Translations under genes and position numbers: made by a program
Notes under the pieces: model-generated
The model's database searches: none
Seen by the model: the letters and a program-made list of their open reading frames with translations, nothing else
Told to the model about the DNA's origin: nothing
In this document: in pieces, positions 1-64,000 of the stretch
Layout of the letters: every line of letters begins with the position of its first letter
Position numbering within the stretch: position 1 is the stretch's first letter
NCBI GenBank assembly: GCA_016946835.1
Contig: JACVTC010000029.1
Coordinates: 850,001 to 914,000 of the forward strand
From: Neocallimastix lanati (nom. inval.)
Taxonomy: Eukaryota > Neocallimastigomycota > Neocallimastigomycetes > Neocallimastigales > Neocallimastigaceae
Direction: 5' to 3'
Length of the DNA: 64,000 nucleotides

Positions 1-1290
1 GATGCTTTAGGTATTAGAGGTAAATGTTATCAATTTATAAAAAATCTTTATTTGATTTCCAAAGCCAATGTTAAAATTGATGATCAATATTTGGAATCTT
101 TTAATATTATGAAAGGAGTTAGACAAGATTGTCCACTATCACCAATTCTTTTCAATCTTTTTATTAATGACATTTTTAATGATTTTTCGGAACTTGGAAT
201 TCCTTTAGGCTAGCTAGATGTTGTGGTGGACTTTTTGCAGATGATATTGTTCTATGCGCACCGTCAAGAACTAAGTTAAAAAAAAATGCTTAAGAAGGTA
301 AATGAATGGGCTAAATTTAATATGATGAATTTTGGAATTAACAAGTGTGCTACGATGGTGATTCGACCAGACACACCTCTTTTTTTTTAAAAAATAAAAG
401 AGATCCTACTTTTTTATCTTGCTGGTCAACCAATCCCAATAACTAAATGTTATACCTATTTAGGTATACCATTTGATAAAAGCTTATCGTTGAACCCTAT
501 TATTAAATTTACTTAACTCTAAAGTTACTAAAGCTCTCTTTTCTGTTAGTAAATTTCTTTTAAATTCCAAAATTCCTATTCCATTTAAGAAGATTATAAT
601 TAACTCCTATGTACTTAGTAAAGTCTCTTACTTTGCACCTTTACTTGGTTCAAATAAAGCGAAAACAAATAATACTCAGAAATTAATTAATAAAGGATTA
701 AGATGGATTTCAGGTTTACAAAAAGGCAAATCTTTTATTAATGTATATTCTATTCTATTTCAAAAGATTTAAATATTCCTCCATTGTCAGCTAAGTGTGC
801 TTTGTCTCAAGTCAAATGTTTTGATAAATGGAAAGATTCAAATTGTATTATTTCCTATTTAGTTAATAATAATTCCAAAATCTAGGAAAATATATATGGA
901 AGAAAGAAAGTAGAACTCTTAAACGTAAACTAGAGAAAGGAGGTAATAACGATAATAAAATCAAGGATTTTTATTGGAAAAGAGATATAAAATTCAATTC
1001 TATTAAAGCTGAATTTTATGACAAAAAAAACAGAATTGAAGAAACATCAAATTTTATAAAACTTTTGTTATGAATATCCTGATCTTTCATAGGGTTTCTA
1101 TTGGCCCAATTGAGAGCACGAAGCGGATATAGATTAGATGCTAGAATTGCTAAAGCTGCAAAAAATAATAGATCAAATGTGTCCTAATTTTTATCCCAGT
1201 TGTAAAAGTAATAAACAATGGATAAGGCATTGGTTAATTGATTGTTCCATTTTTCAATCATATTCATAGTAAAGTTAATGATAAAATTTT
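1..1290 (+). mobile_element. LINE (non-LTR retrotransposon) reverse transcriptase fragment, decayed
   Basis: The window opens inside a LINE ORF2-like coding region. Frame 1 from base 1 reads through a reverse-transcriptase block with GVRQDCPLSP and LFNLFINDIF (usual GVRQGC, here G to D) and stops at a TAG at 211. The catalytic block GGLFADDIVL follows in another frame, with FADD at about 234-245. A further frame change lies in the A-run near 285. Next come NEWAKFNMMNFGINKCATMV, a CYTYLGIPFD motif (about 447-480), a thumb-like region (about 510-870), and a C-terminal CPNFYPSC...H...C zinc-type motif (about 1177-1253) typical of LINE ORF2 ends. Several stops and frame changes show a dead copy. 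The 5' part lies outside the window. The clade (Tad, CR1/jockey, other) cannot be fixed by eye. Confidence 0.85.
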
Positions 1291-1360
1291 ATTTTTATAT
1301 AATGCTTTTAACCGTGACAACCAAACAAATGATATTGTTAATAGTAATAATGATAATGGC

Positions 1361-1580
1361 AACAGTAATAATAGTAATAGTAATAATAGTAATAGTAATA
1401 ATAGTAATAGTAATAATAGTAATAGTAATAATAGTAATAGTAATAATAGTAATAGTAATAATAGTAATAGTAATAATATTAGTAATAGTAATAATAGTAA
1501 TAATAATAATAGTAATAGTAATAATAGTAATAGTAATAATATTAGTAATAGTATTATTAGTAATGTTAATAATAGTATTG
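1361..1580 (+). repeat. 15-bp minisatellite (AATAGTAATAATAGT)n
   Basis: About 14 imperfect copies of a 15-bp unit. In one frame it reads as NSNNS repeats that continue the LINE frame after the zinc-type motif, ending at a stop near 1598. Because 15 is divisible by 3, the expansion kept the frame open and creates a false Asn/Ser-rich ORF. It most likely expanded inside the C-terminal coding part of the LINE. Confidence 0.85.
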
Positions 1581-1905
1581 AAAATAATGTTGTATGTTGA
1601 TTCTAGTGTGTGTAAAAAAAAGTGTTTAATTTCCTTCTTGGAGGCAAAAGTATTAATAACAATACAAGGGAATGGAAGGATCTATTTAAGTTGCCAGATG
1701 AAATCAGGTGCTTATTCTGATACTCCAATTCTTGGTGGTTAACTGCGGCTCTTCTTCAGTTGATTATACCTATTGCTATTGGCCAGCAATGGTCTTTGTT
1801 CAATAGGTTCAAATTGAATCGTACTACTAACTACCGAGAGCGTCAATGCTGAAGAAACAGTAAGACAGGCCAGCCAGCAGGGCTAGCGCAACCAATGAAG
1901 ATCAT
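1581..1905 (+). other. LINE 3' terminal region
   Basis: After the minisatellite the sequence returns to normal complexity with short protein-like stretches in shifting frames (e.g. EWKDLFKLPDEI, about 1671-1706). It ends in a richer block at 1837-1905 whose start can be read as SVNAEETVRQAS. That block closely matches, on the opposite strand, 19527-19574. I take this as the 3' tail of the LINE or of a co-mobilised element. The exact 3' end is not defined and no clear poly(A) tail or target-site duplication was seen. Confidence 0.5.
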
Positions 1906-1934
1906 TATTTTGTATCTTAAAATTATGATAAATA

Positions 1935-2042
1935 TTGTGAAGTCAAAATTAATTATTATAATTATAACTATAGTATAATAATGCCCTTGTGAAGTCAAAA
2001 TTAATTATTATAACTATTATATAATAATGTCCTTGTGAAGTC
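1935..2042 (+). repeat. Short tandem repeat, about 50-bp unit
   Basis: The motif TTGTGAAGTC recurs at 1935, 1988 and 2033. Between the copies lies TTAATTATTATAACTAT-type sequence, giving units of about 53 and 45 bp. It lies just past the LINE tail. Confidence 0.7.
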
Positions 2043-4109
2043 TTACAGATATTAATTAAGTGAAACTAGAATATATTATACCATTATTTTATTTTATTTT
2101 GTGTTTTTTTTTTTTTTTTGTTTTGTTTATTTTTTTATTTTTTTTTTTTTTTTTTCTTTTTATTTCATGTATTTTTTTTTTCAAATATTTAATTAATAAA
2201 GATGAAACAAATTTGCTGCCGTTAAAAAAAAAAAAAAAGGAAAAATGAAGAATCTATTATTATTATTATTATTATTATTATTACATGGAAAGAGCATTTG
2301 ATATTTGTTATGAGAAACCCTCTATAAACGATAATAAATTTTGTGTTTTCCATACATCAAAATTAAATTGATTGCTAATTAAAAAACAATTTAATGAAAA
2401 GTTAAAAAGTTTGGAGAAAAAAAAAAAATTATTGAAACTGATCCAATTATTATTATTATTATTAGTAATAGTAGTAGTAGTAGTAGGAGTAGTAGTAAAA
2501 AATATATATATATATTTTTTTAATCTGTTAATATATCTATATCTATATCTATATCTATATTTATAACAGATTAAAAATAAGAGAGATTACCCTCTTACCT
2601 TATAAAAACTTATTTTGCCCTACACTTTATCAATAAAAAACTAATTGATGAAACATTATTTTATTTATTATATTTATAAAAAAAAAAAAAAAATGTTTAA
2701 GAAAGAACTATGAACACATAATGTTTTTTATTATAACTTTTTTTTTCAACTTTATTTTTTTATATTTATATTTATTTATTTATTTATTTAATTTTTTTTT
2801 TTTTTTATTTTTTGGTGGTATCCATTTTTTTTTTTTTTTTTAATTTTATTTTATATTTTATTTTTTTATTTTTATTTTTTTATTTTTATTTTTTTTTCAA
2901 TCTTAAATTAAAAAATAATTAAATTATTATAATAAAAAAAAAAAAAAAAATAGATCCTTTATTTTATATGTTTTTTCTTTTTCTTTTTCTTTTTCTTTTT
3001 CTTTCTTATTTATATATAAAATTTTTTAAATTAAATAAGGATTTTATATTAAATAATAATATATATATATTTAATAAAAAAAAAGAAAAAGAAAAAGAAA
3101 AAAGAAAAAAAAAAAAAAACATATATTATTTTAAAATAATAAATTAAGAGGGGGTGGAATTAAATTTTAAATTTATAAAATATTTATATATATATAAATA
3201 TATAAAATAAAAAAATATATAGGTAGTAATTTTATAATAATAAAAAAAAAATTATATATATATATCATACATATATATTATAAAAAGATCTAAACACTAT
3301 TTTTTTATAAAAAAAAAAAAAATTTATACTGATTTAAACATTAAAAAACTTTTAAAAAACATTTCCAATATTTTTTTTTATCCATTTTCTTTCCCTCTTT
3401 TAGAGTCTTTTTAATTTCTTTTTCCTTTTTTTTTTTTTAGGAACCCGATAATTTTTTATTTAAACCTTTTAAAAAATTAACACTTTTTCCCTTTTTCCAT
3501 TAGATATAAGTTTTTTTTTTTTTTTGGAATTTTTTTTAATTTTTTTAATTTGAAATTATTTTAAATTATGAAAAATTTTTTGTTGTTGTTATTGTGTGTT
3601 GTTAAGGGTATTTTGTTGTTTTAATATCATTTTAATGATTTTGATTTTGATTTGATATTTTTTTATTATGTGTTAAGGTAATTTGTTGTTTTAATATCAT
3701 TTTGGATTATTATTTATTTATTTATTTTTTTTTTTTTTTTTTGAATTTTTATTGTGTTTGCAATTTAAATGGACTTTTTTTTTTTTTAATGAATATTTGT
3801 TTGTTATGGAGCTTTTCATTGGTGATTATCATGGACTTTTTTTTTTTCTTTTTCTTTTTTTTTTTTTTGTTTTATTGTTAAAAAAAAATAAAAATTTTTT
3901 TTTATAAATTAAAAAAACACTACTTAAATAATTAAAATTTTTTTTTGAACCACTTTTTTTTTTCTTCGTTTCTCTCTATTTTTCAAGATCATAAAGAATA
4001 AATTTTATATTAAATAGATTAAATTATTAAAGAAACGTTATATATTTTTTTTTATTTCTTCCTCATCTAAATAAAAAAAAAAAAAAATCTCTTTTTTTTT
4101 TTTTTCCCC
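2043..4109. other. AT-rich intergenic DNA with a purine/pyrimidine inverted repeat
   Basis: No gene is seen. The stretch holds poly(T)/poly(A) runs, (TTA)n near 2257-2282 and (ATATCT)n near 2530-2560. (CTTTTT)n at 2970-3005 is mirrored by (AAAAAG)n at 3068-3105, so the two could pair as arms of a large hairpin. Part of 4000-4109 must serve as the 3' untranslated region of the minus-strand transporter gene, but no polyadenylation signal can be singled out. Confidence 0.6.
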
Positions 4110-5393
4110 TTAGATTAAATAAACAAGGTAGAGGTAGAGGGTAGACATACCAATGGTTAAGATCATCATAGGGAAGGCTTCCACCAAGAATTTCCTAAAG
4201 GTAATACGATGACCTTGCTTCTTACTTAAACCACAGGCGATCACATTAGCACTGGCACCGACAATGGTACCATTACCACCGAGACAAGCCCCTAAGGAAA
4301 GGGCCCACCAAAGTGGGGTTAAATTCATTTGTGAAATTTCACCCATGTGCTTAATCAACGGAATCATCGTTGTCACGAAAGGAATGTTATCGATGAAGGC
4401 CGAGGCGATGGCGGAAACCCAAAGAATAGAAATGGTCGTCAACACCAAGTTACCTTTCGTCACTCTCAATACGTATTCGGCAAGACGATCAATGGCCCCG
4501 ACGGCCTTCAATCCTCCAACCAACACGAAAAGACCGATAAAGAAGAGAATGGTACTCCATTCCACTTCAGCCAACACCTCCTCCACTTCGACATTAGAGA
4601 TGAGCAAGAGAACGACGGCACCAGTCATGGCAATGGTCGCTGAATCGAAACCGAGGGTACCATGTAAAATGAAACCGGCAAACACGACCAAGAGAACGCC
4701 CAAACACTTCCAGAGAAGGACCTTATCCTTAATGAGAAGCTTTTCATCCTGTTCCATGATACGTTCCTTCAACATCTTGGTCGTCTTCAACTCCTTCAAG
4801 TGACAAACGGTGAAGAGGGCCAAGGTCACGACGAGGGTCACGAGCACGATAGGACCATTGTTGATAATGAAATCCATGAAGGTTAAGTGAACGGCACTAC
4901 CAATGATAATGTTTGGTGGGTCACCAATTAAGGTACCGGTACCACCGACGTTGGAACAAAAGACTTCGGTGATGATGATTGGAACAGGATTAATGTTCAA
5001 TTCATCGGCTATACTCAAGGTGATGGGTATAATCAAGAGGATGGTGGTGACATTATCCAATAAGGCGGATAAAATACCGGTAGCGACCGATAAGTAGATC
5101 ATAATTTTTTTAGGGGAGGCCTTGGAAATCTTTACGATCTTGATAGCGATATATTCAAAGACACCGGTACGCTTGGTGATCATAACCATGATCATCATAC
5201 CGATCAGTAAACCGAGGGTATTAAAGTCAATTTCCTCGATGGCGGTATCCTGATCGATAATCTTCAACAAGATCATGAGGACCCCACCGGCAAGGGCGAC
5301 CAACGTTCTATCAAACGTTTCAATGATAATAAAGACATAGGTCAACACGAAAATGCTGATTGCGATATATAACGAAGCTGTTGAGCTAAACAT
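4110..5393 (-). CDS. ArsB/NhaD-type anion permease (CitMHS superfamily), probable bacterial transfer
   Basis: The 427-residue polytopic membrane protein is predicted to move an anion or Na+/H+ across a membrane. It belongs to the ion transporter superfamily that includes arsenite permease ArsB, NhaD antiporters and mammalian P-protein. Hydrophobic segments cover nearly the whole length in two halves around a charged central loop (about 204-228, KELKTTKMLKERIMEQDEKL). Each half carries the family signature: NVGGTGTLIGDPPNIIIGSA at about 148-167 and GACLGGNGTIVGASANVIA at about 371-389, plus DNVTTILLI and DNIPFVTTMI. The length is normal for clostridial members. The reading frame is uninterrupted and shows no intron. 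The start is the ATG at 5393, where hydrophobic sequence begins at once. G+C and codon use are far richer than in the rest of the window. The substrate (citrate-like, arsenite, sulfate or Na+/H+) cannot be decided from sequence alone. Confidence 0.9.
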   Translation of the reverse strand: MFSSTASLYIAISIFVLTYVFIIIETFDRTLVALAGGVLMILLKIIDQDTAIEEIDFNTLGLLIGMMIMVMITKRTGVFEYIAIKIVKISKASPKKIMIYLSVATGILSALLDNVTTILLIIPITLSIADELNINPVPIIITEVFCSNVGGTGTLIGDPPNIIIGSAVHLTFMDFIINNGPIVLVTLVVTLALFTVCHLKELKTTKMLKERIMEQDEKLLIKDKVLLWKCLGVLLVVFAGFILHGTLGFDSATIAMTGAVVLLLISNVEVEEVLAEVEWSTILFFIGLFVLVGGLKAVGAIDRLAEYVLRVTKGNLVLTTISILWVSAIASAFIDNIPFVTTMIPLIKHMGEISQMNLTPLWWALSLGACLGGNGTIVGASANVIACGLSKKQGHRITFRKFLVEAFPMMILTIGMSTLYLYLVYLI

Positions 5394-7100
5394 TATTTAT
5401 TAATTAAATAAAAGTGTATTATTTGTAACTCTTTTTTTTTTTTTTTTTTTTTTGTTTAAGTTCACTTGTTTTCTTTTTTAAGAGTAAAGTGTTTTTTTGT
5501 TTGATTATTTGATTACTTTTGAAATTGTTTAAATAAAAAAATTAAAAATTTTTTTTTCTTCTAAAATGTATTGTTTTTTAACTTAATTAAACTATATACT
5601 ATAACTATTTTTACTTAATTTTTGTTTTTTTTTTTTTTGTTTTTTTACAACTTAAATATTTACTTATTAAAAAAAAAATTTTTTTATTTATTAATATATT
5701 AATATTATTTACTTTAAAAAATGTTAATTAAAAAAAAAAAAAAATTATATAAAAAAAATTATATAAAAAACTATTGAATAAAAAAAAAACTTTAAAATTA
5801 AAATTATTTATATCTTGTAATATTTATAAATGTTAAGAAAAAAAAATAGTAACTATTTCTTTTATATTTTTCAATAAACTTTTTTGTTACTTGTTTTTGT
5901 AGTTATTAAACTTAAATATATTGGTTTTATTTTGTTTTGGTTTTGTTTTTTTTTTTTTGGATTTTTATTTTTTAAATTAATGTTTTTTTTTTTTTTTTTT
6001 GAGTTGGTATTATAAGTAAAATAATAAAAATTCTTCAATAAAAAAAAAAAAAATTCTTTTTTTATTATTACTATTTTTATTATTCTTGTTGTTGATGGTT
6101 ATTAAATAATTTGATATATATTATTTAAACTAATAGATTGTATGTGTAGGTGTATTTTTTTTTCTTATATTATATTATTTGATTTATTTCAAACTTTTTT
6201 TTTTTTTTTTTTTTCCTTTTTCCTTTTTCACTATTGATTTTTTTTTTTTTCTTTTGTTAACGTTTTTTTTCCCCTTTTTCTAAGACTTTATTATATAATA
6301 AAAAAATAAAAAAAAAAAATACTTTAATTTTTTTTTTTTTTATTTTTCTTTGTTAGGTTGGTTTTCTTTTTTCAAAGTTTTTCAAAGAAAAAAATTTTTT
6401 TTTTTTTTTAGTCAATTTCTTTTACTTTTTATATTCCTTTTACAAACACTATATGGTATTTTCTAATTTTCTTTTTTTTTTATTTAAAAGTTTCAATTAA
6501 CTTTTTTTTTTTTTTTATTTTATTTTTTAATATTTTTTTAATATTTTTTTAATATTATTTTTAATATTTTCTTTTAATATTTTTTCTAACTTCTATTTTT
6601 CTATAAAAATAAAATAAATTATTCTAAAAAAAAAAAAAAAAAACTACTATTATTTTTTTTTTATTCTAATTTATTTTCTAAAAAATAAAAATAAATATAT
6701 ATTTAATTTTTTTTTCTTCTAATTTTCTAATTTTCTAATATTCTTTTTTTCTTTTTTCTTTTTTTTTTTATTATTATTTTATTTTATTTTTATTTTACTT
6801 TTTTAACTTTTAAAATAAAAAAAAAAAAAAAAAAAAAAAAAAGTTATTTATTTATTTATTTATTAATTTTTTTTTTAATGAAAAAAAAAATTATTTAATA
6901 TATATATTAAAAAAAAAAAAAAACCTCCCTTTTTTTTATATTTTTATTTTGATTTTTTATTATTATTTTTCATTTCTATCTAGTTTATTTATTTCATCAT
7001 TCATTTAATTATTATTAGTTATTTATTTAATCATTCATTTATTTTTAAGGTTTTTAAATTAAAATGAAATTAAATAATAAATATAATAAATAATAATATT

Positions 7101-7136
<36 letters not shown>

Positions 7137-7492
7137 TTATTAAAAAAAAAAAGAAATTTTCCTAAATTCTACAATAAAATAAAAATTAAATAAATTAATT
7201 TATTTTTATTTATTGTATATTATATTCTATAATATATTTAATATATATTCTATTCAATTGATTTATTTGTTATTGATGTTTATATCCATTCTATTTATTC
7301 TATTTAATTATTCTATTTAATTATTTATAGTTTTATTATATATCTATATTTATTATGATATATAATGATTTATAGTTAAAATATATATATATATATATTT
7401 TTTTTTTGAGTTTCAACATTTTTAAAGTTTTTTTTTTTATACGTTTTTTACTTTTTGTTATTTCGTTATTTCATTATTTATTTTATAATAAA
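5394..7492. other. Low-complexity intergenic DNA
   Basis: Poly(T) and poly(A) tracts, TATTT and (TTTAATA) repeats and (ATTT)n stretches (e.g. 7100-7140). The promoter of the minus-strand transporter should lie just to the right of 5393, in a T-rich segment (AT-rich on the coding strand), but no specific element is recognisable. No coding potential was seen. Confidence 0.6.
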
Positions 7493-7606
7493 AAAAAATT
7501 TTTTATGCTATTTTTCAGAGGAAACTGGAAGTTGATTGGCTCCTCTCATTATCTTTTTTTTTTATGACATAAAAAAAGTTTAATAAAAAAAAAGCATAAA
7601 ATTTTT
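7493..7606. repeat. Small inverted-repeat element (about 114 bp)
   Basis: The ends are AAAAATTTTTTATGCT on the left and AGCATAAAATTTTT on the right, near-perfect inverted copies of about 14 bp. Inside is an unusually mixed-composition core with a second small stem (AGAGGA...TCCTCT at about 7517-7546). It could be a tiny MITE-like insertion or a chance hairpin. Confidence 0.35.
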
Positions 7607-7610
7607 ATTT

Positions 7611-7780
7611 AGTTATTTAATTATTTTATTCATTTACTTATTTAATTAATTTATTTAACAATAATGAAGTTTATATTTATTTATTAATGACATTTAGTTA
7701 TTTAATTATTTTATTCATTTACTTATTTAATTAATTTATTTAACAATAATGAAGTTTATATTTATTTATTAATGACAACT
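7611..7780. repeat. 85-bp tandem duplication
   Basis: AGTTATTTAATTATTTTATT and the following sequence, including TTTAACAATAATGAAG, occur at 7611 and again at 7696. The two adjacent copies are essentially identical. Confidence 0.9.
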
Positions 7781-8164
7781 ATTGATTTATTAATTAGTAT
7801 TTCATTATAATTATTAATTAGTATTTCATTATTTTATTATTTTATTATTATTAATCATTTTTTTATTATTATTATTAATCATGTCATTATAATTAATGAT
7901 TATTTTATTATTATTATTATTATTAATCATGTCATTATAATTAATGATTATTTCATTATTTTATTATTAATTATTTTATTATTATTATTAATTATTTCGT
8001 TATTTATTAGTTTTTGATTTAAATTGATTAAATTCGGTTGGATTATTTTCATAATTACAGAAAATTTAATTAATTATTTATCCATGAATTATCTATACGT
8101 CAATAAATACTTTATTATTTTAATTAATTTTATTATTTACTATTAAATATTACATATTATTCAA

Positions 8165-8445
8165 TTATTATTGATTATTTATTTATTATAATTAATTATT
8201 TTATTATTTACTATTTATTATAATTAAATATTTTATTATTTACTATTTATTATAATTAAATATTTTATTATTTACTATTTATTATAATTAAATATTTTAT
8301 TATTTACTATTTATTATAATTAATTATTTTATTATTTACTATTTATTATAATTAATTATTTTATTATTTACTATTTATTACAATTAATTATTTTATTATT
8401 TACTATTTATTACAATTAATTATTTTATTATTTACTATTTATAAT
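8165..8445. repeat. 32-bp minisatellite, about 8-9 copies
   Basis: The unit ATTATTTACTATTTATTATA followed by ATTAAATATTTT repeats head to tail with small changes (ATTAAA/ATTAAT, ATAA/ACAA). Confidence 0.85.
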
Positions 8446-9082
8446 ATAATCAAATCAATAACAATTAGAGTTTTTTTTTTTATCTTTTTTTTTTTTTGAT
8501 ATAATAAATGTTATTTTTAATCATATAAATGTTTATTATTCAACATTTCATTAATGATTATTTTTAATCCATTTATTTATTTATTTATTTATTTATTTTA
8601 TTATTTATTTATGATTATTTTTTATTAATTATTTGAAGTTTATTATTCAACACTTTATTATGATTATTAAATTATTTATTTGTTATTTTATTTATTTATT
8701 TATTTATTTATTTATTAATGATTTTTTAATTATGGCAACAATATCATTAGTGAATATGTTCTATCCTTTTAATCAATTTTATTAACATTAAATAGTCATT
8801 GATTTAATTATTCAATTATTTAATTCTAACATTGACTTTAATTAGTCATTAATGAATAAGTAAATTATTATTAAATAATATGAATAACTTAATGTTTAAT
8901 GTATTTTGATTTTAGTTAATAATACTTAATAATTAATTATCAACATTGAAAAAAAAAATAATTATCTATTATTATTATCATTTAAAATTATTATCATTAA
9001 TTATTATTATTAATTATTATTATCATTAATGATGTATTTTTATTTATTATTATTTAATTAAAATAAAAAAAAGGGAAAAAAG

Positions 9083-9116
<34 letters not shown>

Positions 9117-11220
9117 AGAAAGAAAAAAGAAAAATCCATGAGTTACACGAAAAGGAGGTTACAAATGGAAAAAAAAAAAATAGGAATAAGAAATAGGTTG
9201 ACCTCATGAAAAACGAGATAATAAATAAATAAATAAATAAATAATAAATAAATAAAATAATAAATAAATAAATAAAATAAAATAATAAATAAATAAATAA
9301 AATAAATAAAGATAAAATAAATAAAATAGAAGGAATAGAAGGAATTGAAGAAACCATTAGGATAAAAAAAATAAAAAATAAAAAAAAAAATTTAACATGA
9401 TACCATAAATAGTCAAGAGAACTTTTTTGAAATAATGAAGAGGAATTAAAAAAAGAAAAATCATATGAAAAATATATCACTTTTCTTTAATTATTATGAT
9501 TAATAATAAATAATAAATAATAAATAATAATAATAATAATAACAATAATAATAATAATAATAATAAATAAAAGAGAGAGAGATAATTCTAATAGTTCTGA
9601 AAAAAAATGAAAATCATTAAAAATAATTAATAATAAATATAAAAAATAGTTAATAATAATAATAATAATAATTATAATTAAAATAATAAAAAATATTATA
9701 AAAGAATAGAATAAAAATTAAAAATGATTTATCTAGCTATTTATCTCTATAGATCTACAATATATAAAGGGAAGGAAAAGAGAAAGAGAAATAATAATAA
9801 TAATAATAATAATAATACAAAGAATTAATATATATAGAAATAAAAAAAAATAAAAGAAAAAAAATTTTTTTTTTGATTTTGGTTTTGATTTACTGCCATT
9901 ATTTTTTTATTTCACATTATTCAATTTTCACATTATTTCATATTTTCACATGATAATTTCACATTGTTCAATTTTTCACATGATAATTTTATATTATTTC
10001 ATATATAAATAAAAAATATAAAACATAAACATAATTTCATTTGATTTTATTATTAATTTATTATTAATATCGTACTATTGTATTATTGTATTACTATTAT
10101 TGTATTATTGTATTATTGTGTTATTATTTTTATTATTATTTATTTTAAAACTTTCTGAATGACCTTAAATAAATAAAAAAAAGAAATTAAAAGTAAAAAG
10201 TTATAAAAAAAAAAAAAAAAGAAAGAAAAAGAAGGTCATTAATTTTTTTTCCCTTTTAATTAAATAAAAGAAGAGAGTGTGTTATTTATTTCTTCATTTT
10301 AAAAAGTTGAAAAGCGAACTACATAATCAAGAATTTTTATTTTATTTTAAATGAAATATATTTTTTTTTTCTTTAAAGAGATGATGGTTATAAAAAAAAA
10401 TATATATATATATATAAAATAATATAGAATGTATACTATATTTACAATATTTATATTTATACAATATAGATAATGTATACATGTATATAACATTGCTATC
10501 CTATGTAATGTAGATACATATAATAATATTTAGTTTGTGTTTATTTTTTTTAATGATTTCTGTTTAAATGTTTGTGATTAATTTTAAATCAATAAAATAA
10601 TAAATAATTAAATAATAAATAATTAAATAATAAATATAATAAATAATAAATAATTAAATAATAAATAATAAATAATAATTAAATAATAAATAATTAATAA
10701 TAAATAATAAATAATAAATAATTAAATAATTAAATAATAAATAATTAATTATTTTTTAACTACTGCCATTGTTTTTTTTTAAATTTTTAATTTTTATCTC
10801 TATTTGATTATGTTATATATATTTATATAAATAAATATAAACAAATAAATAAAATTATATTTAAATAAATATATTATTAATATAAATAACTATATTGATA
10901 TTTATATATTTATTTTATTTATTTTATTCCACTTTTTTTTTTCCTTTTCATTATCCATAAACTTTTTTTTATCATTGTCTTTCACACATTTTGTCTGTTC
11001 TAATTCATTTCAATTCATTTACTTTATATTAATAGTATATTATTTTATATATTACATATATTAATTTCATATATTAGACTAAATAGTAAATTCTATTCAT
11101 ATATTTAATTTAATTTAATTATATATTTACTCTATATATTAGACTATATAGTATGTTATATTTATATATTTATTCCATATATATTAGACTATATAGTATG
11201 TTCTATTTTATATATTTATT
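8446..11220. other. Low-complexity intergenic DNA
   Basis: Mostly (ATTT)n, (AAATA)n and (AAT)n tracts and poly(A) runs. The apparent Phe/Ile-rich reading frame on the minus strand (9058-9480) is pure composition. A 9-bp inverted pair AATGACCTT / AAGGTCATT flanks about 60 bp near 10158-10240. No gene was seen. Confidence 0.6.
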
Positions 11221-11370
11221 AATTATATTCTATTTTATTTAATTCTATTTTATTTAATTCTATTTTATTTAATTCTATTTTATTTAATTCTATTTTATTT
11301 AATTCTATTTTATTTAATTCTATTTTATTTAATTCTATTTTATTTAATTCTATTTATTTAATTCTATTTT
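11221..11370. repeat. 15-bp minisatellite (TTCTATTTTATTTAA)n
   Basis: About ten near-perfect head-to-tail copies of a 15-bp unit. Confidence 0.9.
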
Positions 11371-12146
11371 ATTTTCATGTTTCATTCATTCAACATCTTT
11401 TAAATAAAAAAAAATTTTTTTTAAAATTCAAACTCACTAAAATTAACCAATAAGATTTAAGCTATATGAATAACAAAATAAAAATTAAAATTAGAATAAA
11501 ATAAAATTTTAAAAATTAGAATAAAATAAAATAAAATTTAAATAAAAATAAAAATAAATATAAAATTGTTTATCTTTAAAAAAATTAATAATAATTATAA
11601 TAATAATATGAATAAGATTTATCTGTATTTTTTTAAATTTATTTATTATTTATTATTTATTTATTTATTATTTATTATTTATTTATTTATTTATTTATTA
11701 TTTATTTATTATTTATTTATTATTTATTTATAATTATGATATTTATTTATTGATTGATGTTATTGACATCTAATTATATATAATTATATATAATATTTAC
11801 TAATTCAATATTTAATTTAATTTATAATTTAGTATTCTATTTAAATAGTTACACTATAATTATTTAAATAATAATTCATTTAATTATAATTCAATTCATT
11901 TAATTATAATTATTCAAATTCACTTATTTCTGTATTAAATTTATTTTAACTAATAATTGATTCCATTTTAATTTATATATATAATTATTTATCTATTTAT
12001 TTATTTATTTCTATTTATTTATAATTATTTATTTATTTATTTATTTATAATTATTTATTTATAATTATATATAATTATTTCTATAGTTTTGTATTTATTT
12101 ATGATTTATATATTTATATATATCCATACTATTAATATTTACAATT
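11371..12146. other. Low-complexity intergenic DNA
   Basis: (ATTT)n and AATAAAAT-type simple sequence. No gene or recognisable element. Confidence 0.6.
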
Positions 12147-12263
12147 ATTTTTATTTTATATTATGATTATCCATATTATTTATAATTATAATTATTTTTA
12201 TATTATGATTATCCATATTATTTATAATTATAATTATTTTTATATTATGATTATCCATATTCT
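12147..12263. repeat. 42-bp tandem repeat, 3 copies
   Basis: TTATGATTATCCATATT recurs at 12161, 12203 and 12245, a strict 42-bp period. Confidence 0.9.
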
Positions 12264-12429
12264 AATTCATATCCATCATAGGATATAAAGTTATCGATTC
12301 ATTTTAATTACCACTTATTTTTGACATCTTTGCGATATTATTTTGACATTTTAATTTTGATTGATAGTTTATTAATTAATTTTTATTTATTACTATTAAA
12401 TTTATTTATTTATTTATTTATTTATTTAT

Positions 12430-12740
12430 TGATATTGAATTTATTTATATATTTAATTATTTATTTATTAATATTAAATTTATTTATTTATTTATTTTTA
12501 TGTATTTCTATTTATTTATTTATTTATTTATTGATATTGAATTTATTTATATATTTAACTATTTATTTATTGATATTAAATTTATTTATTTATTAATTAT
12601 AATATTTATTTATTTATTGATATTGAATTTATTTATATATTTAACTATTTATTTATTGATATTAAATTTATTTATTTATTAATTATAATATTTATTTATT
12701 TATTGATATTGAATTTATTTATTTCTATTTTATTTATTTA
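12430..12740. repeat. 86-bp tandem repeat, about 3-4 copies
   Basis: GATATTGAATTTATTTATAT recurs at 12533 and 12619 and, shortened, at 12705 (86-bp period), with a diverged first copy from about 12430. The unit has two related halves (GATATTGAATTT and GATATTAAATTT). Overlapping reading frames rich in Leu/Ile/Tyr over this block are artefacts. Confidence 0.85.
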
Positions 12741-13213
12741 TATTGATGTATTTCTATTTATTTATTTAGTTTTACATTCATTTATTTTTACATTTATATA
12801 TTTTAACCCTTATTCAAAATTGATTTACTCTACTAATAATTTATTCATTTAATTAATTATTTTTTTTTTAAAAAATAAAAAAAAAAAAAACTTTTTTAAA
12901 CTTTTTATTTTAAACTTTTTTTTTAAAAAAAAAAAAACACAAGTTCATTTTTGTTTTTTAAATTTTAATCTTTTTTTTTTTTTCTTTTTAATTTTTAATG
13001 GCAATGTAAAAGTTTAAAAAAAAAAAAAAAAAGTTTTTAAACTATGATTTTAAAGAAAAGGAATGACTTTTTTATAAAAAAAAATTAAAAAAACTTAAAA
13101 TGATATACATCTCTCTCTCTTTCTCTATCTATATATATTAATGAAAATTTTTTTTTTTTTAAAAGTCATCCTCTTTTTTTTTTTTCTTTTGATGTGATTC
13201 AGCTGATAAAAAG

Positions 13214-13247
<34 letters not shown>

Positions 13248-13589
13248 ATTCCCACTCAACTCTCCTTTTCTTTTTTTCTTTTTGTATCTTTTTCCTTTTT
13301 ATACCCATTGACTAATAAGGACTAGCCATTTTATTTCAATTGTTTTTAACTTTATTTTTTTTAACTCTATTTTAACTTTTTATTAATATTGTAGTATTGT
13401 AATATTTTATTTCAATTATTTTAACTCTATTTTTATTACAACTTTATTGATTTTAATTTGGTCATATTAGAAAATCATTAATGGTAGTTGCATATAGTTA
13501 ATTCTTAATTCTTAATTATTCTAATTTTTTTTTTATCTATTTTATAATTACTGTGATAATCATTTATTATATTATATTAAATACTATTA
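12741..13589. other. Low-complexity intergenic DNA
   Basis: Poly(A)/poly(T) blocks, including a long A-run near 13217-13246. No gene was seen. Confidence 0.6.
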
Positions 13590-13885
13590 TTATTTATTAT
13601 TTATTATTATTTATTATTTAATTATTTATTATTTATTATTTATTATTTTATTATTTTTTAATTATTTAATTATTTATTATTTATTATTTATTATTTAATT
13701 ATTTATTATTTTATTATTTATTATTTATTATTTTATTATTTATTATTTATTATTTATTATTTATTATTTATTATTTTTATTATTTATTATTTATTATTAT
13801 TATTTATTATTTATTATTTATTTATTATATTTATTATTTATTATTTATTATTTATTATTTATTATTTATTATTTATTATTATATT
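13590..13885. repeat. (TTATTATTTA)n microsatellite block
   Basis: Long array of TTATTATTTATTATT-type units with varying register. Confidence 0.85.
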
Positions 13886-14014
13886 ATTCAATTATTTATT
13901 ATTAATAATTAATTATTCAATTATTTGTTTATTCATTCAAATATTTTTTTTTCTAATTAAAATTTAAACTCTATTTGACACTATACCATTCCCTATATAA
14001 ACTGTCAACTGCAA

Positions 14015-14097
14015 TATACAAGTTGTATAGAATAACAGTCAACTGTAATATATTGATAGTATAGTGTAGCTGTTAATTCTAATATATTGATAGTAAG
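14015..14097. repeat. Degenerate tandem repeat, about 35-bp unit, 3 copies
   Basis: Three diverged units share AACTGTCAACTG / AACAGTCAACTG / AGCTGTTAATTC followed by AATATA...TTG(A)TAG. The composition is more mixed than in the flanks. An imperfect inverted pair ACTTGACAACTCAA / TTGAGTTGACAAGT lies just beyond, at about 14104 and 14334. Confidence 0.5.
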
Positions 14098-15135
14098 AAA
14101 TAACTTGACAACTCAACAAGTTAAAAAAAGAGAATTTTAAACTTGTCAATTCCTTAATCTATTCATAGTTATAGCATTAAGAAAAAAAAATAAAAAAAAA
14201 AAAAAATAAAAATGGCTATCCTTATCTTTTTATTTTTCAAACTTTCAAAATTTCTGTCAATATCCTTTGATATTGTAATTAATTATTTTAAATATAAAAG
14301 AATATTAAAAAATTAAAAAAGAAAAAAATGGTTTGAGTTGACAAGTCTATAATGATTATCCGGCTATTTTTATCTGACTTTTTTTTTTTACCTAAATAGA
14401 GAGTGGGAGAGTTAAAAAGAGAATGTTGAACTAATAATTATAATAATTTGAGGTTTAAAGAAGAAGTTGTTAACATTCAATTGTTAATATATGATGTTTT
14501 GTTATTTAAAAAAAAAAAAATTTTTTTTTTAAAGTGTTCAACATATATAAATAATATTTTATTTAGAGATTAAAAATTATTTATTTATCTATTTATTAAA
14601 TAATTAATTAATTTATTTAAATTAATTTTATTTATTTATTCAATTTTTCAATAAAATAAAAACTGTCTTCTCAAAATTTTCATTATTTTTCAATATTTTA
14701 TCATATGAAAAGAAAAATTCATAAATAAAAATTAAATTAAAATAAAAGTAAATGAATAAAAAAAAAAGTAAAATCATATAAAACTCCATCAATAATATAT
14801 TAAATGAATTTAATGTAATCAATAATAAATAAATACATCAATAATAAATAAATATATTATTAATAAATGGTTAATAAATAAATAATAATATATGAATTAG
14901 AAATAGTAAAAAAAAAAATCAGTGGATAGACGAAATGTTAAAAAAAAAATAATAATAAAAAAAAGCATGGCCATCCTACTAACAATCATTCGGTCAATAA
15001 AATTGAATGAATGAATAGAGAAATTACTATAGAAATAAGTGAATGAATAGATAATGAATAGATGAAACAAAAAATGAAACAAAGAGATAACCTTAAATTA
15101 TAAATAAATGAATAAAATAAATAAATAGATAATAA

Positions 15136-15166
<31 letters not shown>

Positions 15167-16514
15167 AGATAACTAGTTGATATGTGAATGAATTAAAGAT
15201 TACTATGTGTATAATTTAAATAAATAAATATAAATAAATAATAGATAAATAAATAAATAACTAATAAAAATAATATTGAATTTATTATGGATTAGTTATT
15301 TATTTATTTATTTATATATCTATATATTTATTTATTTTTATTAATATCATTCATTTATTAATATTTATTTATTTTATTCATTTATTTATTATTGACATAT
15401 TTTTGTACTTATTTTTTTTTTTATGATTTTTAAGGTTTTTAATTAAATCTAAAAATAAATAAATAAATAAAATTCAATTGAAGTTTATCCATTCCATATA
15501 ATTGGATATAAATAAACGAATCTATTGAAATGATAATTAACTTTTTCAATTCATTATATATTTATATATATAAAACTAATTATAAAACTATTTATATGTA
15601 TATTAAATTTCAAATATTATAATTTAAATATTAAATATCAAATATATAATTTAAATATAAAATTGTTTATATGTATAATTAAATATAAAATTTTTTTAAC
15701 AAATAAAAAATTATTCTTTTTTTTTTATTTACATATTACATAAATAAATAAATAAATAAATATTAAATAAATAAATATATAATAAATATATATATATAAA
15801 TATATAAATAAATAATTAATTAATTAAATAATTAAATAAAGTTTTTTGAATTTAAACATATTTGTCAAAGTCACTTTACATTTTAGATGTAAACAATTGA
15901 GACAACCAGAGAAGAGCTAACAAATCAATCTATACTAATTAGATAAAAATAAATAAATAAATATTATAAATATAAATAATAAATAAATAAATAAATATTA
16001 TAAATATAAATAAATAAAAATATATAAATAAATAAATGAAATTTTATAAATAAATTTATACGCAAATAAATTATAAATTTTAAACCAATGTAATGGATTA
16101 TACATATAATATTTTAGTTTTATTATTATCTTTTAACATTTTTAGTATTATAATGTTTTTAACATTTTTAGTTTTTTTATTATGTTTTAACATTTATAGT
16201 TTTATTATTATGTATTAACATTTTTAATTATTATTTTTTAACATTTTAGTTTTTTATGTTAACTCTTTTTTCCTTTTTTTTCCTTTTTTTTTTTTTTTTT
16301 TTTTTTTTTACTTCTATTGATTTATTATTTTTATTTTATTTTATTCCTTTTTTAAATAGAGAGGATTAATATTAAATAGGAATTTATATATATATATATA
16401 TTCAACACTATCTTTTTTACAATTAAATATTCCATTATTATTTTAACAAAAAAAAAAAATATTGAAATATTTCTTTATTTCTTTACTATATTCTTTATTT
16501 ATTTAATATAAATT
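14098..16514. other. Low-complexity intergenic DNA
   Basis: (AAAT)n and (ATTT)n blocks and poly(A)/poly(T). A short mixed-composition stretch at about 15866-15940 matches nothing I recognise. Minus-strand reading frames at 14640-14822 and 14897-15082 are compositional. Confidence 0.6.
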
Positions 16515-17022
16515 AAGCCACATTCACATTTACACAATACAACACTTTTATATGAAGCCACGTTCTGAAATGCTACACTCAGGCGGTGTTAGTCTACTTT
16601 AAAAAAATAATAATAATCAGTAATACATAATACATGGTGGCTTATACATTATATTACAATAGGTTTCAATACATTTGAAGCTTATTTTTTATGTATTTCA
16701 CATTCTAACAAGAATAAATAAATAAATAATAATTATATAAAAATAACTAGTTAATAAATAAATAAATAAAAAATAAATAATATAATAAATAATTAAATAA
16801 ATAAAAATGAATAATCAATAATTAAATAAATAATAAATAATAAATAAATAATTAATTAATTAATAAATAATTCAATAAATAATAATTAAATAATAAATAA
16901 ATAATTATTAAATAATTAAATAAATAATAAATAGTTAATAAATAAATAAATAAATAAATAATTAATATAGTACGTTCCTCAATCGTACATTTCACAATGT
17001 GGCGTAATTCCGTATGTGGCTA
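16515..17022. mobile_element. Possible degenerate inverted-repeat (MITE-like) element
   Basis: The left end carries AAGCCACATTCACATTTAC and then AAGCCACGTTCTGAAATGC. The right end, read on the other strand, carries AGCCACATACGGAATTACG and GCCACATTGTGAAATGTAC. These look like decayed terminal and subterminal inverted repeats around an AATA-rich interior. The limits are approximate and no target-site duplication is clear. Confidence 0.35.
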
Positions 17023-17311
17023 GTTTTTTAATAATTAAATATATAATATTAAATAAATAATAATAAAATAAATAATAAATATTCTTTTTTTTTTATATAT
17101 ATATATAATTTATTAATATTCAATTATAAAAATAATTTCTTATAATTCTTTTTTATTAGAATATATTATTATTATTTCTTTTGAAATAGTTATTTCATAA
17201 TATTTAATTGAAATATATATTATTATTTATCAATTTATTTAGGATGGTATAGAATATCTTAAAAATGTATGGCTTTATTTTATAAGCCACATTACCAAAT
17301 AACTATCCCCG

Positions 17312-17590
17312 CTGAGGGAGAGTTGCATTTTCCCAAATTGCATTTTGCCGGGTTGCATTTCGTCAAGTGGCGTATTGATATAAATAAAATAATAAATAAA
17401 TAAATATTAATTCAAAATAATTTTTTTTTTTTTTAAAATTGTTTTTATTTAATAGTAATAATATTTAATTTTATTGATTTAATAATTTTCAGCTTGGCGA
17501 ATTACAATTTGGCGAAATGCCAAATTTTTTTTTAATACTCATATAGTTTCAAAAAATTTGGCGAAATGCAATTTGGCGAAATGCCCCACT
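17312..17590. mobile_element. MITE-like element with GCATTTCGCCAA subterminal repeats
   Basis: Left end: GAGGGAGAGTTGCATTTTCC, then repeats of TTGCATTTTGCC and TTGCATTTCGTC. Right end on the other strand: TAGGGAGTGGGGCATTTCGC, then AAATTGCATTTCGCCAAA twice. The ends are imperfect inverted copies of one another. The core motif GCATTTCGCCAA also sits at the tips of the 32-kb element, so the two are related. No coding capacity. Confidence 0.55.
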
Positions 17591-19379
17591 CCCTATATTT
17601 TCTATTATTCATGTTATCTATACCACTAATTTATTTATTGTACCAAATGGTAACAAAGTTTAAAAAAAAAAAAAAAATAAAAATTTATTATTATTATTAT
17701 TATTATTATTTATATATAAAGTTTAATAATTAATTTATATATATATTATTTTTTTTTTGTGGAATATTTAATAGAAATTAATTATTCCTTTGAATTTTTA
17801 TTTTTATTATTATTACTATTATTATTATTATTATTTTTATCTTTTTTTATTATTTTTAATTCTTTTACAAACTTTTTTTTTTTTTTTTTTTTTTATTTTT
17901 TTTTTATATTTATTTTTATTTTATATTTATTTTTATTTTTATATTTATTTTTATTTTATATTTATTTTTATTTTTATATTTATTTTTATTTTTATTTTTA
18001 TATTAATATTTATTATTATTTTTTTTTTTTTTTTTACTTTATTTATTTTATTTTTCTTTTCTTCATTTTTCATTTCATTTTCATTTTCATTATTATTATT
18101 ATTATTTTTTATTTTTTATTTTTATTTTTATTTATTCATAGTCTGTATTTTGAAATTAAAAATTACAACATGACCATGAAGTGACAGCAAATTCCATTTA
18201 AAAAAAAAAAAAAAAAAAATAAATAAATTAAAAATTAAAATTAATTAAAAAAAAAAAAAAGCTATTTATTAAAGAGAAATAATACTATCAAAAAAATATT
18301 ATATATATATTAAAATAATAATGAAAAAAGATAATAATTAATACTACTACTACTAATAATAATAATAATAAAAACAATAATAATAAGCATAAAAAGAATA
18401 ATATTAATAATACTAAAAAAAAAAATAAGACAATAAAAATTTAAAATAAAAATATAAAATAAAAATATAAAATAAAATATAAAAATAAAAATAAAAACAA
18501 AATTAAAATTAAAATTAAAATTTAAAATTAAAATTTAAAATTTAAAATTAAAATTAAAATTAAAATTTAAAATTAAAATTAAAATTAAAATTAAAATTAA
18601 AACTAAAACTAAAAATTTTATTTAAATAAAATATTTTTTTTATTTCATTTTTATAGGAAAAAAAAAAAAAAAAAAACATTAAAATTTTGAATTTTTAATT
18701 AAAATCATCAAATAACCTTTTTTTTTTTTCCTTCATTTTTATAGGAAAAAAAATAAAATAAAATAAAAAAGCTTTTTTTTTTTTTATTTTATTTTTATTT
18801 TATTATTATTTTATTATTATTATTATTTTTTTTTATAAAATACTCTTTTAGAATAATAGAATTATAGAATAAATTATAAAGTTCAATTATTAAAGAAGAA
18901 GAAAAAAAAAATATCATAATCATAATTTAAATTAAAGATTTATCATATAATTTTTTAATTAAATCATAATAATAATAATACTAGTAATAATAGTAACAGA
19001 TAATAATAAAATTTAATAATAATAATAGGAAAATAATAATAATAATAATAATTAATAATAATAAATCATAATCATAATCATAATTTCATTATTACTAATA
19101 CTCTAAATAAACCTATCCAAAAAAAAGGTAGGATAATTTTTTTTTTAAAAAAAAAGATTATTTTAAATATATATATATATATATATATATTTTAATACTT
19201 TATTTTTGAATATTACTTTTTATTTCACATTACAATATTTAAAATATTTTTATGTAATCTTTTTTTTTTTTTTTTATTATTATTAAACTTTAAAGAAAAA
19301 AAAATTAGATATAAAGTTTTATCAAAAAAAAAAAAATAAAATAAAATAAAATTAAAATAAATTAAGTGTATAATAAATT
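17591..19379. other. Low-complexity intergenic DNA
   Basis: Pyrimidine-rich (TTTTTA)n from about 17790 to 18130, (AAATTA)n at about 18490-18620, then (AAT)n. Two overlapping Phe/Tyr/Leu-rich plus-strand frames at 17759-18184 are reading-frame noise in this array. No gene was seen. Confidence 0.65.
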
Positions 19380-19574
19380 TCAGAAAAAAAGTTCATAGGT
19401 AATGAACCTCACCTCTTGATTATAAGATTTCAGGTTTGAAGGAACTCTTATCCTGGATTTAGGGATTTGAATTGACAATCTGAGAGAAATTATGGTCTTC
19501 TCCTTTTCGGACTCTTCAGAGGCATTGGCCCTGCTGCTCTGTCTTACTGTATTTTCGGCGTTGACACTCCTCAC
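19380..19574 (-). other. Short remnant sharing a motif with the LINE 3' tail
   Basis: A 64-residue minus-strand frame opens with MRSVNAENTVRQSSRANASEE (one residue beyond the quoted part is not needed for the match: SVNAENTVRQ) and continues charged and Ser-rich. Its first part matches at the DNA level the plus-strand block 1837-1885 (SVNAEETVRQAS). It is probably a repeat-derived fragment; an unrecognised coding exon is less likely. Confidence 0.45.
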
Positions 19575-19639
19575 TTGTTTTTGAAAATTGATTTTTTTAA
19601 TATTGATCTAATGGGTTTAATTATTAAAACAAATAATAA

Positions 19640-19660
19640 ATTATTCATCATTCACTTAAA

Positions 19661-19693
<33 letters not shown>

Positions 19694-20240
19694 GCTTTTT
19701 AATTATACAATATGAATTATTCATTGAGTTTAAATTATGGATTAATTTTAATTCTTGAAAAATTATTTGTCGTACTAGTCCTTTCCAGTTTTTATCCTGT
19801 TGTTTAGTAGTTGGGACTAATTAATACTTAAGGTTTTTGGATCAACCACGTGACTATCTCCTGAATTAAACGGGTGGAGATTTTTATCCTCATCTTTAAT
19901 GTTTATCCATAATAAATGAAGTTTAAATGATTAAGGTATTCATGTTGCCAGATTATTATAATTGCTAGTGCAGGGAACGCTCGTTCTATGTACCCTTGAT
20001 GATGGTTCAAAAAATCACTGAAAAGAAGTTTCTCCATTTAAAAAAAACAGTGTATAGGAAATGTCTTTTTATATTAGCCAAAATGGTATGGCAAAAAAAT
20101 CTAATGAGAGTCTGATACTTTTTATAATAGAGATTGGAGAGCCTTATTGTTTCTTCCCTTTCATTAATCCCAATCTTATATATATTTATATATATATATA
20201 AATTTAAATAAATAATATCTTTTAAACAAATAAACAAATA
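19640..20240 (-). other. Unidentified island of mixed-composition sequence
   Basis: About 450 bases (19790-20170) are far less simple than the flanks, with CACGTG, GGGAACGCTCGTTC and similar mixed words. The minus strand has a short open stretch (about 20007-20166, NEREETIRLSNLYYKKYQ) ended by stops and followed by broken frames. It resembles the remnant of a repeat or gene, possibly part of the same element as 19380-19574. No family is recognised. Confidence 0.4.
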
Positions 20241-20479
20241 AATTTATTTATATATATATAAATATATGTAAATAGTTTTATAATAATATTGTAATATAAT
20301 TATAGGAATATTTAAACCATTTAAAGTTTAAAATAAAAAATTTGTTTATTTGAAGTTTAATTTTTTTAATTTTTTTTTTTTATTTTTTATTCAAATTTAT
20401 TTTTTTTTTCTCTTTAAAATAAAAATATATATTATAAATAATAAAATTAATCCACAATTTTTTTTTTCTTTTTTTGTTA

Positions 20480-20705
20480 TAATAAATAATAATAATAATA
20501 AATAATAATAATAATAATAATAAATAATAATAATAATAAATAATAATAATAATAATTAATAATAATAATAATTAATAATAATAATAATTAATAATAATAA
20601 TAAATAATAATAATAAATAATAATAATAAATAATAATAATAATAAATAATAATAATAATAAATAATAATAATAATTAATAAATAATAATAATAATAATAA
20701 TAATT
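20480..20705. repeat. (AAT)n microsatellite
   Basis: Long AATAATAAATAAT-type array immediately upstream of the first large binding-protein gene. Confidence 0.9.
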
Positions 20706-20824
20706 AGGAAAATAAATAATAATAATAAAAAAAATAATAATAGAATATATAAATATATATATATATATAATTATATATAATATTTTTATTTAATATGCTT
20801 TTACAATGAAATTTATAAAAAAAA

Positions 20825-23800
20825 ATGAAGAAAAGGTAAGCTTTAATTGATTGAAAATAATAATAAAATAACTTATTTTTATTTATATTGTTAAAGATAT
20901 ATATATATATATATATAATATTTTTTAAAAAAAAGAATAAAAATAAAAATAAAAATATTTTAAAAAATATAAAAATATTCATCATATTTATTTATTTATT
21001 TATCTATCTATCTTTCTATATTTTATTTTATTTTATTTTATTTTTTTTATTATATTGTATTTTATTCAATTGGAACTTTATATTCTTATTTCAATTATTA
21101 TATTTATTTTATTATATTCAATCTATATTTTATATTCATATTTCAATTATTTTATTTTATTTTATTTTATTTTATTTTATTTTATTCAATCTGTACTTTA
21201 TATTCATATTTCAACTATTTATTTTATTTTATTTTATTCAATCTGTACTTAATATTCATATTTCAACTATTTATTTTATTTTATTTTATTCAATCTGTAC
21301 TTAATATTCATATTTCAACTATTTATTTTATTTTATTTTATTCAATCTGTACTTTATATTCATATTTCGACTATTTATTTTATTTTATTTTATTTTAAAA
21401 TAAATATAAATATAAATATATTATAGTAATGATTTAATTTTTGCTATATTAATAAATTTATTATTTATTGATATAGTCATTACGAATAGATTACATAGTA
21501 GAAATGTAGAATTAGAATCCGATGAAAATTATATAATGAGTAATGGTGAAATGATAGTAGGAATTGAAAGTAATAAACCACCAATGACTTATATTAATGA
21601 GGATGGTTTTTTGACCGGTTTCGATACTGAATTTGCTGAGGCTATTTGTTCTAAACTTGGTATTGATATTGTGTTCAAAGAAATTAAGTGGAATGAGAAG
21701 GAAATGGAATTAGAAACAAAAAGTATTGATTGTATATGGAATTCATTGACAGTAACTGAGCCACGACGTGAAATTTTTGAATTTACTCGACCCTATATAA
21801 ATAATAAACAGGTTGTTGTTATCAGACGATCAGATGCCTCCAAATTTACTGATGCGAAAAGTCTTTCTGGTGCAAAAATGACAGCAGGAATTGCGACAAC
21901 GGGGGAAGAAGCACTTCTTGGTGACCCATATCTTTCTCAATCAGATTATACTGCATCACCTTCACAGAATGAAGCAGTACGGGTCCTGAAAGAAGGATTA
22001 TATGATGCTATTGTCATTGATTATACATTAGCAAAAGGATTCATACGTAATTCAAAATCGGATTTGATGGTAATTGAAGAAATTCATCTTCAAGAAGAAC
22101 AATATGCAGTTGGTTTTAGATATGGTTCAGACATGGCTAAAAAAATTGATAACTTATTCTTAAATATGATTTTGGATGGTTCACTTACTGCTCTTTCAGA
22201 AAAATATAATCTATATGATCTCTACTACTCAATTGTCTTAACAGATTATGACTACATAATGAATAAAGGCAAAATGATTATTGGTTTCCAAGAAAATTCA
22301 CCACCAATGAGTTATTATGATAAGAATGGTCGATTGACAGGCTTCGATGTAGAATTTGCTAAGGCGATATGTAAAGATCTAGGTATTGATATAGAATTTA
22401 AGAGTATAATCTGGGATGAAAAAGAAATTAATTTAAATAATCGACAAATTGATTGTATCATGAGTGGATTATCAGTTACAGAAGAACGACAAAGTATTAT
22501 GAAATTTTCATATATCTATATGGGCAATAAGCAAGTAGTTGTGATCAGAAAGTCTGATGCCTCTAAATATACTGATTTGGAAAGTCTTTCTGAAGCAAAA
22601 TTTTCTGTTGAAACTGGATCTGTGGGAGAGAGTATAATTAAAAATGAACAAAGCATTTCAGAATCAAATGCAATCGAGACTTCCTCAACGGAAGAATCTG
22701 TTAAACTTCTAAATAATGGAAATGTTGATGCCATTATTATGGATTATATATTATTATTAGGTTATATAGAGAATGGTTTTACTGATTTGATGGTTATTGA
22801 AGGAATCAATTTTGGTACTGAGGAATATGCAATAGGTTTCCGTTATGGGTCAGATATGACAATAAAGGTCAATGAATTGATTAATAATATGATTACTGAT
22901 GGAAGACTTGAATCACTAGCAAAGAAATACAATCTGATTGATCTTTACAACACAGCAATAAAAATAGATGGAAAATCAGACATGAATTATATTATGACTA
23001 AAGGAGAAATGATAATAGGGATTGAAAGTAATTCACCACTCCTGTCCTATTATGATAATAGTGGTAGATTGATTGGTTTTAATATTGAATTTGCCACAGC
23101 TCTTTGCTCAAGACTCGGTATTTATGTGATATTCAAAACTATTGATTGGAATCAAAGGGAAACAGAATTAAATAATAAAAATGTTGACTGTTTGTGGAAT
23201 TCAATTTCCTTTATCGAAAATAGCAATAATAATGTTGATCTTAGTATGGGCTATTTGATTAATAAACAAGTGATTGTTATCAGAAAGTCTGATATATCTA
23301 AATTTACAAGTTTAGAAAGTCTTTCTGGAGTAAAAATGTCAGCAGGAATTTCGACATTTGGTGAATCATTATTTAAATCTGATTCATACCTTTCAAAAGC
23401 AAAGTATACGGCATCTTCTTCACAGAATGAAGCAATCATTGCTCTTGAAAACAAAACAGTTGATGCTATTATTATCGATTATACATTAGCAAAAGTAAAT
23501 ATAGAAAATGATAACTCCAATTTGATGATTATTGGAGGAATCAACCTTCAGGAAGACCAATATAAAGTTGGTTTTCGAGTTGGTTCAGATATGACTAATA
23601 AAGTCAATAATATCATCTTAGATATGATTATTGATGGTTCACTTGGTAGTATTGCAAAGAAATATGATTTAGTTGATTTATTCATACCATTAAAAACATC
23701 AGATGCTAAATATATCATGGATAAAGGTAAAATGATTATTGGCTATGATGGAGAATATCCACCAATGAGTTTCTATGATAATAATGGTCAATTGATTGGT

Positions 23801-25945
23801 TTTGATATAGATTTTCCTAAAGAAGTATGCAAACGTCTTGGTATTGAAGTAGAATTTAAAGTAATTGATTGGAATAATATGGGATTTTTATTAAAGAATA
23901 GAGATATTGACTGTGTATGGAATGCTTTAACAATTACTGATGACCGACGTACATATATACAATTCTCTCGTGTCTACATGAAATACAGACCAGTGATTGT
24001 AATTAGGGTATCGGATATAGTTAAATTTACTGATTTTCAAATTTTTTCATCAATTAAAATTTCTGCTCAATTGGATACACCGGAAGAGAACGCAATTAAA
24101 AAAGACGTTAATCTTTCAAAAGCAGAATACATTCCATCAACTTCATATATCGAAGCAATAAATGGTTTACGAAATAAAGATTTTGATGCCATTGTTATAG
24201 ATTCCATAAGTGCAATAGGTTGTATTTCTAATGGTTATTCCGATTTGATGATTTTAAATGAGGTAGATAAAGGAGAAGAAGATGCTTATGGTATCGGTTT
24301 TCGTATCGGTTCAGATATGACAATCAAAATCAATAAGTTGATTGTTGATATGATTAACGATGGTACACTTGAATTAATTGCTAAAAAGTATGGTATGCTC
24401 GATAATTATAAATCAGCAATAGCAATAAATGAAGAATCGGAATTAGATTACATTATGTCTAAAGGAGAAATGACCATAGGTATTGATGTTGATGGTAATC
24501 CGATGTCTTATTATGATGATTATGGTGAACTGACAGGTTTTGATACTGAATTTGCGAAAACTGTTTGCTCCAAACTCGGTATTGATGCAATATTCAAGAA
24601 AATTGATTGGGACAAGAAGGAAGAAGAATTAAATAACAAAAATATTGATTGTATTTGGGATTCACTGACTGTTACAGAGGAACGACGTAAATATATTAAA
24701 TTTTCTAATCCTTATTTAACTAATAGACAAGCTGTTTTGATCCGAAGTTCTGATGCTTCTAAATTTACAAATTTGAGCAGTCTTTCTGAAGCAAAATTGA
24801 CAGCAATATTTGGAACCATTAGTGAAGAAGTGATTGAGGAAGACAAATATCTTTCAAAAGCAAATTACACTTCATCATCTTCACAAGAAGAGGCAATAAT
24901 TGGATTACGAAACAATAGTTTTGATGCATTGATTATTGACTATACAATAGCAAAAGGTATTATAACTAATTATGATGATATAATAAATATTAATAAAATT
25001 CGCCTTCATGAGGAACAATATGCCATTGGTTTTCGTCTTAATTCAGACATAACCGAAAAAGTCAATGATATTATGTTAGATATGATATTGGGTGATACCT
25101 TAGCTTCACTTGCGGAAAAGTATGGATTAGTTGATCTTTTTACACCTGTAAAAATAACAGATGCTAATTATATCATGAATAATGGCAAAATGATTATTGG
25201 TTTTGACGGAAGTATGGCACCAATGACTTATTATGATAAAAATGGCCAATTGACGGGTTTCGATATAGATTTTGCTAAAGCAGTATGTAAACAACTTGGT
25301 ATTGAAGCAGAATTCAAACCCGTTGAATGGAGTGAGAAAGAAAATGAATTAAATAATCGAAATATCGATTGTATCTGGAGTTGTTTTAGTATTACGGAAA
25401 AACGACGTGAAATCATAAAATTTTCTCGTGTTTATATGAACAATAAACAAATAGTTGTAATTAGAAAGTCAAATATTATAAAATATCATAGTTTGGAAAG
25501 TATTTCAGAAGCAAAACTTTCCTTTAAAATTGGAACATTAGGTGAGACAGCCATTATGAAATTCTTTCCAAATGGAAATTATCAAGGATTTGAATCTATA
25601 GAAGATGCACTTACTGAATTACAAAATGGAAAAGTAGATGTCGTTGCTATAGACTACACAATAGCTAAAGATAAAATAAATAATGGTGGTTTTTCCGACC
25701 TAATGATTGTTGAATCTATTGAATTAATGAATGATCAATATGCCATTGGATTCCGTCATGGTTCAGATATGTCAAAAAAAGTTAATGTAGTAATAAAAAA
25801 TATGATGTTAGATGGTACACTTAATGCAATTGCTGAAAAATACGATCTATTGAATCTATATACAAAAAAAGAACAATCATCAACTCTTAAAGTAATGCTT
25901 ATTTTATTTATATCATTATATTTTGTGCTAGTTTTAGTGCTCTAA
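20825..25945 (+). CDS. Gene A: secreted six-domain family-3 solute-binding protein, GPI-anchor-like tail
   Basis: Model: exon 1 at 20825-20835 (ATGAAGAAAAG), intron 20836-21426, exon 2 at 21427-25945; 1,509 residues. The main frame has a stop at 21413 and no ATG before 21536, where the first domain already begins, so the exon 1 join is needed. It supplies MKKSNDLIFAILINLLF, a good signal peptide. Six SBP_bac_3 domains start near residues 41, 282, 527, 768, 1014 and 1254. Each has the GFD(I/V)(E/D)FA helix, D-C-I-W strand, T-x-x-R-x(5)-FS loop and (D)AI(V)IDY strand known to bind amino acids in GlnH/HisJ. Domain 3 lacks the arginine (ENSNNNVDLS). The C-terminus (about 1487-1509, after KEQSS) is hydrophobic with no tail, as in GPI signals. 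Downstream lie two partial copies of its 3' end. The ligand is unknown; amino acids are the family norm. Confidence 0.88.
20836..21426 (+). other. Intron 1 of gene A (591 nt)
   Basis: The donor AG|GTAAGC follows an 11-nt exon and the acceptor is ATTATAG|TAATGA. Splicing is in phase (AG|T gives Ser). Retention would give MKKR and a stop (AGG TAA), so unspliced RNA cannot make the protein. Gene B has the same donor and acceptor arrangement with a 132-nt intron. More than half of this longer intron is the 52-bp minisatellite. Confidence 0.8.
21030..21400 (+). repeat. 52-bp minisatellite inside intron of gene A
   Basis: TTCAATCTGTACTT plus ATATTCATATTTCAACTATT followed by TTATTTTATTTTATTTTA repeats with a strict 52-bp period (CAATCTGT at 21187, 21239, 21291, 21343). 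More diverged copies lie to the left. The same unit, inverted, is found inside the foldback element at 32.1-32.3 kb. Confidence 0.9.
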
Positions 25946-26016
25946 ACTTTTTTTTTTTAAAAAAATAATATATAAATATATATATTATTGATGAAATCAA
26001 AGAGTGAGCTATTTTC

Positions 26017-26065
26017 GAAATATCATTGAATTATATATAAATAAATACATTACAATAGTTAATCT
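26017..26065 (+). other. Conserved 3' untranslated block of gene A with AATAAA
   Basis: ATTGAATTATATATAAATAA followed by ATACATTACAATAGTTAAT aligns with blocks downstream of genes B, C and D. It contains AATAAA, a likely polyadenylation signal. Confidence 0.55.
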
Positions 26066-26367
26066 TTAAATATATATAAATATTTATGAAAATAGAATAA
26101 ATAGTAATAATCATTCTTTACATAACGAATTTTTAAAAAATTGAATCTCCAAACTTTATTTATCTTGAGTTTGAAGGAGAGTTCTATAAACAGCAAACTA
26201 TCTTGATAACTAGTTTAAAAATATTATTTCTTTGTTTTTTATTTTATTAATCTTTATTTGGAAGAAATGATTTCATTTTACATCATAAAACTATACCATA
26301 ATTAATTTAAAATTTTTCATTTTATTACATTAAATTATAATTATTATAAATTTTATATTAAATAATT

Positions 26368-26710
26368 TATATAATAAAATCATTTATTAATTCTATAATA
26401 ATTTATGTTTAAAAAGTAATAATTTTTTAAGGAATTAATGAATATTTAATTTTATTTTAAATAAAGTATTAATAATATTTATTCAAACGAATATCATTCT
26501 AATGTAACTTTTTTTGTTTTAATTATATATAATAAAAACTTTTTAATATGTAATAATTGATAATAAAGTTTAACAAAAAAAAAAAATTTTTTTTTTTATT
26601 TCAACATATATTTATAATGTATTTTTCATTTAAAATGTAATTTATTTAAATATTTTTAATAATGAATACATAAAGCAATATAATCTTTTCCTAGTCTTTA
26701 AAAAATGAAA

Positions 26711-26742
<32 letters not shown>

Positions 26743-26968
26743 ATAAAATCATTTATTAATTCTATAATAATTTATGTTTAAAAAGTAATAATTTTTTAAG
26801 GAATTAATGAATATTTAATTTTAATTTAAATAAAGTATTAATAATATTTATGCAAACGAATATCATTCTAATGTAACTTTTTTTGTTTTAATTATATATA
26901 ATAAAAACTTTTTAATATGTAATAATTGATAATATAAAGTTTAACAAAAAAAAAAAAATTTTTTTTTA
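26368..26968 (+). repeat. 230-bp direct repeat in the 3' flank of gene A
   Basis: The segment from TTATATAATAAAATCATTTA to GTTTAACAAAAA occurs at 26368-26599 and 26736-26968 and once more at 29241-29470 in the second tandem unit. The copies are almost identical. A (AT)n tract precedes the second and third copies. Confidence 0.85.
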
Positions 26969-27568
26969 TTAGTTAGTTGTTATTACTATTATTTTTATTT
27001 ATTTCATTCATTTATTTTATTTATTTATTTTATTTTTTTTGATATACTTTTTTATTCTTATTTTTTTAAAGGTTTTTAGCTAAAACGAAATTCATTAAAA
27101 GATTATCCGTTCCATATAAATAAATTAATGAATTTAAAATAATGAATATATAAAATAAATTTATTGATGTTGATTACTTATTTATAAACTATATAATTAA
27201 TTGATATATATAAATTTAAATATAGTTATCCATATGTAAAATTATATAGAAATGCAAATAAATATAAATTAACATAAATATATATATATAAATGCAAGTA
27301 TAGGAAAATAGAATGTTAATTTTTTTTTTCCTTATACAAGGAATTAAATTTATTCATTAATATTTGGGAATATTATAAATTATATTATTTTTTTAAATCT
27401 TTTTTTTTTTTTTTTATTTTATTATAATCCTATTTTATGATATGATTATCTAATTATTAATTTTTCTTCTTCTTCTTCCTCTTCTTCTCTTTTTTTTTTT
27501 TTTTTAATCCATTTTTTTTCTTAATAGCTATTAACTATATTAGTAATAATATAATACTAATAATAACA
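26969..27568. other. Intergenic flank of tandem unit 1
   Basis: AT-rich DNA repeated almost exactly at about 29470-30072. It ends in TTAATAGCTATTAACTATAT, which also has a diverged counterpart at about 33035-33090. No independent gene was seen. Confidence 0.6.
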
Positions 27569-28623
27569 TCATCATCTTCACAAGAAGAGGCAATAATTGG
27601 ATTACGAAACAATAGTTTTGATGCATTGATTATTGACTATACAATAGCAAAAGGTATTATAACTAATTATGATGATATAATAAATATTAATAAAATTCGA
27701 CTTCATGAGGAATAATATGCCATTGGTTTTCGTCTCAATTCAGACATAACCGAAAAAGTCAATGAAATAATGTTAGATGATACTTTAACTTCTCTTGGGT
27801 ATGGATTAGTTGATCTTTTTACACCTGTAAAAATAACAGATACTAGTTATATCATGAATAATGGCAAAATGGTTGTTGGTTTTGATAAAAATATGGCATA
27901 ATGACTTATTATGATAAAAATGGCCAATTGACGGGTTTCGATATAGATTTTGCTAATACCGTATGTAAACAACTCGGTATTAACGCAGAATTCAAACCCA
28001 TTGAATGGAGTGAGAAAGAAAATAAATTAAATAATCGAAATATCAATTGTATCTGGAGTTGTTTTAGTATTACGGAAAAACGACGTGAAATCATAAAATT
28101 TTCTCGTGTTTATATGAACAATAAACAAATAGTTGTAATTAGAAAGTCAAATATTATAAAATATCATAGTTTGGAAAGTATTTCAGAAGCAAAACTTTCC
28201 TTTAAAATTGGAACATTAGGTGAGACAGCCATTATGAAATTCTTTCCAAATGGAAATTATCAAGGATTTGAATCTATAGAAGATGCATTTACTGAATTAC
28301 AAAATGGAAAAGCAGATGTCGTTGCTATAGATTACACAATAGCTAAAGATAAAATAAATAATGGTGGTTTTTCCGACCTAATGATTGTTGAATCTATTGA
28401 ATTAATGAATGATCAATATGCCATTGGATTCCGTCATGGTTCAGATATGTCAAAAAAAGTTAATTCAGTAATAAAAAATATGACGTTAGATGGTACACTT
28501 AATGCAATTGCTGAGAAATACGATCTATTGAGTCTTTATACAAAAGAAGAACAATCATCAACTCTTAAAGTAATGCTTATTTTATTTATATCATTATATT
28601 TTGTGCTCGTTTTTGTGCTCTAA
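27569..28623 (+). pseudogene. Partial copy 1 of gene A 3' end (domain 5 end, domain 6, anchor tail)
   Basis: This copy matches gene A from residue 1,153 or so to its end, at very high DNA identity. It has no signal peptide and no first four and a half domains. The frame is broken by TAA at 27713-27715 (GAGGAATAATAT for GAGGAACAATAT) and again at about 27899, where GCACCAATGACT has become GCATAATGACT with loss of one base. Two small in-frame deletions lie between them (about 27779 and 27799). Domain 6 from 27901 to the end is open for 240 codons and keeps the RRE arginines and the hydrophobic tail. It could only be expressed as a cytosolic single domain from an internal ATG, which I think unlikely. 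Confidence 0.88.
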
Positions 28624-29209
28624 ACTTTTTTTTTTAAAAAATAATATATAAATATATATATTATTGATGAAATCAAAGAGTGAGCTATTTTCGAAATATC
28701 ATTGAATTAAATATAAATAAATACATTACAATAGTTAATCTTTAAATATATATAAATATTTATGAAAATAGAATAAATAGTAATAATCATTCTTTACATA
28801 ACGAATTTTTAAAAAATTGAATCTCCAAACTTTATTTATCTTGAGTTTGAAGGAGAGTTCTATAAACAGCAAACTATCTTGATAACTAGTTTAAAAAATA
28901 TTATTTCTTTGTTTTTTATTTTATTAATCTTTATTTGGAAGAAATGATTTCATTTTACATCATAAAACTATACCATAATTAATTTAAAATTTTTCATTTT
29001 ATTACATTAAATTATAATTATTATAAATTTTATATTAAATAATATTAATTGTTTAAATGCTATACTTTTCAAAAAAAAAAAAATTTTTTTTTTATTTCAA
29101 CATATATTTATAATGTATTTTTCATTTAAAATATAATTTATTTAAATATTTTTAATAATGAATACATAAAGCAAAAGAAATATAATCTTTTCCTAGTCTT
29201 TAAAAAATG

Positions 29210-29248
<39 letters not shown>

Positions 29249-30072
29249 AAATCATTTATTAATTCTATAATAATTTATGTTTAAAAAGTAATAATTTTTT
29301 AAGGAATTAATGAATATTTAATTTTAATTTAAATAAAGTATTAATAATATTTATGCAAACGAATATCATTCTAATGTAACTTTTTTTGTTTTAATTATAT
29401 ATAATAAAAACTTTTTAATATGTAATAATTGATAATAAAGTTTAAAAAAAAAAAAAAATTTTTTTTTTTATTAATTAGTTGTTATTACTATTATTTTTAT
29501 TTATTTCATTCATTTATTTTATTTATTTATTTTATTTTTTTTGATATACTTTTTTATTCTTATTTTTTTTTAAGGTTTTTAGCTAAAACGAAATTCATTA
29601 AAAGATTATCCGTTCCATATAAATAAATTAATGAATTTAAAATAATGAATATATAAAATAAATTTATAGATGTTGATTACTTATTTATAAACAATATAAT
29701 TAATTGATATATATAAATTTAAATATAGTTATCCATATGTAAAATTATATAGAAATGCAAATAAATATAAATTAACATAAATATATATATATAAATGCAA
29801 GTATAGGAAAATAGAATGTTAATTTTTTTTTTCCTTATACAAGGAATTAAATTTATTCATTAATATTTGGGAATATTATAAATTATATTATTTTTTTAAA
29901 TCTTTTTTTTTTTTTTTTATTTTATTATAATCCTATTTTATGATATGATTATCTAATTATTAATTTTTCTTCTTCTTCTTCCTCTTCTTCTCTTTTTTTT
30001 TTTTTTTTTAATCCATTTTTTTTCTTAATAGCTATTAACTATATTAGTAATAATATAATACTAATAATAACA
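28624..30072. other. Intergenic flank of tandem unit 2
   Basis: Near-identical to the flank of gene A, including the AATAAATACATTACAATAG block (about 28713), the TCTCCAAAC/GTTTGAAGGAGA stem (about 28822-28856), one copy of the 230-bp segment (29241-29470) and a pyrimidine run before the next unit. The 65-residue frame at 29429-29626 is compositional. Confidence 0.65.
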
Positions 30073-31130
30073 TCATCATCTTCACAAGAAGAGGCAATAA
30101 TTGGATTACGAAACAATAGTTTTGATGCATTGATTATTGACTATACAATAGCAAAAGGTATTATAACTAATTATGATGATATAATAAATATTAATAAAAT
30201 TCGACTTCATGAGGAATAATATGCCATTGGTTTTCGTCTCAATTCAGACATAACCGAAAAAGTCAATGAAATAATGTTAGATGATACTTTAACTTCTCTT
30301 GGGTATGGATTAGTTGATCTTTTTACACCTGTAAAAATAACAGATACTAGTTATATCATGAATAATGGCAAAATGGTTGTTGGTTTTGATAAAAATATGG
30401 CACCAATGACTTATTATGATAAAAATGGCCAATTGACGGGTTTCGATATAGATTTTGCTAATACCGTATGTAAACAACTCGGTATTAACGCAGAATTCAA
30501 ACCCATTGAATGGAGTGAGAAAGAAAATAAATTAAATAATCGAAATATCGATTGTATCTGGAGTTGTTTTAGTATTACGGAAAAACGACGTGAAATCATA
30601 AAATTTTCTCGTGTTTATATGAACAATAAACAAATAGTTGTAATTAGAAAGTCAAATATTTTAAAATATCATAGTTTGGAAAATATTTCGAAAGCAAAAC
30701 TTTCCTTTAAAATTGGAACATTAGGTGAGACAGCCATTATGAAATTCTTTCCAAATGGAAATTATCAAGGATTTGAATCTATAGAAGATGCATTTACTGA
30801 ATTACAAAATGGAAAAGCAGATGTCGTTGCTATAGATTACACAATAGCTAAAGATAAAATAAATAATGGTGGTTTTTCCGACCTAATGATTGTTGAATCT
30901 ATTAAATTAATGAATGATCAATATGCCATTGGATTCCATCATGGTTCAGATATGTCAAAAAAAATTAATGCAGTAATAAAGAATATGATGTCAGATGGTA
31001 CACTTAATGCAATTGCTGAGAAATACGATCTATTGAATCTATATACAAAAAAAGAACAATTATCAACTCTTAAAGTAATGCTTTTTTTTTTTTATATCAT
31101 TATACTTTGTGTTCATTGTAGTTCTCTAAT
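30073..31130 (+). pseudogene. Partial copy 2 of gene A 3' end
   Basis: Same limits and same TAA (30217-30219) and small deletions as partial copy 1, so the two share one damaged ancestor. Here domain 6 is in frame with the domain 5 remnant, leaving an open stretch from 30274 through MAPMTYYDKNGQLTGFDIDF. A longer T-run near 31081-31094 shifts the frame in the anchor tail, so the hydrophobic end is replaced by unrelated residues up to a stop at 31215. A few private substitutions (e.g. FHHGSD for FRHGSD) are consistent with relaxed constraint. Confidence 0.87.
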
Positions 31131-31965
31131 TTTTAAATATATATATATATTATTATTATTATTATTATTAGTAATGAAAACAAAAAGTGAGCTATTTTTA
31201 AATTTTAATTATTGAATTAAATATTAATAAATACATTACACATTACAATAGTTAATCTTTATATATATATATATATATTTTTTTTAAAATTAGAATAAAT
31301 AGTAATAATCATTCTTTACATAAAGAATCATTAAAAAATTGAATCTCCAAACTTTATTTATCTTAGGTTTGAAGGAGAGTTTGATGAGCAGCAAACTATC
31401 TTGATGGCTAGTTTTAAAATATTATTTCTTTGTTTTTTTATATTATTAATCTTTATTTGGAAGAAATGATTTCATTTTACATCATAAAACTATATCATAA
31501 TTACTTCTAAAATTTTTCATTTTAATGCCTAAATTATTATTATTATAAATTTTATGGTAACTAATTTTATTTTATTTAAATTATTTTTAAATTCTATTCT
31601 TTTCAAAAAAAAAAAAAAGAGAAAAAAAAAAATTCTTAATTCAAAATATTTATAATATGTAATTTATAATTAAATATTTTTAATAATTAATATATAAATT
31701 AACAAAAAAATATTCTTTTACAAAAAAGAAAACAATAATAAAAAATAAAGTATAATATGTATATTATAAAATAATTTTTATTATAATATATATTTAAAAG
31801 TAATAATTAATTTTTAATTTATCTTATTTTTTTTAATCTATTATTATTATTATTATTTCATATTTTTTTATTAATCACTCTATATTTATTATTATTTATA
31901 TTAAAGAATACTCATACATAATATTATTTACAATTACAAATATATATTCTATCCATAATAATTGG
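31131..31965. other. Intergenic DNA, diverged flank of tandem unit 3
   Basis: Up to about 31570 it follows the flank of the earlier units, including the stem near 31342-31380, with many differences. Beyond that is simple AT-rich DNA without genes. Confidence 0.6.
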
Positions 31966-32870
31966 ATGTGGTGCGGTGCATTTCGCCAATTTTTATAATA
32001 CAAATTTACAATACGCCATTTATTTTTAATGGCTTGTAAAATTTTAGTCAACGACATAAAAAATTTTAATATAATTATATGTATAAAAAATAAATGTATA
32101 AATAAATAAAGAATGTAATAATATAATTATATAAAATAAAATAAAATAAAATAAAATAAATAGTTGAAATATGAATATAAAATAAAATAAAATAAAATAA
32201 AATAAATAGTTGAAATATGAATATAAAATAAAATAAAATAAAATAAAATAAATAGTTGAAATATGAATATAAAGTACAGATTGAATAAAATAAAATAAAA
32301 TAAAATAAAATAAATGTTCAATGTGATAATATAAAAGTACAAGTATATAAAATAAAATAAATATTTATTATTATTTTATGTTAAAAAATATTAAAGACAA
32401 TTTATTTTTAAAAATAAAAATTTTTTATTTTAATTATAGACGTTAGAAAGCAAAAAAATAATTTATATTTAATGAGATTATTAACAATCAATAATATTGT
32501 TTTATATATTAAATTATATTATTAATTGAATATAATAAAAATGTAAAAAATTTTCATTTCGAAAACATTGGTCTTTATTATTCTTTAATAAAAAATAATA
32601 TTATATATTTATTTTATTTTATTTTATTTTACTTTATTTTATTCAATCTATACTTTATATACATATTCTACTGTTTATTTTATTTTATTTTATTTTATAT
32701 ACTTATTACATTCTTTATTTCTTTATTTATTTATTTATTTATACATTTATTTTTTTTAAATATAATTGTATTAAAATTTTTTATGGCGTTAGCAAAAAAT
32801 TTTACAAGCCATTAAAAATAAATGGCGTATTAAAAATTTGTATTTTAAAAATTGGCGAAATGCACCACAT
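31966..32870. mobile_element. 905-bp foldback/MITE element with about 140-bp terminal inverted repeats
   Basis: The left end ATGTGGTGCGGTGCATTTCG and the right end, read on the other strand, ATGTGGTGCATTTCGCCAAT, are inverted copies. They extend about 140 bp inward (31966-32108 and 32733-32870) and share ACGCCATTTATTTTTAATGG, CTTGTAAAATTTT and ATAAATGTATAAATAAA. The left copy has a 5-bp duplication (GCGGT) near its tip. The interior has no coding capacity. It holds the 52-bp-type minisatellite in one orientation at 32113-32330 and a diverged unit in the opposite orientation at 32620-32700, so much of the element can fold back. A clear target-site duplication was not found. Confidence 0.8.
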
Positions 32871-34250
32871 TCTATACAACCTCCCCATAATTTTACATTG
32901 ATTCATATGTTGTATATCATTTAATGACATACGCCACAATATACATAAATTTATTTTTTATAATTAAGTTTATTTATACATTTTTATTTTTTTATTTTTA
33001 TTTTTATTTTTATTTTTTTTTAATTATTTATTTCCATAATAGCTGTAAACTATAACAAGTAATATAATATTAATAAAATTGTACTATTAATATTGCTAAT
33101 TAATGAAATATTAAATTAAAATAACAATGAAAATTTTATCAATAATAATCATAATTAATAATAAAATGGATAAGTATTAAAATGAATAAAAATAATAATA
33201 TTTTATTAACTCTGTTTCTTTAAATTTTTAAAATCAATTTTTAATATTTAAATTTTGGAAAAAGAGTATTAGCTCATTAGAACTTTATTATTTAATTTAG
33301 AAAAATTAAGTGCTAGGGACTCTTTATCATAAAATATATAAATAAAGTTGACATAATTATTAACCTTAAATTCCTATCTTAAGAATTTTATTTATTATTA
33401 TAAATTTATTTAATTTATTATTATTCAAGCATTTATTAAAATTTATTAAAATATACTATTAGTTAACTTAATTAATATTAACAATTTATTTAAACCAATA
33501 TTAAATATACATTTAATTTATTAATATTTTAACTAATAATTTATTTAATTATTCATTTAATCAGTTTTATATTTAATGTAAATATTATAATGTATATATT
33601 ATTTATTTCATATCATCCAAATAAGATTTAAGAATTGATTTAGTTTAATATTCATATCTTTATTTAATTAACAATCTATTTAATTGTTCATTTAATTAGA
33701 ATTACATATGTAATATAAATTATATTTATATTTACTTGACATTATAATTATATCATCTATTTAAATAATATAAATATTTTTATTTAAATTAATATCAAAT
33801 ATCATTTTGTTAAATACTATATAATAGTTCATAATAAATAATAAAGAACATATAATTATATATATTTATTCCCAGTTTCCTTTATCTCAATCTCAAACAA
33901 TAAATTAATAATTAATTGTTTATTTTTTATTTTTTACTTTTTTAATACTTGTAAAACATAGAATAACAATAATAATAAAGTACTAATAATACAAAAAAAA
34001 ATATATATATAAATATAACAATTATAAATATCAATAATAATAATAAAATTATAATAATAATAATAATAAAATTAAAATATTTCATTAATTTCTAGATTTC
34101 AAAATTTCAACTTTTAATATTAATTAAAAAATCAAAAATATATATATTATCTTTTATTTATTTACTTATTTACTTATTTATTTATTTATTATTATTATTA
34201 TTTTTTTTGTTTGTTTGTTTTTATTAGTTAAATTCTACAATATTTTTTAT

Positions 34251-34285
<35 letters not shown>

Positions 34286-34447
34286 TTTTTTTTATTTTTT
34301 CTTAGTTAATTTCTACATTATTTTTTTATGACAAGTAATCTATGAGGTATGGAAATTATTTCATTTTTTTATATATTAAATTAATTTATATATGAGGTAA
34401 AGAAAGAAACTACTTTATATAATTTATATAACTGTTATTGATATTGT
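32871..34447. other. Intergenic AT-rich DNA
   Basis: Less repetitive than the left arm but without open frames. AATAGCTGTAAACTATAACA at about 33039 echoes the end of the tandem-unit flank. Long T-run at 34253-34283. Confidence 0.6.
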
Positions 34448-34879
34448 TTATATCTTTTGTTCATTTAAAACAGCTAATCTGTCTTCAAGTTCCTTTTTAA
34501 TTGTTCGAACTTCATCAATGGCTCTTTTACAATTATCTTTAGTTTTTGTAATCTTAGATTGGACTTTAAAATCAGAGAAAACATTATCCATGAAAATATC
34601 AGTAAATTCTAAAAAACCATCTATTTTAATGGTTGGTACGTCTTTAACTTGAACACTTAATTCTTGTATAGCCTTCTTAGCACCTTCAATATATCCTTTA
34701 CTTTCTTTTATTTTATCATGCTTTTGCATACTTGATATAAAACCACCACCGAAGAATGTATCATAAGTACCCCAATTTTTAGCACTTCTAAGTGCTTTAT
34801 TGGCTCTTTCAAGCTTAGCTAAAGCTCTATCAGCTGAAGCAATAGCTTCCTTAATTTCAATTTCTTCAGTACTAACCAT
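34448..34879 (-). CDS. Small helical protein of bacterial type, function unknown
   Basis: 143 residues, no signal peptide or membrane segment. The N-terminal part (about 4-33, EEIEIKEAIASADRALAKLE) and the C-terminal part (about 108-140) are strongly helical and probably coiled-coil. Between them is NWGTYDTFFGGGFISSMQKH (about 35-54). A similar W-G-T-W/Y-D-x-x-G-G-G pattern followed by a KH motif is, from memory, typical of hypothetical proteins in Firmicutes, so this may be a bacterial acquisition. The gene is intronless, starts at the ATG at 34879 and is less AT-rich than the flanks. Its neighbours are members of the binding-protein family, but nothing links it to them functionally. Confidence 0.75.
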   Translation of the reverse strand: MVSTEEIEIKEAIASADRALAKLERANKALRSAKNWGTYDTFFGGGFISSMQKHDKIKESKGYIEGAKKAIQELSVQVKDVPTIKIDGFLEFTDIFMDNVFSDFKVQSKITKTKDNCKRAIDEVRTIKKELEDRLAVLNEQKI

Positions 34880-36659
34880 AGTAAAAATGAAAATTTATTA
34901 ATAATATTAATATGATTAATTGTTTATTATTATATTATATAATAAATTGAATATATTTCAATTTAATTCTTATATTTTTTAAATTTTATTAGTTTTGTTT
35001 TTTTTTTTAAAATATTAAATTTAAAGAAATTTTTTTGTTTTTTATATTTTTTTTTTATGTAAAATTAAATCATAAAAAATTTTTATATATAAATTTAATA
35101 TATATTTTTTCATAAATATTGAAGCACTTCCCTTTAATTTCATTGGCTTTAATTATGAATAATATTTTCCTTAATATTAATGGCCAATATTATTTCAATT
35201 ATAGATTAAAATAAAGTTTTATTTATTAAATAAATTTTTTATTTTTTTTAAAAAAAAAAAAAAAGAACAGTCTAGAGAGAGAATATTTCATAAATTCCAT
35301 AAAATAATTTTTGTTAATTATCATGTTTTTTTTTTTTTTTTTTTTCTTTATACTATTATTTCAAGTATAAAAATAAATTATGAACGAATTAATAGAAGTA
35401 CATATATAATAAATTGTTATATAATTAATAATAATTTAATATTCAAAGTTATTAAAAAATAAAATTTAATATATTATATTATTTAAACTTTTTATTTTAC
35501 TATTATGAATTTAATAATTAAACTTTTATCTTCTAAAAATATCTTATAAGATACTTTTAGAATTATTTAAGAAAAAATTATTTAAGATATTTTAAGTATT
35601 TTAAAATTTTAAAATATTATCAAAATATTTAATACTAAAACTTCGATAATATTTTAAAATAATTTAATAAATTATAATTATATATTATGTAATATTTATT
35701 CCATATTTAACTTATTTATATTTAACTTTTTATTAATTTATATTCAAATCAAATATTGTCATTAATTAAATAATAGAAAAAAGGAATATTCTTAATTTTT
35801 CTTATAAGAATATACTTTTTTTTCTTGAATAATAAATAATAAATAATAAAATAATAAATAATAAATAATAAATAATAAATAATAAATAATAAATAATAAA
35901 TAATAAATAATTAAATAATAAATAATAAATATTAATTAATAAATAATAAATAATAAATAATAAATAATAATATATAACAATATATATATTAATACATGTT
36001 TTGATTTAACTTTTTTTTTTATTTTATGAATAACTAAAAGTCGTTGTTTTAATCACATTGAAAAAAAAAAAATTTTTTTTTTCAATTCTATTAAAAATGA
36101 TGTTTTCCTTTTTTTTTTTTTTTATTTTATTTATTTCATTATATATTTTGTATTTTATATATTTTATATTTTATGTGTTAAGTTTGGTAAAAAGTTTATG
36201 ACTAAAATAAAAAAAAAAAAAAAAAATAGAAATTAAAATTTATATAAACTTTTATATATAATAGTATATAAAATAATAATTATAAAATATGGGTTTTATT
36301 TTTTTATTTATTTATTTATTAATTGATTTATGTATTTATTTATTTTTTAAAAAATGAATATATATTTAGAAAGTCAATTTAATAATAAATGTATATGTGT
36401 TTATTTATAGATAACTATATTTTATAGAAAATTAAATATATATATATGTTCCCTATTTATGATTATATAACATTTACATATATTTTGTAGATGATTTTTC
36501 AATAGATACTGAATATTGCAATCTAGTATTTATATACATATTTTAATCTATAATTTAATATCATTAGTAAGATAAAAATTAGTAGGGTAATAGTTATTGA
36601 GTTAAGAATAAAGAGCAGATGAAAACTTTTTTATGTTGATCCCATTTTAAAAATAAGTT

Positions 36660-36700
<41 letters not shown>

Positions 36701-37682
36701 AAAAAAAGCAAGACTGGACTTGGTCATTGACATCGCTTAAATAGTGTTGTTACTAACGCAATTTGTTTTTGTGTAAGATCAAGCGATTGATTAATTTTAT
36801 TATCTTTCTCTCTCTATATATATGTCAAAAAAGAGTTTGTTTTCTTTATTTCATAAATTCTTTTCTTTTTTTATAAGACATAAAAGATTTCTAAGTAACA
36901 AATATTTCTACTTCATAAATTATTCATTGGTGGGAACCTCAAGATAGAAAAGTGGATGAAATGTATTTACCAAAAACCTAAGACCTTTTTCATTAAGATG
37001 AGAACTTATTTATTTATTTATTTATTATTATTATTTTGAGAATTAGGACGGTATGGAATATGGACACTAAATTAAATTTAGGATATAGTTTATATATACA
37101 TATTTTCATATTTAATTTAATTAATTAGTTTTTCCTAAAAACTATAAAAAAAAAAAAAAAAAAAACTATATATTTATATTTAATTTAATAAATTAGTTTT
37201 TTTTGTAAAATCTGTGAAAAAATTATGTTTGCATATAATTTATATTATTTTTATACAATAAGTAGAATTAAAAAAGCTATTTTCTTCAATTTGATATACA
37301 TTTTTTTATAATTAATAATAATAATTCAAATAAGCTACAAAATGTTTTAATATTAACAAACTATTATTATTTATTTATTCCTCAATAAGATAAAGATGAA
37401 ACATTATATAAATATTATATGCCCCAAAAAAATAAATAAATTATAAAAATTAAAATAAAAAGAAAAAAAATATTATAAAGATATTATATATTAGAAATAA
37501 AAATAAAAAAAAAAAATTCTTTTTTTTTTAATATTAATAAATTTAGAAATTGTTGAATTATGAATTATAAAAGTTTTTCAATGAATATGAATATGTTAAT
37601 GCTTTTTTATTTTATACATTTCGTACATTTTATGATTATATATGAAAATTTTATTTATCTATCTATCTATTTATTTATCTAT

Positions 37683-37713
<31 letters not shown>

Positions 37714-38591
37714 TTATTATTTTTTAAATTATTTTTAATTTATTGTTTATTTAAAATTTTAAAAATTTATGATTATTGTAAAAAGATTAAAATTAAGTTT
37801 TTATGATTATACCTTTTTTTTTTTTTTTTTTTTTTTTTTCAAATTTTTTTCTTTCTTTTAAAAAATATATATATATATAGTTCATAAATAATTAAAAATA
37901 TAAACATTTTAAATTATTAAAGAAATTTATATTATTGTAATGCATGTTATTTTTTTTATTATTATATAATTATAATTATATATAAAATAGTTATATAATA
38001 CTTTTTATATAAAATATAATTTAAAATTTAAAAATGGATTCAATTCAGAACTTTAATAAAATATTTAAATTATATTTTCTAATATAAATTTATATATTTA
38101 TTTGTATATATATTTATATATATATATTTATTCATTTAATATTTTTATAATTTTTTACTTGTCATTTAAAAAACTATTTATTAATAATTTTTTTTAAGGT
38201 TTTTATCTTAAAAATTTATAATTTTTTAATCTGTATTTTACTATATTCTTCTTTATTTTAGTTTATTTTATAATTTTATTTTATTGTTTTATTTTATCTT
38301 TTAATTAATATTTTTATTTTTTCAGTTATTTTATTTTATTTTTATCATTTTTTTTTTTTTCTTTTCATTTAATATAATATAATGAAATCATATATCAATT
38401 ATAAAATTAATTGGTATATTCAAAATTAATAATAGAGAATTAACAAATTAATAAAATAACAAAATTACAAAATAATTATTATTTCTATAACTATACTTAA
38501 AATTATCGAATCAATATAATAAACCAAAAAAAAAAAAAATAAATAAAAAAAATAAAAAAAAATAAAAAAATAAATTATAAAATAAAAAAAA
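34880..38591. other. Intergenic AT-rich DNA
   Basis: (AATAAT)n block at about 35825-35985, poly(T) and poly(A) runs, TTTA arrays near 37650-37720. A short mixed-composition stretch at 36700-36990 (AAGACTGGACTTGGTCATTG and following) matches nothing I recognise. No coding frames. The promoter of gene B must lie at the right end but shows no clear element. Confidence 0.6.
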
Positions 38592-41500
38592 ATGAAAAAG
38601 AGGTAAGCATTGATATATTAAAATAATAAAAAAATATATAAATATAAAAAAAAAAAAAATTTTAAAGTATTATGCTCAAATCAATTGAATAGATATTCAT
38701 GATATTCTATTATAAAAAAAAAAATACATTATAGTAGAAAGGAAATTTTTACTATATTAATAAATATAATATTTATTAATATAGTAGTTGCTAATAATCT
38801 ACATAGTAGAAGTGTAGAATCGGAATCGGATGAAAAGTATATTATGAGTAATGGTGAAATGATTATAGGAATTGAATATAATAAACCTCCAATGACATAT
38901 TATGATAATAGTAGTGATTTGACTGGTTTCGATATTGAATTTGCTGAAGCTATTTGTTCTAAACTCGGTGTTGATATTATATTTAAGGAAATTTCATGGG
39001 ATATGAAGGAAACTGAATTAGAAACAAAAAATGTTGATTGTGTATGGAGTGCATTTACAATTACTGAGACACGTCTTCAGTCTTTTGAATTTACTCGTCC
39101 TTATTTACATAATAAACAAGTTGTTGTTATCAGAAGGTCAGATGTTTCTAAATTTACAGATACAAAAAGTCTTTCTGGAGCAAAAATGTCAGCAGCAGTT
39201 GCAACAACTGGTGAAGAAGCACTTCTTGGTGACCCATATCTCTCACAATCAGATTATACTGAATCATCTACACAGAAAGATGCATTAGATATCCTCAAAA
39301 AAGGATTATGTGATGCTATTGTAATCGACTATACATTTGCAAAATTTTATATAACTAATGATGAATCTGAATTGATGGTAATTGAGAACATTAACCTTCA
39401 AGAAGAACAATATGGTGTTGGATTTCGTCACGGCTCTGATATGACTCAGAAAATCAATAATTTATTCTTGAATATGATTTTGGACGGTTCACTTACTACT
39501 CTTTCAGAAAAATATAATATATATGATCTTTACTCCCCAATCATTTTAACAGATTATGATTACATAATGAATAAAGGCAAAATGATTGTTGGTTTCCAAG
39601 AAAATTTACCACCAATGAATTATTATGATCAAAATGGACAATTGGTTGGTATAGATGTAGATTTTGCTAAAGCAGTATGTGAAGAGCTCGGTATAGATAT
39701 AGAATTCAAAGTTATAGTTTGGGATGATAAAGAAATTGATTTAAAAAATCGACGAATTGATTGTATCTGGAGTGCTTTAACGGTTACAGATGAACGTCGA
39801 GAGATTATGAAATTTTCTCGTGTCTATATGAGTAATACTCAGGTCATTATGATCAGAAAATCTGATGCTGCTAAATTTACTACCCTGGAGGATTTTGTTG
39901 ATTCAACAATGTCTTCTGCAGTTGGATCTGTGGGAGAGAATGTAATTAAAAATGATCAATACCTTTCAAAAGCAAATTTTATAAATTCTTCTTCATCGGA
40001 TGAATCAATTGTAATTTTGAATAACGGGGATGTTGATGCCATCGTTATTGATTATACAATAGCATTAGGTAGTATAGCCAATGGCTTCCCAAATTTAATG
40101 ATTGTTGAAGGTATCAATTTTGGTGAGGAGGTATATGCAGTTGGCTTCCGTTACGGCTCAGATATGACAATTAGACTTAATGAAATAATTAATAGTATGA
40201 TTTCTGATGGTAGACTTGAATCACTTGCTAATAAATACAATCTGGCCGATCTTTACAACGCAGCTGTAAAAGACGATGGAAAATCAGATATGAATTATAT
40301 TATGTCGAAAGGGGAACTGGTAGTAGGAATTGAAGATAATTCATCTATAATGTCTTACTATAATGATAATGGTAAATTGATAGGGTTTGATATTGAATTT
40401 GCTACCACTGTTTGCTCCAGACTCGGTATTTATGTAATATTCAAAAATATTGATTGGGACAAGAAGGAAACCGAATTAAATGACAGAAATATTGACTGCT
40501 TATGGAATTCACTTACAGTTACTGAGGAGAACCATGACAATTTTGAATTCAGTATTGGTTATTTAATTAACAGACAAGTAGTTGTTATCAGAAAATCTGA
40601 TGAATCAAAATATATAAATCTAGAAAGTTTATCTGGAGTAAAAATGTCTGCAGGACATTCAACAATCGGTGAAGAATTATTCAACACTGATCCGTATCTT
40701 TCAAAAGCAAAGTATACAGCATCTTCTTCACAAAATGAGGCAATAGTTGCTCTTAAAAACAAAATAGTTGATGCAATTGTTATTGACTATACTTTAGCCC
40801 AAGGATATATAAAAAGGAGTAATTCTGATTTGATGATCGTTGAAGGAATCAGTCTTAAAGAAGAACCATATAGAATAGGTTTTCGTGCTGGTTCAGATAT
40901 GGCTAAAAAAATTAATAATGTGATTTTAGATATGATTATAGATGATACGCTTTCTACTATTGCAAAGACATATGATTTAATTGATTTTTATACACCATTA
41001 AAAATAACTGATGCTGATTATATAATTAGAAATGGAAAAATGATTATTGCCTATGATGGAGAATTTCCACCAATGAACTATTATGATAATAATGGTAAAA
41101 TGATTGGTTTCGATGTAGAGCTTGCTAATGCAATATGCAATGGTCTTGGAATTGAAGTAGAATTTAAGTTAATTAACTGGGATGAAAAGGAATATGAATT
41201 AAAGAATCGAAATGTTGACTGTATTTTGAATGGCTTAACAATTTCCGATGAACGTCGTTCAGTTATGAAATTCTCTCGTGTCTATATGAAATATAGACCT
41301 GTGATTATCATTAGAAAATCGGATGTTCTTATCTATCATGATATAGAAAGTCTCTCCACAGGAAAAATTTCCGCTGAGCATGATACACCAGAAGAGAATT
41401 CAATTAAAGATAACGTATATCTTTCAAAAGCAGAATACATTCCATCATCCACTCAAATCAACGCAATCATTGGTTTACGAAATAAAGATTTTGATGCAGT

Positions 41501-43250
41501 TATTATCGATTCAACGAGCGCCATTGGCTACATTAATAATGGTTACTCTGATTTAATGATTTTTAGTGAAATTGAAGATGAAGAAGAGAAGTCGTATGGT
41601 ATAGGCTTCCGTCTCAAATCAAATATGACAGTAAGGGTCAACGAATTGATTAATGAAATGATTAATGATGGTACTCTTGAATTAATTGCTAAAAAATACG
41701 GTCTTCTTGATCATTATAAATCAGCCATAAAAAAAAATGAAGATTCAGAATTAGATGACATTATGTCGGAAGGCGAATTGATCATAGGTATTAATGTTAG
41801 TGGAGCACCCATGTCCTATTATAATGAATATGATGAATTGACCGGTTTTGATACTGAATTTGCTAAGCTTGTTTGCTCCAAACTCGGTATTGATGCTGTA
41901 TTCAAGATAATTGAATGGAGCAAGAAGGAAGAAGAATTAAATAACAAAAATATTGATTGTGTTTGGAATGCATTTACAGTTACACCGGAACGCCGAAATT
42001 ATTTTGAATTTACTAATCCCTATTTAAGTAATAGACAAGCTGTTGTTATCCGAATTTCTGATGCTTCGAAATTTAATGATAAGAAAAGCCTTTCTGAAGT
42101 GAAACTGACAGCTGTATTAGGGACATCTAGTGAACAAGTAGTTAAAGAGGAATTAAATATTTCAGAAGAAAAATACACTTCATCATCTACATATGAAGAA
42201 GCAATAAGTGGCTTAAAAAACAAAAATTTTGATGCCTTGATTATTGACTTTTCAGTAGCAAAAGGTGTTGTAGCTATTAATAGTGATCTAATGATTGCAG
42301 ATAAAATCATACTTCACGAGGAACAATATGCTATTGGTTTTCGTATTAATTCAGACATTACTGAAAAAGTCAATAGTATAATGTTAGATATGATATTGGA
42401 TAATACTTTAGATACACTTGCAGAAAAGTATGATTTAGTTGATCTTTTTGAACCAGTAAAAATAACTGATGCCAGTTATATCATGAATAACGGCAAAATG
42501 ATTATTGGTTTTGATGGAACTCTGGCACCAATGGCTTACTATGATGATAATCATCAATTGACGGGATTCGATATAGATTTTGCCAAAGTCGTATGCAAAG
42601 AACTTGGTATTTCTGCAGAATTCAAACCCATTGAATGGACTGAGAAGGAAGGTGACCTAAAAAATCGAGATATTGATTGTATCTGGAGTGGGCTTAGTGT
42701 TACCGAAAAAAGACGTGAAATCATGAAATTTTCTCGTGTTTATATGAACAATAGGCAAGCAGTGGTGATTAGAAAATCAAATATTATAAGATTTTATACT
42801 TTAGAAAGTTTATCTGAAAAAAGACTTACCACTAAAACAGGAACATTGGGTGAATCAGCAATTAAAACATTCCTTCCAAATGCAATATTTAAAGGATTCT
42901 ATTCATTAGATGATGCATTTATTGCACTACAAAAAGGGGAAGCTGATGCTCTTGTTATAGACTATACAATGGCTAAAGATAAAATAAACAATGGTTTTTC
43001 TGACTTAATGATTCTTGAGTCCATTAAATTAATGGATGATCAGTATGCTATAGGATTCCGTCATGGATCAGATATGTCAAAAAAAGTTAATGAAGTAATA
43101 AAACAGATGATATCGGATGGTAGACTTAATGAAATTGCGGAAAAATATGATCTATTGAATCTTTATATGAATAAAAAAAAAGTATCAAATGTTACAATAA
43201 TAGCATTTATACTTATGATATTATATACTTTACTCCTTTTACTATTATAA
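38592..43250 (+). CDS. Gene B: secreted six-domain family-3 solute-binding protein, GPI-anchor-like tail
   Basis: Model: exon 1 at 38592-38602 (ATGAAAAAGAG), intron 38603-38734, exon 2 at 38735-43250; 1,508 residues. As in gene A, exon 2 has no upstream in-frame ATG before the first domain, and the 11-nt exon supplies MKKSRKEIFTILINIIF as signal peptide. The six domains start at the same residues as in gene A (41, 282, 527, 768, 1014, 1254), with no net length change between starts. Odd domains read KGE-M/L...CS(K/R)LG; even domains read NGKM...C-x-x-LG and FSRVYM. The ligand-binding arginine is present in domains 1, 2, 4, 5 and 6 and missing in domain 3 (EENHDNFEFS). The tail KKVSNVTIIAFILMILYTLL ends the protein without a cytoplasmic part. 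Domains 5 and 6 keep intact binding motifs. The ligand is unknown. Confidence 0.9.
38603..38734 (+). other. Intron 1 of gene B (132 nt)
   Basis: Donor AG|GTAAGC and acceptor ACATTATAG|TAGAAAGG match gene A's intron in position and phase. An ATG at 38699 inside the intron lies where gene D starts its protein, but here it is out of frame with exon 2. Confidence 0.8.
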
Positions 43251-43281
43251 ATAAGATAATTATTAATGATAGAAAGCTATT

Positions 43282-43336
43282 AACAATACAAACAAAGATT
43301 GAATTTAATTTCAATAAATTCATTTCAATAGTTATT
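43282..43336 (+). other. Conserved 3' untranslated block of gene B
   Basis: AACAATACAAACAAAGATTG followed by AATTTAATTTCAATAAATTC aligns with the identical 55-nt blocks of genes C and D. It contains AATAAA. Confidence 0.6.
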
Positions 43337-43819
43337 CACTTTGATATATATATTTCACTTTTATTTAATGTTAATAATATATTTTATATGAATACCTCTT
43401 CACTAAAAATTAGCAATTATTACACCTTTTTTAAAACTCTTTTTCATACATATCTTAAAATATACCCAGATTATTTATACCTTAATAAATACTTATTCTA
43501 TCAATAAAAAATTTATAAATTCTAGGATTCTATTATTTATTAGGAAATATATATATAATACTATTATAAAAAATTTTCTTTTACATGCTTATTCAAATAA
43601 AACTTTTTTATTTGTAATTAAAGATAGTTAAATAAAACTATATTATAGAAATTTCTGTTCTTTTCAGGGATATATTAATAAAAAAAATAATATATAAATG
43701 AAGATGTAAATAAATAAATAACGTAAAATTATATAAAACTAGAAACTATCTATATATATATATATATATTAAAATATATAAATTTATAAAATATAATATG
43801 TTTCAAATTTATATTAAAC

Positions 43820-43863
<44 letters not shown>

Positions 43864-45107
43864 TAATACGTTTAACATATTTTAAATTTAAATATTTTAA
43901 AAATAATTAAAATTTACCATTAATATTAGCATAATTTTATAAATATAAAATAACAAAATAATATATTTTAAATGAAAAAATAAATAAATAAACAATAAAA
44001 AAAAAAAAAAAAAAAAAAAGCATTTATTAGTAAATTTTTATTCATATATTAATATAATCTACTCAATTTTAAAATTTATTTTAAACTAATAATTAATACT
44101 TTATTCATACCCATATTATTATTAATAATTTTATTTAATAAGTGATAAGTGTACTTCTTTAATAATGTTGAAAGATAAATTATACATAATATATATATGT
44201 AATTTGTTTAATTATTCATTTAATTAAAATATAATTGATATACACTTAATTATTATTAAAAATATATTTAAATAAATATTTCATATACATTTAATTCATT
44301 TAATTTAATATTTCTAAAAAAAAAAAATTGCATATTAAAATACCAAATAATATTGATTTAGTTTAGAGCTAAAATTAAATACCTAAATATTCTTTTCTTT
44401 TAAAGTTTTACAGAAAAAAATTTATGAAATATACATATTTAACTTTTTAAAAATTATATAGAAAAATTATTATTGATTTCGTTTTGATGTTATTGTTATT
44501 ATTTAAAGAATTTATGTTAAATATTCAAACTTCAGCATATTTTAAAATTTTTACATTATATATTGATAATTTATAATATATGTGATTTTTAATAATGTAA
44601 ATTTATTATTTATAGACTAAATAAAAAGTTAACAAAGAAGCTCAACTATTAATGCTAAATAATGTACGAAAATATTTTTAATATAAACTTTATTTAATAG
44701 AAAATTTTATTATTTTAATTTGATGAAAGGAATTTTAGTTTGAAAATCAAACAAATATTATGATAATACATTATAATTGTGTATGGTTTAAAAAATTTTT
44801 TTAAAGTTTTTTTAAACTTTATTTATAATATAGTTTATAAAATTTTTTAAATTTTTTTCAAAACTTTACAAACTTATAATTTATTATCATGGTATTGACA
44901 GATATAATTAACTATAAAAAAAAAAAATAAAGTATTAAGATATTAAAACAATACATATATATATATATATATATATTTAATTTTATGAATTAAAAATTGT
45001 ATTTATAATACTTTTTTAAAGAAATATTATACGTTTAAAGTTTAAAATATACTAGATTAATATATAAAACAATTATATCAAAAAATGTTGTAAAATATTT
45101 TTCATAT
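43337..45107. other. Intergenic AT-rich DNA
   Basis: Poly(A) run at about 43820-43860 and (AT)n tracts. No genes. The segment between gene B and the decayed copy shows no other recognisable element. Confidence 0.6.
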
Positions 45108-46320
45108 ATGAAAAGAAGAAACAGAATCAAGTATAGAATTATGAATGAAATGATCATAGAATTTGAAAATGATAAATTACCCTATGTTCTATTTTTTGGT
45201 GATGATGATCTTTCAGAAAAAAATAATTTATATGAACTTTATTCTTCAATAATCGTGAATGTGAAAAGCTCGGTATAGATGGTAGAATTTAAAATTACAC
45301 TTCGAGATGAAAAAAAAAAAATATTTAAATTATTGAAAAATTGATTGCTATATGGAGCACTTTAGCAGTTATAGAGGAATGACAAGAGATTGTGAAATTT
45401 ATATGAGTAATACACAAATAATTATGATCAGAAAATTTGATGCTTCTAAATATACTAATTTTGAAGGTTTTTACGAAACAACATTCTCTGCTAAAACTAT
45501 ATCAATAGGTGAGAATACAATTAAAAAACATTCATATTCTTATCTTTCAAATACAAATTAAAAAAAGTCTTTTTCAAAGGTTTCAAAGGAAGAATTAATT
45601 TTAATTTTAGATAAGGGAAATATTGATGTCATTGTTATTGATTATACATTATCTCTAAGTTATATAGCTAGTGGTTACCTTGATTTGTTGTTGAAGGAAT
45701 AAACTTTGATGATGAAGTATATGCAGTTAGTTTCCATTACGGATCAGATATCAGTAAAGATTAATGAAATAATTGATAATATGATTACTAATAATAGAAT
45801 TAAATCACTGGCTAAGAAATACAATCTAAACTATCTTTATAACATAGAAGTAAAAACTAATAAAAAATCAGACATAAGTTATATTATGTCCAAAGGAGAA
45901 CAAATAATAGGAATTGAAGATAATTCACCACCTTTTATGATGATAAATGGTAAAAAAATAGGTTTTAATATTAAATTTACTACAAAAATTTACTCCAGAC
46001 TCGATATTTATATGATATTTAAAAATATTGATTTGGATAAAAAGGAAACTGAATTAAATGATAAAAATTCAAAGAACTTGAAATTTATTCAGAATTCAAA
46101 CAAGTTGATTGGGCTGAGAAAAAAAGAGAATTAAAGAATCGAATTAGTGAAATTTTCTTATATTTAAATGAACAATAAATAAGTTTTTGTGATCCGAAAA
46201 TCCTTCATCATTGAATTAAAATACTTTAGAAAGTCTTTTAAAAGCAATACTTTCCTCTAAAATCGGAATATTAAGTGAATAAGCACTTAAGACATATCTT
46301 CAAAATACAAAATATTAAAG
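45108..46320 (+). pseudogene. Decayed, internally deleted member of the six-domain binding-protein family
   Basis: The order of homologous pieces is: start of domain 1 (MNEMIIEFENDKLP, about 45141), end of domain 1 (DLSEKNNLYELYSS, about 45211), domain 2 from its first helix on (about 45262-45850, several frames), linker and start of domain 3 (MSKGEQIIGIEDNSPP, about 45886), then a jump into domain 6 (EFKQVDWAEKKRELK-like, about 46090-46320). Most of domain 1, the front of domain 2, and everything from mid-domain 3 through domain 5 are missing. Multiple stops and frame changes make it a clear pseudogene. It is closest by eye to genes B and C, between which it lies. Confidence 0.88.
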
Positions 46321-48102
46321 ATTTATTCAATTTTAATTTCATCTTTATTAATATAATTTATTCATCTCATATAAACAAAATATTCATCTAAATCAAAGAA
46401 TTAAATGTAAAATCATACAATGGATTATTAATTAAAATAATATATATTATATAATATAAACTACATAATTTTTTATTTGTATTTATAGAAAATGAAATTT
46501 TAATAATTAAAAGTAAATTTATTTATAAATTTATCTAATTTACATTTATTCATACACTCATTTATAATTAAAATTTATTTAAATTAATATTATCAATTCA
46601 AATAATTTAAAATGTATGGGAAATACATTTAATTATTAATTTTTTTTTTTTTTTAAAAAAAAAAAATTAATCTAAACTCCAATATAATAAAGTATTAAGT
46701 TTTTTAAAATTAAAATGATAATAAATTTTAAATTTTAACTTTTTATTTATTTATTTATTCATTTATTTATTTATTTAGAAAAAAATTCTTCACTTATATT
46801 TAAAAATAAAAGATAAAAAATAAAGATTTAATAAATTACGATTAATTTATTTCATATATTAGTCAATACTCATTTTTTGTTTTTATTTTTTTTTTATGAT
46901 ATATATATTACATACTTTAAATTTTAATATATATATTATATATAAATATTAATAATATTTTATATTTAATATTCTTTGTAGATGAATGTATTATATATAT
47001 ATTTTAAGAGAATTAAAAATATGTGGATGGAATTAAAATGTAGATTATAATATATATATATATATATTAGGTAAACTTTTATTAAAAAATAAAAATGTTT
47101 AAGAAATAAAAAGTTATATTTATTTACTTTTTATTATACTTCTATAGAAATTTCATCTTCCTATTTTGTTTCTATTATTTTTATTATATATTTATCAATA
47201 TATAAAATTAAATTACATATTTAAAGAAATTATTTCCAAACTAAAGACTAGAAAAAATGATGTTTATATAATTAAAATTTTTTTTGGAATATAGTTTAAA
47301 TAATATTAATTCTATCATTTTAATCTTCACATCATTTTTCCTTTAGAAATTTGTTTGTCTTTTGACCTTCTAATCGTTTTCAAGATAGAATTATTTCAAA
47401 ATTATTATTCCCATAAGATTAGAAATAGCTTTTTCTTTTTTCTTTTTCAATTATTTTATTTATAATTTTAACCTTTTTTTTAAAGTATTAATTGTAATAT
47501 ATTTTATAAAAGAAGATAATAAAAAAATTTTTGATTAAATTAATAATCAATATAATTAATTATAGACATCAATTGTATACACATATACACTTTTCATATA
47601 ATTTTTAAAGTTTAAATTTTTTTTTTTTTTTATTTAAAATTTTATTTTTTTTTAAATTTTATTTTATTTTTTATTTTATTTTTTTTTTTTTTAATTCATA
47701 TAGTTTCACTTTTTTTTTTTTTTTTACGATATATTGCCTTAGCTTAGCTAATTTAATTTTAACTTTATTTTTATATTATATACTATTTTTTTATATTTTG
47801 ATTATTTTATTTTTTGATCTTTTGATTATTTTATTTATCTTTATGATATATCGAATTAACTTATTTTATTTTTTTTTATTTTCATGTTAATTTTAATATA
47901 TTTTATTATATTAATCTAAATCATTTAAAAAATTAATATTATTAATATTACTATTTTTTATTTTCAATATAAATAAAATATATAATATATATTTAAATTA
48001 ATTATTATGTCTATTACAATAATATAATTGAAAAATCATTATAATTAATAAAAATAAATATATAAATATATAAATAAATAAATAAAAAAAAAAAAAAAAG
48101 AA
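46321..48102. other. Intergenic AT-rich DNA
   Basis: No coding frames. Contains TTTA arrays (about 46741-46780), (AT)n tracts and poly(T). Position 47330-47420 is slightly more mixed but unrecognised. Confidence 0.6.
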
Positions 48103-48113
48103 ATAAAGAAAAG
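48103..48113 (+). other. Relic of the 11-nt first exon upstream of gene C
   Basis: ATAAAGAAAAG followed by AAATTTATT aligns with ATGAAGAAAAG|GTAAGCTTT of gene A. The start ATG has become ATA and the GT donor is lost. At the acceptor position gene C has ATATTATAA where gene A has ATATTATAG. This fits loss of the intron signals with a new start at 48146. Confidence 0.5.
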
Positions 48114-48145
48114 AAATTTATTATTCATATAAAATAGTATTCATA

Positions 48146-51100
48146 ATGCTTTTATATAATAAAATATATTATAATAAAAAAGTAATTTTTAATATATTAA
48201 TATATTTATTATTTATTAATGTAGTCATTACTGACAGACTACATATTAGATATGAAGAATCAGAATCAGATGAAAACTATATAATGAGTAATGGTGAAAT
48301 GATTATAGGAATTGAAAATAATAAACCTCCAATGACATATTGTGATAATATTGGTGATCTGACTGGTTTCGATATTGAATTTGCTGAAGCTGTTTGTTCT
48401 AAACTTGGTATTGATATCGTATTCAAAGAAATTAAATGGAGTATGAAGGAATCTGAATTAGAATCAAAAAGTATTGACTGTGTGTGGAGTGCATTGACAG
48501 TTACAGAACCACGACGTAATATTTTTGAATTTACTCGTTCTTACATATATAATAAACAAGCTGTTGTTATCAGAAGGTCAGATGCTTCTAAATTTACAGA
48601 TACAAAAAGCCTTTCAAGAGCACAAATAGCAGTAAAAAATTCATCAACTAGTGAAGAAGCACTTCTTGGAGATCCATATCTTTCACAATCAAATTATACT
48701 ACAACATCCTCCCAGACTGAATCATTAAATTTCCTAAAAAATGGATTATGTGATGCTATAATTATTGATTATACGTTTGCAAAATTTTACGTTCCAAATG
48801 ATAAATCCGATTTGAAGATAATTGAAGATATTAACCTTCAAGAAGAACAATATGCTGTTGGTTTTCGTCATGGTTCTGATATGGTTCATAAACTAGATAA
48901 TTTATTCTTGAATATGATTTTGGATGGTTCACTAACTGCTCTTTCAGAAAAGTATAATTTATATGATCTTTACGCCCCAATAATTTTAACAGATTATGAT
49001 TATATCATGAATAAAGGAATAATAATTATTGGTTTCCTAGAAAATTTACCACCAATGAATTATTACGATAAAAATGGCCAGTTGATTGGTTTCGATGTAG
49101 ATTTTGCTAAGGAAATATTCAAAGATCTCGGTATTGATATAAAATTCAAGTCTATCAGTTGGGATGAAAAAGAAATTGAATTAAATAATCGACGAATTGA
49201 TTGTATTTGGAGTGCTTTAACGGTTACAGATGAACGTCGAGAGATTATTAAATTTTCTCGTGTCTATATGAGCGATTCACAAGCAATTATAATCAGAAAA
49301 TCCGATACTTCTAAATATGCTGATATAGAAAGTTTTTCTAATGTAAAAATTTCAGCTGTAACTGGATCATTAGCTGAAAATTTAATTAAAAACAATCCAT
49401 ATCTTTCAAATTCAAAATTGATCATCTCTTCTTCAAATAAAGAAGCAATAATAATGCTTGAAAATGAAGAAATTGATGCCGTCATTATTGATTATACAGT
49501 AGCTGTAAACTTAATAGCCAAAAGCAGCAAGGATTTGATGGTTGTTGAAGGTATTGATTTTGATAATGAGGAATATGCGGTTGGTTTCCGTTATGGTTCA
49601 GATATGACTGTAAAAGTCAATGAATTGATTAATAATATGATTAATGATGGTAGACTTGAATCACTGGCTAAGAAATACAATCTAATTAATCTTTACAATA
49701 CAGCAATAAATATTGATGGAAAATCAGATATGAATTATATTATGTCAAAAGGGGAATTGATAGTAGGAATTGAAGATAATTCACCCCCCATGTCTTATTA
49801 TGACAATAGTGGTAGACTGATGGGTTTTGATATTGAATTATTAACAGAAATTTGCTCAAGACTCGGTATTTATGTGATATTCAAAAATATTGATTGGAAT
49901 AAGAAAGAAGAAGAATTAAATGATAAAAATATTGACTGTTTTTTGAATTCACAATCTATTACAGAGGAAAGTTTTAATAATATTGATTTCAGTATTGGTT
50001 ATTTAATTAATAAACAAGTAGTTGTTATTAGAAAATCTGATGAATCAAAATTTTCAAATGCAGAAAGTCTTTCTGGAGTAAAAATGTCTGCTGGACATTC
50101 GACAGTGGGAGAAGAATTATTTAAATATGATGCTCATCTTAAAAAAGCAAAGTATACGGCATCATCTTCACAGAATGAGGCAATAGCTGCTCTTGAAAAC
50201 AAAACAGTTGATGCCATTGTTATCGACTATGCTACAGCAAAAGTAAATATTGAAAATGATAAACCCAATTTAATGATTGTTGAAGGAATCATTCTTCAAG
50301 AAAAACAATATAGAATTGGTTTTCGTGCTGGTTCAGATATGACTAAAAAAGTCAGTAACATAATTCTAGATATGAATATAGATGGTAAGCTTTCCACTTT
50401 TGCTACGAAATATGATTTAGTTGATTCATTTATAGCATTGAAAACAACTGACGCTAAATATATAATGGAAAATGGTAAAATGATTATTGGTTATTATGGA
50501 GAATATCCACCAATGAGTTATTATGATAATAACGATCAATTGACTGGTTTTGATACAGAGTTTGCTAAAGCGATATGTAAACGTCTTGGGATTGAAGCAG
50601 AATTCAAGTTAATAGATTGGAATGAAAAGGATTCTGAATTGAAGAATAGAAATATTGACTGTATATGGAATGGTTTAAATGTTATGGAAAATCAACGTTC
50701 AGTTATAAAATATTCCCGTATTTATATGAAATATAAACCAGTTGTTGTAATAAGAAAATCAGATATTCTTATATATACTAATTTCGAAAGTCTTTCCACT
50801 GAAAAAATTACCGCTGAGTTTAATACGCCAGAAGAAAAAGCACTTAAAAAAGACAAATATTTATCAAAAGCAAAATACACTTCATCATACTCAGAGTACA
50901 CAGCAATAAATGCTTTAAGAAATCATATTTTTGATGCCATTGTTATTGATCCCATAAGTGCTATAGGTCTCATTGGTAATGACTATTCCGACATGATGAT
51001 TCTTAGCGAATTGACAGATGCAGAAGAGGAATCATATGCTGTTGGTTTCCGTATCGGTTCAGACATGACAGTAAAGGTCAATAAATTAATTAATGATATG

Positions 51101-52696
51101 ATTAATGATGGAACACTAGAATTAATTGCTAAAAAGTACGATCTGTTAAAGTATTATGAATCAACAATAATTAAAAATGATATTTCAGACTATGAATACA
51201 TTATATCTAAAGGAGAAATGATCATAGGTGTTGATATTGATGGTCCACCTATATCTTATTATGATGAATATGGTGAATTGACTGGTTTTGATACTGAATT
51301 TGCTAAAGCTGTTTGCTCTAAACTCGGTATTGATGCGGTATTCAAGAAAATTGATTGGGACAAGAAAGAAGAAGAATTAAATAACAAAAATATTGATTGT
51401 ATTTGGGATGCACTGACAGTAACAGAGGAACGCCATAATTATTTTAAATTCTCTAATCCCTATTTAAGTAACAGACAAGCTGTTGTTATCAGAAGTTCCG
51501 ATGCTTCTAAATTTACAGATACGAAGAGCCTTTCTGAAGCAAAATTGACAGCAATATTTGGAACAATTAGTGAAGAAGTGATTGAAGAAGACCAATATCT
51601 TTCAAAAGCAAATTACAATTCATCATTTACACAAGAAGAGGCAGTAATAGGTTTAAAAAATAAAAGTTTTGATGCCATAGTTATCGATTATACAATAGCA
51701 AAAGGTATTATTAATAATAATAATGATCTAATGATTATTAATGATATTCACCTTAGTGAGGAACAATATGCAGTTGGTTTTCGTCTCAATTCAGACATAC
51801 CAGAAAAAGTCAACAATATGATATTAGATATGATATTGGATGATACACTAAACAATCTTGCAAAAAAGTATGGATTAGTTGATCTTTTTACACCAGTAAA
51901 AATAACTGATGCTAGTTATATCATGAATAACGGCAAAATAATTATTGGTTTCGATGGAAGTATGGCACCGATGACTTATTATGACAAGAATGATCAATTA
52001 ACCGGTTTCGATATAGATTTAGCCAAGGCCGTTTGCCATCGACTTGGCATTACGGCAGAATTCAAAGAGGTTGATTGGACTGAAAAAGAGAATGAATTAA
52101 AGAATCGAAATATCGACTGCATCTGGAGTTGCTTTAGCATTACGGAAAAACGACGTGAAACTGTGAAATTTTCTCGTGTTTATATGAATAATAAACAAAT
52201 TATTGTGATTAGAAAATCTAATATTATAAAATTTTATACGGTAGAAAGTCTTTCAAATGCAAGAATATCCTCTAAAATAGGAACATTAGGCGAGACAGCC
52301 ATTAAAACCTACCTTCCAAATGCGACTTTCCAAGGATTTCCTGATCTAGAAGATGCGCTTATTGAATTGGAAAAAGGAAATATAGATGCTGTTGTTACAG
52401 ACTATACAATGGCCAAAGATAAAATAAACAATGGTGGTTTTTCCGATCTGATGATTATTGAAGGAATTGAACTAATGAATGATCAATATGCTATTGGATT
52501 CCGTTATGGTTCAGACATGTCAAAAAAAGTCAATGAAATAATAAAGAATATGACATTAGATGGTACAATTAATGAAATTGCTGAAAAATACGATCTATTA
52601 GATCTTTATTCACATAATAAGGGTTCATCAAAAAAAAATATTTTAGAGGTTTCTTTATTTATGGCATTATTTTTTGTACTCATTATAGCATTATAA
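48146..52696 (+). CDS. Gene C: secreted six-domain family-3 solute-binding protein, GPI-anchor-like tail
   Basis: 1,516 residues in one exon. The N-terminus MLLYNKIYYNKKVIFNILIY is a signal peptide; its first third is read from sequence that is intron in genes A and B. Domains start near residues 47, 288, 533, 774, 1020 and 1260. Arginine of the T-x-x-R ligand loop is present in domains 1, 2, 5 and 6. It is replaced in domain 3 (EESFNNIDFS) and domain 4 (MENQRSVIKYS, Gln at the Arg position). Domain 2 lacks the helix cysteine (EIFKDLGI). The C-terminus has SHNKGSSKK, a plausible GPI attachment site, followed by a hydrophobic end. Its nearest relative here is gene D: the tails, the domain 6 wording (FKEVDWTEKENEL) and the 3' untranslated block agree. 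The two genes are convergent, 3 kb apart. Confidence 0.93.
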   Translation: MLLYNKIYYNKKVIFNILIYLLFINVVITDRLHIRYEESESDENYIMSNGEMIIGIENNKPPMTYCDNIGDLTGFDIEFAEAVCSKLGIDIVFKEIKWSMKESELESKSIDCVWSALTVTEPRRNIFEFTRSYIYNKQAVVIRRSDASKFTDTKSLSRAQIAVKNSSTSEEALLGDPYLSQSNYTTTSSQTESLNFLKNGLCDAIIIDYTFAKFYVPNDKSDLKIIEDINLQEEQYAVGFRHGSDMVHKLDNLFLNMILDGSLTALSEKYNLYDLYAPIILTDYDYIMNKGIIIIGFLENLPPMNYYDKNGQLIGFDVDFAKEIFKDLGIDIKFKSISWDEKEIELNNRRIDCIWSALTVTDERREIIKFSRVYMSDSQAIIIRKSDTSKYADIESFSNVKISAVTGSLAENLIKNNPYLSNSKLIISSSNKEAIIMLENEEIDAVIIDYTVAVNLIAKSSKDLMVVEGIDFDNEEYAVGFRYGSDMTVKVNELINNMINDGRLESLAKKYNLINLYNTAINIDGKSDMNYIMSKGELIVGIEDNSPPMSYYDNSGRLMGFDIELLTEICSRLGIYVIFKNIDWNKKEEELNDKNIDCFLNSQSITEESFNNIDFSIGYLINKQVVVIRKSDESKFSNAESLSGVKMSAGHSTVGEELFKYDAHLKKAKYTASSSQNEAIAALENKTVDAIVIDYATAKVNIENDKPNLMIVEGIILQEKQYRIGFRAGSDMTKKVSNIILDMNIDGKLSTFATKYDLVDSFIALKTTDAKYIMENGKMIIGYYGEYPPMSYYDNNDQLTGFDTEFAKAICKRLGIEAEFKLIDWNEKDSELKNRNIDCIWNGLNVMENQRSVIKYSRIYMKYKPVVVIRKSDILIYTNFESLSTEKITAEFNTPEEKALKKDKYLSKAKYTSSYSEYTAINALRNHIFDAIVIDPISAIGLIGNDYSDMMILSELTDAEEESYAVGFRIGSDMTVKVNKLINDMINDGTLELIAKKYDLLKYYESTIIKNDISDYEYIISKGEMIIGVDIDGPPISYYDEYGELTGFDTEFAKAVCSKLGIDAVFKKIDWDKKEEELNNKNIDCIWDALTVTEERHNYFKFSNPYLSNRQAVVIRSSDASKFTDTKSLSEAKLTAIFGTISEEVIEEDQYLSKANYNSSFTQEEAVIGLKNKSFDAIVIDYTIAKGIINNNNDLMIINDIHLSEEQYAVGFRLNSDIPEKVNNMILDMILDDTLNNLAKKYGLVDLFTPVKITDASYIMNNGKIIIGFDGSMAPMTYYDKNDQLTGFDIDLAKAVCHRLGITAEFKEVDWTEKENELKNRNIDCIWSCFSITEKRRETVKFSRVYMNNKQIIVIRKSNIIKFYTVESLSNARISSKIGTLGETAIKTYLPNATFQGFPDLEDALIELEKGNIDAVVTDYTMAKDKINNGGFSDLMIIEGIELMNDQYAIGFRYGSDMSKKVNEIIKNMTLDGTINEIAEKYDLLDLYSHNKGSSKKNILEVSLFMALFFVLIIAL

Positions 52697-52729
52697 ATTA
52701 GAAGTATTATTATAGTAAATCCGCTAATT

Positions 52730-52784
52730 AACAATATTAAAATTGATTGAATTTAATATCAATAAATACATTAAAATATTTATT
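52730..52784 (+). other. Conserved 55-nt 3' untranslated block of gene C
   Basis: AACAATATTAAAATTGATTG onward is identical over 55 bases to the block downstream of gene D on the other strand (55609-55663). It includes CAATAAATACATT with a likely AATAAA signal. Confidence 0.7.
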
Positions 52785-54072
52785 CATTTTAATACTATCT
52801 ATTAAATTAATAATCATCAGATTATTTACACTTTGAAATAAAAAAAAATTTTTAAAAAAACTTCTATACTTTGTTAATATAAATATTTTATAAAATTCAA
52901 GATTTTATTTTCTATTTGGAAATCCATACTTAATTCAATTTTTATTAAAATAATTCCATACTTCACATAATATATTCAACTCAAACGAATATAATATTAT
53001 ACAATTAAAGAATTCTTCAAATTGAATAAACTATTCAATTGTAAATGAAGGCATATAATAGGTTATGAATGTAAATTAAGTTAAAAAAAAAACTTTGTTT
53101 CCTTATAATTTATTACTAATATCATTGATTGAAATATAATAAAATATATAAAGATTATTTAAATATAGAAATATGATTTAAAAATATATAATCACCTTTT
53201 TTATTAGTAATATCTAAAAATTTTGAAAAATTATGTTAATTATCAATTAATTAATATTAAATTAAAGAAATTTTTATATTATCTTTTTTTGTCTATAATA
53301 TCTAAAATTTTTGGACATAAATACAATAAAAAACTTATTGACTAAGCAATATTGAATTATTGAAAATTTCATCATTAATCTATTTATCTCTCTTACTTAG
53401 TCAATAATGTTCGAAAAATTTTATAAATAAAATTAAATCTTATCAACTACTCTTATTATTAAACTATAAAAATAGAAATAAGATAGTTATAAGTAAAGTT
53501 AATATATTAATAAAATAATTATAAAGCAATACATAATTATTTAGTTATTTAATTATATTTAAATTTTCATTTAATTATGAAATTTTAATTTATTTATTAA
53601 TTGTATTATTTATTTATATCATTACCATACACTTAAATATTATTAATAATGTTATTCAATTTAATATAAAATATTTCATCTAAACCATAATTCAACAATA
53701 TTACGGATTATTTCATTATTTGTTAATTTGGATTCCTAGGTTTGTATTTTTCAATTAAAATATTGATTTCATCAGTTCTTCCTAATAGTTTTATTTTTTT
53801 TTATTGAAATTCCTTCAATTTTCTTTTTATAATCATTATAAGATAAAGATACTTATTTTAATGTATATTTTATATTTATAAAAAGGTTTTTTTGAAAATA
53901 AACTATTTAAATAATTATTGAAAGGTTCAAATGCATTATTTGTTATATTATCTATATTGTTATAATAATTCCAATTAATTATATGGTTTAAAACCTTCTA
54001 AATAAATATTTTTTTTTAAAAAAATTTTTTTTTCTTTATTATTTATTAAAATTTATTTATTTATCTATTTAC

Positions 54073-54103
<31 letters not shown>

Positions 54104-55114
54104 CTTACTTATTTATTTATAATTGTATTAAAAAATACTAAAAAATTTATGGCGTTAAAATACAACTATATAAAACATTACTATATGCAACTTCACATTC
54201 GAATAAACTCTAAATTGAAAGAGAAGCTAATAAAGTATAACTTAAATGAATATTGATATAATTGATATACTAACAAATTATATATTAATTATTTTAATTA
54301 AATATTAATTTTTTTTTTAAATTCAAACCATCTAAAATATTTTGTATATAATAGTTTTATTGTAAATTTAATTAAATGAAAATAAAAAATTGTTATTATG
54401 GAATTGTATAAATAATATTTAATGAAATCAATTTATAGAAGTAAACTAAGTAAATAAAAAATATAGATTTAAATAATTCAATTATATAGTTTAAATAAAT
54501 TAAATGAATGTCTATTATAATTTAAATAAAATTTTATTTAAATGGATAAAAATATAAATTAATATTCAATAAAAATTGTTAAGAATTATATATATTATTA
54601 ATATATTGAATATATAAAAAATATTTAACTAAATCAATTTAATTAAATTATAAAAATTTATAATATCGATATAAATAAAATTGTTAATACTATAATATTT
54701 AAAATTATAAATTATGAATGAATGAATAGTAATTCATTAAATTAATACATAATTAAACTAATTGAATAAACAATATAGATTTAAATAATTTTAATTTAAA
54801 GTTTTTAAGCTTATTTTTCATTTTTTATTTTTTTTATTTTTTTTTTTTTTTTTTTTTTTTTTTTGTAAAAGATAATAATAATAATGCTTTTTTTTGTGAA
54901 ATATATATATTATTATTTATAAATTGATTTCATTTATATATTATTTCATTAATGACTTAACTTTTAATTTAAAAAAGTTAAGTCATTAATAAAATAATAT
55001 ATCTTAATTTAAAAGATAAAACAGATTTTTTTTTTTTTTTTATAAATTTAATACTAAAAAGATGCTAAGCTCTGTTAATACATAAATCTCTAATTTTTTT
55101 TTTTTTTTTGGTTA
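52785..55114. other. Intergenic AT-rich DNA between convergent genes C and D
   Basis: No coding frames. TTTA/CTTA arrays at about 54050-54120 lead into a short fragment of the 32-kb element's terminal repeat. Poly(T) run at 54830-54864. An inverted pair ATTAATGACTTAACTTTTAA / AAAAAGTTAAGTCATTAAT at about 54947-54990 forms a perfect local hairpin. Confidence 0.6.
54122..54165 (-). mobile_element. Solo fragment of the 32-kb foldback element's terminal repeat
   Basis: ATAATTGTATTAAAAAATAC followed by TTTATGGCGTTA matches the inner part of the right terminal repeat (about 32763-32792). The tip is missing. Confidence 0.5.
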
Positions 55115-55292
55115 TTAAGAGATCATACATATTAAGATCTTTTTTTTTTTTTTTTTTTTTTTTTTTGTAATTGACTGATATAGGAATAAATAAATTTGAA
55201 TTTTAACTTCATGTTTATCTATAATCTAATCTATTTTAAATTTCATTTACAATTTTATAAGTATGAATAAGTTGGGTATAATTTAGATGTTT

Positions 55293-55300
<8 letters not shown>
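55115..55300. repeat. Single diverged copy of the right-end satellite
   Basis: GGTTATTAAGAGATCATACA, then TATAATCTAATCTATTTTAA and GTATGAATAAGTTGGGTATA match, in the same order, the units that fill 61.9-64.0 kb. Confidence 0.65.
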
Positions 55301-55333
<33 letters not shown>

Positions 55334-55335
55334 TT

Positions 55336-55595
55336 AAAATAAATATAATTATTCAGTTAAAAAAAAAATTAATAAATTTTATTCTTACTACTTTTATTAT
55401 TATGAAAAATGAAAAATGTTAAAAATAAAAAAAAAATTTAATTAAAATAATATATATATAAAGATAAAATAAATATAATTATTCAGTTAAAAATAAAATT
55501 AATAAATTTTATTCTTACTACTTTTATTATTATGAAAAATGAAAAATGTTAAAATAAAAAAAAAAATTTAATTAAAATAATATATATATAAAGAA
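55336..55595. repeat. 130-bp tandem duplication
   Basis: AAAATAAATATAATTATTCA and the next 110 bases (including TTCTTACTACTTTTATTATT) occur at 55336 and 55466. The copies are nearly identical. Confidence 0.9.
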
Positions 55596-55608
55596 ATTAA
55601 TTATAATA

Positions 55609-55663
55609 AATAAATATTTTAATGTATTTATTGATATTAAATTCAATCAATTTTAATATTGTT
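55609..55663 (-). other. Conserved 55-nt 3' untranslated block of gene D
   Basis: Read on the minus strand it is identical to 52730-52784 downstream of gene C, including the AATAAATACATT signal. Confidence 0.7.
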
Positions 55664-55698
55664 CATTAGTAGTTTTACAAAACAAAAATACTTCAAAT

Positions 55699-58600
55699 TT
55701 ATACTGTTATAATGAGTACAAAAAATGATGCCATAAATAAAAAAGCAGCAATAATACTTTTTTTTGATGAACCCTTATTATGTGAATAAAGATTTAAAAG
55801 ATCATATTTTTTAGCAATTTCATTAATTGTACCATCTAATGTCATATTCTTTATTATTTCATTGACTTTTTTTGACATGTCTGAACCAAAACGGAATCCA
55901 ATAGCATATTGATCATTCATTAATTCAATTCCATCAATAATCATCAGATCGGAAAAACCACCATTATTTATTTTATCTTTGGCCAATGTGTAGTCTGTAA
56001 CAACAGCATCTATATGTCCTTTTTCCAATTCAGTTAGCGCATCTTCTAGATCAGGAAATCCTTGGAAAATTGCGTCTGGAAGGTAGGTTTTAATGGCTGT
56101 CTCACCTAATGTTCCTATTTTATAGGATATTCTTGCATTTGAAAGACTTTCTACCGTATAAAATTTTGTAATATTAGATTTTCTAATCACAATAATTTGT
56201 TTATTATTCATATAAACACGAGAAAATTTCACGATTTCACGTCGTTTTTCCGTAATGCTAAAGCAACTCCAGATGCAGTCGATATTTCGAATCTTTAATT
56301 CATTCTCTTTTTCAGTCCAATCAACCTCTTTGAATTCTGCCGTAATGCCAAGTCGTTGGCATACGGCCTTGGCTAAATCTATATCGAAACCGGTCAATTG
56401 ACCATCCTTGTCATAATACGTCATCGGTGCCATATTTCCATCGAAACCAATAATCATTTTGTCGTTATTCATGATATAAGTAGCATCAGTTATTTTAACT
56501 GGTTCAAAAAGATCAACTAATCCATACTTTTTTGCAAGAGTAGCTAGTGTGCCATCCAACATCATATCCAATATTATATAATTAACCCTTTCGGTAATGT
56601 CTGAATCGACACGAAATCCAATTGCATATTGTTCCTCAAGGAGATAAAGCTTATTAATAATCATTAAATCATCATTATTAGCAATAATAGCTTTTGCTAT
56701 CGAGTAATCAATAACAAAGGCATCAAAACTTTCATTTTTTAAGCCACCTATTGCTTCGCTTTGTGTGATAGTTGCAGTGTAATTTGCTTTTGAAAGATCT
56801 GGGTGGTCTTTGATTACTTTTTCAGTAATTGCCCCCAATAATGTTGTCAATTTTGCTTCAGAAAGACTTTTTGTATCCGTAAATTTAGTGGCATCGGAAC
56901 TTCGGATAATAACAGTTTGTCTGTTACTTAAATAAGGGCTTGAAAATTTAAAATAATTTTGACGTTCCTCTGTGACTGTCAGTGCCTCCCATACACAATC
57001 AATATCTTTGTTTCTTAATTCTTCTTCCTTCTTAGTCCAATCAATTTTTTTGAATATTGCATCAATACCGAGTTTGGAGCAAGCAGCTTTAGCGAACTCA
57101 GTATCAAAACCGGTTAATTCACCATATTCATCATAATACGATATTGGTGGCCCGTTAACACCAACACCTATAATCATTTCTCCTTTGGTCATAATGTAAT
57201 TTAAATCAGAATTTTCATTAATTTTTATTGCTGATTTATAATTTTCGAGAAGATTATACTTTTTAGCAATTAATTCAAGTGTACCATCATTAATCATTTC
57301 ATTAATCAGCTTATTAACCTTTACTGTCATATTTGAACCGATACGGAAACCGATAGCGTACTCCTCCTCCTTTTCATCTGACAATTCAGTAAGAATCGTT
57401 AAATCAGGATAACCATTGGAAATGTAGCCTATGGCGCTTACGGAATTGATAACAATACCATCAAAAATTTTATCTTTCAATCCTACGATTGCTTCAATTT
57501 GTGTGGATGATGAAATAAATATTGCTTTTGAAAGATTTTTGTTGCTTTTAAGTATTTTCTCTTCTACTGTATTAGACACAGCAGAAACTTTTGCATTGGA
57601 AAGACTAGTAAGATCATGATAATTAAGGACATCGGATTTTCTAATTACAACCACTGGTCGATATTTTATATAGGTACGAGAAAATTTTATACTGCCAAGA
57701 AGTTCCTCTGAAACTGTTAAACCACTCCATACACAGTCGATATTTCGATTTTTTAATTCAGTCACCTTTTCTTCCCAAATAATCATTTTAAATTCTACAT
57801 CAATACCGAGACGTTTACAAATAGCTTTAGAAAACTCTACATCAAACCCAATTAATTGACCCTTACTATCACTATAACTTAAAGGTGGGTATTCTCCATT
57901 ATAACCGATAATCATTTTTCCTTTTCTCATTATATAATCCGCATCGGTTATTTTTAATGGTCCAAATATATCAACTAAATCGTATTTCTTTGCAAGAGTG
58001 GCAAGTGTACCATCAATATTCATATCTAAGATCACGTTATTGACTTTTTTAACCATTTCTGAACCAACGCGAAAACCTATTCTATATTGCTCCTCTGGAA
58101 AACTGATTCCTTCAACGATCATCAAATTGGAGTTACTGCTTTCTGTATTTATTTTTGCAAGAGTATAGTCGATAACAATGGCATCAACTGTTTTCTTTTC
58201 AAGAGCAACAATTGATTCATTCTGTGAAGGAGATGCTGTATACTTTGCTTTTGTAAGATATGGGTCAGATTTAAATAAATTTTCACCGGCTGTCGAATGT
58301 CCAGCAGACATTTTTACTCCAGAAAGACTTTCTGCATTTGTAAATTTTGATTCATCCGATTTTCTGATAACCACCACTTGTCTGTGAATTAAATAGCCGA
58401 TACTGAAATCAATATTATCGCCGGTTTCTCCTGTCACTGAAAGTGGATTCAATATACAGTCAATAGTTTTATCATTTAATTCGGATTCCTTCTTATCCCA
58501 ATCAATATTTTTGAATACCGCATAAATACCGAGTCTGGAGCAAATTTCTGTAACAAATTCAATATCAAAACCTACCAGTCTACCTATATTATCATGATAG

Positions 58601-60261
58601 GACATCACTAATGAATCTTCTTCAATTCCTATTATTAGTTCCCCTTTAGACATAATATGATCGACGTCAGATTTTTTATCTATATCTATTATTTTATTGT
58701 AAAGTTCGAATAGATTGTATTTCCTTGCAAGTGATTCAAGTCTACCATCAGTAATCATGTTATTAATTATTTCATTGACTTTTATGACCATATCTGAACC
58801 ATAACGGAAACCAACGGCATAGTGCTCTTCATCAAAATCAATACCTTCAACAACCATCAAATTTTGATAGCCGTTGGCTATATTACCTAGCGCTATTGTA
58901 TAATCAATAACGATGGCATCAACATCTCCGTTATCAAGCATTTCAATTGAATCTTCTATTGTTAAAGAATTGATGAAATTTGAATTTGAAAGATATGGAT
59001 TATTTTTAATTAAATTTTCACCTATCGATCCAGTGGCAGCAGACATTTTTACTTCAGAAAAACTTTCTATATCAGTATATTTGGATGCATCCGATTTTCT
59101 GATTAAAATTGCCTGGGTATCGCTCATATAGACACGAGAGAATTTCATAATCTCTCGACGTTGATCTGTAACTATTAAAGCACTCCAGATACAATCAATT
59201 TGTCGATTATTTAATTCGGTTTCTTTTTCATCCCAAATAATAGACTTGAATTCTGTATCAAGACCGAGATCTCCGAATACTTCCTTTGCAAAATCTACAT
59301 CGAAACCAACCAATTGGTCATCTTCATCGTAATAATTCATTGGTGGTAAATTTTCTTGGAAACCGATGATGATTTTTCCTTTATTCATGATGTAATCATC
59401 ATCGGTTAGGATCATTGGGGCGTAAAGATCGTATAAATTATATTTTTCTGAAAGAGTCGTAAGTAACCCATCCAAAATCATATTTAAGAATAAATTATCT
59501 AGTTTGAGAGCCATATCCGAACCGTGACGAAATCCTACAGCAAATTGTTCCTCTTGGAAGTGAATATCCTCAATGATCATCATATCGGATTTATCATTTG
59601 ATATAAAATATTTTGCAAACGTATAATCGACAACAATAGCATCACATAATCCATTTTTCAGGATATCGAAAGCTTCTATCTGTGAAGATGTTCCAGTATA
59701 ATCAGATTGAGAGAGAAAGGTATCGCTGAGAATTGCTTCTTCACCAGCTGTCGATATTCCTGCTGCTATTTTTACTCCAGAAAGACTGTTTGTATCTGTA
59801 AATTTAGAAGCGTCTGACCTTCTGATAACAACAACCTGTTTATTATACATGTAAGGAAGAGTAAATTCAAAGATATTACGTCGTGGTTCTGTGACTGTTA
59901 ATGAACTCCACACACAATCAATACTTTTTGATGCTAATTCAGTTTCCTTCATCTCCCATTGAATTTCTTTGAATATAACATCTATACCAAGTTTGGAGCC
60001 AATGGCCTCAGCAAATTCAATATCGAAACCGGTCAAAAAATTATCATCATCATAATAGGTCATAGGAGGTTTATTATTTTCAAATCCTATGACCATTTCA
60101 CCATTACTCATTATATAGTTTTCATCTGATTCTGTTCCTTCATCTCTAATATGCAAATTATTAGCAATTACTGTATTAATAAATAATAATTTTATTAATA
60201 TAGGAAAAAATAAAATTTTACAGTAATGTATGTCATTATATAAAAATTTTTTAAATACCAT
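55699..60261 (-). CDS. Gene D: secreted six-domain family-3 solute-binding protein, GPI-anchor-like tail
   Basis: 1,520 residues, one exon, opposite in direction to the rest of the family. Signal peptide: MVFKKFLYNDIHYCKILFFP onward, cleaved before about ANNLHIRD. As in gene C, the first codons correspond to intron in gene B (ACATTACTG here, ACATTATAG there). Domains start near residues 51, 292, 537, 778, 1024 and 1264. The ligand-loop arginine is present in domains 1, 2, 5 and 6. It is absent from domain 3 (GETGDNIDFS) and domain 4 (SEELLGSIKFS). The helix cysteine is missing in domains 1 (AIGSKLG) and 2 (EVFGDLG). The tail SHNKGSSKKSIIAAFLFMAS fits a GPI signal. No cytoplasmic segment. Ligand unknown; only four of six domains look able to bind an amino-acid carboxylate in the usual way. 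Confidence 0.93.
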   Translation of the reverse strand: MVFKKFLYNDIHYCKILFFPILIKLLFINTVIANNLHIRDEGTESDENYIMSNGEMVIGFENNKPPMTYYDDDNFLTGFDIEFAEAIGSKLGIDVIFKEIQWEMKETELASKSIDCVWSSLTVTEPRRNIFEFTLPYMYNKQVVVIRRSDASKFTDTNSLSGVKIAAGISTAGEEAILSDTFLSQSDYTGTSSQIEAFDILKNGLCDAIVVDYTFAKYFISNDKSDMMIIEDIHFQEEQFAVGFRHGSDMALKLDNLFLNMILDGLLTTLSEKYNLYDLYAPMILTDDDYIMNKGKIIIGFQENLPPMNYYDEDDQLVGFDVDFAKEVFGDLGLDTEFKSIIWDEKETELNNRQIDCIWSALIVTDQRREIMKFSRVYMSDTQAILIRKSDASKYTDIESFSEVKMSAATGSIGENLIKNNPYLSNSNFINSLTIEDSIEMLDNGDVDAIVIDYTIALGNIANGYQNLMVVEGIDFDEEHYAVGFRYGSDMVIKVNEIINNMITDGRLESLARKYNLFELYNKIIDIDKKSDVDHIMSKGELIIGIEEDSLVMSYHDNIGRLVGFDIEFVTEICSRLGIYAVFKNIDWDKKESELNDKTIDCILNPLSVTGETGDNIDFSIGYLIHRQVVVIRKSDESKFTNAESLSGVKMSAGHSTAGENLFKSDPYLTKAKYTASPSQNESIVALEKKTVDAIVIDYTLAKINTESSNSNLMIVEGISFPEEQYRIGFRVGSEMVKKVNNVILDMNIDGTLATLAKKYDLVDIFGPLKITDADYIMRKGKMIIGYNGEYPPLSYSDSKGQLIGFDVEFSKAICKRLGIDVEFKMIIWEEKVTELKNRNIDCVWSGLTVSEELLGSIKFSRTYIKYRPVVVIRKSDVLNYHDLTSLSNAKVSAVSNTVEEKILKSNKNLSKAIFISSSTQIEAIVGLKDKIFDGIVINSVSAIGYISNGYPDLTILTELSDEKEEEYAIGFRIGSNMTVKVNKLINEMINDGTLELIAKKYNLLENYKSAIKINENSDLNYIMTKGEMIIGVGVNGPPISYYDEYGELTGFDTEFAKAACSKLGIDAIFKKIDWTKKEEELRNKDIDCVWEALTVTEERQNYFKFSSPYLSNRQTVIIRSSDATKFTDTKSLSEAKLTTLLGAITEKVIKDHPDLSKANYTATITQSEAIGGLKNESFDAFVIDYSIAKAIIANNDDLMIINKLYLLEEQYAIGFRVDSDITERVNYIILDMMLDGTLATLAKKYGLVDLFEPVKITDATYIMNNDKMIIGFDGNMAPMTYYDKDGQLTGFDIDLAKAVCQRLGITAEFKEVDWTEKENELKIRNIDCIWSCFSITEKRREIVKFSRVYMNNKQIIVIRKSNITKFYTVESLSNARISYKIGTLGETAIKTYLPDAIFQGFPDLEDALTELEKGHIDAVVTDYTLAKDKINNGGFSDLMIIDGIELMNDQYAIGFRFGSDMSKKVNEIIKNMTLDGTINEIAKKYDLLNLYSHNKGSSKKSIIAAFLFMASFFVLIITV

Positions 60262-60850
60262 TATTTATGGAAATATAATTTTTTTTTTTTTTATATATAT
60301 ATATTTATTAATTTACCTATTTATTTTAAATATTTTAATGTTTAAATCTTTATTTTTTTTTTCTTTTTTTTTTTTTTTTTTTTTTTTTGATTATTATATT
60401 AATTTGTCAATTTTATAATAACTAAAAGTAATTAGAATTTTTTTTTATTTATTTATTTAAAATTTATTATTTATTTTAGTTTTAAAAATAAGTTGAATTA
60501 AAATTTAAAAGATTTAAAATTTTATTATATTTTTACTCAATAATATTTAATTTTATAAAAAATTTTTTTGAATACTAATAAATTAAAGTAAATAAAAAGC
60601 TATTTTAATATTTTGTTTGACAAAATTATATATTTATATTTATTTATATTAATATTGTTTAAGCACGTATAAATAGCATAAGAAATAATTTTTTTTATTT
60701 TTTTTTTTTTTAAATAATTCCGATCTTTTCCTTTTTTGGTTAATTATATTGATTTTTCTGTCAATTCTACAATAATTAAAAATAAAATTATAATTTTTTT
60801 TTTTTTTTTTTTTTTGAAATTTTTATTTTTTTTTTTATTTTAGTTTTTAA

Positions 60851-60911
60851 TAAAAGTTAAACTAAAATTTTAAGATTTAATAAAAGTTAAACTAAAATTT
60901 TAAGATTTAAA
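60851..60911. repeat. 30-bp tandem duplication
   Basis: TAAAAGTTAAACTAAAATTT plus TAAGATTTAA occurs twice in a row with no change. Confidence 0.9.
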
Positions 60912-61580
60912 TTTAAATAAGTTTCAACAGTTTTATATTAAAAAAAATAAAATAAAAATTTAATTAAGAAATTATATATATATATATATATAAAATAAAA
61001 ATTTAAAAAAAAAATTATAATAATAATAAAATATTCATATATATATAATAAATAAAAATAATAATTTAAGTTAAAGTAAAATAAACGAATATGAAATAAA
61101 TAAAATTAGGGAATAAAGAATAATAAAAATTAAAATAAAGTTAAAAAAATATAGATGTTTAAATGTTGGATTATAAATAATCCTTTAGAAAAAATTATGT
61201 TTGTTAGGAATTAATAATAATATTTTGAAACTTTTAATATAAAATAAATTTTTTTTTTTTTTTGAATATAATATTTTTAGATATATATCTTTGAAATGAA
61301 TATTTAAAATTAAAAATTGAAAAAAAAATTCTAATTAGATATAATTAGATAGGAATAAAAAAAATAGAAGAAAAACTTTATAAGGAGTAGTATTTTTTTT
61401 TTTTATTGGTTTCTTGAATGGAAATGTTTCTTTTAAATATTTAATATAATATTATATATATATATTATGTAAGTACAAAATAGAAAGGAGGAAATTATTG
61501 AAAAGTAACAACAATAATTAGAATAATAAATTAAAAAGATAAAGTGTCTGTGATATGTAATACTTTTCATTTATTTTTTT

Positions 61581-61650
61581 CATAATTGATTGTTTAATTT
61601 CATACTTCTTTTAGTTTTTCATAATTGATTGTTTAATTTCATACAAAGAT
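61581..61650. repeat. 39-bp tandem duplication
   Basis: CATAATTGATTGTTTAATTT followed by CATAC occurs at 61581 and 61620. Confidence 0.85.
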
Positions 61651-61894
61651 TTATAAATTCTCTCAATACATATATTATAAATTCATATAAAAAATATATA
61701 TATATATATATATAATATAAACTATTTTACCTTATCATTTAATTTTTTTTTTATTATTTTTATTATTAAATTTTAAGCTTTTTTATTTATTTCTTTAATA
61801 TACTATATACTAAATATGTATATATATATTAGAAATCTGATCGATTTTTTTTTTTTTGAATTGTATGGTTTTTTTAGTATTTGGTATATATATA

Positions 61895-62462
61895 TATTTT
61901 TGGTTATTAGAAGATTCACACATATTATTACCTTTTTTTTTCGGTTATTAGGAAATTATACATAATAAAGTCTTTTTTTTTTTTTTTTTTTTTTTTTTTT
62001 GAATAAAAATTAATAAAAAAAAATAAATAAATTTTTAAGTTTATGTTTATGTTTATTTATAATCTATTTTTTAAACTTTTCATTTACATTTTTAGGTGTA
62101 TGAATAATTTTGGTATATATAATACTTTTTTTTTAATAAATAAATAAATAAAAATAAAAATAAAAATTATTTTCTTTAGTTTTATTTAATATGAATCTCC
62201 ATAAAATAAAATAAAATAATTTTTTTATTATTTGTAGGTCATACATATTAAGGCTTTCTTTTTTTTTAGTTAATAGAATAATAAAAATTAAATAAATAAT
62301 TTTCAATATCATATTTATCTATAAAATTATTCCTTGGTAATGAAAAAGAAAAAAAAATAAAAATAAAAATAAAAATAAAAACAAAAATAAAAAAATAAAA
62401 AAATATAAATAAAATTTAGTTTATTTTTTTTTTTAGCTTTATTAATATGGATCTATAAAAAA

Positions 62463-62498
<36 letters not shown>

Positions 62499-64000
62499 GT
62501 TATTAGGAAATTATACATAATAAAGTCTTTTTTTTTTTTTTGAATAAAAATTAAAAAAAAAAAAATAAATAAATAAATTTTTAAGTTTATGTTTATTTAT
62601 AATCTATTTTTTAAACTTTTCATTTACATTTTTAGGTGTAATGAAAAATTTTGGAATATATAATACCTTTTTTTTTTTTTAATAAATAAATAAATAAATA
62701 ATAAAAATTATTTTCTTTAGTTTTATTTAATAGGATCTCCATAAAATAAAATTAAAAAATTTTATTATTATTTGTAGGTCATACATATTAAGGCCTCCTT
62801 TTTTTTTTTTTTTTAGTTAACAAAATGATAAAAATTAAATAAATAATTTTCAATATCATATTTATCTATAAAATTATTCATTGGTAATGAAAAAAAAAAA
62901 TAAAAAAAATAAAAATAAAAATAAAAAAATAAAAAAATATAAATAAAATTTAATAAAATTTTATTTTTCTTTTCTTTATTAATAGGAATCTATAAAAAAA
63001 AAATTTTTTTTTTTTTTTTTTTTTGGTTATTAGGAGATCATACATATTACGGCCTTTTTTTTTTTTTTTTAGTTAATAGAATAATAAAAATTAAATAAAT
63101 AATTTTTAACATCATATTTATCTATAAAATTATTCATTGGTAATGAAAAAAAAAAAATAAAAAAAATAAAAATAAAAATAAAAAAATAAAAAAATATAAA
63201 TAAAATTTTATAAAAATTTATTTTTCTTTGCTTTATTAATATGGATCTATAAAAAAAAATTTTTTTTTTTTGGTTATTATGATATCATACTTATTAAGGC
63301 CTTTTTTTTTCGGTTATTAGGAAATTATACATAATAAAGTCTTTTTTTTTTTTTTGAATAAAAATTAAAAAAAAAAAATAAATAAATAAATTTTTAAGTT
63401 TATGTTTATTTATAATCTATTTTTTAAACTTTTCATTTACATTTTTAGGTGTATGAATAATTTTGGAATATATAATACCTTTTTTTTTTTTTAATAAATA
63501 AATAAATAAATAAATAATAAACATTATTTTCTTTAGTTTTATTTAATATGAATCTCCATAAAATAAAATAAAAAAATTTTTTTTTATTATTTGTAGGTAA
63601 TACATATTAAGGCCTTCTTTTTTTTTAGTTAATAGAATAATAAAAATTAAATAAATAATTTTTTAACATCATATTTATCTATAAAATTATTCATTGGTAA
63701 TGAAAAAAAAAAAAATAAAATAAAATAAAAAAAATATAAATAAAATTTAATAAAAATTTATTTATTTTTTTTTTTTTTTTTTGGTTATTAGGAGATCATA
63801 CATATTAAGGCTTTCTTTTTTTTTAGTTAATAGAATAATTAAAATTAAATAAATAATTTTTTAACATCATATTTATCTATAAAATTATTTATTGGTAATG
63901 AAAAAAAAAAAAAAAAAAAAAAAAAAAATAAATAAATAAATAAATAAATAAATAAAATTTAATAAATTTTATTTATTTTTTTTTTTTTTTTGGTTATTAG
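61895..64000. repeat. Complex satellite array running off the window
   Basis: Two unit types alternate. Type 1 has GGTTATTAGGAGATCATACA, TATTAAGGCC, then ATCATATTTATCTATAAAAT and TTCATTGGTAATGAAAAA. Type 2 has GGTTATTAGGAAATTATACA, TAATAAAGTC, then TATAATCTATTTTTTAAACT, TTTTTAGGTGTATGAATAAT and TATTTGTAGGTCATACATAT. Type 2 starts recur at about 61942, 62498 and 63311. Type 1 starts include 63025, 63272, 63783 and 63992. Units are separated by long poly(T)/poly(A) junctions. No coding capacity. Confidence 0.8.

Follow-up and report, generated by a model that had tools for sequence, protein, structure and literature searches.

Tandem arrays of six bacterial-type SBP_bac_3 domains in the anaerobic fungus Neocallimastix lanati: candidate surface amino-acid-binding proteins lacking ABC importer parts

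SBP_bac_3-type binding proteins are standard parts of bacterial ABC pumps. In this work, we describe a cluster of genes in the anaerobic rumen fungus Neocallimastix lanati that encode six such domains in tandem, and we interpret their products, with moderate confidence, as secreted, surface-tethered, multi-pocket amino-acid-binding arrays that act without an importer. This eukaryote retains no pump; its copies of the binding part have increased in number, become re-tuned and, it seems, acquired a tether. The arrays suggest an unusual mode of catching or sensing amino acids, bear on the competition of anaerobic fungi for rumen nitrogen, and provide a testable case of a transferred domain finding work in a new cell plan; moreover, with some 30 related pockets, this single genome offers a natural series for the study of specificity change.

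The window (the whole 64,000-nucleotide stretch that was analyzed) carries four intact genes, A to D, and three relics. This gene set had been proposed in an earlier note on the same DNA and was borne out by reading frames and by searches with PF00497 and a domain profile of our own. The intact frames encode 1509, 1515, 1529 and 1521 aa, and a fifth intact copy (E) lies outside the window on contig C32. Gene A is predicted, from the genomic sequence rather than from transcripts, to start with a mini-exon (20825..20835, forward strand) encoding MKK and the first two bases of a Ser codon; a plausible junction is ATGAAGAAAAG followed by the donor GTAAGC, spliced to an acceptor at 21427 to give MKKSNDLIFAILINLLF. 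Exon 2 (21427..25945, forward) encodes the signal-peptide core, six SBP_bac_3 domains, a GPI-like tail and the stop codon. Gene B has the same predicted layout, likewise drawn from genomic letters and not transcripts, with exon 1 (MKK and two bases of the Ser codon) at 38592..38602 and, from the acceptor at 38735, exon 2 (signal-peptide core, six domains and GPI-like tail) at 38735..43250, both on the forward strand. The six-domain array of gene C, counted from the first in-frame ATG, occupies 48146..52696 (forward) and lies tail-to-tail with that of gene D (55699..60261, reverse). The deposited N. lanati model of gene C (P0003) uses another first exon and has no signal sequence, and the deposited model of a Piromyces homologue (P0006) likewise has no signal peptide.

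The relics all lie on the forward strand. Relic 1 (27581..28620) is a 5'-truncated copy of the gene A 3' end with a broken frame, comprising part of domain 5, domain 6 and the tail, and relic 2 (30085..31113) is a tandem duplicate of this truncated unit. Relic 3 (45340..46324) derives from the domain 2-3 region; it is older and decayed, and its main stretch is about 42-48% identical to the intact copies A-E. Elsewhere in the genome, contig C57 (locus L010) holds a PF00497 fragment with three internal stop codons. In the intact copies, dN/dS is 0.32-0.43 over 10 gene pairs and below 1 in all six domains. Contamination was rejected as an explanation, since the genes are embedded in a 1.5 Mb contig, the window has 8-42% GC per kb, and a common spliceosomal-type intron is predicted in two of the genes, A and B.

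The earlier assignment of six tandem SBP_bac_3 (PBP-II) domains to each gene was confirmed by profile searches. Genes A-D match PF00497 above its cut-off with whole-protein E-values of 8.5e-172 to 3e-180 (563-591 bits), and our own domain profile resolves each intact protein A-D into exactly six domains of ~235 aa. Predicted structures of four domains (gene D domains 3-6) are PBP-II folds; Pfam matches and models agree, and a failure to match this fold, named beforehand as evidence against the reading, did not occur. In the assembly, all 36 PF00497 matches exceed the curated cut-off; 35 represent the arrays and two relics, and one is the C57 fragment. The domains are joined by linkers of 5, 9, 5, 9 and 5 aa. 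In gene D (reverse strand throughout), odd-type domains 1 (59422..60129), 3 (57964..58671) and 5 (56506..57210) alternate with even-type domains 2 (58699..59406), 4 (57238..57948) and 6 (55786..56490), followed by the GPI-like C-terminal tail (55702..55785). As judged from sequence, the array consists of one two-domain unit present three times, an architecture that most simply predates the split of Neocallimastix and Piromyces. The domain-position trees comprise eight fungal proteins (A, B, D, P0006, P0007, P0008, P0009 and P0014) and omit C, E, P0013, P0015 and others; the wider analysis takes these in and omits the near-copies P0004 and P0010 and rows that fall short of about 200 residues. 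Support is weakest for the position 5 group (70/79).

A bacterial ancestry of the array domains is supported by sequence comparison. In a tree of 56 fungal domains (from nine proteins) and 49 bacterial domains, a subset of the collection, fungal and Clostridia SBP domains are separated by a branch with 100% SH-aLRT. Two separate donors are unneeded, since the fungal domains form a single group. The 19 best bacterial loci show 46-51% identity; 18 are labelled Lachnospiraceae, six have titles that mention the gut of goat, sheep or deer, and both of the two loci checked with Pfam contain an SBP-permease-ATPase operon. Domain 1 of gene D as a lone query retrieved three proteins, which group with the fungal domains, and no bacterial matches, whereas an alignment of ten fungal domains did reach bacterial sequences. 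The bacterial rows were chosen by similarity, and the search patterns prescribe residues near 69-72 and 161; invariance of the bacterial sequences near these positions is therefore partly due to this choice; columns 11, 14, 117 and 121 fall outside the patterns.

Pocket numbering was set against E. coli HisJ/ArgT, and positions 117, 120 and 121 were taken by us to be ligand contacts. The 30-domain N. lanati counts and the 89-domain fungal count below omit the relics, P0004, P0010, P0012, P0016, P0017 and P0035-P0037. Pocket roles of residues 11, 14, 72, 77 and 161 have been described (PMC4192606). The N. lanati domains keep Trp52 in 29/30, Arg77 in 22/30 and Asp161 in 29/30 cases, and Arg77, Asp161 and Ser/Thr72 are all kept in 65 of the 89 fungal domains examined, which supports retention of an amino-acid-type pocket in most domains. 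The carboxylate-binding Arg77 is missing in eight of the 30: every one of the five N. lanati copies lacks it at position 3, and three of the five lack it at position 4. Gene D has Thr in its place in domain 3 and Leu in domain 4, where Asp161 is also replaced by Asn; domain 5 keeps both residues, and domain 6 keeps Asp11, Trp52, Arg77 and Asp161.

Among 74 bacteria-conserved columns, the four most diversified in the fungal arrays are HisJ contacts 14, 11, 117 and 121, side-chain-contact columns that are near-invariant among the bacterial relatives. For a 12-contact set including positions 117, 120 and 121, such diversification was reached by 10 of 20000 random sets (1/20000 for N. lanati alone); a stricter set, based on PDB titles of LAO mutants, gave a weaker signal (280/20000; 283/20000 for N. 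lanati alone). Within a domain position, conservation of nine pocket columns, one of them wrongly labelled, was not significant: random sets were as low in 363, 1808, 2239, 4568, 2155 and 1453 of 5000 cases for positions 1-6. As the pocket columns are not clearly more conserved than others within a position, this comparison does not establish that each position has its own fixed specificity. All six single gene D domains score below every cut-off of the NCBIfam specificity families (cystine, Lys/Arg/Orn, GlnH, HisJ and others), e.g. 130 vs 256 bits, and whole proteins pass because the scores of six copies are summed; the best match of domain 6, also below cut-off, is Lys/Arg/Orn-binding.

Proteins A-E start with a signal-peptide-like segment and end in a GPI-like hydrophobic tail, as read from composition, with no charged residues beyond the tail. 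Four matches in the genome encode the GPI transamidase subunit Gpi16. Together, signal sequence and tail suggest GPI attachment at the membrane or wall. A scan of five array proteins and eight relatives placed hydrophobic windows at both termini of A-E; internal windows are marginal and confined among these to B (one start) and C (two starts), with marginal ones also in the relatives P0008 and P0013. Beyond these windows in B and C, the array frames A-E showed no internal segment of transmembrane or signalling character. Transmembrane plus cytoplasmic signalling parts, which the earlier note had named as contrary evidence if present in transcripts, were likewise not seen at the level of the genomic frames, whose flanks have 10.7-13.5% GC and look non-coding. 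Receptor fusion was rejected for genes A-D, which have no Pfam match to 7tm_3 or Lig_chan (PF00060); nor did any of the 7tm_3 candidates scored (150 of 303) yield a match within the window. A genome search with Lig_chan gave zero matches, but its controls were silent, so this zero carries no weight. The ionotropic-receptor-related ligand-binding model PF10613 matches genes A-D with 87-88.5 bits over six copies.

Under the favored scenario, one SBP_bac_3 domain of an amino-acid ABC importer would have passed, minus its permease, from a Lachnospiraceae-like clostridium to an anaerobic-fungal ancestor, as supported by the trees and the genome search. Trees, linkers and gene order point to duplication of the single domain into a two-domain unit, tripling of this unit and subsequent copying of whole genes into a cluster. 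Backbone-gripping features were retained at most positions while side-chain-contacting residues diverged, and this combination leads us to propose that the ligands of the domains are different amino acids or related amines. GPI attachment would place the array on the membrane or wall, where up to six Venus-flytrap pockets per molecule could bind the scarce amino acids set free in the rumen, so that ordinary secondary transporters of the fungus would meet them at a higher local concentration. More tentatively, and with somewhat less than even expectation, the array may be an ABC-importer-free six-site antenna with a separate ligand specificity at each position, e.g. for basic amino acids at the sixth and for a ligand that has no free carboxylate, such as an amine, at the third, serving trap-and-hand-over or sensing.

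Bacterial binding proteins contact chemoreceptors, and the foremost alternative, though unlikely, is a sensor or co-receptor role: once liganded, the array would engage a receptor, either a class C GPCR or one of another kind, and steer zoospores or nutrient responses. The genome holds at least 131 7tm_3 matches (150/303 candidates scored), sugar-type SBP_bac_8 domains are already part of such receptors (six of seven matches adjoin a 7tm_3 match in a frame of equal length), and zoospore guidance has been proposed for sugar SBPs (PMC5168858). However, the 7tm_3 matches listed include none that coincides with or adjoins any of the 36 SBP_bac_3 matches, and the array frames have no transmembrane signalling part.

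Fungal adhesins often combine long tandem repeats with a GPI-like tail, so the arrays could instead be adhesins or structural repeat proteins attaching to plant fibre, bacteria or other hyphae, with ligand binding incidental or lost. The lack of special pocket conservation within a position agrees with this, as does a match, below cut-off, to a same-fold bacterial family named bifunctional adhesin/Asp-Glu-binding protein. Nevertheless, the backbone-binding residues are largely kept (Arg77 22/30, Asp161 29/30), the most altered bacteria-conserved columns are side-chain contacts, and no Ser/Thr-rich stalk was seen in the translations, which makes this explanation rather improbable.

Cyclohexadienyl dehydratase evolved from amino-acid-binding proteins, and its structures, together with those of AncCDT, turn up in the sequence and fold comparisons, but these matches may stem from common ancestry and plain binding proteins score equally or higher, so a comparable catalytic or scavenging reuse of the fold is hardly credible. 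An equally slight chance is given to an undetected ABC-like importer with the array as a component, despite the importers encoded at the two nearest bacterial loci checked and at least 19 matches to ABC ATPases of any type in the genome (19/344 candidates scored). A six-frame search ignoring introns found no BPD_transp_1 permease in the 199 Mb assembly, window included (17/17 candidates scored; controls 14/14), and PF00528 is absent from genes A-D and from the listed domains of P0001-P0018. As no matching permease was found genome-wide, the importer reading was rejected, and a role of the arrays as the binding part of an ABC importer is very unlikely; SBP-coupled ABC uptake had, according to one report, been found in prokaryotes only (PMC5168858). 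The earlier claim that the window holds no permease stands for ABC-type permeases and fails for a CitMHS-type secondary transporter at 4110-5396.

The importer-free, putatively surface-tethered arrays share fold, domain length and the Arg77/Asp161 frame with single bacterial SBP_bac_3 proteins (HisJ, LAO/ArgT, GlnH, ArtJ and the Lachnospiraceae homologues). Trp52 is common to fungal domains and Clostridia relatives, where HisJ has Leu and ArgT Phe. Unlike the single proteins, the fungal ones comprise six covalent copies with a eukaryotic-type secretion signal and a GPI-like tail (by composition), a predicted intron in two genes, no permease and a diversified side-chain pocket; their ligand loop has one extra residue compared with 182 of 184 bacterial relatives. 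Covalent tandem SBP_bac_3 domains also occur in GlnPQ-type importers (PDB 6h30) and in the permease fusions P0019 and P0020, each with six SBP_bac_3 stretches. Each of the two fungal domain pairs that were modelled gives an alignment to 6h30 of 442-445 residues, with a differing relative orientation (rmsd near 19). In the bacterial fusions, a BPD_transp_1 permease is part of the polypeptide, a feature that the fungal arrays lack, and the SBP_bac_3 domains of the fusions score 11-80 bits against the fungal profile, compared with about 250-340 for most Clostridia-type single-domain SBPs.

Two elements have been reported before, namely permease-less fungal SBPs and transfer of SBP_bac_3 to Neocallimastix. 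The transfer was described for Neocallimastix californiae, with Anaeromyces xenologues (PMC11291939); the accessible text names an Oscillospiraceae donor for N. californiae, whereas our sample places Lachnospiraceae nearest, and that text contains no array architecture, origin from a two-domain unit or pocket changes. Among the literature matches listed, in which subscription papers are thinly covered, there was no description of a six-domain SBP_bac_3 array. Bacterial-type SBP domains without ABC importer parts also occur in the Type II SBPs of gut fungi and in their class C GPCRs with an SBP head (PMC5168858), and the 70% mutual coverage filter given in the available text of that study would probably have missed the arrays. 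Those proteins are, as far as that text goes, of sugar type, whereas the arrays described here are amino-acid-type SBP_bac_3 proteins with six tandem domains, not adjoining any 7TM match listed.

The best-supported account of the six-domain SBP_bac_3 genes is that of a surface-tethered amino-acid-binding array with bacterial ancestry and re-tuned pockets. Four long frames in the window, which covers bases 850001-914000 of a 1,513,079-base contig in an assembly of 199 Mb and 762 contigs, encode such proteins: genes A (20825-25945, +), B (38592-43250, +), C (48146-52696, +) and D (60261-55699, -). Each matches PF00497 with whole-protein E-values of 8.5e-172 to 3e-180, and a profile built in this analysis places exactly six domains of ~235 aa in every one. 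Together with three relics on the forward strand (27581..28620, 30085..31113 and 45340..46324), this bears out the gene and relic counts of the earlier note and its assignment of six domains per intact gene. Genome-wide, 36 PF00497 matches were found: 29 in the cluster, 6 in a fifth intact gene, E, on contig C32, and 1 fragment on contig C57; the third relic is too decayed for this search to show. The first and second relics have an identical start point relative to gene A and share 95.8% and 90.4% DNA identity, respectively, with gene A and its downstream flank, so a truncated copy must in turn have been duplicated. The deposited N. lanati model of gene C (P0003) is named "periplasmic binding protein-like II".

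Among the other frames in the window, an intronless CitMHS/ArsB-like permease frame of 428 aa (4110-5396, -) has 44% GC, the intergenic flanks having 10.7-13.5%, and a second copy, 87% identical, is located on contig C117; the permease looks like a recent bacterial acquisition. The frames at 34448-34894 (-, 148 aa) and 494-772 (+, 92 aa) have no Pfam or NCBIfam match; the latter resembles a retroelement fragment.

The ends of the genes were read from the sequence. In A and B the long exon starts without an in-frame ATG, and upstream of it lie ATGAA(A/G)AA(A/G)AG|GTAAGC and the acceptor ATTATAG|T; splicing of this predicted first exon to the long exon would yield MKKS followed by a hydrophobic core. 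In C, D and E an in-frame ATG precedes a similar core. The database models for gene C and for P0006, a Piromyces relative, begin after or outside the hydrophobic core. All five proteins end in a short polar spacer and a hydrophobic stretch running up to the stop, and a hydrophobicity scan of A-E found no strong windows away from the termini except marginal ones in B and C. Four matches to Gpi16, a GPI transamidase subunit, were found, all on contig C35. The gene A intron contains a minisatellite with a unit of ~52 bases (21046-21394); a related unit lies on the opposite strand at 32129-32299, within a 900-base imperfect inverted repeat (31972-32869).

Linker lengths in A-E alternate (5, 9, 5, 9, 5 residues). 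A careful tree was built from the 47 domains of 8 six-domain proteins together with 7 bacterial rows. In it the odd domains (100/98), the even domains (95/92) and the bacteria (100/100) each form one side of a branch, and each of the six positions unites sequences from N. lanati with those from Piromyces and from metagenome relatives, position 5 being the weakest (70/79). These groupings suggest that a single domain became a two-domain unit that was then tripled, most simply before the genera split. A larger tree, made quickly, separates positions 1 and 5 incompletely and places domain 5 of the relative P0009 with position 1, with weak support. In two eight-domain proteins, P0002 and P0011, tree placement pairs domains 1-4 with 5-8, which points to doubling of a four-domain block. 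The 10 pairs formed by the five paralogues have NG86 dN/dS values of 0.32-0.43, and single domains have 0.20-0.63, dS estimates being rough in DNA this AT-rich; all six domains, the divergent third included, thus look constrained.

A single domain used as the sole query found three proteins, all clustering with the fungal domains, and a query built by aligning ten fungal domains retrieved 1397. Of 480 loci, 80 bacterial ones were kept; the best 19 of these show 46-51% identity, with a Lachnospiraceae label on 18 and goat, sheep or deer gut named for six. In both loci checked with Pfam (L013 and L024), a BPD_transp_1 permease and an ABC ATPase are encoded after the SBP. Fungal (56) and bacterial (49) domains fall on opposite sides of one tree branch (100% SH-aLRT). 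The split is compatible with a single acquisition, with the caveat that the bacterial rows were picked by similarity. Transfer of SBP_bac_3 to N. californiae was described previously, with Oscillospiraceae named as the donor (PMC11291939).

E. coli HisJ and ArgT served as the check on residue numbers in the pocket. In such pockets, as PMC4192606 describes, Arg77 is the residue that binds the carboxylate, the amine is held by both Ser72 and Asp161, Tyr14 stacks on the side chain and Asp11 contacts the guanidinium. Among the 30 N. lanati domains, Trp52 and Asp161 are each present in 29 and Arg77 in 22, and 21 combine all three with Ser/Thr72; Arg77 is absent from position 3 in all five copies and from position 4 in three (C, D and E). 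When the 74 columns that are conserved across 40 bacterial relatives are ranked by their variety in 89 fungal domains, contacts 14, 11, 117 and 121 come first (columns 117, 120 and 121 we take to be contacts). The twelve contacts average 1.78 bits versus 0.87 for other columns, a value reached by 10 of 20000 random sets (1 of 20000 for N. lanati alone). A 10-position set drawn solely from PDB titles of LAO mutants gives 1.56 versus 0.93 (280 of 20000; 283 of 20000 for N. lanati alone). The ligand loop has one residue more than its counterpart in 182 of 184 bacterial relatives, and in 83 of the 89 fungal domains it is as long as in HisJ; since columns 11 and 14 both lie in this remodelled loop, their correspondence to bacterial columns is less certain, and their variety among fungal domains is independent of that match. 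Pocket columns within a single position are not clearly more conserved than other columns, so position-specific ligands remain a prediction, best founded at positions 1 and 6. The sixth domain of D carries Asp11 and has Lys/Arg/Orn as its top family match; its score of 130 bits is below the cut-off of 256, which excludes it from that family.

The earlier note's statement that the window lacks a permease holds for BPD_transp_1, which had no match in the whole assembly (control genomes positive in 14 of 14). Two bacterial-type metagenome proteins, P0019 and P0020, carry six SBP_bac_3 stretches and one BPD_transp_1 permease on one chain; their tandem arrays are independent of the fungal ones. As the preferred use, the arrays would capture amino acids and raise their local concentration for ordinary transporters. 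They may instead serve in sensing. With 150 of 303 candidates scored, the genome has at least 131 matches to 7tm_3 (class C GPCR), none of them in the window, and none of the 36 SBP_bac_3 matches lies beside a 7tm_3 match listed. Six of seven matches to the sugar-type SBP_bac_8 have a 7tm_3 match next to them, in an equally long frame of the same strand (contigs C751, with two, C643, C412, C434 and C738), an adjacency supporting the existence of predicted SBP-headed GPCRs in N. lanati. Adhesion may be a further use.

For the sugar-type SBPs of anaerobic fungi, PMC5168858 proposes sequestration or zoospore guidance; this idea is extended here to amino acids and tandem arrays. The SBP_bac_8 and 7tm_3 neighbours of N. 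lanati agree with the GPCRs described in that paper.
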